From positions 1 through 45,193 of the forward strand of contig CANMIP010000036.1 in assembly GCA_947497945.1 (NCBI GenBank): a stretch of DNA of 45,193 nt, read 5' to 3'. Made by a program: the position numbers and the translations under genes. The notes under the pieces were generated by a model that ran no database searches, was not told where the DNA came from, and saw nothing but the letters and a program-made list of their open reading frames with translations. The stretch is from an uncultured Tropicimonas sp. (GTDB lineage: Bacteria > Pseudomonadota > Alphaproteobacteria > Rhodobacterales > Rhodobacteraceae). Positions 1 to 45,193 of this stretch are shown one piece after another. The stretch's first letter is position 1. Every line of letters starts with the position of its first letter.

Positions 1-380
1 CTTGCCCAACCCGAAACCGATCAATATCAAACCCGCAGACTCTCGTTATGACTGAGAGATCAACGGGGGGCAGGTCAAATCGACTGTAGCATGCAACGGT
101 CCCTTTCCACGCCCCGGGCGCTTCTCAATCGCATCCCACAGAGTCCAAACCGTACGCAAAACCGGTCGAGACTCACCCTCAAAACGACCGAAAATGCGTA
201 CGAAACCTCTTTTCCGACCACCGCACGCCCCCGAAATCGCCCGCAACACCCCCAAAACCGCCCCTTTCGGTCGCTTTTCCGGTCAATCTCCCGAGGGGTT
301 TTGTACCAAACGACCGAAACGCACAGCCCTTCCGCCCCCTGTCCTGCGGCAGCAAGCCGCGATTTCCCCCTTTCCATCAG
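1..380. other. Left-edge stretch with no supported gene
   Basis: The first 380 bases precede the DeoR-family gene. Short open frames exist on both strands, but their predicted products are rich in Arg, Ser and Pro with no domain, and none has a good ribosome binding site. The stretch between about 120 and 320 is a run of phased short C-rich and A-rich blocks. It most likely belongs to the upstream region of the regulator or to the flank of a gene beyond the left edge. I see no RNA gene or terminator in it. Confidence 0.4.
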
Positions 381-406
381 CTTTCGTTTGATGTTTCATT
401 CGAAAG
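381..406. promoter_or_regulatory. Candidate DeoR operator upstream of the regulator gene
   Basis: Imperfect palindrome with arms CTTTCG-TT-TGA and TCA-TT-CGAAAG around a 4-base centre, ending 25 bases before the DeoR start codon. Its core, TTCGTTTG-N6-CATTCGA (383-403), recurs with identical spacing at 1258-1278 before the TRAP genes. This makes autoregulation plus control of the operon by the same protein the simplest reading. Function is inferred; the sequence match is seen directly. Confidence 0.6.
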
Positions 407-430
407 ATAATTCTGCCATCGTGAAGCGAT

Positions 431-1204
431 ATGAAAACCGGACGAAACACCAAGGCCCGCCAGCAGGCGATCCTGCGGCACCTGCACCAGAACGGACGCG
501 CCATGGTCGAGGATCTGGCCGAGTTCTTCGAGACCACGCCGCAGACCATCCGCAAGGATCTCAACATCCTCGCCGATGAAGGCCGCGTGATGCGCTTCCA
601 CGGCGGCGCCTCCCTGCTCGCCGGCAGCGAATACACCGGCTACGAGGTCCGCCAGCAGATCGCCCGCGAGCAAAAGGAAATGATCGGGCGCGCGGCCGCA
701 CAGCTCATTCCGAACAACACCGCGATCATCATCAATGCAGGCACGACCACGGCGGAGCTTGCCCGTCACCTGGGCCAGCATTCCGGGCTGAAAGTCGTGA
801 CGGATTCCGTCTTTATCGCCAATGAAACAAGGGGCTTGCCCGGCGTCGAAGTCATGGTCCCCGGCGGCGTCGTGCGCGGCTCGGACGGCGCGATCCTGGG
901 CGAGTCGGCGGTCGAGTTCATCCGCCAGTTCCGCGCCGACCTCGCCATTGTCGGCTGCGCCGCCATCGCCTCCGACGGTGCACTGCTCGATTTCGACCTG
1001 CGCGAAGCCGCCGTGGCCCGCGCGATCCTGGCCTCGTCGCGCAATGTCATCCTCACCGCCGACTCCTCGAAATTCGAACGCATGGCGCCAGTCTGTATCG
1101 GCCACCTCCACCAGATGCGCACCCTCGTCACCGACAAGGCCTGCCCGGCCGAATTGCGTAACCTTTGTCGCAGCTTGGGGGTCGGACTAACGCTCGCGGA
1201 GTGA
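431..1204 (+). CDS. DeoR/GlpR-family transcriptional regulator
   Basis: A 257-residue protein with the usual DeoR layout. The N-terminal winged helix-turn-helix (about residues 10-60) contains the family signature around TPQTIRKDLNIL. The C-terminal DeoRC ligand domain (about 80-235) has the phosphosugar-binding NAGTTTAEL segment at 102-110. Proteins of this family usually repress sugar operons and respond to a phosphorylated sugar intermediate. The regulator of the E. coli sulfoquinovose genes (YihW/CsqR) belongs to the same family. Here it heads a TRAP plus kinase/aldolase cluster, so a sulfosugar phosphate is a plausible effector. Palindromes at 381-406 and 1258-1278 are candidate operators. 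Length is normal for the family; ATG start. Confidence 0.93.
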   Translation: MKTGRNTKARQQAILRHLHQNGRAMVEDLAEFFETTPQTIRKDLNILADEGRVMRFHGGASLLAGSEYTGYEVRQQIAREQKEMIGRAAAQLIPNNTAIIINAGTTTAELARHLGQHSGLKVVTDSVFIANETRGLPGVEVMVPGGVVRGSDGAILGESAVEFIRQFRADLAIVGCAAIASDGALLDFDLREAAVARAILASSRNVILTADSSKFERMAPVCIGHLHQMRTLVTDKACPAELRNLCRSLGVGLTLAE

Positions 1205-1245
1205 GCCATGCTGTGCCACAAAGGTGCCGTGGGAAATCACACCGC

Positions 1246-1278
1246 TTGACAGAAACGTTCGTTTGGAACAGCATTCGA
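1246..1278 (+). promoter_or_regulatory. Candidate promoter with embedded DeoR operator before the TRAP genes
   Basis: A consensus -35 hexamer TTGACA lies at 1246-1251, and a weak -10 candidate (CAGCAT or AGCATT) follows 17-18 bases later. The spacer and -10 region carry TTCGTTTG-N6-CATTCGA (1258-1278), the same core and spacing as the palindrome upstream of the DeoR gene. A repressor bound here would cover the promoter. The -10 assignment is uncertain. Confidence 0.55.
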
Positions 1279-1349
1279 CAAATTCGAAACTTAAAACGCG
1301 CAAATCGCGCCTCGATTCTGTTTCGGATTTGATGGGGAGGAGATAGCTG

Positions 1350-1934
1350 GTGCTCGCATTGCTGCGTCCGCTGTGCTGGGTCAACACGCGCATCCTGCGT
1401 GTCGGGCGCAGCCTGGGCTGGGTCGCCTTGGCCCTGATGGTGTTTGTCATCCTTCTCCAGGTGTTCTTCCGATACGTGATGAACAACGCGCTGAACTGGC
1501 CCGACGAGGCGGCGCGCTTCCTCATGCTGTGGATGACCGGCCTCGTGGCGCCCTCCGCCTATCGCTGGGGCGGCTTTGTCGCCATCGACATGCTCCCCCA
1601 GGCCCTCCCCCGCACCGCTGGCCTCATACTTTCGCTTCTGATCCTCGTTCTTTCGCTTTTCGTCCTCGTGATCGGCGTCCAGCACGGCTACGAGCACACA
1701 TTCGGCTTCGGCGGAAAGTTCAACTCCTCAAGCCTCCGCATCCCGCTCGAATGGGCCGGGATGGAGACCGTCAAGGTGAAGCTCAAATTCATGTACATGT
1801 CGCTCTTCGTGGGAATGATCCTGCTGATTTCGGTCAATATCGAGCTGATCCTGCGCACCGTGATCCAACTGTTGGACGAAGACGCCGAACTGCCTTCCGA
1901 CGACGCCCCTGATATGCTGCAGAGTGCCGATTGA
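1350..1934 (+). CDS. TRAP transporter small permease (DctQ type)
   Basis: A 194-residue membrane protein of the DctQ family, the four-helix subunit that pairs with the large permease in TRAP carriers. Hydrophobic segments are visible at about residues 20-42, 62-78, 88-108 and 145-165, and FFRYVMNN near residue 38 is typical of DctQ. The start is GTG at 1350, preceded by the strong ribosome binding site GGGGAGGAG. The stop codon overlaps the start of the large permease by one base (TGATG), implying translational coupling. The promoter/operator at 1246-1278 lies directly upstream. It is the first gene of the Q-M-P transporter set that probably imports the sulfosugar handled downstream (inferred from context). 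Confidence 0.92.
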   Translation: MLALLRPLCWVNTRILRVGRSLGWVALALMVFVILLQVFFRYVMNNALNWPDEAARFLMLWMTGLVAPSAYRWGGFVAIDMLPQALPRTAGLILSLLILVLSLFVLVIGVQHGYEHTFGFGGKFNSSSLRIPLEWAGMETVKVKLKFMYMSLFVGMILLISVNIELILRTVIQLLDEDAELPSDDAPDMLQSAD

Positions 1935-3433
1935 TGCTCGCCCTGTTCCTCCCGCTTTTCCTGCTCTTCCTCCTCGTCGGCATGCCGGTGTTTTTCGCGC
2001 TGTTGCTCAGCCCCGGAGCGCTGCTCTGGTTGAACGGCCAGGAGCGCGACCTCGCGCTGCTGTATCGCAATCTTTACAATGGGATGGACAGCTTCCCGCT
2101 GATGGCGCTGCCCTTCTTCGTGCTCGCGGGCGAGCTGATGAACAAGGGCGGGATTACCACCCGCCTTGTCGAGTTCTCCCAGGCGCTGATGGGACACCTG
2201 CGCGGCGGGCTGGCGCATGTGAACATCCTCTCCTCGATCCTCTTTGCCGGCCTCTCGGGCTCTGCCGTTGCCGACACCTCCGCGCTCGGCTCGACGCTGA
2301 TTCCGGCGATGGAAAAGAACGGCTACACCAAGACCTTCGCCGCCGCCGTGACCGCCGCGTCTTCGGTGATCGGTCCGATCATCCCGCCCTCGGGCATCAT
2401 GATCATTTACGCCTATGTCATGGGCGAGAGCGTCGCGGCCCTGTTCCTCGCCGGCATCGTGCCCGGCGTCATGGTCGGCGTCGGCCTGATGCTGGTCGTC
2501 CGCCTGATGGCCGACAAATATGACCTGCCCAAGGCCGAGCGCATCGTCACCAAGGGCCAGACCATCTCACCGCTGGAGGACAAGGTCTCCTTCGTCCTGA
2601 TCCGGCTGAATTTCGCCGGCATCCTCGTCGTCGCCTTCAACCTCATCTCTTCCGTGATCGCGGCCACAACCGGCGCCGCAATCTCTATAAATGGCTGGCT
2701 CGTCTTCCTCGTCTTCCTGCCGATCGCGCATGTAATGCTGCTGCGCCTGCGCCGCACCACCTCGGCCGATTTCCGCATCATCTGCAAGAAGGCCGTCGCG
2801 CCGCTGCAGACCCCGATCATCATCCTTGGCGGCATCCTCGTGGGCGTCTTTACCCCCACCGAAGCCTCCGCCATCGCCGTGGCCTATGCGCTGGTCATCG
2901 CCTTCTTCGTCCTGCATTCGATGAAGCTCTCCGACCTGCCGGCGATCATCACCAAGGCCGCGCTCTCGGCCGCCACGGTGCTGCTGCTGGTCGGCGCAGC
3001 CGTCTCCTTCAAGACGGTCGTCTCGCTGAGCCACGCGCCCGAGACCATGGCACATTTCATTCTCGGCCTCTCCGAGAACCCGCTGGTCCTGCTCTTCCTG
3101 ATCAACATCCTGCTCTTCATCGTAGGGATGTTCCTCGATGCCGGCCCCGCGATCATCATCCTCGGCCCGATCCTCGGCCCGATCTTCGTCGATCTCGGCG
3201 TCCACCCGGTCCATTTCGCCATCATCATGTCGGTGAACCTGACCGTGGGCCTGGCGACGCCGCCAATGGGGCTTGTGCTCTTCGTGGCCTCGGCCGTCTC
3301 GGGGGAGAAGGTGGAAGCCATCTCGAAAGCCATCCTGCCATTCCTGGCCGTCGAAGTGGTGGTGATCTTCCTGATCACATATTTCCCGGCCATCTGCATG
3401 ACGATCCCGCGTCTGACCGGATTCGTGCAATAA
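1934..3433 (+). CDS. TRAP transporter large permease (DctM type)
   Basis: A 499-residue polytopic protein of the DctM family, which carries the substrate/Na+ transport path of TRAP systems. Family segments are visible: an N-terminal FxxLLxGMPVFFAL-like stretch, GxxTTRLVEFSQAL, HLRGGLAHVN and IIPPSGIMIIYAY (about residues 155-168), plus VNLTVGLATPPMG near the C-terminus. It is somewhat longer than a minimal DctM (about 430) because of a polar insertion near residues 195-270. ATG at 1934 is chosen because it overlaps the stop of the small permease; a TTG one codon upstream is less likely. The binding protein follows 34 bases downstream. Confidence 0.94.
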   Translation: MLALFLPLFLLFLLVGMPVFFALLLSPGALLWLNGQERDLALLYRNLYNGMDSFPLMALPFFVLAGELMNKGGITTRLVEFSQALMGHLRGGLAHVNILSSILFAGLSGSAVADTSALGSTLIPAMEKNGYTKTFAAAVTAASSVIGPIIPPSGIMIIYAYVMGESVAALFLAGIVPGVMVGVGLMLVVRLMADKYDLPKAERIVTKGQTISPLEDKVSFVLIRLNFAGILVVAFNLISSVIAATTGAAISINGWLVFLVFLPIAHVMLLRLRRTTSADFRIICKKAVAPLQTPIIILGGILVGVFTPTEASAIAVAYALVIAFFVLHSMKLSDLPAIITKAALSAATVLLLVGAAVSFKTVVSLSHAPETMAHFILGLSENPLVLLFLINILLFIVGMFLDAGPAIIILGPILGPIFVDLGVHPVHFAIIMSVNLTVGLATPPMGLVLFVASAVSGEKVEAISKAILPFLAVEVVVIFLITYFPAICMTIPRLTGFVQ

Positions 3434-3467
3434 CGATTTGAATGCTCTCAAAGGGAGGAAAGAAAGC

Positions 3468-4526
3468 ATGCTCGGAGCAACCATCAAGACCCTGACGGCC
3501 GCCGCCATTCTGGCGGGGTCGACCATCGCGGCATCAGCGGCGGATTACACGCTGCGCGCCACCGCGAATTCGAACGAGAATGACGAGGATTATGACGGGC
3601 TCGTCGTCTTCAAGAACTATGTCGAGGCGGCCTCCAACGGCGCCATCGAAGTTGAACTGTTCATCGGCACCCAGCTTTGCGGCAACGGCGCCGAGTGCCT
3701 TCAGGGTGTGGCTGACGGCTCTGTCGACATCTACATCTCCACCTCGGGCGGCGCCTCCGGCATCTTCCCCTATGTGCAGGTGCTCGACCTGCCCTACCTG
3801 ATGTCCTCGGACCGCATCGCCGAAGCCGTGTTGCAGGGGGATTTCACCCGCACCATGCGCGAGATGGCACTTGAGGACAGCTCCGGCATGATCCGCCTGA
3901 TGACCATCGGCAACACTGGCGGCTGGCGCAACTTCGCCAACACCAAGCGCCGTGTGCAGGGTCCGGCCGACATGGAAGGCCTCAAGATCCGCACCGTCGT
4001 GGCCGACCTGCCGCAGGAACTGGTGAAAGCGCTTGGCGCCTCGCCGACCCCGATCCCGTGGCCCGAGCTGTTCACCTCCTTCCAGACCGGCGTGGTCGAA
4101 GGCTCCAAGAACGGCATCACCGACATCATGGGCATGAAATTCCCCGACGCCGGCCTCCAGTACGTCACGCTTGACGGTCACGCCTACATGGGCGCGCTCT
4201 GGTGGATGAACAACGCCAAGTTCATGGAGATGCCGGACGAGCTGAAGATGGTCGTGAATGACGGCTTCTATGCGCTGCAGCAGGCCACCTTCGCTTCGCC
4301 CAAGCGCAAGTCGATCCAGGCTTACGAAGATTTCGTGGCCGGTGGTGGCGATCTCTACGTGCCGTCGCCCGAAGAAAAAGCCGCGTTCAAGGAAGCCGCA
4401 GCCCCCGTCTATGACTGGTTCAAGGCCAATATCGACGGCGGCGAGAAGATCTTCGACGCGCTGACCGGTGCCGTTGCCGAGGTCGAGGCGGAAATCGCCG
4501 AAGCCAACGCGATGGATCTCAAGTAA
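3468..4526 (+). CDS. TRAP transporter solute-binding protein (DctP type)
   Basis: A 352-residue periplasmic substrate-binding protein. ATG at 3468 is preferred over an upstream TTG because it follows the ribosome binding site AAGGGAGGAA and gives a clean signal peptide (about 23 residues ending in AASA, mature start ADYTLRA). The mature part has DctP features such as the GTQLCGNGAECLQGV segment and the KGLKIR-like MEGLKIRTVVADLP, with an Arg that normally contacts an acidic substrate group. TRAP systems are known for other sulfonates (taurine, isethionate, dihydroxypropanesulfonate). The neighbouring sulfopyruvate decarboxylase and sugar genes make sulfoquinovose or its glyceryl glycoside the likely ligand, which is inferred. 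Confidence 0.93.
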   Translation: MLGATIKTLTAAAILAGSTIAASAADYTLRATANSNENDEDYDGLVVFKNYVEAASNGAIEVELFIGTQLCGNGAECLQGVADGSVDIYISTSGGASGIFPYVQVLDLPYLMSSDRIAEAVLQGDFTRTMREMALEDSSGMIRLMTIGNTGGWRNFANTKRRVQGPADMEGLKIRTVVADLPQELVKALGASPTPIPWPELFTSFQTGVVEGSKNGITDIMGMKFPDAGLQYVTLDGHAYMGALWWMNNAKFMEMPDELKMVVNDGFYALQQATFASPKRKSIQAYEDFVAGGGDLYVPSPEEKAAFKEAAAPVYDWFKANIDGGEKIFDALTGAVAEVEAEIAEANAMDLK

Positions 4527-4535
4527 TCCAGACCC

Positions 4536-4561
4536 GTCCGGAGCCTTTCGGGGCTCCGGAC
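4536..4561 (+). terminator. Hairpin after the TRAP binding-protein gene
   Basis: Perfect 10-bp stem GTCCGGAGCC / GGCTCCGGAC with a 6-base loop, 9 bases after the stop codon. No T-run follows, so it may act as an mRNA-stabilising stem or a partial terminator. It lies between two convergent genes and could serve both strands. Confidence 0.55.
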
Positions 4562-4573
4562 ACCGCAGGCCGC

Positions 4574-5047
4574 CTACCGGAACGGGTAGAGCCACACACG
4601 ATAGTCATCAATCAAGATATGGGCATGTTCGATTTGGTCGGGCGTCATCTTCTTTACGACTTCCTCCTGGGAAATCGCGGCATCGGGGTCCCCTCCGATG
4701 GCGGAGAGGGCGTACCACATATAGGCGCGCACGAGATCCGGCGCGGGCATGCCGCGGCCGACCTCGTAATACCAGCCGATGCCGGATTGTGCCCCGGCGT
4801 GTCCCTTGAGCGAAGAGCGCAGATACCACTCAAACGCCCGCACATCGTCCCGCTCGACGCCCAGCCCACTGGCATACATGACGCCGATCAACTCCTCGGC
4901 CTCGGCATTGCCCGCCCGCGCCGCCGGGAGCAGCTCCTGCATCGCCTCCGGGTATTTCTGCGCATCCATCAGGTCGCGCGCGGTCTCGATCTCAGCCCAG
5001 GCCGGGCTCGCAAGACAGAGGGCAAGGGCAAGACAAAGGCGTTTCAT
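4574..5047 (-). CDS. Secreted Sel1-repeat protein
   Basis: A 157-residue protein with an N-terminal signal peptide (MKRLCLALALCLASPAWA, cleavage after about residue 18). Two Sel1-like helical repeats follow: one from about GNAEAEELIGVMYASGLGV, the other from about HAGAQSGIGWYYEVGRG. A short C-terminal helix follows. Sel1 repeats mediate protein-protein contacts, often in the periplasm. It is the only minus-strand gene inside the plus-strand sulfosugar cluster. Its first codon (5045-5047) and its ribosome binding site GAGGAGG (5053-5059) lie within the apparent signal-peptide coding region of the divergent cytochrome gene, so the two 5' ends overlap. Role unknown; a partner role for the cytochrome is only a guess. 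Confidence 0.85.
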   Translation of the reverse strand: MKRLCLALALCLASPAWAEIETARDLMDAQKYPEAMQELLPAARAGNAEAEELIGVMYASGLGVERDDVRAFEWYLRSSLKGHAGAQSGIGWYYEVGRGMPAPDLVRAYMWYALSAIGGDPDAAISQEEVVKKMTPDQIEHAHILIDDYRVWLYPFR

Positions 5048-5050
5048 GGC

Positions 5051-6355
5051 ATCCTCCTCGGGCTGGCGCTCGGCGCCGTCAGCGCCCAAGCAAGCGAGCT
5101 TCCGCGCCAATTGCAAGCCTCGGATTTCCCGGACTTCCCGCCCGAACAGGTGAAGCTCGGCCAGCTCCTCTTCTTCGACCCGATCCTGTCGGGCAATCGC
5201 AACATCTCCTGCGCCACCTGCCACAGCCCGGACCATGCTTCCGCGGATGGCCTGCCCCTCGGCATCGGCGAGGGCGGGCATGGTGTCGGCCCCAAGCGGA
5301 CCGCAGGGGTTGGCGAGGACCGCATCGAGAAGCGCATCCCGCGCAACGCGCCCGCGCTCTGGAATCTCGGCGCGAAGGACATCCACACGATGTTCCATGA
5401 CGGCCGCCTGCATGTCTCCGATCTCTACGGCAACGGCTTCAACTCCCCGGCGCAGGAGTGGCTGCCCGACGGGCTCGACTCCGTCCTTGCCGCGCAGGCG
5501 CTTTTCCCGATGACCTCCGAATTCGAGATGGCCGGGAACCCGAAGGAAAACCAGGTCGCCGGCGCTGTCTATGACCGCATCGACAATGTCTGGCCGATCC
5601 TCGCCAAGCGCGTCCGCGTGATCCCGGAATATGCCGAGATGTTCGCGGCGGCCTATCCGGAGATCGAAAGCCCGCTCGACATCAATATCGTCCATATCGC
5701 CAATGCCATCGGGGCATTCGAGGCCACCGAGTTCCAGAGCTTCGACAGCCCCTTTGACGCTTTCCTTGCCGGCGATGAGGACGCGCTGTCCGCCGAGCAG
5801 AAGGCCGGCATGGCGCTCTTCTACGGTGAGGCCGGCTGTGCGGTCTGCCATTCCGGCCCGCTCTTCACGGATCAGGATTTCCACGCCATCACGCTCCCGC
5901 ATTTCGGCCCGGGCCGCACTCGACAATGGGACCCGATCGTGCGCGATGTTGGCCATATGGGCGTTTCCGACCGGTTGGAAGACGCCTATCGCTTCCGCAC
6001 GCCCTCGCTGAGAAACGTCGCGTTGACAGCACCTTACGGCCATAACGGCGCCTATGCGACGCTGGAGGGAATTCTCCACCACCATCTCGACCCGGCGGCA
6101 GGCTTCGCCAACTGGTCCCCCGATGACGTCCAACTTCCCGAGGTTCCCTGGCTTCAAAAGGCCGACTTCATCCCGCTTCTGGACCGGCACGAGCGCGCTC
6201 GGCAGGCCGCAGCTGGCGATCTGGAACCGGTGTCGCTCAGCGACGGCGAAGTTGACCAGATCATCGCCTTCCTTCAGGCGCTGACCGGCACGGAATCGAT
6301 CAAGGGCCGGCTTGGCCGCCCGGAAAGCGTCCCCAGCGGATTGGAGGTGGATTGA
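5051..6355 (+). CDS. Di-heme cytochrome c peroxidase / MauG-like protein (5' end unresolved)
   Basis: About 430 residues with two c-type heme sites, CATCH (5210-5224) and CAVCH (5837-5851), plus HGxx and heme-pocket segments typical of bacterial di-heme peroxidases and MauG. It should be periplasmic: a hydrophobic stretch ILLGLALGAVSAQA followed by SELPRQL looks like the end of a signal peptide. No ATG, GTG or TTG stands in frame just before it. The open frame continues upstream antisense to the Sel1 gene with no convincing start until ATG 4619. The ATG at 5046 is off frame, and one extra base after it would give M-A-ILLGLALG, so a one-base deletion or sequencing error is possible. The coordinate 5051 marks the first codon of the recognisable protein, not a proven start. 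The stop overlaps the kinase start, so it is co-transcribed with the sugar genes. Its substrate is unknown. Confidence 0.82.
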   Translation: MLLGLALGAVSAQASELPRQLQASDFPDFPPEQVKLGQLLFFDPILSGNRNISCATCHSPDHASADGLPLGIGEGGHGVGPKRTAGVGEDRIEKRIPRNAPALWNLGAKDIHTMFHDGRLHVSDLYGNGFNSPAQEWLPDGLDSVLAAQALFPMTSEFEMAGNPKENQVAGAVYDRIDNVWPILAKRVRVIPEYAEMFAAAYPEIESPLDINIVHIANAIGAFEATEFQSFDSPFDAFLAGDEDALSAEQKAGMALFYGEAGCAVCHSGPLFTDQDFHAITLPHFGPGRTRQWDPIVRDVGHMGVSDRLEDAYRFRTPSLRNVALTAPYGHNGAYATLEGILHHHLDPAAGFANWSPDDVQLPEVPWLQKADFIPLLDRHERARQAAAGDLEPVSLSDGEVDQIIAFLQALTGTESIKGRLGRPESVPSGLEVD

Positions 6356-7239
6356 TGTCCGACATCCTCGTTCTCGGCATGGCAGCGGTGGATTTCGTCC
6401 TCTCGATGGACAGCTTTCCGACCGAGCCGACCAAGTACCGCGCCAAGGCCGCCGAAATCGTCGGCGGCGGCCCGGCCGCCAATGCCGCCGTCGCCATCGC
6501 GCGGCTCGGGGGCAGCCCCAGCTTCATCGGTCGGCTCGGAGACGACCCGCTAGCCGATCTCGTGCTGAACGATCTCGAAGAGGCGGGCGTCGCCACGACC
6601 CATGTCCACCGCGCCCCCGGCGGCCGCTCTTCCTTCTCCTCGGTCTATATCGACGCGACGGGCGAGCGGCAGATCATGAATTTCCGCGGCGAGGGACTGA
6701 CGGAGGAGACCGGCTGGATGTCCGCCCTCCCGCCCGCGCGCGCCGTGCTCGTGGACACCCGCTGGCCGGACGGGGCAGCTGCCGCGCTGGACCTGGCGCG
6801 ACGCTGGGACGTGCCCGGCATTGTCGATGGCGAGGCCCCAATCGACCCGCGCCTGCTGGAAAAAGCCAGCCACCTTGCCCTTTCGGCGCAGGGGCTGGCC
6901 TCGCTGGAGCCGGGCGACGACCTCGCCGATGCCCTCGCCCGCCTCAAAAGCCGCATCCCCGGCTGGGCCTGCGTCACCGAAGGCGCGAATGGCGTCTGGT
7001 ACACGGGCGAAACAGGGATCGCGCACATCCCGGCCTTCCGCGTCGACGCAGTCGACACGCTCGCGGCGGGCGATGTCTGGCATGGCGGCTTCGCGCTCGC
7101 CCTCTCGGAAGGCCAGCCCGAGGCGAACGCCATCCGCTTCGCCAATGCCACCGCCGCTTTGAAATGCATGAACTTCGGAGGCCGCACGGGCACCCCTGCC
7201 CGCGATGCCGTCCAGACCTTCCTCAAGGAGAACACATGA
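6355..7239 (+). CDS. PfkB-family sugar kinase, probable sulfofructose kinase
   Basis: A 294-residue ribokinase/PfkB-family kinase. The N-terminal motif near residues 36-50 (VGGGPAANAAVAIARLGG) and the C-terminal signature DTLAAGDVWHGGFA (234-247) are clear. Asp240 is the expected catalytic base; the DTLAAGD form replaces the commoner DTxGAGD, and a similar form is recalled in YihV-type kinases. The start ATG overlaps the cytochrome stop (TGATG) with ribosome binding site GGAGGTGG, and the stop overlaps the aldolase start (ATGA). Given the aldolase and the sulfopyruvate genes downstream, the likely reaction is 6-deoxy-6-sulfofructose to its 1-phosphate. Family membership is certain; the substrate is inferred from context. 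Confidence 0.9.
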   Translation: MSDILVLGMAAVDFVLSMDSFPTEPTKYRAKAAEIVGGGPAANAAVAIARLGGSPSFIGRLGDDPLADLVLNDLEEAGVATTHVHRAPGGRSSFSSVYIDATGERQIMNFRGEGLTEETGWMSALPPARAVLVDTRWPDGAAAALDLARRWDVPGIVDGEAPIDPRLLEKASHLALSAQGLASLEPGDDLADALARLKSRIPGWACVTEGANGVWYTGETGIAHIPAFRVDAVDTLAAGDVWHGGFALALSEGQPEANAIRFANATAALKCMNFGGRTGTPARDAVQTFLKENT

Positions 7240-8264
7240 TGGAACTCTCTCCCGGCAAGCTTTGGGGCCTGCGTCGCATGGCCGACGAGAACGGCATCTT
7301 CAAGATGACCGCCACCGACCAGCGCCCTCCCATCAAGAACCCGATCAAGGCTCATCTCGGCGTGGACGAAGCGCCCTGGGAAGAGGTTGCGCGCTTCAAG
7401 GGCCTGCTGATCGAGACGCTGCAGGCGCAATCGACCGCGCTACTGGTCGACCCGCATTTCGCCATCCCCTATGGCATCGATACGCTGAACCCGCAGAAGG
7501 GCCTGATCGTCACGCTTGAGGATTCCGTTTTCACCGAAACGCCTGGCGGGCGGCTCTCGTCGGATATCGACGACTGGACGGTCGCCAAGATCAAGCGCAT
7601 GGGCGGCGACGCGGTGAAGGTTCTGGCCTGGTATCGGCCCGATGCCGAGCCGGACGTGGTTCAGAAGCAGAACGACTACGTCAAGCGGATCGGCGAGGAA
7701 TGCGCGCGCTATGACATCCCCTTCCTGCTGGAAATGCTGGTCTATCCGCTGGCCAAGGACGCCCATCAGACAAAGGAATACGTGGAAATGAAGGGCAAGA
7801 AATCCGACGATGTGCTGGCCACGGTCGAGGAGTTCGCCAAGCCCGACTACGGCGTCGATGTCTTCAAACTCGAAAGCCCGGTCAATGCGGAAGACGCCGA
7901 CGGCTCGGCCGAGGTGCAGGCGATTTTCGACGAGATGGGCCGGTTGGCCGGCCGCCCCTGGGTGATGCTCTCGGCCGGTGCCGGCAAGCCGGAATTCCGC
8001 AAGGTGCTGGAGCACGCCTTCGCTGCGGGCGCGAGCGGTTTCCTCGCCGGCCGCGCCATCTGGCTCGACGCGTTCCAGTCCTATCCCGACTGGGCGGCCA
8101 TCGAAGCGGGGCTGCGCGGTGACGCCTGCGACTACATGGCGGATATCTCGGCTCTTGCCGACACCAAGGCAAGCAACTGGGCGCAACATGCCTGCTATGG
8201 CGCGGGCGGCGCGCGGTTCAAACCCGCCGATGCCAGCTTCCGCCACGGCTATGCGTCGTTCTGA
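7236..8264 (+). CDS. LacD-type class I aldolase, probable sulfofructose-1-phosphate aldolase
   Basis: A 342-residue protein related to tagatose-1,6-bisphosphate aldolase LacD and to the sulfofructose-phosphate aldolases YihT/SqiA. Matching blocks are KMTATDQR (23-30), AVKVLAWYRPD (126-136), FLLEMLVYP (163-171), DVFKLESPVN (208-217) and PWVMLSAGAG followed by GFLAGRAIW. Lys211 is the best candidate for the Schiff-base lysine. It would split sulfofructose 1-phosphate into DHAP and 3-sulfolactaldehyde. ATG at 7236 overlaps the kinase stop (ATGA) and follows AAGGAG; a second ATG at 7239 is possible. A 278-base gap with strong hairpins follows before the next gene. Confidence 0.9.
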   Translation: MMELSPGKLWGLRRMADENGIFKMTATDQRPPIKNPIKAHLGVDEAPWEEVARFKGLLIETLQAQSTALLVDPHFAIPYGIDTLNPQKGLIVTLEDSVFTETPGGRLSSDIDDWTVAKIKRMGGDAVKVLAWYRPDAEPDVVQKQNDYVKRIGEECARYDIPFLLEMLVYPLAKDAHQTKEYVEMKGKKSDDVLATVEEFAKPDYGVDVFKLESPVNAEDADGSAEVQAIFDEMGRLAGRPWVMLSAGAGKPEFRKVLEHAFAAGASGFLAGRAIWLDAFQSYPDWAAIEAGLRGDACDYMADISALADTKASNWAQHACYGAGGARFKPADASFRHGYASF

Positions 8265-8405
8265 AACATGCCCAGCAGCCCAACCAAAACGCTTTCCCCT
8301 CACCCGATTGGTAGGGTGAGCAGATCGGGCCACGTCCTCCCTCGGGCGGGCGTTCGGAACGCTGGGATACGGCGCTTTATGGTGCAAACCACTGAAACGC
8401 TGGTT

Positions 8406-8475
8406 CGTTTTGCAACGTCGCAAAACGCCCTCCCCGGGGGGAGGGAGGGCGTGGCCCGGGCTGGTCGCCCGGGCC
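8406..8475 (+). other. Three tandem perfect hairpins in the gap inside the sugar operon
   Basis: The 278 bases between the aldolase and isomerase genes contain no supportable gene. They carry CGTTTTGC/GCAAAACG (8406-8413 with 8420-8427), CGCCCTCCC/GGGAGGGCG (8426-8434 with 8443-8451) and GGCCCGGGC/GCCCGGGCC (8453-8461 with 8467-8475), with loops of 6, 8 and 5 bases. There is no T-run. Processing, mRNA stabilisation or partial attenuation between the two halves of the operon are the likely options. The segment 8372-8391 just upstream also matches part of the palindromic repeat at 21505-21671. Confidence 0.6.
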
Positions 8476-8542
8476 GGCAAGCGATAATCCCGCGCTTGCA
8501 ACACACAGCCCCTCTCGCTCCTCCCCAACTGGAGACCCAAGC

Positions 8543-9925
8543 ATGAAAATCGGCATCCTCCCCCTTGGCCGACCCACCTTCGACGTGCCCTTCGCAGAAG
8601 AGAAACTCGCCGCGATGCTGGCCGCGCTCGACTCAACCGGCCATGAACTCATCGGCCCGCGCAGCCTCCTCTTCGACGAGGAGGCCACCCGCGCCGCGAT
8701 GGCAGAGCTCACGGCCGGAGGGATCAACCATCTCCTCGTCCTTCAGGTCACCTTCACCGACGCCTCCATGGCGGTCGCCGCGGGCAATGCCTTTGACCAG
8801 CCGCTGTCGATCTGGGCCGTGCCCGAGCCGCGCCTGGGCGGACGCCTCCGGCTCAACGCCTTCTGCGGGTTGAACCTCGCCTCTCACGCGCTCGGCCTCA
8901 ACCAGCGCAAGTTCTCCTGGCTCTATGCTGACCCGGAAGGCGATATCGCTGAAGATATCGGTGACCTTCTCGCCGGAAACCGCCAGGCCGGCCGGCTGGA
9001 AGCCGAGCCCGTCAAGAAGCGCAACGCCGCGGGCGCCCGCGTGGCCACCGCGCTGAAAGGTCAGAAGATCGGCCGCATCGGCGAGCATCCGGTGGGCTTC
9101 GACACCTGCGCCTATTCGGCTGAGAAGATCGAGGCGATGGCCGGGGTCGGCGTCGATGTACTGGCGCTGGACGACCTCTTCGACGCCGCGAAAGCCGTCC
9201 CAGCGGAAGCCGCCGCGAAGGTCCGCGAGGGTGCCGAGCAGGATGTCTCCGGGCTGGACGCGGTCAACCAGGAGGAGCTGGATCGCTCGCTGCGCCTCAA
9301 GGCCGGGCTCGACAGCCTGCGCGAAAGGGGGGGCTACAACGCCTTCGCCATCCGCTGCTGGCCCGAGACCTTCACCCAATATGGCGGCGCCGTCTGCGGC
9401 CCGGCGGCGATGCTGGGCGAGGGCAAGGTGCCCTGCGCCTGCGAGGCCGATGTCTATGGCGCGCTGACCCAGCTCATCCTGCTCGAAGCCGCGCAAGCGC
9501 CGGTCTTCCTCACCGATCTCGTCGACATCGACGCCGAGGACAACACGGGCGTTGTCTGGCATTGCGGCCAGGCCCCGATCTCGATGCGTGACGACGCCGT
9601 CGAGCCGACCGCCACCGTGCACACCAATCGCAAACAGCCGCTGCTCTACGAGTTCCCGCTGAAGCCCGGCCCGGTCACCTTCCTGCGCATCTCGCAGAGC
9701 TTCGGGGAGCCAAAAATGGTGCTCTCCTTTGGTGAAATGCTGCGTCGACCGATGGCCTTTACCGGCACTTCGGGTGTTGTCCGCTTCGAATGGCCCGCCG
9801 GCGACATGCTGGCCGACATCATCGACAGCGGCCTCGAACATCACATGGCCCTCGCCTATGGCGACCACCGCGCGACACTCCGCGCGACCGCCGCCGAGCT
9901 GGGCCTGCCACTTCTGGAGTTGTAA
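8543..9925 (+). CDS. L-fucose/L-arabinose isomerase-family protein, probable sulfoquinovose isomerase
   Basis: A 460-residue protein resembling the fucose isomerase family. The N-terminal Rossmann-like domain begins MKIGILPLGRPTFD. A central region has AIRCWPE (269-275) and VPCACEADVYGALTQ (297-310). The C-terminal part includes GVVWHCGQAP (336-345). Glu275, Glu301/Asp303 and His340 are candidate metal ligands by comparison with the Glu-Asp-His set of FucI. In this cluster the missing step is aldose to ketose, sulfoquinovose to sulfofructose, and this is the only isomerase present. It is not of the YihS fold used in the classical sulfo-EMP pathway. L-fucose as substrate is unlikely because no fuculokinase or class II fuculose aldolase is present. 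ATG start is preceded by GGAGA. Confidence 0.85.
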   Translation: MKIGILPLGRPTFDVPFAEEKLAAMLAALDSTGHELIGPRSLLFDEEATRAAMAELTAGGINHLLVLQVTFTDASMAVAAGNAFDQPLSIWAVPEPRLGGRLRLNAFCGLNLASHALGLNQRKFSWLYADPEGDIAEDIGDLLAGNRQAGRLEAEPVKKRNAAGARVATALKGQKIGRIGEHPVGFDTCAYSAEKIEAMAGVGVDVLALDDLFDAAKAVPAEAAAKVREGAEQDVSGLDAVNQEELDRSLRLKAGLDSLRERGGYNAFAIRCWPETFTQYGGAVCGPAAMLGEGKVPCACEADVYGALTQLILLEAAQAPVFLTDLVDIDAEDNTGVVWHCGQAPISMRDDAVEPTATVHTNRKQPLLYEFPLKPGPVTFLRISQSFGEPKMVLSFGEMLRRPMAFTGTSGVVRFEWPAGDMLADIIDSGLEHHMALAYGDHRATLRATAAELGLPLLEL

Positions 9926-9928
9926 CGA

Positions 9929-11020
9929 ATGACACTGAGATACGGGCTCATCGGATCGGGCATGATGGGCCAGGAGCATATCCGGAACATCCACCTGTTG
10001 GGCGGCTGCGAGGTCACGGCCATCGCCGACCCGGACGAGGGCATGCGCAGCCTGTCGGTCGAGACGGCCGGCAATGGCGCCAGGGGTTTCACCAATCACA
10101 AGGATCTGCTTTCGGCCGATATCTGCGACGTGTTGATGATCATCTCGCCCAATGACACGCATCACCAGATCATGCTGGACATCATGGAGAGCGGCAAACC
10201 GATCCTCTGCGAGAAGCCGCTCTGCACCACGTCGGATCACTGCCGCGACCTCGTCGCCCGCGCCGAGGGGCGCGACGCGCCGATCTGGGTGGCGATGGAA
10301 TATCGCTACATGCCGCCCATGCAGCGCCTGCTCGACGAGATGGCGCAGGGCCGCATCGGCACACCGCGCATGATGTCCATCCGCGAGCACCGCTTCCCCT
10401 TCCTGCCAAAGGTCGGGGATTGGAACCGCTTCAACGAGCGCACCGGCGGCACGCTCACCGAGAAATGCTGCCATTTCTGGGATCTCATGCGCTTCACCCT
10501 GCAAAGCGACCCGGTCCGCGTCTATGCCTCCGGCAATATGGACGTGAACCACGTCAACGAGACCTATGGCGGCCGCAAGCCGGACATCATCGACAACGCC
10601 TATGTCACTATCGATTTTGCCAACGGCACCCGTGGCATGCTGGACCTGTGCATGTTCTCGGAAGGCGCCTGGTGGCAGGAGAAGATCTGCGTGACCGGCG
10701 ACACGGCCCGGATCGAGGCGAAGGTCCCCGGCCCCTCGCGCTTCTCCCCCGATGGCAAGGAGCGCGACGCGCAGGTCGTGATGTCGATCCGCGAGACCAA
10801 GGAGACCCATGTCGAGGTCGTGGAAGTCCCCAATGAAGTGCTCGAAGCCGGCGACCATCACGGCTCGACCTATTTCCAGCACCAGAAGTTCCGCGACCTC
10901 GTGCTCTCCGGCAAGGGAGAGCCGGAGGTCACGCTGCGCGATGGGCTCTGGTCCGTCATCGTCGGCGAGGCGGGCGAAGAATCGGCCCGAACGGGCCAGG
11001 CAATCGAGGTATCCCTATGA
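9929..11020 (+). CDS. Gfo/Idh/MocA-family NAD-dependent protein, candidate GH188-like sulfoquinovosidase
   Basis: A 363-residue protein with an N-terminal NAD-binding motif GSGMMG (9-14), the family EKP triad (residues 95-97, in CEKPL) and a C-terminal dimerisation/catalytic domain. The GGTLTEKCCHFWD block (173-185) corresponds to the usual GGxxxDxxxHxxD, with His182 and Asp185 kept. Members are often sugar dehydrogenases. A branch with the same fold, glycoside hydrolase family GH188, cleaves sulfoquinovosides by an NAD-dependent redox mechanism. Since no GH31 sulfoquinovosidase is present here, this gene is the natural candidate for releasing SQ from its glycerol glycoside. A plain SQ dehydrogenase is the alternative. 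It starts 4 bases after the isomerase stop and overlaps the epimerase gene by ATGA. Confidence 0.85.
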   Translation: MTLRYGLIGSGMMGQEHIRNIHLLGGCEVTAIADPDEGMRSLSVETAGNGARGFTNHKDLLSADICDVLMIISPNDTHHQIMLDIMESGKPILCEKPLCTTSDHCRDLVARAEGRDAPIWVAMEYRYMPPMQRLLDEMAQGRIGTPRMMSIREHRFPFLPKVGDWNRFNERTGGTLTEKCCHFWDLMRFTLQSDPVRVYASGNMDVNHVNETYGGRKPDIIDNAYVTIDFANGTRGMLDLCMFSEGAWWQEKICVTGDTARIEAKVPGPSRFSPDGKERDAQVVMSIRETKETHVEVVEVPNEVLEAGDHHGSTYFQHQKFRDLVLSGKGEPEVTLRDGLWSVIVGEAGEESARTGQAIEVSL

Positions 11021-12024
11021 GCAGCGAAATCTTCGGCCTGATGCCGGATGGAACAGAGGTCAAACGCTACACGATCAGGGGCGGCGGGCTCACGGCGCAT
11101 TTCCTCTCCTATGGCGCGATCCTGCAGGATCTGCGGCTGGAGGGGCATGACGCCCCGCTCGTGCTCGGGCTCACCACGCTCGAAGACTATTTCGAGCATT
11201 CCAAGAGCTTCGGCATCACCGCCGGCCGCTATGCCAACCGCATCCGCGACGGCCATGTCGAGATCGACGGGACGAGCTACCAGCTCGACACCAATTTCAT
11301 CGGCAAGCACCTGCTGCATGGCGGCGCTGTCGGGCTTGGCAAACGGGTCTGGGAGTTGGCCGATCTCGGCGCCGATTTCATCGTGCTGAAGATCCGCGCC
11401 GCAGATGGCGAGATGGGCTTTCCCGGCAATCTCGACATCACCCAGCGTTTCACCCTGCGCGAGGGCGGTGTGCTCGATATCGAGATGGAGGCGGTGACGG
11501 ACGCTCCCACGCTCTGCAACCTCGCCCATCACAGCTATTTCAACCTCGGCGGCGAGACCATCGCGGACCACCTGCTGCAGATCGAGGCGGAGAAATACCT
11601 GCCCGTGGATGACGAGTTGATCCCCAATGGCCAGCAGGTCAACGTGGCCTTCACCCGCTTCGATTTCCGGACCCCGACAGCGGTCGGGCCGCGCAGCGCC
11701 GAGGGGCTGATTGACCACAATTTCTGCCTGTCTCCTGAGCGAGTGGCCCTCCGGCGCGTCGCCACCCTCGCCTGCCCGTCCTCCGGTGTCTCGATGGATG
11801 TGATGACCACCGAGCCGGGCTTGCAAATCTTCGACGGCTCTCTTTTGAATGTCGCCGTGCCGGGCCTCGACGGGCGCAAGATGGGTCCGGGCGCTGGCAT
11901 CGCCATGGAGCCCCAGATCTGGCCCGACAGCCCGCATAACCCGGATTTTGCCCAAGCGGTGCTCCGCCCCGGCGAGACTTACAGACAGCAGACGCAATAT
12001 GTCTTCGCAAAGGACGTAAAATGA
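11017..12024 (+). CDS. Aldose 1-epimerase (mutarotase), probable sulfoquinovose mutarotase
   Basis: A 335-residue GalM-family protein. Family marks include GITAGRYANRI near residue 67, HLLHGG near 92 (the conserved HGG), NLAHHSYFNLGG near 168-179 with the catalytic His, and a C-terminal VLRPGETYRQQTQY block with the catalytic Glu. It interconverts alpha and beta anomers of a hexose. A retaining NAD-dependent glycosidase releases one anomer, and the isomerase may need another, so a mutarotase fits between the two. SQ-specific mutarotases are known in sulfoglycolytic clusters. Start and stop both form ATGA overlaps with neighbours, showing tight co-translation. The substrate is inferred from context. 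Confidence 0.92.
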   Translation: MSSEIFGLMPDGTEVKRYTIRGGGLTAHFLSYGAILQDLRLEGHDAPLVLGLTTLEDYFEHSKSFGITAGRYANRIRDGHVEIDGTSYQLDTNFIGKHLLHGGAVGLGKRVWELADLGADFIVLKIRAADGEMGFPGNLDITQRFTLREGGVLDIEMEAVTDAPTLCNLAHHSYFNLGGETIADHLLQIEAEKYLPVDDELIPNGQQVNVAFTRFDFRTPTAVGPRSAEGLIDHNFCLSPERVALRRVATLACPSSGVSMDVMTTEPGLQIFDGSLLNVAVPGLDGRKMGPGAGIAMEPQIWPDSPHNPDFAQAVLRPGETYRQQTQYVFAKDVK

Positions 12025-13475
12025 CCGATTTCACCACCTACATGATGCAGTCCAACCTGATCGGCGGCGACTGGATCGGTGCCGACAGCGCCAAGACCAT
12101 TGATGTCACCAACCCGGCGACCGGCGAGGTGATCGGCACCGTTCCCAATTGCGGGACCGACGAGACCAACCGCGCCATCGCCGCCGCCTCGGAGGCCTTC
12201 AAGAGCTTCTCGAAGACGGACCTGCTTTTCCGCGTCAAGCTGCTGCAGGACCTGCATGACGCGCTGATGGACAACCAGAAGAGCCTCGCGCTGCTGCTGA
12301 CCACCGAACAGGGCAAGCCGCTCTTCGAAGCCATGGGCGAGGTCGCCATCTCGGCGGCTTACGTGCGCTGGTATGCCGAGGAAATCCGTCGTGCCAAGGG
12401 CGAGATCGTGCCCGCCCCGATGGGCGGCCGGCAGCTTCTCGTCACCCGCCACCCGGTCGGCGTGGTCGGCGCGATCACGCCCTGGAACTTCCCCTCCTCG
12501 ATGCTCGCCCGCAAGCTCGGCCCGGCGCTTGCCGCCGGCTGCACGGTCGTCGCCAAGCCCGCAACAGCCACGCCTTACTCGGGTCTCGCCTGGGGCAAGC
12601 TCTGCGAGGAGGTTGGCTATCCGAAGGGCGTGGTGAACATCCTGACCGGCTCTGCCCGCGAGATCGGCGGCGCGATCATGGCGAGCCCGGAGGTCCGCAA
12701 GGTTACCTTCACCGGCTCCACCGAGATCGGCAAGACGCTGATCCGCCAGTCGGCGGACACGGTGAAGAAGGTCTCGATGGAGCTTGGCGGCAACGCCCCC
12801 TTCATCGTCTTCGACGACGCGGATGTCGATGCGGCCATCGAAGGCGCGATGATCGCCAAGTTCCGCAATATGGGCCAGACCTGCGTCTGCACCAACCGGT
12901 TCTACGTCCAGTCCGGCATCCATGACGCCTTCGTTGCCAAGCTCAGGGAGGCCGTCGCCGCGCTGAAGGTCGGCAATGGCGCCGAGGAGGGCGTGATGCA
13001 GGGGCCGATGATCGACATGGCCGCTGTGGAGAAGGTCGAGGAGTTCATCTCGGATGCGACCGAAAAGGGCGCCGAGATCGTCGAGGGCGGCAAGCGTCAC
13101 GGCAATGGCGGCACCTATTTCGAGCCGACCGTCGTCACCGGCGCCACGGCGGATATGCAATTCGCCACGGAAGAGATCTTCGGCCCGCTGGCTGCCGTCT
13201 TCAAGTTCGAAGAGGAAGCGGAGGCCATCGAAGCCGCCAACGCCACAGATTTCGGCCTCGCCGCATATGCCTATACGCGCGATGTGGGCCGGGTCTTCCG
13301 CCTCAACGACGCGCTGGAATATGGCCTGATCGGCATCAATGCTGGGCTCATCACCACGGTCGAGGCGCCCTTCGGCGGCATGAAGGAAAGCGGCATGGGC
13401 AAGGAAGGCGGCAGCCAGGGCCTCGATGACTATCTCGAAACCAAATATGTCTGCGTCGCGGGGCTCGGGTCATGA
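12021..13475 (+). CDS. NAD(P)-dependent aldehyde dehydrogenase, probable sulfolactaldehyde dehydrogenase
   Basis: A 484-residue enzyme of the succinate-semialdehyde dehydrogenase (GabD) branch of the ALDH superfamily. Key residues are present: Asn156 in TPWNFP, Lys179 in VAKPA, the general base Glu254 in SMELGGNAP, and the nucleophile Cys288 in GQTCVCTNR. The double-Cys form GQTCVC is typical of GabD and of the sulfolactaldehyde dehydrogenases related to it (SlaB). Next to an aldolase that should make 3-sulfolactaldehyde and an SlcC-like dehydrogenase, oxidation to 3-sulfolactate is the likely reaction. It overlaps the previous and next genes by ATGA. The enzyme class is certain; the substrate is inferred. 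Confidence 0.92.
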   Translation: MTDFTTYMMQSNLIGGDWIGADSAKTIDVTNPATGEVIGTVPNCGTDETNRAIAAASEAFKSFSKTDLLFRVKLLQDLHDALMDNQKSLALLLTTEQGKPLFEAMGEVAISAAYVRWYAEEIRRAKGEIVPAPMGGRQLLVTRHPVGVVGAITPWNFPSSMLARKLGPALAAGCTVVAKPATATPYSGLAWGKLCEEVGYPKGVVNILTGSAREIGGAIMASPEVRKVTFTGSTEIGKTLIRQSADTVKKVSMELGGNAPFIVFDDADVDAAIEGAMIAKFRNMGQTCVCTNRFYVQSGIHDAFVAKLREAVAALKVGNGAEEGVMQGPMIDMAAVEKVEEFISDATEKGAEIVEGGKRHGNGGTYFEPTVVTGATADMQFATEEIFGPLAAVFKFEEEAEAIEAANATDFGLAAYAYTRDVGRVFRLNDALEYGLIGINAGLITTVEAPFGGMKESGMGKEGGSQGLDDYLETKYVCVAGLGS

Positions 13476-14398
13476 CAATCCTCATCACCGAATTCATGGA
13501 CGAAGCCGCCGTCGAGGACATGAAGGCGAAAGTCGAAACCCAATACCTGCCGGATCTCGCGGACCGGCAGGGCGACATTCCCGGCATGATGGCCGGCGTT
13601 CAGGCGCTGATCGTGCGCAACCGGACGCAGGTCACGCCGGAACTGCTCGCAGCCGCGCCCGATCTCAAGGTGGTCGGGCGGCTCGGTGTCGGCCTCGACA
13701 ATATCAACCTGCCCGCCTGCGCGGAGAAAGGCGTCGAGGTCATCCCGGCCACCGGCGCCAACACGATCTCGGTGGCCGAATATGTCGTCACCAACGCGCT
13801 GATCCTGATGCGTAACGCCTACCAGGCCAAGCATTCCATGCTGAAAGGCGGCTGGCCGCGCATGGCCTGTTCGGGGCGTGAAGTGGGCGGCAAGACGCTC
13901 GGGCTGATCGGCTTTGGCGGCATCGCGCGGGAAACCGCGCGGCTGGCGAAAGGGCTGGGCATGTCGGTCTGCGCGACGGACCCGCTTCTGCCTGCCGATG
14001 ACCCCGCCTGGGAGGGCGTGGAGCGGCTTGAGCTGGATGCGCTTTTGGCGAAATCGGATGTGGTCAGCCTGCACGTGCCGCTGCTCGACGCGACGCGCCA
14101 CATGATCAATGCCGGGACTCTGGCGCAGATGAAACCCTCCGCCGTGCTGGTCAATGCAGCACGCGGCGGCGTGGTCGAGGAGGACGCGCTCGTCGCGGCA
14201 ATGAAGGCGGGTCAGCTCGCCGGGGCCGCGCTCGACTGCTTCGAGACCGAACCGCTCACGGAGGCGGCGGGCGAAAAGTTCCGTGGCTGTGAGAACCTGA
14301 TCCTGACGCCGCATATCGCCGGCGTCACGGAGGAATCGAATACCCGTGTCAGCACGATGATCGCAAATCTCGTGCTGGACCGGCTCGGAGAAACCTGA
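13472..14398 (+). CDS. slcC: D-isomer-specific 2-hydroxyacid dehydrogenase, probable (S)-sulfolactate dehydrogenase
   Basis: A 308-residue protein of the SerA/2-hydroxyacid dehydrogenase family. The NAD-binding motif GLIGFGGIAR is at 144-153, the catalytic Arg231 in VNAARGG, a Glu near 258-260 in FETEPL, and His281 in TPHIAG. SerA's regulatory ACT domain is absent, as in the sulfolactate dehydrogenase SlcC. It would oxidise (S)-3-sulfolactate to 3-sulfopyruvate, the substrate of the decarboxylase encoded directly downstream. The start overlaps the aldehyde dehydrogenase stop (ATGA). 3-Phosphoglycerate dehydrogenase is the alternative by homology, but the short length and the comDE genes favour sulfolactate. 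Confidence 0.85.
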   Translation: MTILITEFMDEAAVEDMKAKVETQYLPDLADRQGDIPGMMAGVQALIVRNRTQVTPELLAAAPDLKVVGRLGVGLDNINLPACAEKGVEVIPATGANTISVAEYVVTNALILMRNAYQAKHSMLKGGWPRMACSGREVGGKTLGLIGFGGIARETARLAKGLGMSVCATDPLLPADDPAWEGVERLELDALLAKSDVVSLHVPLLDATRHMINAGTLAQMKPSAVLVNAARGGVVEEDALVAAMKAGQLAGAALDCFETEPLTEAAGEKFRGCENLILTPHIAGVTEESNTRVSTMIANLVLDRLGET

Positions 14399-14413
14399 GG
14401 AGGAGGAGGCCCC

Positions 14414-14920
14414 ATGGCCAAGGATATCGACAGGCGGATCATCCAGGATCTGCTCGACAACGGGGTGGATTTCGTCACCTCCGTGCCCTGCAAGCAGCTT
14501 GCCGGCGTGATCGAGGTGCTCGACGAGACCGAGGCGCTCAAGCATGTGCCTTGCAACAAGGAAGACGAAGGCATGGGCCTCTGCGCCGGCGCCTTCATGG
14601 GCGGGATGAAACCGGCCATCATCATGCAGAACACGGCACTCGGCGTGACGCTGAACTCGCTGGCCACCCTGATCCAGTTCTACCAGATCCCGCTGCCGAT
14701 GCTGATCTCCTATCGCGGCGAAGTCGGCGAGCCGGTGGCCTGCCAGGTCGAAATGGCGCTGCACACCAAGGCGCTGCTCGCGCAGCTCAACATCCCGACC
14801 TATCACCTCCATCATGCGTCGCAGGTGGAAGAACTGCCGGGCATCCTGAAGCACTGCCAGATGTGCTCCAAGCCCGTTGCCATCCTGACCGATGCCAGCT
14901 TCTGGGGGAGCGCGACATGA
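14414..14920 (+). CDS. comD: Sulfopyruvate decarboxylase, alpha subunit
   Basis: A 168-residue protein matching the ComD family, the pyrimidine-binding half of a split thiamine-diphosphate decarboxylase. Recognisable parts are TSVPCKQLAG (22-31), the Glu-rich VPCNKEDEGMGLCAGA (45-60) and PAIIMQNTALGVTLNSLATL (67-86). A Glu in the KEDEG segment should activate the cofactor. With ComE it converts 3-sulfopyruvate to sulfoacetaldehyde and CO2. It follows a very strong ribosome binding site, GAGGAGGAGG, and overlaps comE by ATGA. Phosphonopyruvate decarboxylase is homologous but is normally one chain of about 380 residues, so the split form favours sulfopyruvate. Confidence 0.93.
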   Translation: MAKDIDRRIIQDLLDNGVDFVTSVPCKQLAGVIEVLDETEALKHVPCNKEDEGMGLCAGAFMGGMKPAIIMQNTALGVTLNSLATLIQFYQIPLPMLISYRGEVGEPVACQVEMALHTKALLAQLNIPTYHLHHASQVEELPGILKHCQMCSKPVAILTDASFWGSAT

Positions 14921-15471
14921 TCCGTTACGAACTGCTTGAACTGCTGAAAGAGACCCTCACCAACGAGCTTGTCGTCTGCAATATCGGCTCGCCGAGCCAG
15001 GAACTGCACGCCATCGACGACCAACCGTCGAATTTCTACATGCTCGGGACGATGGGCCTTTGCTCCTCCATCGGGCTCGGGCTGGCCATGGCGACCGACA
15101 AGAAGGTCGTGGCCATCGACGGTGACGGCTCGGTGCTGACCAATATGGGCACGCTGGCGACGATCGGGAACAACCACCAGAAGAACTTCATCCTGGTGAT
15201 CGTCGATAACGGCTCCTACGGCTCCACCGGCGACCAGCCGACCTATACTGGCGGGCGCACCTCGCTGGCCAAGGTCGCGGAGGCCTGTGGCTGCGACACG
15301 GTCGTGGAATGCTCGGCCGCCGACACGCCCGATGCGGTCAAGGCCGCGCTTGCCGGCGACGAGATGACGGTGATCATCTCCAAATGCGACAGCGGCAACC
15401 GCAAATGCCCGGTGATCACGATGAACCCGATCATGATCCGCGAGCGTTTCATGGCCGAGGTCGCGCGCTGA
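14917..15471 (+). CDS. comE: Sulfopyruvate decarboxylase, beta subunit
   Basis: A 184-residue protein with the thiamine-diphosphate/Mg-binding motif DGDGS (68-72) running to VDN (96-98), and the ComE-typical NGSYGSTGDQPT block just after it. It is the diphosphate-binding half that pairs with ComD. It is the last gene of the plus-strand chain; a strong hairpin follows within 15 bases. No sulfoacetaldehyde acetyltransferase (Xsc) or phosphotransacetylase follows, so the product's next step must be encoded elsewhere. The start ATG overlaps the comD stop and is preceded by GGGGGAG. Confidence 0.93.
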   Translation: MIRYELLELLKETLTNELVVCNIGSPSQELHAIDDQPSNFYMLGTMGLCSSIGLGLAMATDKKVVAIDGDGSVLTNMGTLATIGNNHQKNFILVIVDNGSYGSTGDQPTYTGGRTSLAKVAEACGCDTVVECSAADTPDAVKAALAGDEMTVIISKCDSGNRKCPVITMNPIMIRERFMAEVAR

Positions 15472-15485
15472 CATCATGTTGACCA

Positions 15486-15511
15486 GGAGGGCGGCCTGAT
15501 GACCGCCCTCC
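15486..15511. terminator. Hairpin between convergent comE and flavin reductase genes
   Basis: Perfect 9-bp stem GGAGGGCGG / CCGCCCTCC with an 8-base loop, in the 41-base space between two convergent genes. It can form on either strand. No clear T-run follows, so efficiency is uncertain. Confidence 0.55.
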
Positions 15512-15512
15512 A

Positions 15513-16727
15513 TCAGCCGGGCTTGGCAAAACACCCGCGCCAGCGCTCGGCGCGTTCTGCGTCGCGCGCCTCGTAGAGGTGGATCGCCTCCTGGAGATCG
15601 TCCGGAACCGGTCCGGCCCCGGCCTCGGCAAGTTCGCTCATCCGCAAGGTGAACCACGCAGTGACACCGCCTTCCGGCGTTTCGGCAAAGCGCGGAAAAG
15701 CTGGCTCGAGCTGCAATCCCTCCTGCCACAACGCCGGCAATGATGGCTCAAGGCAAAAGGCCCGTGCAAGGCCGACAATATCGACCGCGCCACCGGCAAG
15801 AACCTCCCGCGCCTGCGAATATGTCTTGATCCCGCCGGTCAGCATCAGCGGACTGGAAGTCAGCGCGCGGGCCCGGGTTGCGAAATCGAGGAAGTAGGGA
15901 CCGCGCCCGCCGCTGTCAGATGCCGCGCGGGCACCGGGGAAGTAGGTTCCACCACTGATGTCGATCAGGTCGATCGAGCAGCGATCCAGGGCCGCGACCA
16001 CCTCCAGCGCCTCCGCCTCCTGCAAGCCGCCCTCGAGCTGGTCCGAGGAATTGAGCTTCACGGCAACCGGATAGTCCGGGCCGACCGCCTTGCGCACTGC
16101 GGCAATCACCTCCAGAAGCAGCCGCATCCGATTGGCGATACCGCCGCCGTAACGATCGGTCCTGCGATTGAAGAGGGGCGAGAGGAACTGGCTGAGCAGG
16201 AACCCATGTGCCGCATGAACCTGGACGCCGCCAAAGCCTGCACGCCGTGCCAGATCCGCTGTTGTCGCTATCTCCGACGGCAAACGCGCGATCTCCTCCA
16301 GTGACATTTCCCGGCAGTGAAGCCCCGGCAGGTTCTGTGCGCTTGGCCCGGCAGGCACGCTGGTCGGTGGATAGGCCAGGGCCCCGGCATGACCTAGCTG
16401 CACCCAGAGGAGCGCGCCATTGGCGCTGCCCGCACGAGACAGTTCCTTGAAGCGAGGCAGATCCGATGAAGCCCGCAGCACGAGATTTCCCGGTTTCTCG
16501 GCGAAATCCGGGCTGCCTTGCAGCTCCCCGATGATGGACGCCGCCACCCCACCCTCAGCCCATCGGCGATAGAGCCGCGCCTGTGCCGCGGTCGGGTGGC
16601 CCGTTCCGTCCCCCAGACTGTCCGACATCGCGGACTTCACGATCCGGTTTTTCAGGATCGTCCCGCAAGGCAAAGGGATCGGGTCGAACAGTCCCGCCCC
16701 GGTGTCGGTCTTGCCATTATCGCCCAT
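15513..16727 (-). CDS. NADH:flavin oxidoreductase, old-yellow-enzyme family
   Basis: A 404-residue FMN-dependent TIM-barrel oxidoreductase. Typical blocks are LKNRIVKSAMSDSLGDG (27-43), the active-site VHAAHGFLLSQFLSPLFNRR with RTDRYGG, VAVKLNSSD and VLAGGAVDIVGLARAF. There is no C-terminal iron-sulfur/FAD extension, so it is a short, cytosolic single-domain enzyme reducing activated C=C bonds (enoate or related substrates). It is convergent with comE and so belongs transcriptionally to the minus-strand region that follows. The physiological substrate cannot be told from the sequence; a link to aromatic-acid catabolism is only positional. Confidence 0.9.
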   Translation of the reverse strand: MGDNGKTDTGAGLFDPIPLPCGTILKNRIVKSAMSDSLGDGTGHPTAAQARLYRRWAEGGVAASIIGELQGSPDFAEKPGNLVLRASSDLPRFKELSRAGSANGALLWVQLGHAGALAYPPTSVPAGPSAQNLPGLHCREMSLEEIARLPSEIATTADLARRAGFGGVQVHAAHGFLLSQFLSPLFNRRTDRYGGGIANRMRLLLEVIAAVRKAVGPDYPVAVKLNSSDQLEGGLQEAEALEVVAALDRCSIDLIDISGGTYFPGARAASDSGGRGPYFLDFATRARALTSSPLMLTGGIKTYSQAREVLAGGAVDIVGLARAFCLEPSLPALWQEGLQLEPAFPRFAETPEGGVTAWFTLRMSELAEAGAGPVPDDLQEAIHLYEARDAERAERWRGCFAKPG

Positions 16728-16952
16728 GCGCGTCTCGTCCTTCCGACCAGGTGATCTGCCGAAAGCTTCACGTGATATGCTCTCGCAGGAAAGCCTTATT
16801 CACGGGCGCCGGAGCAATCGGGGCGTTTGGAAAGAACCGCCCGTCCCGTATCCATGGCAAAGCTGCATGGTACAACTCCAAGAGACGGGGCTGACCATAG
16901 CCATTGGCAGCCAACCGGGTCCCAGGCCCGCTCCAAGGCGGGCGGAAGCCGC

Positions 16953-17219
16953 TCAGTTCAAGGTTTCGGAGCCCTTGTCTTCCGCCTCGGCCGCTTCCAG
17001 GCGATCCGCCAGCGCGGCCAGCCGTTCGCTCAGCCCCCGAACCTGCTTGGCGGTCATGAGGAACTGCTTGGCCACCCGCTTCTGCAAGCTCGGCTCGGTT
17101 CCGTATTCGATCCGGACGACCCCGGCCTTTCCTTCCATCGCGGTGCCCGTCTTGATCGAGGTCACCGGGAAAACCGAAGCGCCGCCCAGCGGGTGCCCGT
17201 CCCAATCCTTTTCAGCCAT
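16953..17219 (-). CDS. Small conserved-looking protein of unknown function
   Basis: An 88-residue soluble protein. The N-terminal half is mixed (about GGASVFPVTSIKTG and GVVRIEYGTEPS). The C-terminal half (about residues 45-80) is a long amphipathic helix, LQKRVAKQFLMTAKQVRGL continuing to LADRLEAAEAE, which could form a coiled coil. No signal peptide or membrane segment. It lies 72 bases downstream of paaX on the same strand and may be co-transcribed with it. Reading-frame quality and composition are protein-like, but I do not recognise the family. Confidence 0.6.
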   Translation of the reverse strand: MAEKDWDGHPLGGASVFPVTSIKTGTAMEGKAGVVRIEYGTEPSLQKRVAKQFLMTAKQVRGLSERLAALADRLEAAEAEDKGSETLN

Positions 17220-17291
17220 CCGATCTCTCCTTCGCTGCCCGGAACCGTCATGGCCGGATGCGCCCCTCCTTGCCCCAATCCCGGGTCGCCC

Positions 17292-18098
17292 TCAAGAGGA
17301 AGCCACCGCCAGGGGCGTTTCGAGTGGCAACCGCACCAACAGATCGCGCACCTGCGCCCGGCAGGCCTCCCCGCGCCAATCGTCGGGGAAAAACCGTTCC
17401 GGCAGGTTCGGGTGACGGAAGACCAGCCGACGCCAGGAATGAACCAGCAGGACCCGCAGCGCCTCGGTCTCCAGCCGGGAGAGCGTCGCGCCGTCGAGCG
17501 CCCCGGCCACATGGCCAAGCGCCTCGTGCAGGGCCTGGCTTTCTTCGACCAGTTCCCGTGGACAGACCCGCCCCCGCACCCAGTCCGGCACCGCGATCCT
17601 CGCGACATCCACGACCAGAAGCCCCTCGGCATCCCTTGGCGCCGGGCCAAGGCCGATGAGAAGCGACGGACCGAGTTGCATATATGATTCGGTCAGCGCA
17701 TGCGCGTCGAGCGCGCGGCGTGCCTCAGGCGATACGTCCTCACCGATCAGAAGGTGCAGCGCCAGGTCGGGTTCCAGCCCCGGGCCATAGATCCGGGGGT
17801 TGGCCTCCGCGCATTGCCGACGCCCGAACTCCGTCAGGGCATGCAAGCTGTGCCGCCCGTCGCGCCGGCTCTCGATCCAGCCATCCTTGCGCAACCGATG
17901 CAGCGCCACGCGCATCGCCTCCGGCCGGACGCCAAGGCTCTCCGTGATCTGGCCAAGATGCGTCCCGGACAGGGACATGCCGGCCCCCTGCGCCATATCT
18001 CCGAAGATGGAGATGATCAGCGACCAGACCCTGTGCGGCCGTCCGCCTGAAAGCAGCGCACGACAGGTTCGGAATGTATCGCTGACCTCGATCTCCAT
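17292..18098 (-). CDS. paaX: PaaX-family transcriptional repressor
   Basis: A 268-residue protein with the PaaX layout: N-terminal winged-helix (about residues 40-85) in which LGVRPEAMRVALHRLRKDGWI is diagnostic, a central dimerisation region and a C-terminal PaaX domain with LVHSWRRLVFRHPNLPERFFPDDW. PaaX represses phenylacetate genes and is released by phenylacetyl-CoA. It stands directly downstream of paaZ, separated by a GC-rich hairpin. A TetR regulator sits at the far end of the phenylacetate genes, so two controllers of different families may act on the same region. Confidence 0.92.
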   Translation of the reverse strand: MEIEVSDTFRTCRALLSGGRPHRVWSLIISIFGDMAQGAGMSLSGTHLGQITESLGVRPEAMRVALHRLRKDGWIESRRDGRHSLHALTEFGRRQCAEANPRIYGPGLEPDLALHLLIGEDVSPEARRALDAHALTESYMQLGPSLLIGLGPAPRDAEGLLVVDVARIAVPDWVRGRVCPRELVEESQALHEALGHVAGALDGATLSRLETEALRVLLVHSWRRLVFRHPNLPERFFPDDWRGEACRAQVRDLLVRLPLETPLAVASS

Positions 18099-18164
18099 TG
18101 CGCCAGACTAGGGGCTCGCCCCGCGCGGGACAATCACAACCCGCCGCAACCCCGGTCGCCTGGC

Positions 18165-18217
18165 CTCGGGGGGAGCGCGCGTAGCTGCGCCGGGGGGCGG
18201 AGCCCCCCGCCCCCGAG
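18165..18217 (-). terminator. GC-rich nested hairpin between paaZ and paaX
   Basis: An outer stem CTCGGGGG (18165-18172) / CCCCCGAG (18210-18217) encloses a tight inner stem GGGGGGC/GCCCCCC with a 3-base loop (18192-18208). It lies just after the paaZ stop on the minus strand and before paaX. The position suggests termination or attenuation after paaZ; there is no T-run. Confidence 0.5.
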
Positions 18218-18231
18218 CCGGTCCCACATGG

Positions 18232-20262
18232 TCAATGGGCGTTCATCGTCAACAGCTCGTATTCGGCGACCAACTCGTCCGCCTGGTTTGTCAGCGTCAC
18301 GTGCCAGCGCACCTCGCCATAGTCCGCGTTGCGCCCGGTCTTCTTCTTCACCGTCAGCCGGACCTTGATGCTGTCGCCCGCCGAAACCGGCTTCATGAAG
18401 CGCAGCCCGTCAAGCCCAGTATTGGCCAGCACCGGCCCCGGATTCGGCTCGACGAAGAGGCCAGCCGCAAAGGAGAGCAGAAGGTAACCATGCGCCACGC
18501 GGCCCGGGAAGAACGGGTTCGCCGCTGCCGCCTCTTCGTCCATATGGGCGTAGAACGTGTCGCCGGTGAACTTGGCGAAATGCTCGATATCGGCCAGCGT
18601 GACCTCGCGCGGCGCGGTGTGGATCGTCTCGCCAATCGACAGCTCGCCGAACTTACGAGTGAAGGGGTGGGCCGGCGCGTCTATCTCCTTCGCGCCCGGC
18701 ACCCATTTGCCGCCGATGGCGGTGAGGATATCCGGGCTGCCCTGCACCGCCGTGCGCTGCATGTAATGCATCACGCCGCGAATGCCGCCCATCTCCTCGC
18801 CGCCGCCCGCGCGCCCCGGCCCGCCATGGACCATATGCGGCAGCGGCGAGCCATGCCCCGTGCTCTCCTTCATCGAGTCGCGGTTGTTGAAATAGAGCCG
18901 ACCGTGGAAGGCCGCCGTGCCGAGCGCGATCTCCCGCGCCACTTGCCCGTCATGGGTGATGACGGAGGCCACGAGCGAGCCCATGCCCTTGTTGGCCAGC
19001 TCCACCGCGTGGCCGATATCGCGATAGCCCATGATCGTGGAGACCGGGCCGAAGGCTTCGGTGTCGTGGACCCGTTCGGCGCGGTCCGGATCGGCGCAGT
19101 GGAAGAGCATCGGCGGCACGAAAGCCCCGGCTTCCGCATCCGCGCCATGAACGGTGAAATTCTCTGGGTCTCCATAGACCCGCTCCGCCTCGCCGCCGAT
19201 GACCGCCGCCTGTTCCAGCACGTCACGCTTCTGGCTCGCCGAGACCAGAGCGCCCATGCGTGTGCTCTCCAGCTGCGGATCGCCGATGGTCGTCTTTGCC
19301 AGTCGTGCGGAAAGTGCCTCGATCAGCGCCGGAACCTGGCCCTCGGGCGCAATGATCCGGCGGATGGCGGTGCATTTCTGGCCCGCCTTGGTGGTCATCT
19401 CGCGGTGGACTTCCTTTACGAAGAGGTCGAATTCCGGCGTGCCCGGATCGGCATCCGGGCCGAGGATGGAGGCGTTGAGGCTGTCCTGTTCGGAGACAAA
19501 CCGGATCGAGTTCTCGATGATATGCGGCGCCGAGCGCAGCTTGTTCGCGGTCCAGGCGGAGCCGGTGAAGCTGACCACATCCTGGCACGTCAGCCGGCCC
19601 AGCATGTCGCCAAGCCCGCCCGAAACCAGTTGCAGCGCACCCTGCGGCAGCAGCCCGCTTTGCAGCATGATCCGGACACAGGCCTCGGTCACGTAGCAGG
19701 AGGCCGTGGCCGGTTTCACGATGGCCGGCACACCCGCGAGCAACGTCGGCGCGAGCTTCTCCAACATGCCCCAGACCGGGAAGTTGAAAGCGTTGATATG
19801 CACCGCGACGCCCGGCATCGGCGTGCAGATATGCTGGCCGAGGAAGGTGCCGTTGCGGGAGAGCTGTTCGACCTCGCCGTCGAGATAGACATACCCGTCG
19901 GGAAGCTCGCGCCGCCCCTTGGAGGCGAAGACGAACATCGTACCGATGCCGCCGTCGATATCGATCAGGTGGTCCTTTTGCGTGGCCCCGGTGGCGAAGG
20001 AGATGTCATAGAGCGCCTGCTTGTGCTTGCCGATCTCCATCGCCAGCGCCTTGAGCATCCGCGCGCGGTCGTGGAAACTCATCGCCCGCAGCGCCGGGCC
20101 GCCCCTGGACCGCGCGTACTCAAGCATCGTGGCCACGTCCAGAGCGTCATTTCCGGCCTCGGCCATAGGCGCGCCGGTCACGGCCGAGCGGATGAGCCGG
20201 GCCCCCTCGCCGGGCGCGATCCATGCGCCGGCGGCAAAACTTTCAATCTGTTGCAGGGTCAT
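18232..20262 (-). CDS. paaZ: PaaZ: oxepin-CoA hydrolase / 3-oxo-5,6-dehydrosuberyl-CoA semialdehyde dehydrogenase
   Basis: A 676-residue bifunctional protein of full PaaZ length. The N-terminal aldehyde dehydrogenase domain (about 1-520) has NAFNFP (157-162), the general base in VSEQDSLN (256-263) and the nucleophile Cys297 in [12 protein letters not shown]. The C-terminal MaoC-like hydratase domain (about 535-676) has [15 protein letters not shown] and [12 protein letters not shown] with the catalytic Asp/His. It opens the oxepin ring of the phenylacetyl-CoA epoxide isomer and oxidises the resulting aldehyde. It starts 24 bases after the P450 stop on the same strand. Confidence 0.96.
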
Positions 20263-20285
20263 TTCTGGTCCTCTGGTTCAGGGCC

Positions 20286-21476
20286 TCAGGTCAGGGTGGC
20301 AGGCAGATAGGCATAGCCGCGAAAGCGGATGCGCCCGCCGAGCTTTGCCCCGTGGGACAGGGCGTAATCGGGATAGCGGGAGAGAAAACGGGAAATGGCG
20401 ATACGCCCCTCCATGCGGGCGAGCGTCAGGCCGACACAGGTATGCGCGCCGCCGGCAAAGGCGAGATGCTTGTTCGGGCGGCGATCGAGCCGCAACTCGT
20501 CCGGGGCGTCGAAAGCGTCCGGATCTCGGTTGGCAGCACCAATGCAGAGATGCAGGTCCGTGCCCGCAGGGATGGTCTCGCCGTGGAAGGTGACATCGCG
20601 CGCGGTCAGCCGGTTGCCGAACTGGTTGGGACTTTCGAGCCGCAGGAACTCGTCCACCGCCGTTCCGATCAGCTTCGGATTGGCAAGGAGTTGCGCCCGC
20701 GCCACCCGGTCGAAATCGAGCAGCGCCAGCGCGTTGCCGATCAGGTTGGTCGTGGTTTCGTGGCCCGCATTCAGGATGAAGATGCAGTTCTGGTAAAGCT
20801 CGGTCTCGCTCAGCCCGCCACCCGCGTCGGACTGGATCAGGCGGGTCAGCACATCTGTCTCCGCATCGCCGGGATTGGCGCGACGGTCCTCGATGATATC
20901 CTTGAGGAAGGCCTTGAAGTCATTCACCGCCCGGTTGCCGCGCGCCTCCTGTTGCAGCGTCAGCTTCGGCTCCAGCGCGCCGAGGATCGCCAGCGACCAG
21001 TCGCGCAGGGGCTCCCGACGGTCGCGCGGGATGCCGAGCAGGTTGCCGATCACCTCGATGGGAATGGCGCCGGCGAAAGCCTCGATCAGGTCGATCTCCG
21101 GTTCGCCTTGCATCGCGTCGAGGAGCTGGTCGACCAGCGCGATCAGGCCTGGTTCCATCTGTTCCAGCGCGCGCGGGTTCATCGCCCCGACCATGACCTT
21201 GCGGATGCGGCCATGCAGCGGGTTGTCGTTGAAGACGAGGCTGGTCGTGTGGTGCTCGAAGAGCGGGCTTCCTTCGCCGAATTTGGGGCCGAAGACCGGC
21301 TTCTTGTCGGAGAGGAAGGCTTCGCTGTCGCGATAGATGCGGTCGAGATCGGCGTGGCGTGAGAGCAGGACGGAGCCGTCCGGCTGGCGGCAGAGCGGGG
21401 CTTGCTCGCGCAGACGTCGATAAGTCGGCCAGGGATTAGCGAGGAAGGTTCCGGGGATGTCTGTGAGGTCAAGCAT
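20286..21476 (-). CDS. Cytochrome P450 monooxygenase
   Basis: A 396-residue soluble bacterial P450. The heme-ligand loop is FAGGAHTCVG (340-349) with Cys347. The I-helix oxygen-activating segment is AGHETTT (237-243), and the K-helix ExxR is Glu276-Arg279 in EFLR. Ferredoxin and reductase partners are not encoded nearby. It lies directly upstream of paaZ, so it may oxidise an aromatic or phenylalkanoic compound before entry to the pathway, although P450s are not part of the known phenylacetate route. The substrate cannot be predicted from sequence. The upstream 231-base gap holds a palindromic repeat. Confidence 0.94.
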   Translation of the reverse strand: MLDLTDIPGTFLANPWPTYRRLREQAPLCRQPDGSVLLSRHADLDRIYRDSEAFLSDKKPVFGPKFGEGSPLFEHHTTSLVFNDNPLHGRIRKVMVGAMNPRALEQMEPGLIALVDQLLDAMQGEPEIDLIEAFAGAIPIEVIGNLLGIPRDRREPLRDWSLAILGALEPKLTLQQEARGNRAVNDFKAFLKDIIEDRRANPGDAETDVLTRLIQSDAGGGLSETELYQNCIFILNAGHETTTNLIGNALALLDFDRVARAQLLANPKLIGTAVDEFLRLESPNQFGNRLTARDVTFHGETIPAGTDLHLCIGAANRDPDAFDAPDELRLDRRPNKHLAFAGGAHTCVGLTLARMEGRIAISRFLSRYPDYALSHGAKLGGRIRFRGYAYLPATLT

Positions 21477-21504
21477 TCCAGGCCCCCATCCGATCGAAGT
21501 GCCC

Positions 21505-21671
21505 TTGGCACGGAATCAAGGGCGAAGCCCGCCGTGCCAGCGCCTGCCCGTTCCGGCGGGCTGGCGCTTTGGTGACGTTTGCGCAAACCATTGAGGTTGC
21601 AGAACGCGTCACCATAAAGCGCTTCGCATCGTCGTTTCTGCGCCATCCCACGGGCAGGCGCTGGCACGGCA
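21505..21671. repeat. Palindromic intergenic repeat, copy A
   Basis: Two perfect 20-base inverted repeats, GCCGTGCCAGCGCCTGCCCG (21531-21550) and its reverse complement (21651-21670), are 100 bases apart. Nested inside are GGTGACG/CGTCACC (21571-21577, 21607-21613) and a 12-base palindrome GTTTGCGCAAAC (21577-21588). Most of the left part (21505-21529) and the right arm recur in opposite orientation at 30086-30213, and a fragment recurs at 8372-8391. It has no open frame of note and behaves like a REP/BIME or MITE-type dispersed element. Confidence 0.7.
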
Positions 21672-21707
21672 CTCGTTGCGCGAATTGATGGCAGGCCAAG
21701 GTCATGC

Positions 21708-23060
21708 TCAGTGCCCCATCGCGCCCATCTGGTTGGGCAGGAACAGCACAACGATCGGCAGCAGCACGATCAGCGCCAGGCGGAAGATATCGGCGATCCA
21801 GAACGGCGTGACACCCTTGAAGATCGTCCTCGTGGAAACGTTGCCAACCACGCCGCGCAGGATGAAGACATTGAGGCCGACGGGCGGGGTGATGAGCGAG
21901 ATCTCGGTGACAACAACCACGACGATGCCGAACCAGATCGGGTCATAGCCAAGCGAGGTGACCAACGGGAAAAAGATCGGCACGGTCAGCAGCAGCATCG
22001 ACAGGCTCTCGAAGACGCAGCCGAGGATGATGTAGATGCCGAGGATCATCAGGATGACAACGAAGGGCTGCACGTCATAGGCCGTGACCATGGCGATGAG
22101 CGCTTCGGGCAGGCCGGCGAGGTTGATGAAGTTCGAGAAGATCTGCGCGCCGATGAGCACGGCGAAGAGCGAAGCGGCCGTGAGCGCCGTCTCTTTCAGC
22201 ACCTCGAAGGTCGAAGCCACAGTCAGCCCACCGCGCGAGAGCGCGATGAGGAAGGCGCCCATCGCGCCCATGCCGGCGGCTTCGGTCGGCGAGAAGGTGA
22301 GGTTTAGCGGCGCGAAATCGAAGGCGCCGTAAAGCCCGCCGATGACGAGGAAGAACAGGAGCAGCACGGCCCAGACGGATTTCAGCGCCGAGATCCGCTC
22401 GCCCCAGCCGTGCCTTTCGCCTGCTGGGCCGCTTTCCGGCTTGCGCCAGACGGTCCAACGTACGGCGAGCAGGTAGAAGAATATCCCGAGGATGCCGGGG
22501 ATGATGCCGGCCATGAACAGCTTGCCGATCGAGGTCTCGGTCAGCAGGCCATAGATGACGAGGATGACCGAGGGCGGGATCAGGATGCCGAGCGTGCCGC
22601 CTGCTGCGATTGAGGCCGTGGAGAGCGAGTCGTGATAGCCGTAGCGGCGCATCTCGGGCATGGCGACCTTGGACATGGTAGCTGCGGTCGCGAGCGAGGA
22701 GCCGCAGATCGCCGAAAAGCCGCCACAGGCCGCGACCGTCGCCATGGCGATGCCGCCGCGCATATGGCCGAGAAAGGCGTTGGAGACGGCGTAGAGCTCT
22801 TTCGCCATCCCGCCCTTGTTGACGAACAGCCCCATGAGGATGAAGAGCGGCACGACCGAGAGGCCGTAATCCTGCGCCGTGTCGGTGATCTGGCGGCCGA
22901 CCATGGACATTGCGGCCTTCATGCCGCGCTCGTCGAAAATCGAGCCGCCGCGCTCATAGGCAAAGCCCAGCGTGCCGACGAGGCCCATGGCGAAGACAAT
23001 GGGCATGCGGACGAGGACAAGCACCAGGGCGATGCCAAAACCGATCAGGGCGGCGGTCAT
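21708..23060 (-). CDS. TRAP transporter large permease (DctM type), second system
   Basis: A 450-residue polytopic DctM-family protein. Start ATG at 23060 is chosen because it overlaps the small permease stop (ATGA); an upstream extension would be antisense-like junk rich in Arg. Family segments seen are VRMPIVFAMGLVG, LSVVPLFILMGLFVNKGG, HMRGGIAMATV, IAAGGTLGILIPPSVILVIYG and LITPPVGLNVFILRG. Together with the small permease and binding protein upstream it forms a P-Q-M operon. The neighbouring phenylacetate genes suggest an aromatic carboxylate as substrate, inferred from position. A repeat separates it from the P450. Confidence 0.94.
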   Translation of the reverse strand: MTAALIGFGIALVLVLVRMPIVFAMGLVGTLGFAYERGGSIFDERGMKAAMSMVGRQITDTAQDYGLSVVPLFILMGLFVNKGGMAKELYAVSNAFLGHMRGGIAMATVAACGGFSAICGSSLATAATMSKVAMPEMRRYGYHDSLSTASIAAGGTLGILIPPSVILVIYGLLTETSIGKLFMAGIIPGILGIFFYLLAVRWTVWRKPESGPAGERHGWGERISALKSVWAVLLLFFLVIGGLYGAFDFAPLNLTFSPTEAAGMGAMGAFLIALSRGGLTVASTFEVLKETALTAASLFAVLIGAQIFSNFINLAGLPEALIAMVTAYDVQPFVVILMILGIYIILGCVFESLSMLLLTVPIFFPLVTSLGYDPIWFGIVVVVVTEISLITPPVGLNVFILRGVVGNVSTRTIFKGVTPFWIADIFRLALIVLLPIVVLFLPNQMGAMGH

Positions 23061-23560
23061 GTGCGGTTCTCCAGCAGCTTGGGGGCGACGAAATAGAGGA
23101 TGCCGGTGAGGATCAGCACGACGGCTGTGACGGCGGTCGAGGCGGCGATGAACCAGCCGATATAGAAGGTCGGGATTCCGAGATATTCGGTCACGTCGCC
23201 ATAATCGCGGGCACGTTCGGCGAGGATCCAGACCCGCTGGATCGGCCACCAGAGCATGGCCCCGCAGGCAAGGCTCACCAGCCCGTCGCGGATATTGTGG
23301 AGGCGCATATAGTCGAACCAGGGGTCGGTCAGGTCGACCGAGATATGGCTACCATGGCCGGAGACGACCGGCAGGACGGAGAAGACCATGATCGCCATGA
23401 GGATCCGCGTCAGCTCCGTCGCCGCCTCGATGGGCGCGTTGAAGACGGAGCGCAGGATCACGTCGCAGAAGGTCATCACCATCAGGATGAAGAGCGCGAC
23501 ACAGGCGAGATAGACGGGCGCCCGTTGCAGGGCGCGCCCGAGATCGACAAGTGCTTTCAT
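23057..23560 (-). CDS. TRAP transporter small permease (DctQ type), second system
   Basis: A 167-residue protein with four hydrophobic segments and a DctQ-like core: residues 15-38 (LACVALFILMVMTFCDVILR) followed by VFNAPIEAATELTR, then later helices around VSLACGAMLWW and STAVTAVVLILTG. ATG start at 23560. Its stop overlaps the large permease start by four bases. It follows the binding-protein gene after a 63-base gap that carries a strong hairpin. Confidence 0.92.
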   Translation of the reverse strand: MKALVDLGRALQRAPVYLACVALFILMVMTFCDVILRSVFNAPIEAATELTRILMAIMVFSVLPVVSGHGSHISVDLTDPWFDYMRLHNIRDGLVSLACGAMLWWPIQRVWILAERARDYGDVTEYLGIPTFYIGWFIAASTAVTAVVLILTGILYFVAPKLLENRT

Positions 23561-23589
23561 GGATCCAGCCCCTCCCCCGGGCCTTGAGC

Positions 23590-23613
23590 GGGGCCGGCGC
23601 GATTGCCGGCCCC
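23590..23613 (-). terminator. Hairpin between TRAP binding-protein and small-permease genes
   Basis: Perfect 9-bp stem GGGGCCGGC / GCCGGCCCC with a 6-base loop, 10 bases past the binding-protein stop on the minus strand. In P-Q-M operons such stems usually lower permease expression relative to the abundant receptor, or protect the receptor mRNA. No T-run. Confidence 0.55.
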
Positions 23614-23623
23614 GAAAGCGGGA

Positions 23624-24658
23624 TCAGTTGGCGGCCATCTCGGCCTTGATCATGTCATAGGCGGCCTGACCGTCGATACCGGCGGCCGAAACCTCCTCGA
23701 TCACCTTGGTCTGGATTGCCGTGGCCATCTCGGTGAATTTCGCGAGATCCGCCTCGGAAGCCATGTTGATCGCATTGCCCTCCGTGCTCTCGGTCTCTGT
23801 GCGACCGGTCGCGTCGATCTCGTCCCAGATGGCGCCAATGGCGCGGGAAAGCGGCTCGCCAAAGACCTTCTCTTCCAGCGCTGCCTGAAGATCTTCCGGC
23901 AGGTCGGCGAAGCTGTCCTCGTTCATGATGAAGGCGAAGGAACCACGATAGAGACCGCCGGGCAGCTCGTAGACATTCTGCGCCACTTCCGTGAGCTTGA
24001 AGCCCTTGCGGCTTTCCATCGGCATGACAACGCCATCGGCGGCCTTGGAGGCGAGCGTCTCGTAGACCTTCGGCGCCGGGACCTGGATGCCCGTCGCGCC
24101 CAGAGCCGCGCCGACATCACCGCCAACACCGCCAGGAATCCGCACCTTCATGCCCTCGATCGCGTCGAGCGAGGTCACGGCTTCCGAGGAATGGAGCTGC
24201 GCCGGACCATGGGTGTGCAGCGCGATCAGCTTGACGCCGCGATGCTCATTGGCAGCCGCGAGATGGGCCTCGTAAGCGCGCCAATAGGCAACGGATGCGG
24301 CCTCGGCGGAGCCTTCATAGCCCGGCAGCTCGATCAGCTTGGTGGCGACGAAACGGCCCGGCTGGTAGCCGTGGAAGATGATCGAGGCATCCGCTGCTCC
24401 ATCCATGATCAGGTCCATCTGTGCGGGCGGCGGCGCGATGCCGAGCTTCAGCTCCGCCGTCACCTTGCCATCGGTGGCCTCCTCGACCATCTCGATAAAT
24501 TTCGGCCACATGGCGGCGTTGATGCCATGCGTGGGCGGGGCCCAGCTCGAAATTGTCAGCGTGTAATCGGCGGCAAAAGCAGCGGCCCCCGTCAGCGCCC
24601 CCGACACAGCAAAAGCGGCGCCGGCAAGCAGCCCGCCCAGTTTGGTGAATTTGGCCAT
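23624..24658 (-). CDS. TRAP transporter solute-binding protein (DctP type), second system
   Basis: A 344-residue periplasmic receptor. ATG at 24658 follows the ribosome binding site GGGAGGA and gives a signal peptide of about 30 residues (MAKFTKLGG… ending AAAFA, mature start ADYTLTISSW). The conserved IEGMKVRIPGG segment near residue 165 carries the substrate-contacting Arg. Its operon is preceded by an unusual pair of palindromes at 24692-24730. The location between the phenylacetate genes and a bifunctional beta-oxidation enzyme suggests uptake of an aromatic or aryl-alkanoic acid, which is inference only. Confidence 0.93.
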   Translation of the reverse strand: MAKFTKLGGLLAGAAFAVSGALTGAAAFAADYTLTISSWAPPTHGINAAMWPKFIEMVEEATDGKVTAELKLGIAPPPAQMDLIMDGAADASIIFHGYQPGRFVATKLIELPGYEGSAEAASVAYWRAYEAHLAAANEHRGVKLIALHTHGPAQLHSSEAVTSLDAIEGMKVRIPGGVGGDVGAALGATGIQVPAPKVYETLASKAADGVVMPMESRKGFKLTEVAQNVYELPGGLYRGSFAFIMNEDSFADLPEDLQAALEEKVFGEPLSRAIGAIWDEIDATGRTETESTEGNAINMASEADLAKFTEMATAIQTKVIEEVSAAGIDGQAAYDMIKAEMAAN

Positions 24659-24691
24659 GATGTCCTCCCAGAAATGGCATTCGTTTCGTTC

Positions 24692-24730
24692 GCAACGAGT
24701 TTTGCTAGCAAAGACTCGTTGCACGTGCAA
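24692..24730 (-). promoter_or_regulatory. Nested palindromes upstream of the second TRAP operon
   Basis: GCAACGAGT (24692-24700) is mirrored by ACTCGTTGC (24714-24722), and between them lies a perfect 12-base palindrome TTTGCTAGCAAA (24701-24712). A further 12-base palindrome TTGCACGTGCAA (24719-24730) overlaps the end. The cluster ends 34 bases before the binding-protein start codon, so it is well placed as a regulator binding site. Confidence 0.55.
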
Positions 24731-24743
24731 TTAAATTGTCGGG

Positions 24744-26783
24744 TCAGCTTTCTTCCAAAAGCCTGTCCGACAGGATCCAGGAGCCAGGGCTTTGCGCCGC
24801 CACCTCCCGCATGATCCGGGCTGTCTCCCCCCAGCCCGTCTCTTTCGCATGCTGCATCGGCCCGCCCCGCCAGCGCGGAAAGCCGTAGCCATGCAGCTTG
24901 ACCACATCGATAGCGGCGTCGCTCTCGGCGATCCCCTCCTCGACGATCCGCGCGCCCTCATTGGCCAGAACGGCCATAAGGCGGGCAGAGATTTCCGCCG
25001 CCGTGAAGTTGCGCCGCGGGATGCCTTTTTCGGCCGAGTAGGCCTTGATCATCGCCTCGATGGCGGTGTCGCGCATCGGCTTGCGGCTGTTCTCTTCATA
25101 GAGATACCAACCTTTGCCGGCGCGTTGACCGAAGCGCTCCTGTTCGCACAGACGGTCGGCGATCTCGACATACCGCTCGGATTCGGGCCGCGTGACGGCC
25201 TGCCGCTTGCGATTGGCCCAGGCGATCTGCAGCCCGGTCAGGTCCCCCAGCTCATAGGGGCCCATCGGCATGCCGAAATCGCGCATGGCGGCGTCGACCT
25301 GGTAGGGCAGCGCGCCATCGGCGAGCAAGTAGTCAGCCTCGCGGCGGTAGGCGGCGAGCATGCGGTTGCCAATGAAACCGTCGCAAATGCCGGACAGAAC
25401 CGAGACCTTGCGCAGTCGCTTTCCAAGCGCAAACCCGGTGGCGAGCACCTCCGGCGCGGTCTCCGGCATACGGACGATCTCAAGCAGCTTCATCACATGG
25501 GCCGGCGAGAAGAAATGCAGGCCGAGGCAGCGGGACGGGTTGGCAATACCGTCAAAAATCTCGCGCGGGTCGAGATAGGAGGTATTGGTCGCGAGGATCG
25601 CATCCTCACCCATCTCGGCGGCGAGCCCTGCGAAGACTGCAGACTTGACCTCGACATCCTCGAAGACGGCTTCCACCGCCAGATCGGCCCCGGCAGCCGC
25701 GCTGTACTCCTCCGAAACGGAGAAACGCGCGAACCGTTCAGACACCTGCTCGGACGTGGCCTTCCCCCGATCCCGCGCCGACTTGACGAGGTTGTGGACC
25801 CGTGCTTCGGCGGCCTTTGCCGCCGGGATGTTCTGTTCGAGAATGGTCACCGAAAGCCCGGCATTGAGCATGGCGGTCGCGATCCCGGCACCCATCAGAC
25901 CACCGCCGACCACGACGGCACGCTCGATCTCGCGCGGGGCAACACCCTCGATAGCCTTGGGGCGGGCGACAGCCCGTTCAGCGAAAAAGGCGTGGCGCAG
26001 GGCGCGGGATTGGGCCGAGTTTCGCAGTTCCAGATGCTTTGCCCGCTCGCGCGGCTGGGCTTCGGAAAAGGGCAGGATCGCCATCCGCAACGCATCGAGA
26101 TTGTCGAACGGCGCAGTCTGGCCCTTGACCCTTTTCGCGATCTGCGCTCGCTTTTCGTCGATCAGATCCGCCGGATATGCCATCAGCGGACGGCGGCTGA
26201 CGGCGAGCGGACGGTCCGGCTGCTCGGCAAGGAAATCCTCCGCCGCCTGCTCCAGGTCCCTCTCGGCAATCGCATCGATCCCGCCAAGCGCGAAGAACTC
26301 CTCCGCCTTCAGCACCTTGCCGAAACAGGCCATGTCGATGGCCGGTTCCATGCCGATCAGTCGCGGCAGGCGCTGCGTCCCGCCCGCGCCGGGGATCAGC
26401 CCGACATTCACTTCCGGCAAGCCAAACCCGGTGCCCGGCGTCGCGATTCGCCAGGCGCAGGCCATTGCAATCTCCAGCCCGCCGCCAAGCGCATTGCCGT
26501 GGATCAGCGCGAGAAAGGGAACCTCCGAGTCCTCAATCGCCTGAACCACGTCCGGCAGGTGCGGCTCTTTCGGCGGGGCATCGAATTCCGACATGTCACC
26601 GCCGGCAACAAAGCTCCGTCCGGCGCAGCGCAACACAGCGGCGCGCGCCCCAGCCACGTCCCCGACAGCCCGCAGCAGCCTCGCCCGCAGCGCGGTCGAA
26701 GTGGCGTTGACCGGCGGGTTGTCGAGCGTCACCCAGGCGATATCGCCCTTGCGCTGCACCGTGACCGTCGCCTGCTGCGGCAT
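24744..26783 (-). CDS. Bifunctional enoyl-CoA hydratase / 3-hydroxyacyl-CoA dehydrogenase
   Basis: A 679-residue FadB/FadJ-type fusion. The N-terminal crotonase domain (about 1-190) has VAGGDMSEFD (59-68), NALGGGLEIAMAC (97-109) with Glu104, and GLPEVNVGLIPGAGG (121-135) with Glu124. A Rossmann domain follows with VVVGGGLMGAGIA (290-302), then LHFFSPAHVMKLLEIVR with the catalytic His, and two C-terminal dehydrogenase helical domains. In the phenylacetate route it could supply the PaaF/PaaH hydration and oxidation steps, since no separate paaF or paaH is present. ATG at 26783 follows GGAGAGGG; an upstream in-frame ATG would run across the divergent operator region. It is divergent from paaG. 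Confidence 0.93.
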   Translation of the reverse strand: MPQQATVTVQRKGDIAWVTLDNPPVNATSTALRARLLRAVGDVAGARAAVLRCAGRSFVAGGDMSEFDAPPKEPHLPDVVQAIEDSEVPFLALIHGNALGGGLEIAMACAWRIATPGTGFGLPEVNVGLIPGAGGTQRLPRLIGMEPAIDMACFGKVLKAEEFFALGGIDAIAERDLEQAAEDFLAEQPDRPLAVSRRPLMAYPADLIDEKRAQIAKRVKGQTAPFDNLDALRMAILPFSEAQPRERAKHLELRNSAQSRALRHAFFAERAVARPKAIEGVAPREIERAVVVGGGLMGAGIATAMLNAGLSVTILEQNIPAAKAAEARVHNLVKSARDRGKATSEQVSERFARFSVSEEYSAAAGADLAVEAVFEDVEVKSAVFAGLAAEMGEDAILATNTSYLDPREIFDGIANPSRCLGLHFFSPAHVMKLLEIVRMPETAPEVLATGFALGKRLRKVSVLSGICDGFIGNRMLAAYRREADYLLADGALPYQVDAAMRDFGMPMGPYELGDLTGLQIAWANRKRQAVTRPESERYVEIADRLCEQERFGQRAGKGWYLYEENSRKPMRDTAIEAMIKAYSAEKGIPRRNFTAAEISARLMAVLANEGARIVEEGIAESDAAIDVVKLHGYGFPRWRGGPMQHAKETGWGETARIMREVAAQSPGSWILSDRLLEES

Positions 26784-26830
26784 GCCTGCCCTCTCCTTGC
26801 CAGAATCAAAATCTAACCGTTTTATTGACC

Positions 26831-26842
26831 AACCGTTCGGTT
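26831..26842. promoter_or_regulatory. Candidate TetR (PaaR-like) operator in the divergent promoter region
   Basis: AACCG-TT-CGGTT, an exact 5-base inverted repeat, lies in the 101-base space between the divergent hydratase/dehydrogenase and paaG genes; a half-site AACCG lies 15 bases upstream. The shape resembles sites bound by TetR-type phenylacetate regulators, and a TetR gene ends this operon. Assignment is by position and resemblance only. Confidence 0.45.
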
Positions 26843-26884
26843 TATGCAAGAAGGATCTCGAAATATTCGCAAAGCAGACAGGCC

Positions 26885-27670
26885 ATGAGCGATACAATCA
26901 TTACAGAGCGCGCGGGGAACTGGGTGGAAATTACCCTGAATCGCCCAGAGCGATTGAACAGCTTCAACGAGGAGATGCACCGCGCCCTGCGCAGCGCACT
27001 GGAAGAGGCACGCGATTCGGGCGCGCGCGCCGTGCTGCTGACCGGCGCCGGGCGCGGCTTCTGTGCGGGGCAGGATCTCGGTGACCGGAACCCGTCGAAG
27101 ATGGACAGCCCGCCCGATCTTGGCCACACGGTCCGGACATTCTACGCCCCACTCGTGCGCCTGATCCGTTCGCTGGAGATGCCGGTGATCTGCTCGGTGA
27201 ACGGTGTCGCGGCGGGCGCGGGCGCCAATCTCGCGCTGGCTTGTGACATCGTTCTGGCCGCCGAAAGTGCCAAGTTCATCCAGTCCTTCGCCAAGGTCGG
27301 GCTGATCCCGGATACGGGCGGCAGCTGGCATCTACCCCGCCTGATCGGCGAGGCGCGCGCCAAGGGGCTGGCCTTAACCGCACAGCCGCTCAAGGCGAAG
27401 CAGGCGGAGGACTGGGGGCTGATCTGGAAGGCGCTGCCCGATGAGACCCTGATGGAAGAGGCCCGCGCCATGGCCGAGGGTTTCGCCAATGGCCCAACGC
27501 TCGGCTTTGCACAGACGAAAGCCTGCATCCAGGCCGCCGCGACCGCCAGCCTTGACGCACATCTGGAGACGGAAGCGGACGCGATGAAGCTCTGCGGCGA
27601 GAGCGCGGATTACGCTGAGGGCGTGGCTTCATTCCTCGAAAAACGCGCGCCGGAATTCAAGGGACGATGA
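26885..27670 (+). CDS. paaG: 2-(1,2-epoxy-1,2-dihydrophenyl)acetyl-CoA isomerase
   Basis: A 261-residue crotonase-fold enzyme. The PaaG-like blocks are GAGRGFCAGQDLGDRN (54-69), NGVAAGAGANLALACDIVLA (106-125) and FIQSFAKVGLIPDTGGSWHLPRL (131 onward), with Asp143 in the position of the catalytic Asp of PaaG. It rearranges the ring epoxide of phenylacetyl-CoA to the oxepin form that PaaZ hydrolyses. ATG at 26885 is chosen because the protein then starts like its family; an upstream in-frame ATG at 26825 would overlap the operator. The stop overlaps paaI by ATGA. Confidence 0.9.
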   Translation: MSDTIITERAGNWVEITLNRPERLNSFNEEMHRALRSALEEARDSGARAVLLTGAGRGFCAGQDLGDRNPSKMDSPPDLGHTVRTFYAPLVRLIRSLEMPVICSVNGVAAGAGANLALACDIVLAAESAKFIQSFAKVGLIPDTGGSWHLPRLIGEARAKGLALTAQPLKAKQAEDWGLIWKALPDETLMEEARAMAEGFANGPTLGFAQTKACIQAAATASLDAHLETEADAMKLCGESADYAEGVASFLEKRAPEFKGR

Positions 27671-28098
27671 GCATGACGCCGAAAAAACGCGCCGAACGCT
27701 CCGCCGCCGCGATGTGGGACAACGACCCGGCCACGCAATGGTTCGGCATGGAACTGGTCGAGGTCGATGAGGGCCGCGCGGTGCTGTCGATGAAGGTCGA
27801 GCGGCATCATTGCAATGGGCACGGGACCTGCCATGGCGGCGTGAGTTTCTCGCTTGCCGACAGCGCCTTTGCCTTCGCCTGCAACAGCCGCAATGTCTCG
27901 ACCGTCGGCCAGCATGTGATGATGAGCTATCTCGCGCCCGGCCGCGCTGGAGATCGGCTCACCGCTCGCGCCGAGGAGATCTCGCTCACGGGGCGAAGCG
28001 GGATCTATGACGTGAGCGTCACAAATCAGGAAGGCCAAGTGATCGCGGAGATGCGGGGATGCTCGCGTGCGATCAAGGGCCGGCATTTCGAAGAATAA
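27667..28098 (+). CDS. paaI: Hydroxyphenylacetyl-CoA thioesterase
   Basis: A 143-residue hot-dog-fold thioesterase. The signature GTCHGGVSFSLADSAFAFACN (53-73) carries His56-Gly-Gly and the catalytic Asp65 as in PaaI. In the phenylacetate pathway PaaI removes dead-end CoA esters and frees CoA. The start ATG at 27667 overlaps the paaG stop; an internal ATG two codons later is equally usable. paaK follows 17 bases downstream. Confidence 0.92.
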   Translation: MSMTPKKRAERSAAAMWDNDPATQWFGMELVEVDEGRAVLSMKVERHHCNGHGTCHGGVSFSLADSAFAFACNSRNVSTVGQHVMMSYLAPGRAGDRLTARAEEISLTGRSGIYDVSVTNQEGQVIAEMRGCSRAIKGRHFEE

Positions 28099-28115
28099 CG
28101 GGCTCTGGGGAGGAC

Positions 28116-29429
28116 ATGATGAAAGACCTGACGCCGAGGCGCGAAGACCTCGATCCGATTGAAATCGCATCCATTGACGAGATCCGGTCCCTGCAACTGG
28201 AACGGCTGCGTTGGACGCTGCGCCACGCCTATGAAAACGTGCCGATGTACCGAGCCCGCTTCGACGAGAAGGGTGTGCACCCGGACGACCTCAAATCCCT
28301 GAAGGACCTGTCGAAATTCCCTTTCACGGTGAAGACGGACCTGCGCGACAACTACCCTTTCGGCCTTTTCGCCGTCCCGCGCGACCAGATCCGCCGGGTC
28401 CACGCCTCCTCCGGCACCACCGGCAAGCCGACCGTGGTGGGCTACACCGAAAATGACCTGAACAACTGGGCCGATCTGGTCGCCCGATCCATGCGCGCGA
28501 GCGGCACCCGCCCGGGCGATATCGTGCATGTTGCCTATGGCTACGGGCTGTTCACCGGCGGGCTTGGCGCGCATTACGGCGCCGAGCGGCTGGGCTGCAC
28601 CGTGGTCCCGGTCTCCGGCGGGATGACACAGCGGCAGGTCACCCTGATCCAGGACTTCAAGCCCTCCACGATCATGGTCACGCCCTCCTACATGCTCAAC
28701 ATCCTCGAAGAGATGCATCACGAGGGGATCGACCCGCATGACTGCTCGCTCGAGGTCGGCATCTTCGGCGCCGAACCCTGGACGGACGCGCTGCGCCATT
28801 CCGTCGAGGCGGCGTTCGACATGCATGCGGTCGATATCTACGGCCTCTCCGAGATCATGGGGCCGGGGGTGGCCAATGAATGCGTCGAGACCAAGGACGG
28901 GTTGCATATCTGGGAGGACCACTTCTTCCCCGAGATCATCGACCCGGTGACCGGCGAACCGGTCGAGGATGGCGAGATGGGTGAGCTGGTCTTCACCACG
29001 CTGACCAAGGAAGGCCTGCCGATGATCCGCTACCGGACGCGAGACCTCACGCGGCTCCTGCCCGGCAGTGCGCGGTCGATGCGGCGGATGGAGAAGATCA
29101 CCGGACGCTCCGACGACATGATCATCCTGCGCGGCGTCAATGTCTTCCCCAGCCAGATCGAGGAACAGGTCGTGGCGACCGGCGGGCTCACCAACCATTA
29201 CCAGATCGAGCTCTTCCGGGCCGGTCATATGGACGCCATGCGCATCCATGTCGAATGTGCCCCGGATTCAACAGACGAGGCGTCAAAGACCGCCGCCGCC
29301 CGCGTTCTCTACAAGCACATCAAGGATGTGGTAGGGATCTCCACCGAAATCGATATCCGCGACCCTGGCGAAGTGGACCGTTCCACCGGCAAGGCGGTGC
29401 GGGTTGTCGACAACCGTCCGAAAGGGTGA
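28116..29429 (+). CDS. paaK: Phenylacetate-CoA ligase
   Basis: A 437-residue adenylate-forming ligase of the PaaK branch, normal length. The AMP-binding P-loop is ASSGTTGKPTVVGY (97-110). The DIYGLSEIMGPG segment and the C-terminal TGRSDDMIILRGVNVFPSQIE hinge are PaaK hallmarks. It activates phenylacetate to phenylacetyl-CoA, the committed first step and the source of the inducer for PaaX and PaaR. The start is the first of two adjacent ATGs, preceded by GGGGAGG. Presence of the ligase together with paaZ, paaG and paaI identifies the pathway firmly. Confidence 0.96.
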   Translation: MMKDLTPRREDLDPIEIASIDEIRSLQLERLRWTLRHAYENVPMYRARFDEKGVHPDDLKSLKDLSKFPFTVKTDLRDNYPFGLFAVPRDQIRRVHASSGTTGKPTVVGYTENDLNNWADLVARSMRASGTRPGDIVHVAYGYGLFTGGLGAHYGAERLGCTVVPVSGGMTQRQVTLIQDFKPSTIMVTPSYMLNILEEMHHEGIDPHDCSLEVGIFGAEPWTDALRHSVEAAFDMHAVDIYGLSEIMGPGVANECVETKDGLHIWEDHFFPEIIDPVTGEPVEDGEMGELVFTTLTKEGLPMIRYRTRDLTRLLPGSARSMRRMEKITGRSDDMIILRGVNVFPSQIEEQVVATGGLTNHYQIELFRAGHMDAMRIHVECAPDSTDEASKTAAARVLYKHIKDVVGISTEIDIRDPGEVDRSTGKAVRVVDNRPKG

Positions 29430-29432
29430 ACC

Positions 29433-30029
29433 TTGGTCCGCACAATCGCCAAAGATCACGACGAGAAGCGCAAGCAGATCCTCAAATCCGCCGCCAAGGT
29501 CTTCGCCGAGCAGGGGTTCGACCGGGCGTCGATGAGCCTGCTGGCGCGGGAATGCGGGATCTCCAAGGCCAATATCTACCATTATTACGACGGCAAGGAC
29601 GCGCTGCTCTTCGACATTCTCGACACCTATCTGCAGGAGCTGCGCGAGACGATCTGCGGCATAGAGCTGGAGGGCCTCTCGCCCGAGGCGCGCCTGCACG
29701 CCATCGTCGCGGCGACGCTCAAGGCCTACCAGGGCGCCGATAACGAGCACCGCGTGCAGTCGACAGGCATCTCCGCGCTGCCCGCCGAACAGCAGGAAGT
29801 CCTGCGCGGCTACCAACGGGATATGGTGCAGCAGATGTCCGAGGCGATCCGGGCCGCGGCGCCGGATGTATTCGAGGGCGAGAAGGGAAAGCTCTACTCG
29901 ACCACCATGTCCGTCTTCGGCATGTTGAACTGGTTCTACATGTGGAACAGCCATGCCGGGGCAGAGGCGCGGGAAGACTACGCGCGACTGGTGAGCGACA
30001 TGACCTTGAAGGGGGTGCGCGGGATCTGA
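29433..30029 (+). CDS. TetR-family regulator, PaaR-like
   Basis: A 198-residue TetR-type repressor. The helix-turn-helix is at about residues 12-58 (ILKSAAKVFAEQGFDRAS then CGISKANIYHYYDGKDALL), followed by an all-helical ligand domain with LNWFYMWNSHAGA near residue 165, which is often seen in TetR proteins linked to acyl-CoA catabolism. It is the fourth gene after paaG-paaI-paaK, starting with TTG three bases after the paaK stop, so it is co-transcribed. Phenylacetyl-CoA is the probable ligand. The AACCG-TT-CGGTT palindrome at 26831-26842 is its likely operator (inferred). Confidence 0.88.
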   Translation: MVRTIAKDHDEKRKQILKSAAKVFAEQGFDRASMSLLARECGISKANIYHYYDGKDALLFDILDTYLQELRETICGIELEGLSPEARLHAIVAATLKAYQGADNEHRVQSTGISALPAEQQEVLRGYQRDMVQQMSEAIRAAAPDVFEGEKGKLYSTTMSVFGMLNWFYMWNSHAGAEAREDYARLVSDMTLKGVRGI

Positions 30030-30085
30030 TTGCCCAGTGAGGTCTGGGTTGCGGACGGAGCGGATGTTCGCTGCGCGCGCAACGG

Positions 30086-30213
30086 CCGCCGTGCCAGCGC
30101 CTGCCCGTGGGATGGCGCTGCAAGGCGTGAGGTCTGCGCTCTATCCCGGCAAATCCGGAGAAGATCGATCCGTTATGCGCGGGCTTGGCGGCTTCGCCTT
30201 GATTCCATGCCAA
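30086..30213. repeat. Palindromic intergenic repeat, copy B
   Basis: Lies in the 356-base gene-free stretch between the TetR and nitroreductase genes. Its left end carries the same GCCGTGCCAGCGCCTGCCCG plus the following TGGGATGGCGC found (reverse complemented) at 21640-21670. Its right end, GGCTTCGCC then TTGATTCC then ATGCCAA (30190-30213), matches the reverse complement of 21505-21529 with one mismatch and one missing base. The middle has diverged. The rest of the gap (30214-30385) shows nothing recognisable beyond the nitroreductase ribosome binding site. Confidence 0.65.
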
Positions 30214-30385
30214 TAGGCGCTCAGTTCCAGCGACTGAGATCGGCCCCTTGCGACTGGACACCTTCGCCCGGAATTTTCATCCGCCCGATTGCTCGCCCCA
30301 GCCGAATTCTGTTTCCTGCAACCGGCGGCTACTCCCGGCACGGCTCCGTAGCTATCTCGAGGCCAACGCCAAACGGAGCATCCCC

Positions 30386-31090
30386 ATGAAAGACATCGTT
30401 CAGACCACCGGAATCCAGGACCAGATTCTCGAGGCCTTCAACTTCCGCCATGCCTGCAAGGTCTTCGACGCCGAAAGGAAGATCCCCGAGGATCAGTTCG
30501 CCACGATCCTCGAAGCCGCCCGCCTCTCGCCGACCTCCTTCGGCCATGAGCCTTTCAAGATCCTGATGATCCAGACCCAGGAAAAGCGGGAACTCTTCCG
30601 GGAGTTCGCCTGGGGGGCCAATGGCATGATGAGCCGCACCACTGGACAGCTCGGCACCGCCAGCCATTTCGGCATCCTCCTTGCCCAGACCGGTACCCTC
30701 CAGACCGCCGGGTCCGACCACCTGCAAGAGTTCTACAGCCAGGTGAAGCAGCTTCCCGACGACATCATCGAGATCTTCAACGGTGCCTATGGAAAGTTCC
30801 AGGCCAGCGATCACGACATCACCACCGACCGCGAGATCACCGACTGGGCCGGCAAGCAGGCCTATATCGTGCTCGCCAACATGATGACTGCCGGCGCGCT
30901 GATGGGGATCGATTCCTGCCCGATCGAAGGCTTCGAAATGGACAAGACCATCGCCACGCTGAAGGAGCATTTCGGCATCGATCCGGCGCTCTACAAGCCG
31001 GCCGCCATGTTCGCCTTCGGCTACCGCGCCGGTGCGCCCATGTTCGACAAGACCCGCCGGACCATGGAAGACACCGTCGCCTGGTTCTGA
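30386..31090 (+). CDS. Nitroreductase-family NAD(P)H oxidoreductase
   Basis: A 234-residue FMN-dependent nitroreductase of the NfsB type. The N-terminal FNFRHACKVFDAERKI (18-33) has the conserved RHAxxxF motif, LSPTSFGHEPFKILMI (48-63) follows, and a C-terminal GYRAG segment is present. Such enzymes reduce quinones, nitroaromatics or flavins and often act in redox defence. ATG at 30386 is preceded by ACGGAG; the open frame upstream is the gene-free repeat region. It is convergent with a LysR gene. Confidence 0.92.
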   Translation: MKDIVQTTGIQDQILEAFNFRHACKVFDAERKIPEDQFATILEAARLSPTSFGHEPFKILMIQTQEKRELFREFAWGANGMMSRTTGQLGTASHFGILLAQTGTLQTAGSDHLQEFYSQVKQLPDDIIEIFNGAYGKFQASDHDITTDREITDWAGKQAYIVLANMMTAGALMGIDSCPIEGFEMDKTIATLKEHFGIDPALYKPAAMFAFGYRAGAPMFDKTRRTMEDTVAWF

Positions 31091-31144
31091 ACGAGTTCTC
31101 GCGCGGGCGTGCTGGGCAATCCGGCACGCCTCTCAGCGCCCGCC

Positions 31145-32053
31145 TCAACGCTCCAGCCAGGCGGGCGACCGACCGATCCGGTCCAGCAGGAAATCGATGA
31201 ACAGCCGCACCTTCGCCGTCAGGACATTCGATTTCGGATAGACCAGCCAGAGCATCGAGCGGTCCGCCACCTCCCACTCCGGCAACACCCGCACCAACGT
31301 CCCTTCGGCGAGCTCACGATGGACACTCCAGAGCGAATTGCCCGATATGCCCGCCCCGGCCATCGTGGCCAGTTTCTGGCTCAACCCGTCATCCACCACC
31401 AGCCGACATTGTCCGGCCCTCGGGTCAAACAGCCCTGTCTCCCCACCCGGCCCGGCAAGCGGCTTTGGCGCCTGCCGCTGGAAACCGATCAGATCATGGG
31501 ACAACAGATCCTCCGGCCGCTCCGGAATCCCATGCGCGGCGAGATAATCGGGTGCCGCACAGAGAACCCGCGTGTCATCGGCCAGCTTGCGCCCCTTGAG
31601 GCTCGAATCCTCCAGCGCCGAGTTGCGCAGCGCGAGGTCGAAACTCCCCTCGATCAGGTCGAAATTCGTATCCGACAGCCGCAGATCCAGAGAGATCCCG
31701 GGATTTTCACGCAAAAACTCCGGCAGGATCGGCACGATATAGAGCTGTGCAAATGTGCTCGACGCCGTGAAACGGAGCGTCCCGCTCGCCTCTGCCTTGC
31801 CAAGCCCCATCGCCGCCCGCGCCGCATCCTCCTGCGCCAGGATCTCGCGCGCATAGGGCAGGAACTCCGCCCCTTCCAGCGACAGCGAGACCTTTCGCGT
31901 CGAACGCCGCAACAGATCCGCCCCCAGCGTCGTCTCCAACTTGGCCAGTCGCGCCGAAGCCACAGCCGGCGCCATACCCAACTCACGCCCCGCCGCGCTG
32001 ATATTGAGCTTCTCTGCGGCCAGAACGAAGAGACGAACGGCTTCGGTATCCAT
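31145..32053 (-). CDS. LysR-family transcriptional regulator
   Basis: A 302-residue LysR protein. The N-terminal winged helix-turn-helix (residues 1-60, VRLFVLAAEKLNISAAGREL and VASARLAKLETTLGADLLRRS) and the periplasmic-binding-like effector domain (about 90-295) are clear. It belongs to the branch around DsdC/CrgA-type regulators that often controls a neighbouring short-chain dehydrogenase or quinone reductase. It is divergent from the DUF1330/radical SAM remnant and the dehydrogenase, so those are the likely targets. An 11-base palindrome AATTC-G-GAATT (32067-32077) sits 14 bases upstream of its start. Confidence 0.93.
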   Translation of the reverse strand: MDTEAVRLFVLAAEKLNISAAGRELGMAPAVASARLAKLETTLGADLLRRSTRKVSLSLEGAEFLPYAREILAQEDAARAAMGLGKAEASGTLRFTASSTFAQLYIVPILPEFLRENPGISLDLRLSDTNFDLIEGSFDLALRNSALEDSSLKGRKLADDTRVLCAAPDYLAAHGIPERPEDLLSHDLIGFQRQAPKPLAGPGGETGLFDPRAGQCRLVVDDGLSQKLATMAGAGISGNSLWSVHRELAEGTLVRVLPEWEVADRSMLWLVYPKSNVLTAKVRLFIDFLLDRIGRSPAWLER

Positions 32054-32066
32054 CTATTTATATCCA

Positions 32067-32077
32067 AATTCGGAATT
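32067..32077. promoter_or_regulatory. Candidate LysR-type operator in a divergent promoter region
   Basis: AATTC-G-GAATT, a perfect 5-base inverted repeat in an AT-rich stretch of the 101-base space between the divergent LysR and DUF1330 genes. Position suits LysR autoregulation and activation of the divergent genes. Confidence 0.4.
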
Positions 32078-32154
32078 ATGAACTCCAGTCTCCTCCGTTT
32101 ATTTAGAAATCTCAATGCGTATTTCTGTGAACGCGGGACCCAGGAGATTGTCCA

Positions 32155-33129
32155 ATGACCCATTATTCCGTCCTCGCCGTCACCCCGACCACAGACGAAT
32201 GGATCGCAGACTATATCGGCCCTGCGACCGAGCTGGTCGCGCAATACGGCGGCAAGTACCTCGCCCGAACCTCCAGCCACAGGGAGATCGAGGGCGCCGA
32301 CGCACCGGCCGCACTGCACATCGTCATCAAGTGGCCCTCTCGCGGGGCCACCAACGGTTTCACGAACGCCGCCGAATACGCCCCCTCTCGGACAACCCGT
32401 GCCGCCGGCTCAGAGGGCTTCCACTTCATCATCGAAGGCAGGGACGACCTCGCTCGAGTCGAGACCGAACTGCCGGCCATTCCCCGCGCAGCCGCCCACA
32501 CAGGCGCAAGACATCTGGGATTTGAAGGCAAGTTCTACGGTCCCAGGCCGGAAGCCGCGAGCGTTCTCAAGCAGGTAACGCTGAGCTGTCCGAACAAGAA
32601 CTGCACCTTCTGCAACATTTTCGGGGACAAGACCTTCCGCCGCACGACACCGGAGGAACTGACGGTCCTCCGCGTGGCAGGCGTATCGATGATCTGTACC
32701 GGGCTCGAATACGGCGACCCGCATGTTCCTGAACAGACAAGGAAGCGGATGACGCCCGAAAACATGATCGAAGGCATGACGATGGCCAGGAATGCCGGCA
32801 TCCGGGTCCTGCTCTCCTTCCTCTTCGGCCATGGTGACCGCGATCGTTCACGCGAACATATCGAGGCGACCGTGCACTTGCTGAACATCACCCAGCCAGA
32901 TGAAATCGCCCCGAAGCGCTGGCAATCCAGCCCGGAGCGGAACTCGAAGCGCAGGTGCAGGACGGCAGCTTTGGCTTGCCCATTCCGATGCGATTGCTCG
33001 AAGAAGAAAGCCACCTGCTCGAAAACCACGCCCCATTGGAGCATTTCAACAGGGGCGACCACGGCAACAACATCGCGCCGATACGCGGCAGGATATCCGA
33101 GAACCGCGCGCTCTTCCGGGACCATGTAA
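32155..33129 (+). CDS. DUF1330 domain fused to a decayed radical SAM sequence
   Basis: A 324-residue open frame with two parts. Residues 1-98 match the small DUF1330 domain (MTHYSVLAVTPTTDEWIADY, GGKYLARTSSH, FHFIIEGRDD). From about residue 122 it reads into a radical SAM protein of the CX4CX2C type (Cys145, Cys150, Cys153). The last 70 residues (after 253) are out of frame and Arg/Ser/Thr-rich, so they are junk. DUF1330 genes normally end at about 95-100 residues, so the join looks like a deletion fusing two once-separate genes. The DUF1330 half is intact and could still fold. ATG start after CAGGAG. Confidence 0.7.
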   Translation: MTHYSVLAVTPTTDEWIADYIGPATELVAQYGGKYLARTSSHREIEGADAPAALHIVIKWPSRGATNGFTNAAEYAPSRTTRAAGSEGFHFIIEGRDDLARVETELPAIPRAAAHTGARHLGFEGKFYGPRPEAASVLKQVTLSCPNKNCTFCNIFGDKTFRRTTPEELTVLRVAGVSMICTGLEYGDPHVPEQTRKRMTPENMIEGMTMARNAGIRVLLSFLFGHGDRDRSREHIEATVHLLNITQPDEIAPKRWQSSPERNSKRRCRTAALACPFRCDCSKKKATCSKTTPHWSISTGATTATTSRRYAAGYPRTARSSGTM

Positions 33130-33305
33130 AGGCGCAGATTGCCCATAACCCACGCGGCGGGAAAGAGGAGCTCGGCACCCTCGCGTGGAAGACAAAATCA
33201 GCCGTCCGCAGCATCATCGGCCATGCCGAGCGGAGCGCGGCGCAACAGGAGAGAGACAATGAAGACAATCCTGATCACCGGCGCGACCGATGGGATCGGC
33301 CTTGA
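32518..33305 (+). pseudogene. Radical SAM protein remnant (internal deletion and frameshift)
   Basis: Sequence from FEGKFYGP through LSCPNKNCTFCNIFGDKTFRR matches the start of a radical SAM family, but the text jumps straight to TTPEELTVLRVAG and TGLEYGDPHV. About 65-70 residues normally between these blocks are missing, in frame. At about 32914-32920 the frame shifts: before it LLNITQPDEIAP is in frame, after it LAIQPGAELEAQVQDGSFGLP continues one frame over. The C-terminal end (NHAPLEHFNRGDHGNNIAPIRG and SAVRSII) is recognisable up to the stop at 33303-33305, overlapping the next gene. It cannot make an active enzyme. Confidence 0.75.
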
Positions 33306-34062
33306 GACCGCAAAAAGGCTTGCCGCCGAGGGACACAGGCTGCTGCTGCATGGTCGGAACGCCGCGAAACTCTCCGCCGCAGAGCAGACGATCACCGCGA
33401 TCCCCCGCGCAGGGCCGGTCTCGACCTATCTCGCCGACCTGTCGGACCTGTCCGCGACCGTCGCGTTGGCCGATGCCATCGCCTCGGAGCAGGGTAAGCT
33501 CGATATCCTCCTCAACAATGCCGGCATCCTTCGCACGTCCCGGCCCGTCGCCGCAAATGGTCTCGACATCCGTTTCATGGTCAACACCATCGCGCCCTTC
33601 CTGCTGACCGAGAAACTGCTGCCCCTGCTCCCGGCCGATGGTCGGATCGTCAATCTCTCCTCGGCGGCCCAGAGCCCGGTGTCGCTGGTCGCGCTCGCCG
33701 GAAAGGCCCAGCTCGACGACATGGAAGCCTATGCCCAGAGCAAGCTCGCCATAACCATGTGGACACGCGAGATGGCCGCGCGCTTCGGTGCCGACGGCCC
33801 TGCGGTGATCGCTGTCAATCCCGGCTCCCTGCTCGCCAGCAAGATGGTCAAGGAAGGGTTCGGCGTCGCCGGCAGCGATCTGGGCATCGGTGCAGATATC
33901 CTGCGCCGTGCCGCCCTGTCGGAAGAATTCGCCACAGCCTCCGGAAAGTATTTCGACAACGATTCCCGTCGCTTCGCTGCCCCGCATCCCGCCGGGCGTT
34001 CGCAGATGGATTGTGAAGACCTGGTCCGAGCCATCCGTGAGATCCTGACCAGAATCACATAG
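33259..34062 (+). CDS. Short-chain dehydrogenase/reductase
   Basis: A 267-residue SDR. The cofactor motif is TGATDGIG (7-14, the TGxxxGxG pattern), followed by the structural NNAG motif and the catalytic Tyr and Lys in EAYAQSKLA, with a Ser in NLSSAA. The extended C-terminal region is similar to SDRs of the WWOX/retinol-dehydrogenase-like group. ATG at 33259 follows AGGAGAG; an upstream extension would run through the radical SAM remnant. It is probably the real target of the divergent LysR regulator. Substrate unknown. Confidence 0.92.
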   Translation: MKTILITGATDGIGLETAKRLAAEGHRLLLHGRNAAKLSAAEQTITAIPRAGPVSTYLADLSDLSATVALADAIASEQGKLDILLNNAGILRTSRPVAANGLDIRFMVNTIAPFLLTEKLLPLLPADGRIVNLSSAAQSPVSLVALAGKAQLDDMEAYAQSKLAITMWTREMAARFGADGPAVIAVNPGSLLASKMVKEGFGVAGSDLGIGADILRRAALSEEFATASGKYFDNDSRRFAAPHPAGRSQMDCEDLVRAIREILTRIT

Positions 34063-34103
34063 GCCCCACCCGGGCTTCCCCTTTCTGAAAAAATCCCGGG
34101 GGA

Positions 34104-34134
34104 GCGCTCGCAAGAGCGCGGGGGCAGCGCCCCC
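34104..34134. terminator. Tandem hairpins between convergent dehydrogenase and aminotransferase genes
   Basis: GCGCTC-GCAA-GAGCGC (34104-34119, a stable tetraloop) is followed at once by GGGGGC-AGC-GCCCCC (34120-34134). Both lie between two convergent genes; a run of A's (34088-34093) on the left would give a T-run for minus-strand transcripts leaving the aminotransferase gene. Confidence 0.6.
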
Positions 34135-34157
34135 TCCTCCGGCCGTTCAAGGCGATG

Positions 34158-35486
34158 TCAGAGCTCGCCCAGCACCGCCTCGAATGCTGAGGACAGCTTC
34201 TCCACGATCTCACCGATTTGTTCATCCGTGGTGATGAAGGGCGGCGCGAGCAACACGTGGTCACCATTGCGGCCGTCCCGCGTCCCCGACATCGGATAGC
34301 AAACCAACCCGGCCTCGAAGGCCGCTTTCTTTACCTTCGCCGCCAGTTTCAGAGACGGATCGAAGGGCGCCTTGGTCTCACGGTCCGAAACGATCTCGAC
34401 CCCCCGGAACAGCCCGCGCCCGCGAATATCGCCGATATAGGGGTGCTGCCCGAAGGCGTCGCGCAGTGCGGCCTCCAGCGCCGCGCCCTGGACCCTTACC
34501 CGCTCGACCAGCCCGCGGTCGAGGATCGCCGAGAGCACCGCCCGCCCGGCGGCTGCCGCGACCGGGTGGCCGAGATAGGTGTGGCCATGCTGGAAGAAGC
34601 CGGACCCGGATTCGATGGTCTCGTAGATCGCCTTGGTGCAGAGCATGGCGCCGATCGGCTGGTAGCCCGCGCCGAGGCCCTTGGCGATGCAGAGAATATC
34701 CGGGACCACATCGTCATGCTCGCAGGCGAAGAGATAGCCCGTCCGCCCCATGCCGCACATCACCTCGTCGAGGATCAGCAGCACGCCGTATTGGTCACAG
34801 ATCTCCCGAATCCGGTTGAAATAGCCTTCCACCGCCGGAACCGCGCCCAGCGTCGCGCCGACAACCGGCTCGGCCATGAAGGCGATGACACTGTCCTCGC
34901 CCAGCCGCAGGATCTCGTCCTCCAGCTCCTGCGCCGCGCGTTGGCCATAGTCGAAGGCGCTCTCGTCCTCGCGCTTCAGCATGTACTCATAGCAGGGCGC
35001 GATATGCGAGAAATCGACCAGCAGCGGCGCGAATTGCTCGCGACGCCACTCGTTGCCGCCAGCCGCCAGCGCGCCCAGCGTGTTGCCATGATAGGACTGC
35101 TTGCGCGCAATCACATGCCGCCGTTGCGGCTCGCCGCGCTCGACATGGTATTGCCGCGCCAACTTGATCGCCGCCTCCGTCGCCTCGGAGCCGCCCGAGA
35201 CCAGGTAGACCCGATCCAGATCGCCCGGCGCGTGCGTGGCCAGCATCTCGGCCAGATCCTCGGCGGGTTCGGAGGTGAAGAAGCCGGTATGGGCGAAGGC
35301 CAGCTTGCCGACCTGCTCCTGGATCGCGGCGATGATCTCCGCGTCGCCATGGCCGAGGCAGGACACGGCCGCACCGCCCGAGCCGTCGAAATAGCGCTTG
35401 CCGGAGGCGTCGATCAGGTAGCAGCCCTCGCCGCCGACAGCCATCGGGGGCAGGTTCTTGGTATGGCGGGGAAATACGTGGCTCAT
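34158..35486 (-). CDS. Class III pyridoxal-phosphate aminotransferase
   Basis: A 442-residue fold-type I, class III transaminase. The phosphate loop VSGGSEATEAAIKLAR, the catalytic region VLLILDEVMCGMGRTG and the PLP lysine in CIAKGLGAGYQPIGAM are all present. Such enzymes move amino groups from omega-amino acids, diamines or amino alcohols to pyruvate or 2-oxoglutarate. It lies downstream of the FAD/GCV_T dehydrogenase on the same strand, suggesting use of an N-containing compound. ATG at 35486 is chosen; an in-frame ATG 18 bases upstream is possible. Exact substrate unknown. Confidence 0.92.
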   Translation of the reverse strand: MSHVFPRHTKNLPPMAVGGEGCYLIDASGKRYFDGSGGAAVSCLGHGDAEIIAAIQEQVGKLAFAHTGFFTSEPAEDLAEMLATHAPGDLDRVYLVSGGSEATEAAIKLARQYHVERGEPQRRHVIARKQSYHGNTLGALAAGGNEWRREQFAPLLVDFSHIAPCYEYMLKREDESAFDYGQRAAQELEDEILRLGEDSVIAFMAEPVVGATLGAVPAVEGYFNRIREICDQYGVLLILDEVMCGMGRTGYLFACEHDDVVPDILCIAKGLGAGYQPIGAMLCTKAIYETIESGSGFFQHGHTYLGHPVAAAAGRAVLSAILDRGLVERVRVQGAALEAALRDAFGQHPYIGDIRGRGLFRGVEIVSDRETKAPFDPSLKLAAKVKKAAFEAGLVCYPMSGTRDGRNGDHVLLAPPFITTDEQIGEIVEKLSSAFEAVLGEL

Positions 35487-35550
35487 GTCAGGCTCTCGTC
35501 TCATGTCCGGACCGGCGCAGGACGCGCCTCCCGGCGATTGGAAATTTGCG

Positions 35551-35658
35551 TCAAGGCCAGCCCGGGACGGGAAGGCCTTGATCCTGCATCTGCGGTCATA
35601 GCGCCGAAAGACACGATCGGTCCACTCACCGCTGCCGCCAAAGGGCGTGGCGGTGAGT
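35551..35658 (-). terminator. Two stem-loops between the flavoprotein and aminotransferase genes
   Basis: In the 189-base gap, stems ACTCACCGC/GCGGTGAGT (35624-35632, 35650-35658) and TCAAGGCC/GGCCTTGA (35551-35558, 35574-35581) follow the stop of the flavoprotein gene in minus-strand order. They may end or attenuate its transcript, leaving the aminotransferase with partial read-through or its own promoter. Confidence 0.45.
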
Positions 35659-35675
35659 CTGTCGCAGGTCCCGGC

Positions 35676-38066
35676 TCAGAGTTTCATACGGCTTCCGGTC
35701 GGGTCGAAGGCAGGGGCGAGCTGCAGCCGGCCCGCGAATTTCACCCGCGCGATGTCGATCTCGACCTCCACCCCGTCGATCTCGTCGAGATGCACCATGC
35801 AGAGCGCGACCGGCTTGCCGATGCGGTAACCGAAGGCGGCAGAAGTCGTGTGCCCTACGATCTTGTCGCCGACATAGATCGGCTCATGGCCCAGCGGCAC
35901 GGCGGTCTCACCCTCGAGGATCAGCGTGGCCAGCTTGCGCTTGCCGGTCTCGCGGCGTTCGTTGACGGCTTTGGAGCCGATGAAGTCCTTCTTCTTCGAA
36001 CACATCATCGCCATCCCGGTCTCAACCGGCGTGATGTCGCTGTCGAGCTCGTGGCCCATGGCGGCAAAGCCCTTCTCGATCCGCATCGAAGTCTGGGCAT
36101 ACATGCCGGCTGGCACGGCGCCAGCCGCGGTCAGCGCCGCATAGATCTTGCCGGCATTCTCGGCCTTGCAGGTCATCTCCCAGCCCGCTTCGCCGACATA
36201 GGACATGCGCACCGCGCGAACATGGCAGCCGGCCACCTCGGCCTCGCCGACCTTGAAGTAGCCCAAATCGTTCAGCGCCCCCGCGCCAACCTCTTCGGCG
36301 ATCCGGGCGCTGTCCGGCCCCATCAGGCCGAGCACGGCATAGGCTTCGGTCATGTCGGTCAGGGTGACGTCAAAGCCCTCGGAGTGGCGTTCGAACCAGG
36401 CCAGATCGCGGCGGATGGCATTGGTGCCGACATAAAGGCGGTAGAAATCGTCTGCGATCCGATGAGCGGTGATGTCGCTCTCATAGGTGCCGCGCTCGTT
36501 GAGGATCGCGGTGTAGATCGCGCTGCCGGGCGCCTTGTCCATCTTCGCGGCGCAGACATGTTGCAGGAAGGCGCTCGCATCCGGCCCCTTCACCTCGATC
36601 TTGCCGAAGGGCGACGCGTCGAAAATCGCGGCTTTTTCGTGGGCGGCGGTCACTTCCGCCTTCACGTTCTCGAACCAGTCCGGCGTGCCGAAGCTCAGTT
36701 TCGGCTCGGCGGTCTTGTTGAAATAGAGCGGACGTTCCCAGCCATAGAACTGGCCGAAATGGGCGCCCGCCTTGCGGTACTCGGCGTCCAGCGGCAGCTT
36801 GCGCAGATCCCGCGCGGTCTTCAACTGGCGGCCGGGATAGGCGATCTCGTAATGGGTGCCGAGGATCTCCGGCGCCCGCGCCATCAGGTTATCGAGGCTG
36901 TTATAGATCGGCGCGAAGCGTTTCGCATCGGCCTCGCCAAGATCATAGGCCGTGTGGCCGTGGATGATGCAATGGGCGAGGTTGAGGCCCGCCCCGCCCC
37001 CGGCCGCGATCCCGACCGAGTTCAACCCGCAACCAAGGAAGAGCCCGCGCGTCTCGGCGGTTTCGCCCAACATGAACATCCCGTCCGGCGTGAAGCTCTC
37101 CGGCCCGTTCAGCAGCATCCGCACTTCCGCCGTCTCCAGCGCCGGAATCCGGTGCAGCGCGTTCATCATCATCGGTTCGAAATGATCCCAATCCTCGGGC
37201 AGCAGGTCGAACTCGAAATTTTCGTCGAGGATGCCCGGCGGAACCGCCTTGCCCATCGGTTCGAAACAGCCAACGAGGAAACCGCCGGATTCGTCGCGGC
37301 TGTAGAGATGGCTGTCATGATCCGACAGGGTCGGCAGGTGCTGGGTGACCCCCTCGACGGGCTTGGTCAGCAGGAAGAAATGCTCGCAGGCCTGGGCGGG
37401 AATGTCCGCGCCGGCCATCTCGCCGATCTCGCGCGACCACAGCCCGGTGCAGACAGCAATCGCGTCGCACATGACCACGCCCTGGCTGGTCTCGACGCCC
37501 TTCACCCTGCCATTCTCGGTCAGGATGCCGGTGACGCCGGTATTCTCGAACATCTTCGCACCCATCGTCTTGGCGCCCTTCACCAGCGCTGCGCAGACAT
37601 CGGACGGGCTGACGCGGCCATCATCGGGCGACCAGACGGCGCCGATCACGTCCTCGGCGTTCATCATCGGCCAGCGCTCCTTGGCCTCTTCCGGCGCGAT
37701 CGACCAGGCGTCGATCCCGTAGGCATGGGCCAGCGCCTCCTGCCGTTTGACATGGGTGAGCCGGCCCTCATTGGTGGCGATCGAGAGAGACCCGCGCTGG
37801 ATCCAGCCGACACTCTGGCCGGTCTCTTCCTCGAGCCGCGCGTAGAGATCGACCGAATACTGGATCATCCGCGTCAGGTTCTGCGAATGCCGCAGCGCAC
37901 GGACCTGTGCGGCCGAATGCCAGGTCGTACCCGAGGTCAGCTTGTTCCGCTCCAAAAGGATCGCGTCCGTCACACCCATCTGGGCGAGGTGGTAGAGCGT
38001 GGAACAACCCATGATGCCACCGCCGATGACGACGACGGGGGCGAAAGAGGGGAGCGAGTTGGGCAT
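35676..38066 (-). CDS. Dimethylglycine/sarcosine dehydrogenase-like FAD enzyme with GCV_T domain
   Basis: A 796-residue flavoprotein. The N-terminal DAO-type domain has the FAD motif VVVIGGGIMGCSTLYHL (11-27) and SGTTWHSAAQ (45-54), where His50 corresponds to the covalent FAD-linking His of dimethylglycine dehydrogenase. The C-terminal aminomethyltransferase (GCV_T) folate-binding half includes GMYAQTSMRIEKGFAAMGHELD and a final barrel domain. The reaction is oxidative demethylation of a methylated glycine or related amine, passing formaldehyde to tetrahydrofolate. It is divergent from an RpiR regulator over a 134-base region with strong palindromes. Substrate among dimethylglycine, sarcosine or similar is not decided. 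Confidence 0.92.
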   Translation of the reverse strand: MPNSLPSFAPVVVIGGGIMGCSTLYHLAQMGVTDAILLERNKLTSGTTWHSAAQVRALRHSQNLTRMIQYSVDLYARLEEETGQSVGWIQRGSLSIATNEGRLTHVKRQEALAHAYGIDAWSIAPEEAKERWPMMNAEDVIGAVWSPDDGRVSPSDVCAALVKGAKTMGAKMFENTGVTGILTENGRVKGVETSQGVVMCDAIAVCTGLWSREIGEMAGADIPAQACEHFFLLTKPVEGVTQHLPTLSDHDSHLYSRDESGGFLVGCFEPMGKAVPPGILDENFEFDLLPEDWDHFEPMMMNALHRIPALETAEVRMLLNGPESFTPDGMFMLGETAETRGLFLGCGLNSVGIAAGGGAGLNLAHCIIHGHTAYDLGEADAKRFAPIYNSLDNLMARAPEILGTHYEIAYPGRQLKTARDLRKLPLDAEYRKAGAHFGQFYGWERPLYFNKTAEPKLSFGTPDWFENVKAEVTAAHEKAAIFDASPFGKIEVKGPDASAFLQHVCAAKMDKAPGSAIYTAILNERGTYESDITAHRIADDFYRLYVGTNAIRRDLAWFERHSEGFDVTLTDMTEAYAVLGLMGPDSARIAEEVGAGALNDLGYFKVGEAEVAGCHVRAVRMSYVGEAGWEMTCKAENAGKIYAALTAAGAVPAGMYAQTSMRIEKGFAAMGHELDSDITPVETGMAMMCSKKKDFIGSKAVNERRETGKRKLATLILEGETAVPLGHEPIYVGDKIVGHTTSAAFGYRIGKPVALCMVHLDEIDGVEVEIDIARVKFAGRLQLAPAFDPTGSRMKL

Positions 38067-38139
38067 TGGGGGACCTTTCGGCTGCGGGACCCGGGAGGGG
38101 CGGATTGACAGCGCTTAAAGAATGAAACACAAAACCGGT

Positions 38140-38177
38140 CAAGAAGGGCAAAACATAACGTGTGTTTTGACTTCTTG
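38140..38177. promoter_or_regulatory. Nested inverted repeat in a divergent promoter region (RpiR operator candidate)
   Basis: CAAGAAG (38140-38146) is mirrored by CTTCTTG (38171-38177), and inside them CAAAACA (38149-38155) is mirrored by TGTTTTG (38163-38169). On the minus strand a TTGACC/TTTAAG promoter candidate (17-base spacing) for the flavoprotein gene overlaps the left arm. A dimeric or tetrameric repressor is expected here; RpiR is the adjacent regulator. Confidence 0.55.
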
Positions 38178-38200
38178 CCAAAGACCAAGGGGCTGCCCGG

Positions 38201-39085
38201 ATGGATCCGACGCTGAAAACAAGAACGATTTCAAGGCTCAAGGACGAAATGGGAAGCTTCTCGCCGCGCATGCGCGTGGTTGCGAAATACATTGTCGATA
38301 ACCCGGCCGATTTCGGCCTGGATACGATTCGAGAAACTGCCCGAAAAACAGGCGTTAGCACCTACACTCTGGTACGAATGTCCCAGCAAATGGGCTTCGA
38401 CGGCTTCGACGGGCTGCGAGATCCCTTCCGGCACGCGCTGGTTTCGAGCACAGAATATGTCGACCTGCCCGACTGGCTGAACGAGTTGCCCGAGTCGGGC
38501 GAGACCGGAAGGATCCAGGCGCAAGCGGCACTGAACTCGCTGGCCGTTGTCCAACGCTCGCTCGAAAAGCTCTCTCCCGAGACGCTGGACCGTGTTGCCG
38601 AAGCGATGTTTTCCGCCCGGAAAGTCTATGTCACCGGCACACGCGCCAGCTATGCCATGGCGTATTATTTCCACTATGTCGGCCGTATGGCATTGACATC
38701 AATGGACCTTATTCCACGCCATGTCGGAAGCGCCGTGGACGAGCTGAACACGGCCGGAGAGGACGACGTGCTCTTCGCCATCACCACCACCCCCTATTCC
38801 CGCGAGACCATCGACAGCTGCCGCTTTGCCTGTTCGAGGGGCGTCACGCTGATCCTCCTGGCTGATTCGGAAGTCGTCGTTCCGGACCTCCAGCCCGACA
38901 TCACCCTCTCCGTCTCGGCCATCAGCACCCATCACTTTGCCTGTTATTCGGGCGTTTCGGCCGTTCTCGAGGCGCTACTCTCAATTCTGCTGCATCGGGG
39001 CGGCACGGCAACCACAGCGCGAATCGAGTCCTACGAATCGCTCCGAAATGCCCATTCCGCCTACTGGAAGCCCAAAAAAAACTGA
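38201..39085 (+). CDS. RpiR/MurR-family transcriptional regulator
   Basis: A 294-residue regulator. The N-terminal RpiR helix-turn-helix (about 5-80, with ETARKTGVSTYTLVRMSQQMGFDGFDGLR) is followed by a SIS sugar-phosphate isomerase-like domain (about 125-260, VYVTGTRASYAMAYYFHYVG). RpiR proteins usually sense phosphosugars, but in alphaproteobacteria many control amine or amino-acid catabolism. The gene is divergent from the FAD/GCV_T enzyme and upstream of the TAXI transporter, so both are likely targets. ATG start, 23 bases after the nested palindrome. Confidence 0.92.
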   Translation: MDPTLKTRTISRLKDEMGSFSPRMRVVAKYIVDNPADFGLDTIRETARKTGVSTYTLVRMSQQMGFDGFDGLRDPFRHALVSSTEYVDLPDWLNELPESGETGRIQAQAALNSLAVVQRSLEKLSPETLDRVAEAMFSARKVYVTGTRASYAMAYYFHYVGRMALTSMDLIPRHVGSAVDELNTAGEDDVLFAITTTPYSRETIDSCRFACSRGVTLILLADSEVVVPDLQPDITLSVSAISTHHFACYSGVSAVLEALLSILLHRGGTATTARIESYESLRNAHSAYWKPKKN

Positions 39086-39132
39086 CGTTTTCTTCCACCT
39101 GGCCCGAGAGGGTTGTTCCCGTACCAAAGAAA

Positions 39133-39149
39133 TGTCACCGTCCGTGACA
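39133..39149. promoter_or_regulatory. Palindrome upstream of the TAXI transporter
   Basis: TGTCAC-CGTCC-GTGACA, an exact 6-base inverted repeat, sits in the 276-base gene-free space before the TAXI receptor gene. A TTGACG -35-like hexamer follows at 39164-39169. Otherwise the gap shows no gene. Identity of the binding protein is unknown. Confidence 0.35.
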
Positions 39150-39361
39150 AATTCTGCGCGCGCTTGACGTAGCGGACAGGGACATCGTGGCTCATTGGCC
39201 GACAGGCCGGGAGACGACAGAAAACAGCGAAACGCGGCAAGCATTGCCCAACAAGACAACAAGGATCACCCGCCGTCTGTCCGGCCCTCACGTTCGTGAC
39301 GTGGGAGTCCCGGCAGCGGCAGACCTGCAAGCAAGCATCAACCTGACAGGGAGTCTCAGAC

Positions 39362-40333
39362 ATGCTCAATTCGAAGTTCTTCACCGGTGCCCTTCTCGCC
39401 GCGTCCCTCGGGGCCGGTGGGGCGATGGCGGCCGACCAGACCTTCATCACCATCGGCACCGGCGGCGTGACCGGCGTCTATTACCCGACCGGCGGCGCGA
39501 TCTGCCGTCTGGTGAACAAGGGCCGCAAGGAGCACGGCATCCGCTGCTCCGTCGAGTCCACCGGTGGGTCCGTCTACAACGCCCGCACCATCCGCCAGGG
39601 CGAGCTGGATTTCGGCGTCATCCAGTCCGACGTCCAGGTGAAGTCGATCAACGGCACCGACCAGTTCGAAGCCGACGGTCCCTATGACGGCCTGCGCTCG
39701 CTCTTCTCGGTCCATCCCGAGCCGATGCACGTGATGGCCCGCGCCGATGCCGGCATCGCCTCGACCGCCGACATGAAGGGCAAGAAGGTCAATATCGGCA
39801 ACCCCGGTTCCGGCACCCGCGTGCTGGCCGAGACCATGATGAAATATGACGGCCTCTCCGCCGGCGATTTCGCTCTGGCCGCTGAGCTGAAGTCCTCCGA
39901 GCAGTCCGCTGCGCTTTGCGACGGCAAGATCGACGCCACCATCTGGGCCGCCGGCCTGCCGAACGGCTCCTCGCAGGAAGCCACCTCGACCTGCGACGTG
40001 AAACTCGTTCCGCTTTCCGGTGAAGGCACCGACAAGCTGCTGGCCGAGAACTCGGCCTATGCCGCGGCCACCATCCCGGGCGGCATGTATCCCGGCAACC
40101 CCGATGACATCCCGTCCTGGGGCCCGAAGGCCACCATCGTGACCTCCGCGGAAGCCACCGATGAGACCGTCTACGCTCTCGTATCCGCTGTTTTCGAGAA
40201 CTTCGACGCGTTCAAGAAGCTGCACCCCGCCTTCGCCAACCTGAAGGAAGCCGAGATGATCGCCGACGGCCTGACCGCCGAACTGCATCCGGGTGCCGTC
40301 AAGTACTACAAGGAAAAAGGCTGGATGGAGTAA
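39362..40333 (+). CDS. TAXI-family TRAP solute receptor
   Basis: A 323-residue periplasmic receptor with a signal peptide (about 23 residues ending GGAMA, mature ADQTFITIG). The TAXI family signature GTGGVTGVYYPTGGAICRLVN is at about 32-52, and ESTGGSVYNARTIRQGELDFG follows. TAXI receptors bind small dicarboxylates or amino-acid-like ligands and work with a fused 4TM/12TM permease, which is encoded next. The ribosome binding site is ACAGGGAG. A stem-loop follows before the permease gene. Confidence 0.95.
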   Translation: MLNSKFFTGALLAASLGAGGAMAADQTFITIGTGGVTGVYYPTGGAICRLVNKGRKEHGIRCSVESTGGSVYNARTIRQGELDFGVIQSDVQVKSINGTDQFEADGPYDGLRSLFSVHPEPMHVMARADAGIASTADMKGKKVNIGNPGSGTRVLAETMMKYDGLSAGDFALAAELKSSEQSAALCDGKIDATIWAAGLPNGSSQEATSTCDVKLVPLSGEGTDKLLAENSAYAAATIPGGMYPGNPDDIPSWGPKATIVTSAEATDETVYALVSAVFENFDAFKKLHPAFANLKEAEMIADGLTAELHPGAVKYYKEKGWME

Positions 40334-40353
40334 TCCATCTCCTGACCTGACAT

Positions 40354-40382
40354 GGCTGCCTCCGCCGCGCGCGGGGGCAGCC
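40354..40382 (+). terminator. Hairpin between TAXI receptor and permease genes
   Basis: A 12-bp stem GGCTGCCTCCGC / GCGGGGGCAGCC (one G-T pair), loop of 5 bases, followed by CCTCTATTTT. It is 21 bases after the receptor stop. Likely partial terminator or mRNA stabiliser that sets receptor above permease. Confidence 0.6.
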
Positions 40383-40423
40383 CTCTATTTTGTGCGATTA
40401 TCTCCGACAGCGAGGGGTGGACC

Positions 40424-43042
40424 ATGCGCGAAGACCAGACAGAGCCCGGAAAAGAGCCGCAGGTCGACGACAACAATCTCGAAGACATTGTTGCAGAGGC
40501 CGACACCGGGGCACGAAACCCGGATGACGAGTTTTCTCGCAGGGTGCTCTGGTACACACCGCTCGTCTGGGCCGTCTACCAGCTCTGGATCGCGTCGCCC
40601 CTGCCCTTCATCCTCGGATTCGGCGTCTGGAACGACACCCAGACCCGTGCCATCCATCTCGGCTTCGCGGTCTTTCTCGCCTTCGTTGCCTTTCCCGGCC
40701 TCCGCTCTTCGCCCCGGAACCACATTCCCTTGATAACCTGGGTTGTCGCCCTGGTCGGCGCGGCAACGGCCTCCTACCTGGCCTGGGACTATGCTGGTGT
40801 CTCGATCCGGACCGGCGTCCCCTCGACGCGGGATCTCATCATGGCCGGGCTCGGCATGGTGCTGCTGCTTGAAGCCGCCCGCCGCTCGCTCGGTTTCCCG
40901 CTGATGGGCGTGGCGCTCTTCTTCCTCGCTTACGTGTTCTTCGGCTCCTGGTCCGGCCTTCCGGATGTCGTGCAATGGAAAGGCGCCTCCTTCCAGAAGG
41001 CGATGAGCCACCTGATGCTGACCACCGAAGGCGTCTACGGCGTCGCACTCGGGGTGTCCTCAGGCTTCGTCTTCCTCTTCGTGCTCTTCGGCGCGCTGCT
41101 GAACCAGGCCGGTGCGGGCAACTACTTCCTGCAGCTCGCCTTCTCCGCCCTCGGTCACCTGCGCGGCGGTCCGGCCAAGGCCGCCGTCATCGCCTCCGCC
41201 GCCACCGGCCTGATCTCCGGCTCTTCGATCGCCAACGTTGTCACGACCGGCACCTTCACCATCCCGCTGATGAAGAAGGTCGGGTTCAGCCCAGCCAAGG
41301 CCGGCGCCGTCGAGGTCTCCTCCTCGATCAACGGCGTGCTGACCCCGCCTGTCATGGGCGCCGTCGCCTTCCTGATGACCGAATATGTCGGCATCTCCTA
41401 TATCGAGGTGGTCAAGACCGCCATCGTCCCGGCCGCGATCTCCTATGTCGCGCTGGTCTATATCGTGCATCTCGAAGCCCTGAAAATGGGCATGAAGGGC
41501 ACGTCCACGATGGGCAATGTCCGGTTCCTCCTCGGTGCTGTCTTCACCATCTGCATCTCCATCATCATCGCCGGTGGCACACTCTGGCTCGCAGGCCAGA
41601 TCGTCACGATCGCCGACGCCGTGATCGGCCCGATGTCGACCTCGGTTCTGGTGGTCGGCCTGCTGCTGGCCTATGTCGCCGCTGTCCGCTTCGCCGCACA
41701 GCGCGACGATCTCGACACCTCGCTGGAGAGCATGCAGAACCTGCCGTCTGCAGGCGTTATCCTCAAGACCGGCCTGCATTACATCCTGCCGATCCTGTTG
41801 CTGATGTACCTGCTGATGATCGAGCGGAAATCGCCCGGCCTCTCGGCCTTCTGGTCTTCCTGCTTCATGCTGGTGATCCTCCTCACCCAGGACGCGCTGA
41901 AAGCCTTCTTCCGCGGCGACGGCTCCAAGACGGCCGCCTTCCTGCATGGTCTCTCCGAGGCCGCCGAAGGCATGATCGCGGGCGCGCGCAACATGGTCGG
42001 CCTCGCCGCCGCCATGGGGGTCGCCGGTATCATCGTCGGCTCGGTGACGCTCACGGGCATCGGTCAGGTCATGGCTGAATTCGTCGAGTTCCTCTCGGGC
42101 GGTAACCTGCTCGCGATGCTCTTCTTTGTCGCCGTGATCTCCATCATTCTCGGCATGGGCTTGCCTACCACCGCGAACTACATCGTTGTCTCGTCGCTCA
42201 TGGCCGGCGTGGTCGTCGAACTCGGCGCCCAGAACGGCCTGATCGTTCCGCTGGTCGCGGTTCACATGTTCTGCTTCTATTTCGGTATCATGGCGGATGT
42301 GACACCACCGGTCGGCCTCGCCAGTTTCGCCGCCGCCGCCATCTCCGGAGGCGATCCGCTGAAGACCGGCTTCCAGGCCTTCTTCTACTCGATCCGGACC
42401 GCCCTCCTGCCCTTCCTCTTCATCTTCAACACCGACCTTTTGTTGATCGATGTCGGGCCCATACAGGCGATCTTCGTCTTCATCGTGGCGCTCATCGCCA
42501 TGCTGCTCTTCGCGGCCGGCACGATGGGTTACTTCCTGACCCGGAGCCGGATCTACGAGAGCGTCCTGCTTGTGTTCTGCGCGTTCTCGCTGTTCCGTCC
42601 GGATTTCTTCCTCAACCAGATCGCACCGGAATTCGAAACCCGTCCGGCGACTGAAATGTACGAGCACGCTGAAGCCGTTCCCGACAACGGGACATTGCGG
42701 GTTCACATGGTCGGCGAGAGCCTCGAAGGAGACCTGGTCGACGCACGCTATCTGTTGCCGCTTGGTCCGTCCGGTCCCGATGGCATGACCCGCATCATGG
42801 AGGCCGCAGGGCTTGAAATGCGCGACGAGGATGGCAAACTGCTGGTGGACATGGTCGGCTTCGGCAGCCCGGCTGAGGATCTGATGATCGACTTCGATTG
42901 GGAAGTCGTGGATGTCGAGATCCCGGCGGATCGTCCGCCGCAAGAGATCTTCTACATCCCGGCCCTTCTGCTGGTCGGCCTGGTGGCGCTGCTTCAGCGC
43001 CGCCGCAAGGACAAGCTTGATGCGGAAGGAGCGCCGGCATGA
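40424..43042 (+). CDS. TRAP transporter fused permease (4TM/12TM) for the TAXI system
   Basis: An 872-residue integral membrane protein joining small- and large-permease parts in one chain, as in TAXI systems. After a polar acidic N-terminus (about 45 residues) there are many hydrophobic helices. The DctM-like half includes HLRGGPAKAAVIASAATGLISGSSIANV, INGVLTPPVMGAVAFLM and LGMGLPTTANYIVVSSLMAG. The C-terminal part (about 740-850) is a soluble domain ending in a last helix (PALLLVGLVALLQRRRK), giving a cytoplasmic tail. ATG at 40424 follows GAGGGGTGG. The stop overlaps the UspA gene by ATGA. Confidence 0.95.
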   Translation: MREDQTEPGKEPQVDDNNLEDIVAEADTGARNPDDEFSRRVLWYTPLVWAVYQLWIASPLPFILGFGVWNDTQTRAIHLGFAVFLAFVAFPGLRSSPRNHIPLITWVVALVGAATASYLAWDYAGVSIRTGVPSTRDLIMAGLGMVLLLEAARRSLGFPLMGVALFFLAYVFFGSWSGLPDVVQWKGASFQKAMSHLMLTTEGVYGVALGVSSGFVFLFVLFGALLNQAGAGNYFLQLAFSALGHLRGGPAKAAVIASAATGLISGSSIANVVTTGTFTIPLMKKVGFSPAKAGAVEVSSSINGVLTPPVMGAVAFLMTEYVGISYIEVVKTAIVPAAISYVALVYIVHLEALKMGMKGTSTMGNVRFLLGAVFTICISIIIAGGTLWLAGQIVTIADAVIGPMSTSVLVVGLLLAYVAAVRFAAQRDDLDTSLESMQNLPSAGVILKTGLHYILPILLLMYLLMIERKSPGLSAFWSSCFMLVILLTQDALKAFFRGDGSKTAAFLHGLSEAAEGMIAGARNMVGLAAAMGVAGIIVGSVTLTGIGQVMAEFVEFLSGGNLLAMLFFVAVISIILGMGLPTTANYIVVSSLMAGVVVELGAQNGLIVPLVAVHMFCFYFGIMADVTPPVGLASFAAAAISGGDPLKTGFQAFFYSIRTALLPFLFIFNTDLLLIDVGPIQAIFVFIVALIAMLLFAAGTMGYFLTRSRIYESVLLVFCAFSLFRPDFFLNQIAPEFETRPATEMYEHAEAVPDNGTLRVHMVGESLEGDLVDARYLLPLGPSGPDGMTRIMEAAGLEMRDEDGKLLVDMVGFGSPAEDLMIDFDWEVVDVEIPADRPPQEIFYIPALLLVGLVALLQRRRKDKLDAEGAPA

Positions 43043-43458
43043 CCATTCTCGCAGCCATCGACCTGACCCACCCGGAAGACGAAGCCAAGGTTCTGAAGCG
43101 CGCGCGTCAGATTGCTGATCTCGACAACAGGCGGCTGGCCGTGGTGACGGTCCTGCCAGACTATCACTCGAGCTGGGTTGGCAGCTTCTTTCCGGAAGAG
43201 CATACCCATGAGATGGTCGAAGCCAGCCGCAAGGCGCTTCACCGCTATATCGAAGAGACCGTCGGACATGACGAGGAGACCAAGCATGTCGTTCGGGTCG
43301 GCAATGTCTATGACGGTGTCCTGGAGACGGCCGAGGAACTCAACTCCGTTCTAATCGTGATGGGAGCGCATAAACCCGGCCTCGCGGACATTCTCATCGG
43401 CCCCAACGCCGCGCGCGTCGCACGATATGCCAAATGCTCCGTCTATATCGTTCGATGA
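43039..43458 (+). CDS. Universal stress protein (UspA family), transporter-linked
   Basis: A 139-residue UspA-fold protein starting MTILAAIDLTHPEDE. The C-terminal nucleotide-loop region reads VMGAHKPGLADILIGPNAARVARYAKCSVYIVR, in which GPN stands where ATP-binding members usually have GS(S/T). It is translated together with the permease (ATGA overlap). A TRAP-linked Usp, TeaD, regulates the ectoine transporter TeaABC, so a similar regulatory role for this TAXI system is plausible. A stem-loop CGCTCCGG/CCGGAGCG follows at 43473-43494. Confidence 0.92.
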   Translation: MTILAAIDLTHPEDEAKVLKRARQIADLDNRRLAVVTVLPDYHSSWVGSFFPEEHTHEMVEASRKALHRYIEETVGHDEETKHVVRVGNVYDGVLETAEELNSVLIVMGAHKPGLADILIGPNAARVARYAKCSVYIVR

Positions 43459-43472
43459 ACATCGATCACGTC

Positions 43473-43494
43473 CGCTCCGGACGAACCCGGAGCG
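43473..43494 (+). terminator. Hairpin after the UspA gene
   Basis: Perfect 8-bp stem CGCTCCGG / CCGGAGCG with a 6-base loop, 15 bases past the stop codon; no T-run. It closes the TAXI operon and faces the convergent lipoprotein gene. Confidence 0.5.
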
Positions 43495-43583
43495 CGGTGC
43501 CTCTCATCATCCCGCGATCCGGTTCCAGCGCTCCCGGTAGCTGCGTCTTTCAGAGCAGATCTATGCTGTCTTGATCCGACGGC

Positions 43584-43958
43584 CTAGCCGCGGCACGTGT
43601 AGAAGACTTCCCACTGGGCCTCGACAATACGTTCGACCCTGCTGATCTCACATTGCCTTCCAGTTCCGGAGAAATACGCGTCCGAAGCGCTTCGGTATGT
43701 GCCTTCGGCCCCAGACAGAGCACCGGGTTCACCCCGCGCTGCGCCTTTCAGAGCTGCCGCACCGGACGTGTCCCCAACCAAAGGCGTTATCATCAACCGG
43801 TTCTCGTCCGGCCTGTCGTAAACTCGGAATGTGTTGCCGCCGTATGAGAACTGGACCGGCTTGACCTGCGCGTAGTTCGAAACGGCGTAATTCAGCCCCG
43901 AACACCCGGCAACCGCAACCAACACTGCAAATACTACGCCAGCTTTGAAACCCTGCAT
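43584..43958 (-). CDS. Small putative lipoprotein
   Basis: A 124-residue protein with a lipoprotein signal: a positive start (MQGFK), a hydrophobic core and the lipobox VAGC followed by SGLNYAVSNYAQVKPVQFSYGG. The mature part is polar, with a C-terminal pair of Cys (GRQCEISRVER, FYTCRG) that might form a disulfide. ATG at 43958 is set 6 bases from AAAGGAG; a GTG two codons upstream touches the ribosome binding site. Function unknown. The upstream region holds an 8-bp inverted repeat (CTGAAGAG/CTCTTCAG, 44018-44054) and then the IS element. Confidence 0.75.
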   Translation of the reverse strand: MQGFKAGVVFAVLVAVAGCSGLNYAVSNYAQVKPVQFSYGGNTFRVYDRPDENRLMITPLVGDTSGAAALKGAARGEPGALSGAEGTYRSASDAYFSGTGRQCEISRVERIVEAQWEVFYTCRG

Positions 43959-44177
43959 AACCACTCCTTTCGTACCGTCCTCTGGTTCCTGGGACGCCCA
44001 TCAGAAATGCTTTGCGACTGAAGAGCGGGATGTCCCACTCCTACAACTCTTCAGGGAGTTTCGGAACAGAGCAAATCTCGTACACCACGATCTTGACTGA
44101 CTTTTGTACTTTTGACCTGCTCCCCTGAAATGTCCTCGGTTTGAGGTTAGCCTGTTCTCCGACAGAGGAGACAGACG

Positions 44178-44444
44178 ATGAAGAGAAGCCGTTTCAACGA
44201 AGCGCAGATCATTGGCATCCTGAAGGAGCACCAAGCTGGCATGTGCGCACCCGATCTGTGCCGCAAGCACGGGATTAGCGATGCGACCTTTTACAACTGG
44301 CGACGGAAGTACGGCGGCATGGAAGTGGCCGACGCGAAGCGGCTGAAGGCGCTGGAGGCCGAGAATGCAAAGCTGAAGAAGATGCAGGCCGAGCAGATGA
44401 TGGACGTCGCCACGCTGAAAGAGATGCTCGGAAAAAACTTCTGA
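44178..44444 (+). CDS. IS3-family transposase OrfA
   Basis: An 88-residue protein. The N-terminal helix-turn-helix (MKRSRFNEAQIIGILKEH and HGISDATFYNWRRKYGGM) binds the element ends, and a C-terminal leucine-zipper-like helix (about residues 54-82, LKALEAENAKLKKMQAEQ) mediates multimerisation. It appears intact. The heptamer A-AAA-AAC at 44432-44438, in frame and just before the stop, is a classical -1 slippery site; after the shift the frame runs on through RKAVDWAM into OrfB, as expected for this family. Confidence 0.92.
   Translation: MKRSRFNEAQIIGILKEHQAGMCAPDLCRKHGISDATFYNWRRKYGGMEVADAKRLKALEAENAKLKKMQAEQMMDVATLKEMLGKNF
44432..44438 (+). promoter_or_regulatory. Slippery heptamer for -1 frameshifting between OrfA and OrfB
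   Basis: A-AAA-AAC in the OrfA frame (codons GGA AAA AAC), six bases before the OrfA stop. Slipping back one base joins OrfA to the OrfB frame without a break, which would give the OrfAB transposase in an intact copy. Confidence 0.65.
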
Positions 44445-44467
44445 GGCCCGGTTCGAGGAGGAAGGCT

Positions 44468-45061
44468 GTGGACTGGGCCATGACAGAGAGGAGCTACTCG
44501 CAACGACGCGCCTGTGCGCTGGCCGGGATCGATCCCCGGGTGTATCGGCGGACATCCAAGCGTCCGACTGACACGGAGCTACGCGTCAGGTTGAAGGAAT
44601 TGGCGTCCGAGCGGCGTCGGTTCGGGTACCGGCGGCTGCACATCCTGCTGAAGCGCGAGGGCTGGGAGATGAACTGGAAGAAGCTCGACCGGCTCTACCG
44701 CGAAGAAGGGTTAACCGTCCGTAAACGGGGCGGACGCAAGCGTGCGATCGGCACGCGAGCACCCATGACGATCCCGCAAGGGCCCAACCAGCGGTGGTCG
44801 CTGGACTTCGTGTAGGACGCTTTGGTTGACGGCAGGCGGTTCCGCATCCTCTGCGTGATCGACGACTTCAGCCGGGAGTGCCTGGCCACCGTCGTGGACA
44901 CTTCGATCTCCGGCATCCGGGTTGCCCGAGAACTGGACCGTTTCGCAGAGATGCGCGGCTACAACCACCACCGCCCGCGCTCGAGCCTCGACGGACTCAC
45001 TCCGCGGGAGTATCACCAACGGTCAAAAGAGGACCAAACCCTGAACAGAGCTAACCTGTAA
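44468..45061 (+). pseudogene. IS3-family transposase OrfB remnant
   Basis: The N-terminal HTH-21 region (SQRRACALAGIDPRVYRR, FGYRRLHILLKREGW) and the start of the rve integrase core (QGPNQRWSLDFV) are present, but a TAG stop follows WSLDFV where the family usually has Ser. Beyond it DALVDGRRFRILCVIDDFS continues in the same frame to ELDRFAEMRGY, which then jumps to NHHRPRSSLDGLTPREY. The roughly 75 residues lost hold the second Asp and the Glu of the DDE catalytic triad. Both lesions inactivate it. The nominal start GTG is used only for convenience; translation would come by frameshift from OrfA. Confidence 0.85.
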
Positions 45062-45126
45062 ACGCGGGCTCCAGGGGGAGCAGGTCACTTTTCCGACATC
45101 TTTGCCTTGAACGTTGAGCACGCAAG

Positions 45127-45162
45127 AAGCCCGCGATGATATTATTCATCGCGGGCTTTTTG
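45127..45162. terminator. Strong rho-independent terminator
   Basis: Perfect 13-bp stem AAGCCCGCGATGA / TCATCGCGGGCTT with a 6-base loop, followed by TTTTG-TTT. On the minus strand the A-rich left side gives only a short T-run. It lies outside the IS and probably ends a gene beyond the right edge or one whose end was separated by the insertion. Confidence 0.85.
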
Positions 45163-45193
45163 TTTCGTATTGAGAGTTAGATCTGAGTGGTTT

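Follow-up and report, generated by a model that had tools for sequence, protein, structure and literature searches.

A predicted sulfoquinovose utilisation operon combining hybrid sulfo-EMP genes with a desulfonating ending

Sulfoquinovose (SQ), a plant and algal sulfo-sugar, is one of the most abundant organosulfur compounds. It is known to be used in two ways: sulfolytic routes (sulfo-SMO and sulfo-SDO) free its sulfur within a single cell, and in sulfoglycolysis the end product passed on to other microbes is usually sulfolactate, DHPS or a C2-sulfonate. A 2025 mBio paper calls it unusual for one bacterium to possess both a sulfoglycolytic pathway and a biomineralising one. The locus investigated here, part of a window of 45,193 nucleotides (the whole stretch of DNA that was analysed), raises the question of whether one cell could carry SQ down to sulfoacetaldehyde and beyond. 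Our analysis indicates that the cluster is very probably an SQ utilisation operon in which a hybrid sulfo-EMP upper half is combined with a desulfonating lower half.

Gene content and junctions of the locus

The gene chain is almost continuous and runs in the order kinase, aldolase, isomerase, sqgA, mutarotase, ALDH, slcC, comD and comE, with the genes for a DeoR regulator and a TRAP importer in the same window. The features are as follows.

431..1204, + strand: DeoR-family regulator (PF00455 161.6 bits, PF08220 56.8 bits)
1350..1934, + strand: TRAP small permease DctQ (PF04290 70.8 bits, cut-off 28.3)
1934..3433, + strand: TRAP large permease DctM (PF06808 372 bits; TIGR00786 over cut-off)
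3468..4526, + strand: TRAP solute-binding protein DctP (PF03480 175.8 bits)
4574..5047, - strand: Sel1-repeat protein (PF08238 50.8 bits on 4574-5035; ATG start)
about 5036..6355, + strand: MauG/CCP-like di-heme protein (PF03150 127.7 bits; 2c1u 125 bits; start uncertain)
6355..7239, + strand: PfkB sugar kinase (PF00294; best solved relative YihV 7ag6)
7236..8264, + strand: LacD/YihT-superfamily aldolase (PRK12858 326 bits, cut-off 184; PF01791 91.1 bits)
8268..8520, no strand: dispersed repeat in the aldolase-isomerase gap (seven further partial copies in the same genome)
8543..9925, + strand: aldose-ketose isomerase with a predicted fucose/arabinose isomerase fold (PF02952; structure prediction)
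9929..11020, + strand: SqgA, predicted NAD+-dependent sulfoquinovosidase, GH188 (8qc3 379 bits)
11017..12024, + strand: aldose 1-epimerase, or mutarotase (PF01263 247.7 bits)
12021..13475, + strand: SSADH/GabD-type aldehyde dehydrogenase, ALDH (TIGR01780 634.8 bits, just below the cut-off of 646.35)
13472..14398, + strand: SlcC-like dehydrogenase (PF02826)
14414..14920, + strand: ComD, sulfopyruvate decarboxylase alpha subunit (TIGR03845 153.7 bits, cut-off 147.95)
14917..15471, + strand: ComE, sulfopyruvate decarboxylase beta subunit (TIGR03846 228.7 bits, cut-off 221.5; 230.3 in a second search)

Every gene named in the preliminary description, from the kinase to the split sulfopyruvate decarboxylase, was confirmed by family or model matches, but that inventory had overlooked the Sel1-repeat and MauG-like genes between importer and kinase. 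Its statement that the genes are mostly joined by ATGA overlaps holds for five of the 12 junctions examined (kinase/aldolase, sqgA/mutarotase, mutarotase/ALDH, ALDH/slcC and comD/comE), while two others are TGATG junctions (dctQ/dctM and mauG/kinase) and the remaining five are gaps, four of 3, 15, 34 and 278 bp and a fifth of about 509 bp whose length rests on an assumed mauG start. That start is uncertain because the frame lacks ATG, GTG or TTG between 5000 and 5110. CsqR is a member of the same family as the DeoR regulator of the cluster.

The 278-bp gap between aldolase and isomerase is unusual: of 44 relatives carrying both genes, 40 have their tblastn hits 6-55 bp apart and the other four 646-667 bp apart (one of these four, L051, has its isomerase hit split in two pieces). 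An operon break at this insert was considered and rejected, since one terminator-like site was found against 0.7 expected. Identical gene order recurs in other genomes, which makes a chance origin of the cluster implausible.

Predicted enzymes, import and the desulfonating exit

The assignments of the upper half were examined against solved structures and curated models. The PfkB protein is a candidate sulfofructose kinase, matching YihV 7ag6 with E 3.3e-57 (117/287 identical) and conserving K27, N109 and R138, which we take to be the sulfonate-contacting positions. The aldolase is closest to 8tnf, a DUF2090 protein (316 bits), followed by LacD (120-138 bits) and the sulfofructosephosphate aldolases (57-65 bits); it is thus nearer LacD than YihT, conserves the LacD-motif lysine and may act as a sulfofructose-1-phosphate aldolase. 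For the isomerase, phmmer against the PDB gave no match at 0.01 and a PDB profile search gave one weak match to an arabinose isomerase (E 0.19), with the predicted structure showing an arabinose/fucose isomerase fold. E301, D325, H433 and H434 are invariant across 25 sequences, the E301-D325 spacing presumably being that of FucI. A YihS-type enzyme was rejected, given the PF02952 match of the isomerase and the absence of any match to the YihS family PF07221 among the cluster proteins scanned, and the earlier view of a non-YihS isomerase is thereby borne out. The SftI model NF048012 is matched across its whole length at 259.7 bits (cut-off 700), and the protein is a putative SQ isomerase, probably a distant relative of SftI/SqvD.

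The sulfoquinovosidase, previously listed as possible, proved to be a clear SqgA/GH188 homologue with predicted activity, identical to 8qc3 at 179 of 359 aligned residues. Passages of PMC10755693 report an NAD+-dependent sulfoquinovosidase and list the active-site residues of ArSqgA as K107, Y136, E163, R166, L170, K172, E189, H193 and H321, of which eight map to the cluster SqgA and are identical. The ninth, E163, could not be mapped with the offset shared by the others: even the solved chain carries V at that position, and both proteins have Glu one position later.

In the lower half, the ALDH is a candidate (S)-sulfolactaldehyde dehydrogenase. The SlcC-like protein, whose best curated match is a phosphoglycerate dehydrogenase below cut-off, is a putative (S)-sulfolactate dehydrogenase assigned mainly by gene context. 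Their stereochemistry fits, since in parts of PMC11382572 GabD-type enzymes yield (S)-sulfolactate and a list in PMC11131964 gives S-specificity for SlcC. A phosphonopyruvate decarboxylase was rejected for ComDE, as TIGR03297 lies far below its cut-off. Of the curated models, those for ComD and ComE are matched above their cut-offs and those for the isomerase (259.7 vs 700) and ALDH (634.8 vs 646.35) below theirs.

Outside the window, the same genome encodes Xsc (922.8 bits, cut-off 676.4), the next ORF of at least 150 aa being a YeiH-family putative sulfate exporter (140 bits, below the cut-off of 232.6), and Pta/Ptb-family genes at two places, one of them partial. Together, Xsc and the Pta/Ptb-family genes would allow the pathway to be extended one step past sulfoacetaldehyde. 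SuyAB and SMO were rejected as exits for this genome, which has no SuyB orthologue (the best being a 32% match) and, searched at E<=1e-80, nothing matching the SQ monooxygenase; ComDE-Xsc is thus the sole desulfonating exit found of the three tested. Our survey of relatives covered 53 isomerase loci and 390 genomes of the order, 24 of them with the isomerase, and since Xsc occurs in 259 of the 390, its presence by itself is weak evidence.

Gene context also bears on import. The MauG-like protein has two CxxCH motifs, and the divergently oriented Sel1 gene encodes a protein whose start resembles, by eye, a signal peptide; sel1 was present in all 27 mauG-carrying loci among the 53 surveyed. MauG as an operon-specific protein was rejected, as it is found in 246/390 genomes of the order at E<=1e-60, and it was the MauG gene context in this order-wide search that revealed a link to sulfo-SMO. 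The TRAP-Sel1-MauG module also stands beside sulfo-SMO type clusters in other Rhodobacterales, and DctP is 80-89% identical to the DctP adjoining sulfo-SMO type genes at six loci. This association suggests that the importer takes up SQ or an SQ glycoside, with DctP as the putative receptor. In a literature search, sulfoquinovose and a TRAP transporter co-occurred in one paper, PMC10507020, and sulfoquinovose combined with cytochrome c peroxidase returned unrelated papers only.

From gene content and order, SqgA active-site conservation, recurring linkage and Xsc in the genome, all of which were observed, we infer which substrate each protein handles, which way the flux runs and that the two halves operate together. 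SQ or SQ-glycerol would be taken up by the TRAP importer and SQ freed from its glycoside by SqgA, after which the mutarotase and the fucose-isomerase-fold enzyme would yield sulfofructose. This would be phosphorylated by the PfkB kinase and cleaved by the LacD/YihT-type aldolase to DHAP and (S)-sulfolactaldehyde, which the ALDH would oxidise to (S)-sulfolactate. An SlcC assumed to be S-specific would then form sulfopyruvate, ComDE would decarboxylate it to sulfoacetaldehyde, and Xsc, encoded elsewhere in the genome, would release sulfite and acetyl phosphate.

Distribution in relatives and rival readings

The full cluster was found in Aliiruegeria lutimaris DSM 25294, Tropicimonas sediminicola DSM 29339 and Shimia haliotis DSM 28453. 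ComDE is present in 11 of the 53 isomerase loci and SuyB in another 11, never both, which suggests that hybrid sulfo-EMP genes are combined with one of two desulfonating endings; SlcC homologues are co-located with ComC- and SuyB-like genes in 9/53. By genome, ComDE adjoins the isomerase in seven of the 24, four carry neither a ComE nor a SuyB orthologue, and one has an SQ monooxygenase. In a ComE tree built with the 30 best-scoring outside sequences, 11 of the 12 cluster rows formed an exclusive clade (98/98). When 20 lower-scoring sequences were added, two of these fell inside that clade, giving a 13-row clade (99/98) whose two further rows also lie beside mutarotase and ALDH homologues.

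These patterns bear on whether the two halves are used separately, with sulfolactate or DHPS excreted and SlcC-ComDE serving imported sulfolactate. Consistent with such use, ComE occurs in 125/366 sampled genomes without the isomerase, several loci carry the upper half without ComDE, and two Shimia-genus genomes (L163, L164) keep mutarotase-ALDH-comDE with the upper half missing. Counting against the SQ operon reading as a whole are the linkage of ComDE in only 11/53 loci and 7/24 genomes, the four genomes lacking both ComE and SuyB orthologues, L005, whose upper half has no lower-half genes within 10 kb, and G096, where about 176 kb separate slcC-comDE from the isomerase. We nevertheless regard separate use as unlikely, given the ATGA overlaps running from sqgA through mutarotase and ALDH to slcC with comD 15 bp further on, the clade of their own formed by most cluster ComE, and an SlcC stereospecificity that equals that of the sulfoglycolytic product (parts of PMC11382572 and PMC11131964).

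A different sulfo-sugar could also feed the same (S)-sulfolactaldehyde and lower half, for example sulfofucose by way of sulfotagatose, a kinase and a LacD-type aldolase. LacD-family aldolases are tagatose-type, a fucose/arabinose isomerase fold is predicted for the isomerase, and an EMP-like sulfofucose route with PF00294 and PF01791 proteins is considered in a passage of PMC12421959, though these proteins were not induced there. Against this quite improbable reading stand the SqgA with SQ-contacting residues inside the operon, the glycosidases of the 53 loci (SqgA in 39, GH31 in eight, both in none, neither in six) and the TRAP-Sel1-MauG module shared with sulfo-SMO type genes. TRAP importers carry mostly carboxylates and the individual families are broad, which would suit an ordinary hexose or hexuronate operon acting on a non-sulfonated sugar acid; SqgA, ComD, ComE and the SuyB/ComC-like linkage in relatives point to sulfonates, leaving that option scarcely credible.

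The combination of a sulfo-EMP upper half with a SlcC-ComDE lower half is thus supported by SqgA residues, ComD/ComE models, solved structures and conserved linkage, and the earlier suggestion that a single cell could take SQ to sulfoacetaldehyde finds support in gene content, order and linkage recurring in other genomes. Both predicted pathways share a single gene chain, their stereochemistry is compatible, and they occur in named strains from marine-type genera; elsewhere this upper half is joined to the other known lyase ending, so that single-cell mineralisation by sulfoglycolysis becomes directly testable. The isomerase with ComDE or SuyB may serve as a genomic marker for bacteria that may or may not leak C3-sulfonates, and the TRAP importer and di-heme protein join the candidate SQ genes. 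More speculatively, and as a possibility we hold to be doubtful when taken as a whole, a TRAP-Sel1-MauG plus SqgA entry might feed either sulfo-SMO or hybrid sulfo-EMP, the latter often with its own desulfonating ending, with the di-heme enzyme and Sel1 as a required, unrecognised periplasmic part of SQ uptake or processing. Were this so, single cells would mineralise SQ, ending in SlcC-ComDE with Xsc or in SlcC-ComC-SuyAB.

Comparison with known systems

The enzyme kinds are each known and their assembly appears to be a new variant; among the matches listed in the literature search, no paper joined sulfoquinovose, SlcC and ComDE. The earlier label of a distinct variant stands for the assembly of TRAP importer, isomerase and SqgA, but SqvD-type hybrids, SqgA and single-organism coupling are already in print. 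As in sulfo-EMP (E. coli yih; Arthrobacter with SqgA), the cluster has a PfkB kinase nearest YihV, a PF01791 aldolase, an ALDH to sulfolactate and a mutarotase, its SqgA being as in the Arthrobacter type. It differs in the fucose/arabinose fold of its isomerase in place of YihS, a longer LacD-like aldolase, the TRAP importer and the genes in the chain that would process the product further.

Sulfo-EMP hybrids with an SqvD-type isomerase, also with SqvD and a YihR-type mutarotase, are described in passages of PMC9594981; there an SqvD/SftI-type isomerase replaces YihS, as may be the case in the cluster, whose own isomerase is under the SftI cut-off. Unlike sulfo-EMP2 (SqvD/SqiK/SqiA), the cluster has a PfkB kinase (PF00294, not PF00365) and a PF01791 rather than a PF01116 aldolase. 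Coupling in a single organism is reported, for another sulfosugar and lyase, in a part of PMC12421959 on Paracoccus wurundjeri, which likewise holds sugar cleavage and desulfonation in one organism and cluster, with SlcC, but uses sulfofucose by an ED route, a ComC-SuyAB ending and an ABC importer. The ComDE and Xsc ending is shared with the Roseobacter HpsNOP-SlcD-ComDE-Xsc route (passages of PMC11382572), which differs in its DHPS entry, R-sulfolactate and SlcD, where the cluster would use SQ, S-sulfolactate and SlcC. In the ComE tree, most sequences from SQ clusters group in a separate clade. With Roseobacter sulfo-SMO, finally, the cluster shares SqgA and the TRAP-Sel1-MauG module, whereas in sulfo-SMO one cell already uses SQ completely because a monooxygenase cleaves its C-S bond.

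Gene content and proposed desulfonating exit

The kinase, LacD-type aldolase, isomerase, possible sulfoquinovosidase, mutarotase, ALDH, SlcC-like dehydrogenase and split ComDE claimed in the preliminary description were all recovered within the cluster (431-15471), on contig C36 (the window) of a 5.79-Mb draft genome:

Regulation, import and adjoining genes: DeoR-family regulator, dctQ-dctM-dctP (TRAP), Sel1-repeat gene (divergent), MauG/CCP-like di-heme gene
Catabolism: PfkB kinase, LacD-type aldolase, isomerase, SqgA, mutarotase, SSADH-type ALDH, SlcC-like dehydrogenase, ComD, ComE

Of the 12 gene junctions, five overlap as ATGA and two take the form TGATG. The isomerase search returned Aliiruegeria and Tropicimonas as the nearest named relatives (76-83% identity), which suggests that the source is a member of the Rhodobacterales near these marine genera. 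A dispersed repeat (8268-8520), with seven partial copies elsewhere in the genome at 78-90% identity, separates the aldolase and isomerase genes.

Both ComD and ComE exceed curated cut-offs. The SlcC-like dehydrogenase belongs to a phosphoglycerate-dehydrogenase-like family and owes its name to gene context, since homologues accompany ComC- and SuyB-like genes (family matches under cut-off) in 9 of 53 isomerase-bearing loci. Pta/Ptb-family genes occur in two places in the genome, and a single Xsc above cut-off is encoded outside the window's contig:

C23 (locus L086), 9428-12725: Xsc, with a putative sulfate exporter of the YeiH family next to it downstream (140.4 bits, below the cut-off of 232.6)

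Searches of the same genome found no SuyB orthologue and, at E<=1e-80, no SQ monooxygenase. (S)-Sulfolactate is the product of GabD-type enzymes (PMC11382572) and SlcC is listed as oxidising that same S form (PMC11131964), so a racemase would not be needed.

The window also holds other catabolic genes at 18232-27670 (an ALDH-MaoC fusion, a P450, a 3-hydroxyacyl-CoA dehydrogenase and an enoyl-CoA hydratase), together with the following:

17292-18098: PaaX-like regulator
21708-23249 and 23624-24730, minus strand: DctM and DctP of a second TRAP system
32155-33129: single open frame with an N-terminal DUF1330 domain and, at the C-terminus, a weak match to radical SAM (28.0 bits; cut-off 29.5)
39362-43042: TAXI-type TRAP pair consisting of an NMT1_3 receptor and a DctM-DUF3394 fusion permease

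Coupling of the two halves across genomes

The recurrence of the cluster was examined across the 53 loci, drawn from GTDB genomes, with gene presence called by set bit-score thresholds; absences may be overcounted because contig ends cut some loci. Kinase (46/53), aldolase (44/53), SqgA (39/53), SlcC (30/53) and ALDH (18/53) were found at these frequencies; ComE and SuyB were each present in 11 loci and never in the same one. This split is largely phylogenetic, given that ten ComE loci are from Tropicimonas, Aliiruegeria, Shimia or Actibacterium, the eleventh being from a Hyphomicrobiales MAG, and that the SuyB loci are labelled gammaproteobacterial (four), Marinicaulis (two), and Hoeflea, Nitratireductor, SAR324, Proteobacteria and Deltaproteobacteria (one each). 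A GH31-like glycosidase occurs in eight loci, none with SqgA; six have neither. Gammaproteobacterial, Marinicaulis and related clusters (L048 3726-13443; similarly L033, L035, L039, L040 and L051) combine the same isomerase, kinase and aldolase with a GH31-like glycosidase replacing SqgA and with SlcC-, ComC- and SuyB-like genes, and would be another one-cluster route to desulfonation. Evidence against universal coupling of the halves comes from L005, in whose 10 kb the upper half stands by itself, and from two Jannaschia loci (L032, L034) with SlcC and ALDH and without ComDE.

The isomerase (E<=1e-30) was present in 24 of the 390 genomes searched within the order, ComE above cut-off in 140 and Xsc above cut-off in 259. 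The isomerase genomes carried Xsc in 23 cases and ComE in 15 (adjoining the isomerase in seven), enrichments over the other genomes with Fisher P-values, uncorrected for kinship, of 0.0007 and 0.008, respectively. A SuyB orthologue (>600 bits) was present in six of the 24, both ComE and SuyB in one, and neither in four. In one genome (G096), slcC and comDE lie side by side, yet ~176 kb away from the isomerase.

A ComE tree of 12 cluster sequences, with that of the window among them, and 50 others (the 30 best-scoring plus a further 20 that were hand-picked and mostly low-scoring) placed 11 of the 12 in a 13-row clade at 99/98, with the Hyphomicrobiales cluster ComE just outside. The two remaining rows (genus of Shimia in the sample) belong to genomes that lack the isomerase and derive from these blocks:

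L163, 2866-6550, and L164, 2923-6607: mutarotase-ALDH-comD-comE without the upper half

Their mutarotase and ALDH homologues upstream of comDE are 55-56% and 72% identical, respectively, and the L163 block is flanked by ABC-transporter and solute-binding genes; both appear to be vestiges of the window's operon, minus its upper half.

The putative TRAP-Sel1-MauG import module

A Sel1 gene divergent from the MauG/CCP-like di-heme gene, adjoining TRAP genes, was observed in the window (4574-6355) and at L155-L157 and L159-L161, an arrangement common to sulfo-EMP and sulfo-SMO type clusters. The MauG-like gene is not confined to the proposed SQ pathway, as homologues (E<=1e-60) were found in 246 of the 390 genomes; other paralogues probably account for the weaker matches, at close to 50% identity. 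Sel1 adjoins MauG in all 23 high-scoring loci examined (L094-L116, out of 30).

In seven hand-picked 20-kb stretches from genomes without the isomerase, TRAP genes adjoin MauG in six and an SqgA homologue (48-52% identical) is present in five. The L160 cluster is annotated with an alkanesulfonate-monooxygenase-type enzyme (under cut-off), a flavin reductase and an SqgA homologue, and a close homologue of its monooxygenase occurs in all seven genomes, within ~9 kb of MauG in six and at a distance of ~440 kb in G151. G052 is the single one of the 24 isomerase genomes to carry this monooxygenase, near a MauG gene, with the isomerase on a different contig. Between the two cluster types, DctP is 80-89% identical and SqgA only 48-52%. 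Because SQ or its glycoside is common to both pathways, it is the best candidate for the imported TRAP substrate.

Comparison with published systems

Among the papers listed by the literature search, none unites sulfoquinovose, SlcC and ComDE. A review gives DHPS or sulfolactate as the sulfo-EMP end products (PMC12890257), and hybrid clusters containing SqvD have been described (PMC9594981). For Paracoccus, sulfofucose cleavage was shown and an SlcC/ComC-SuyAB ending proposed; the same paper regards such pathway coexistence as unusual, citing for SQ a single partial case, in Klebsiella (PMC12421959). In Alphaproteobacteria, a ComDE-Xsc ending is known from the use of DHPS (PMC11382572). A Jannaschia SqgA cluster is named in a figure legend of a JACS 2023 paper (PMC10755693), and part of the upper half may therefore already be drawn there.
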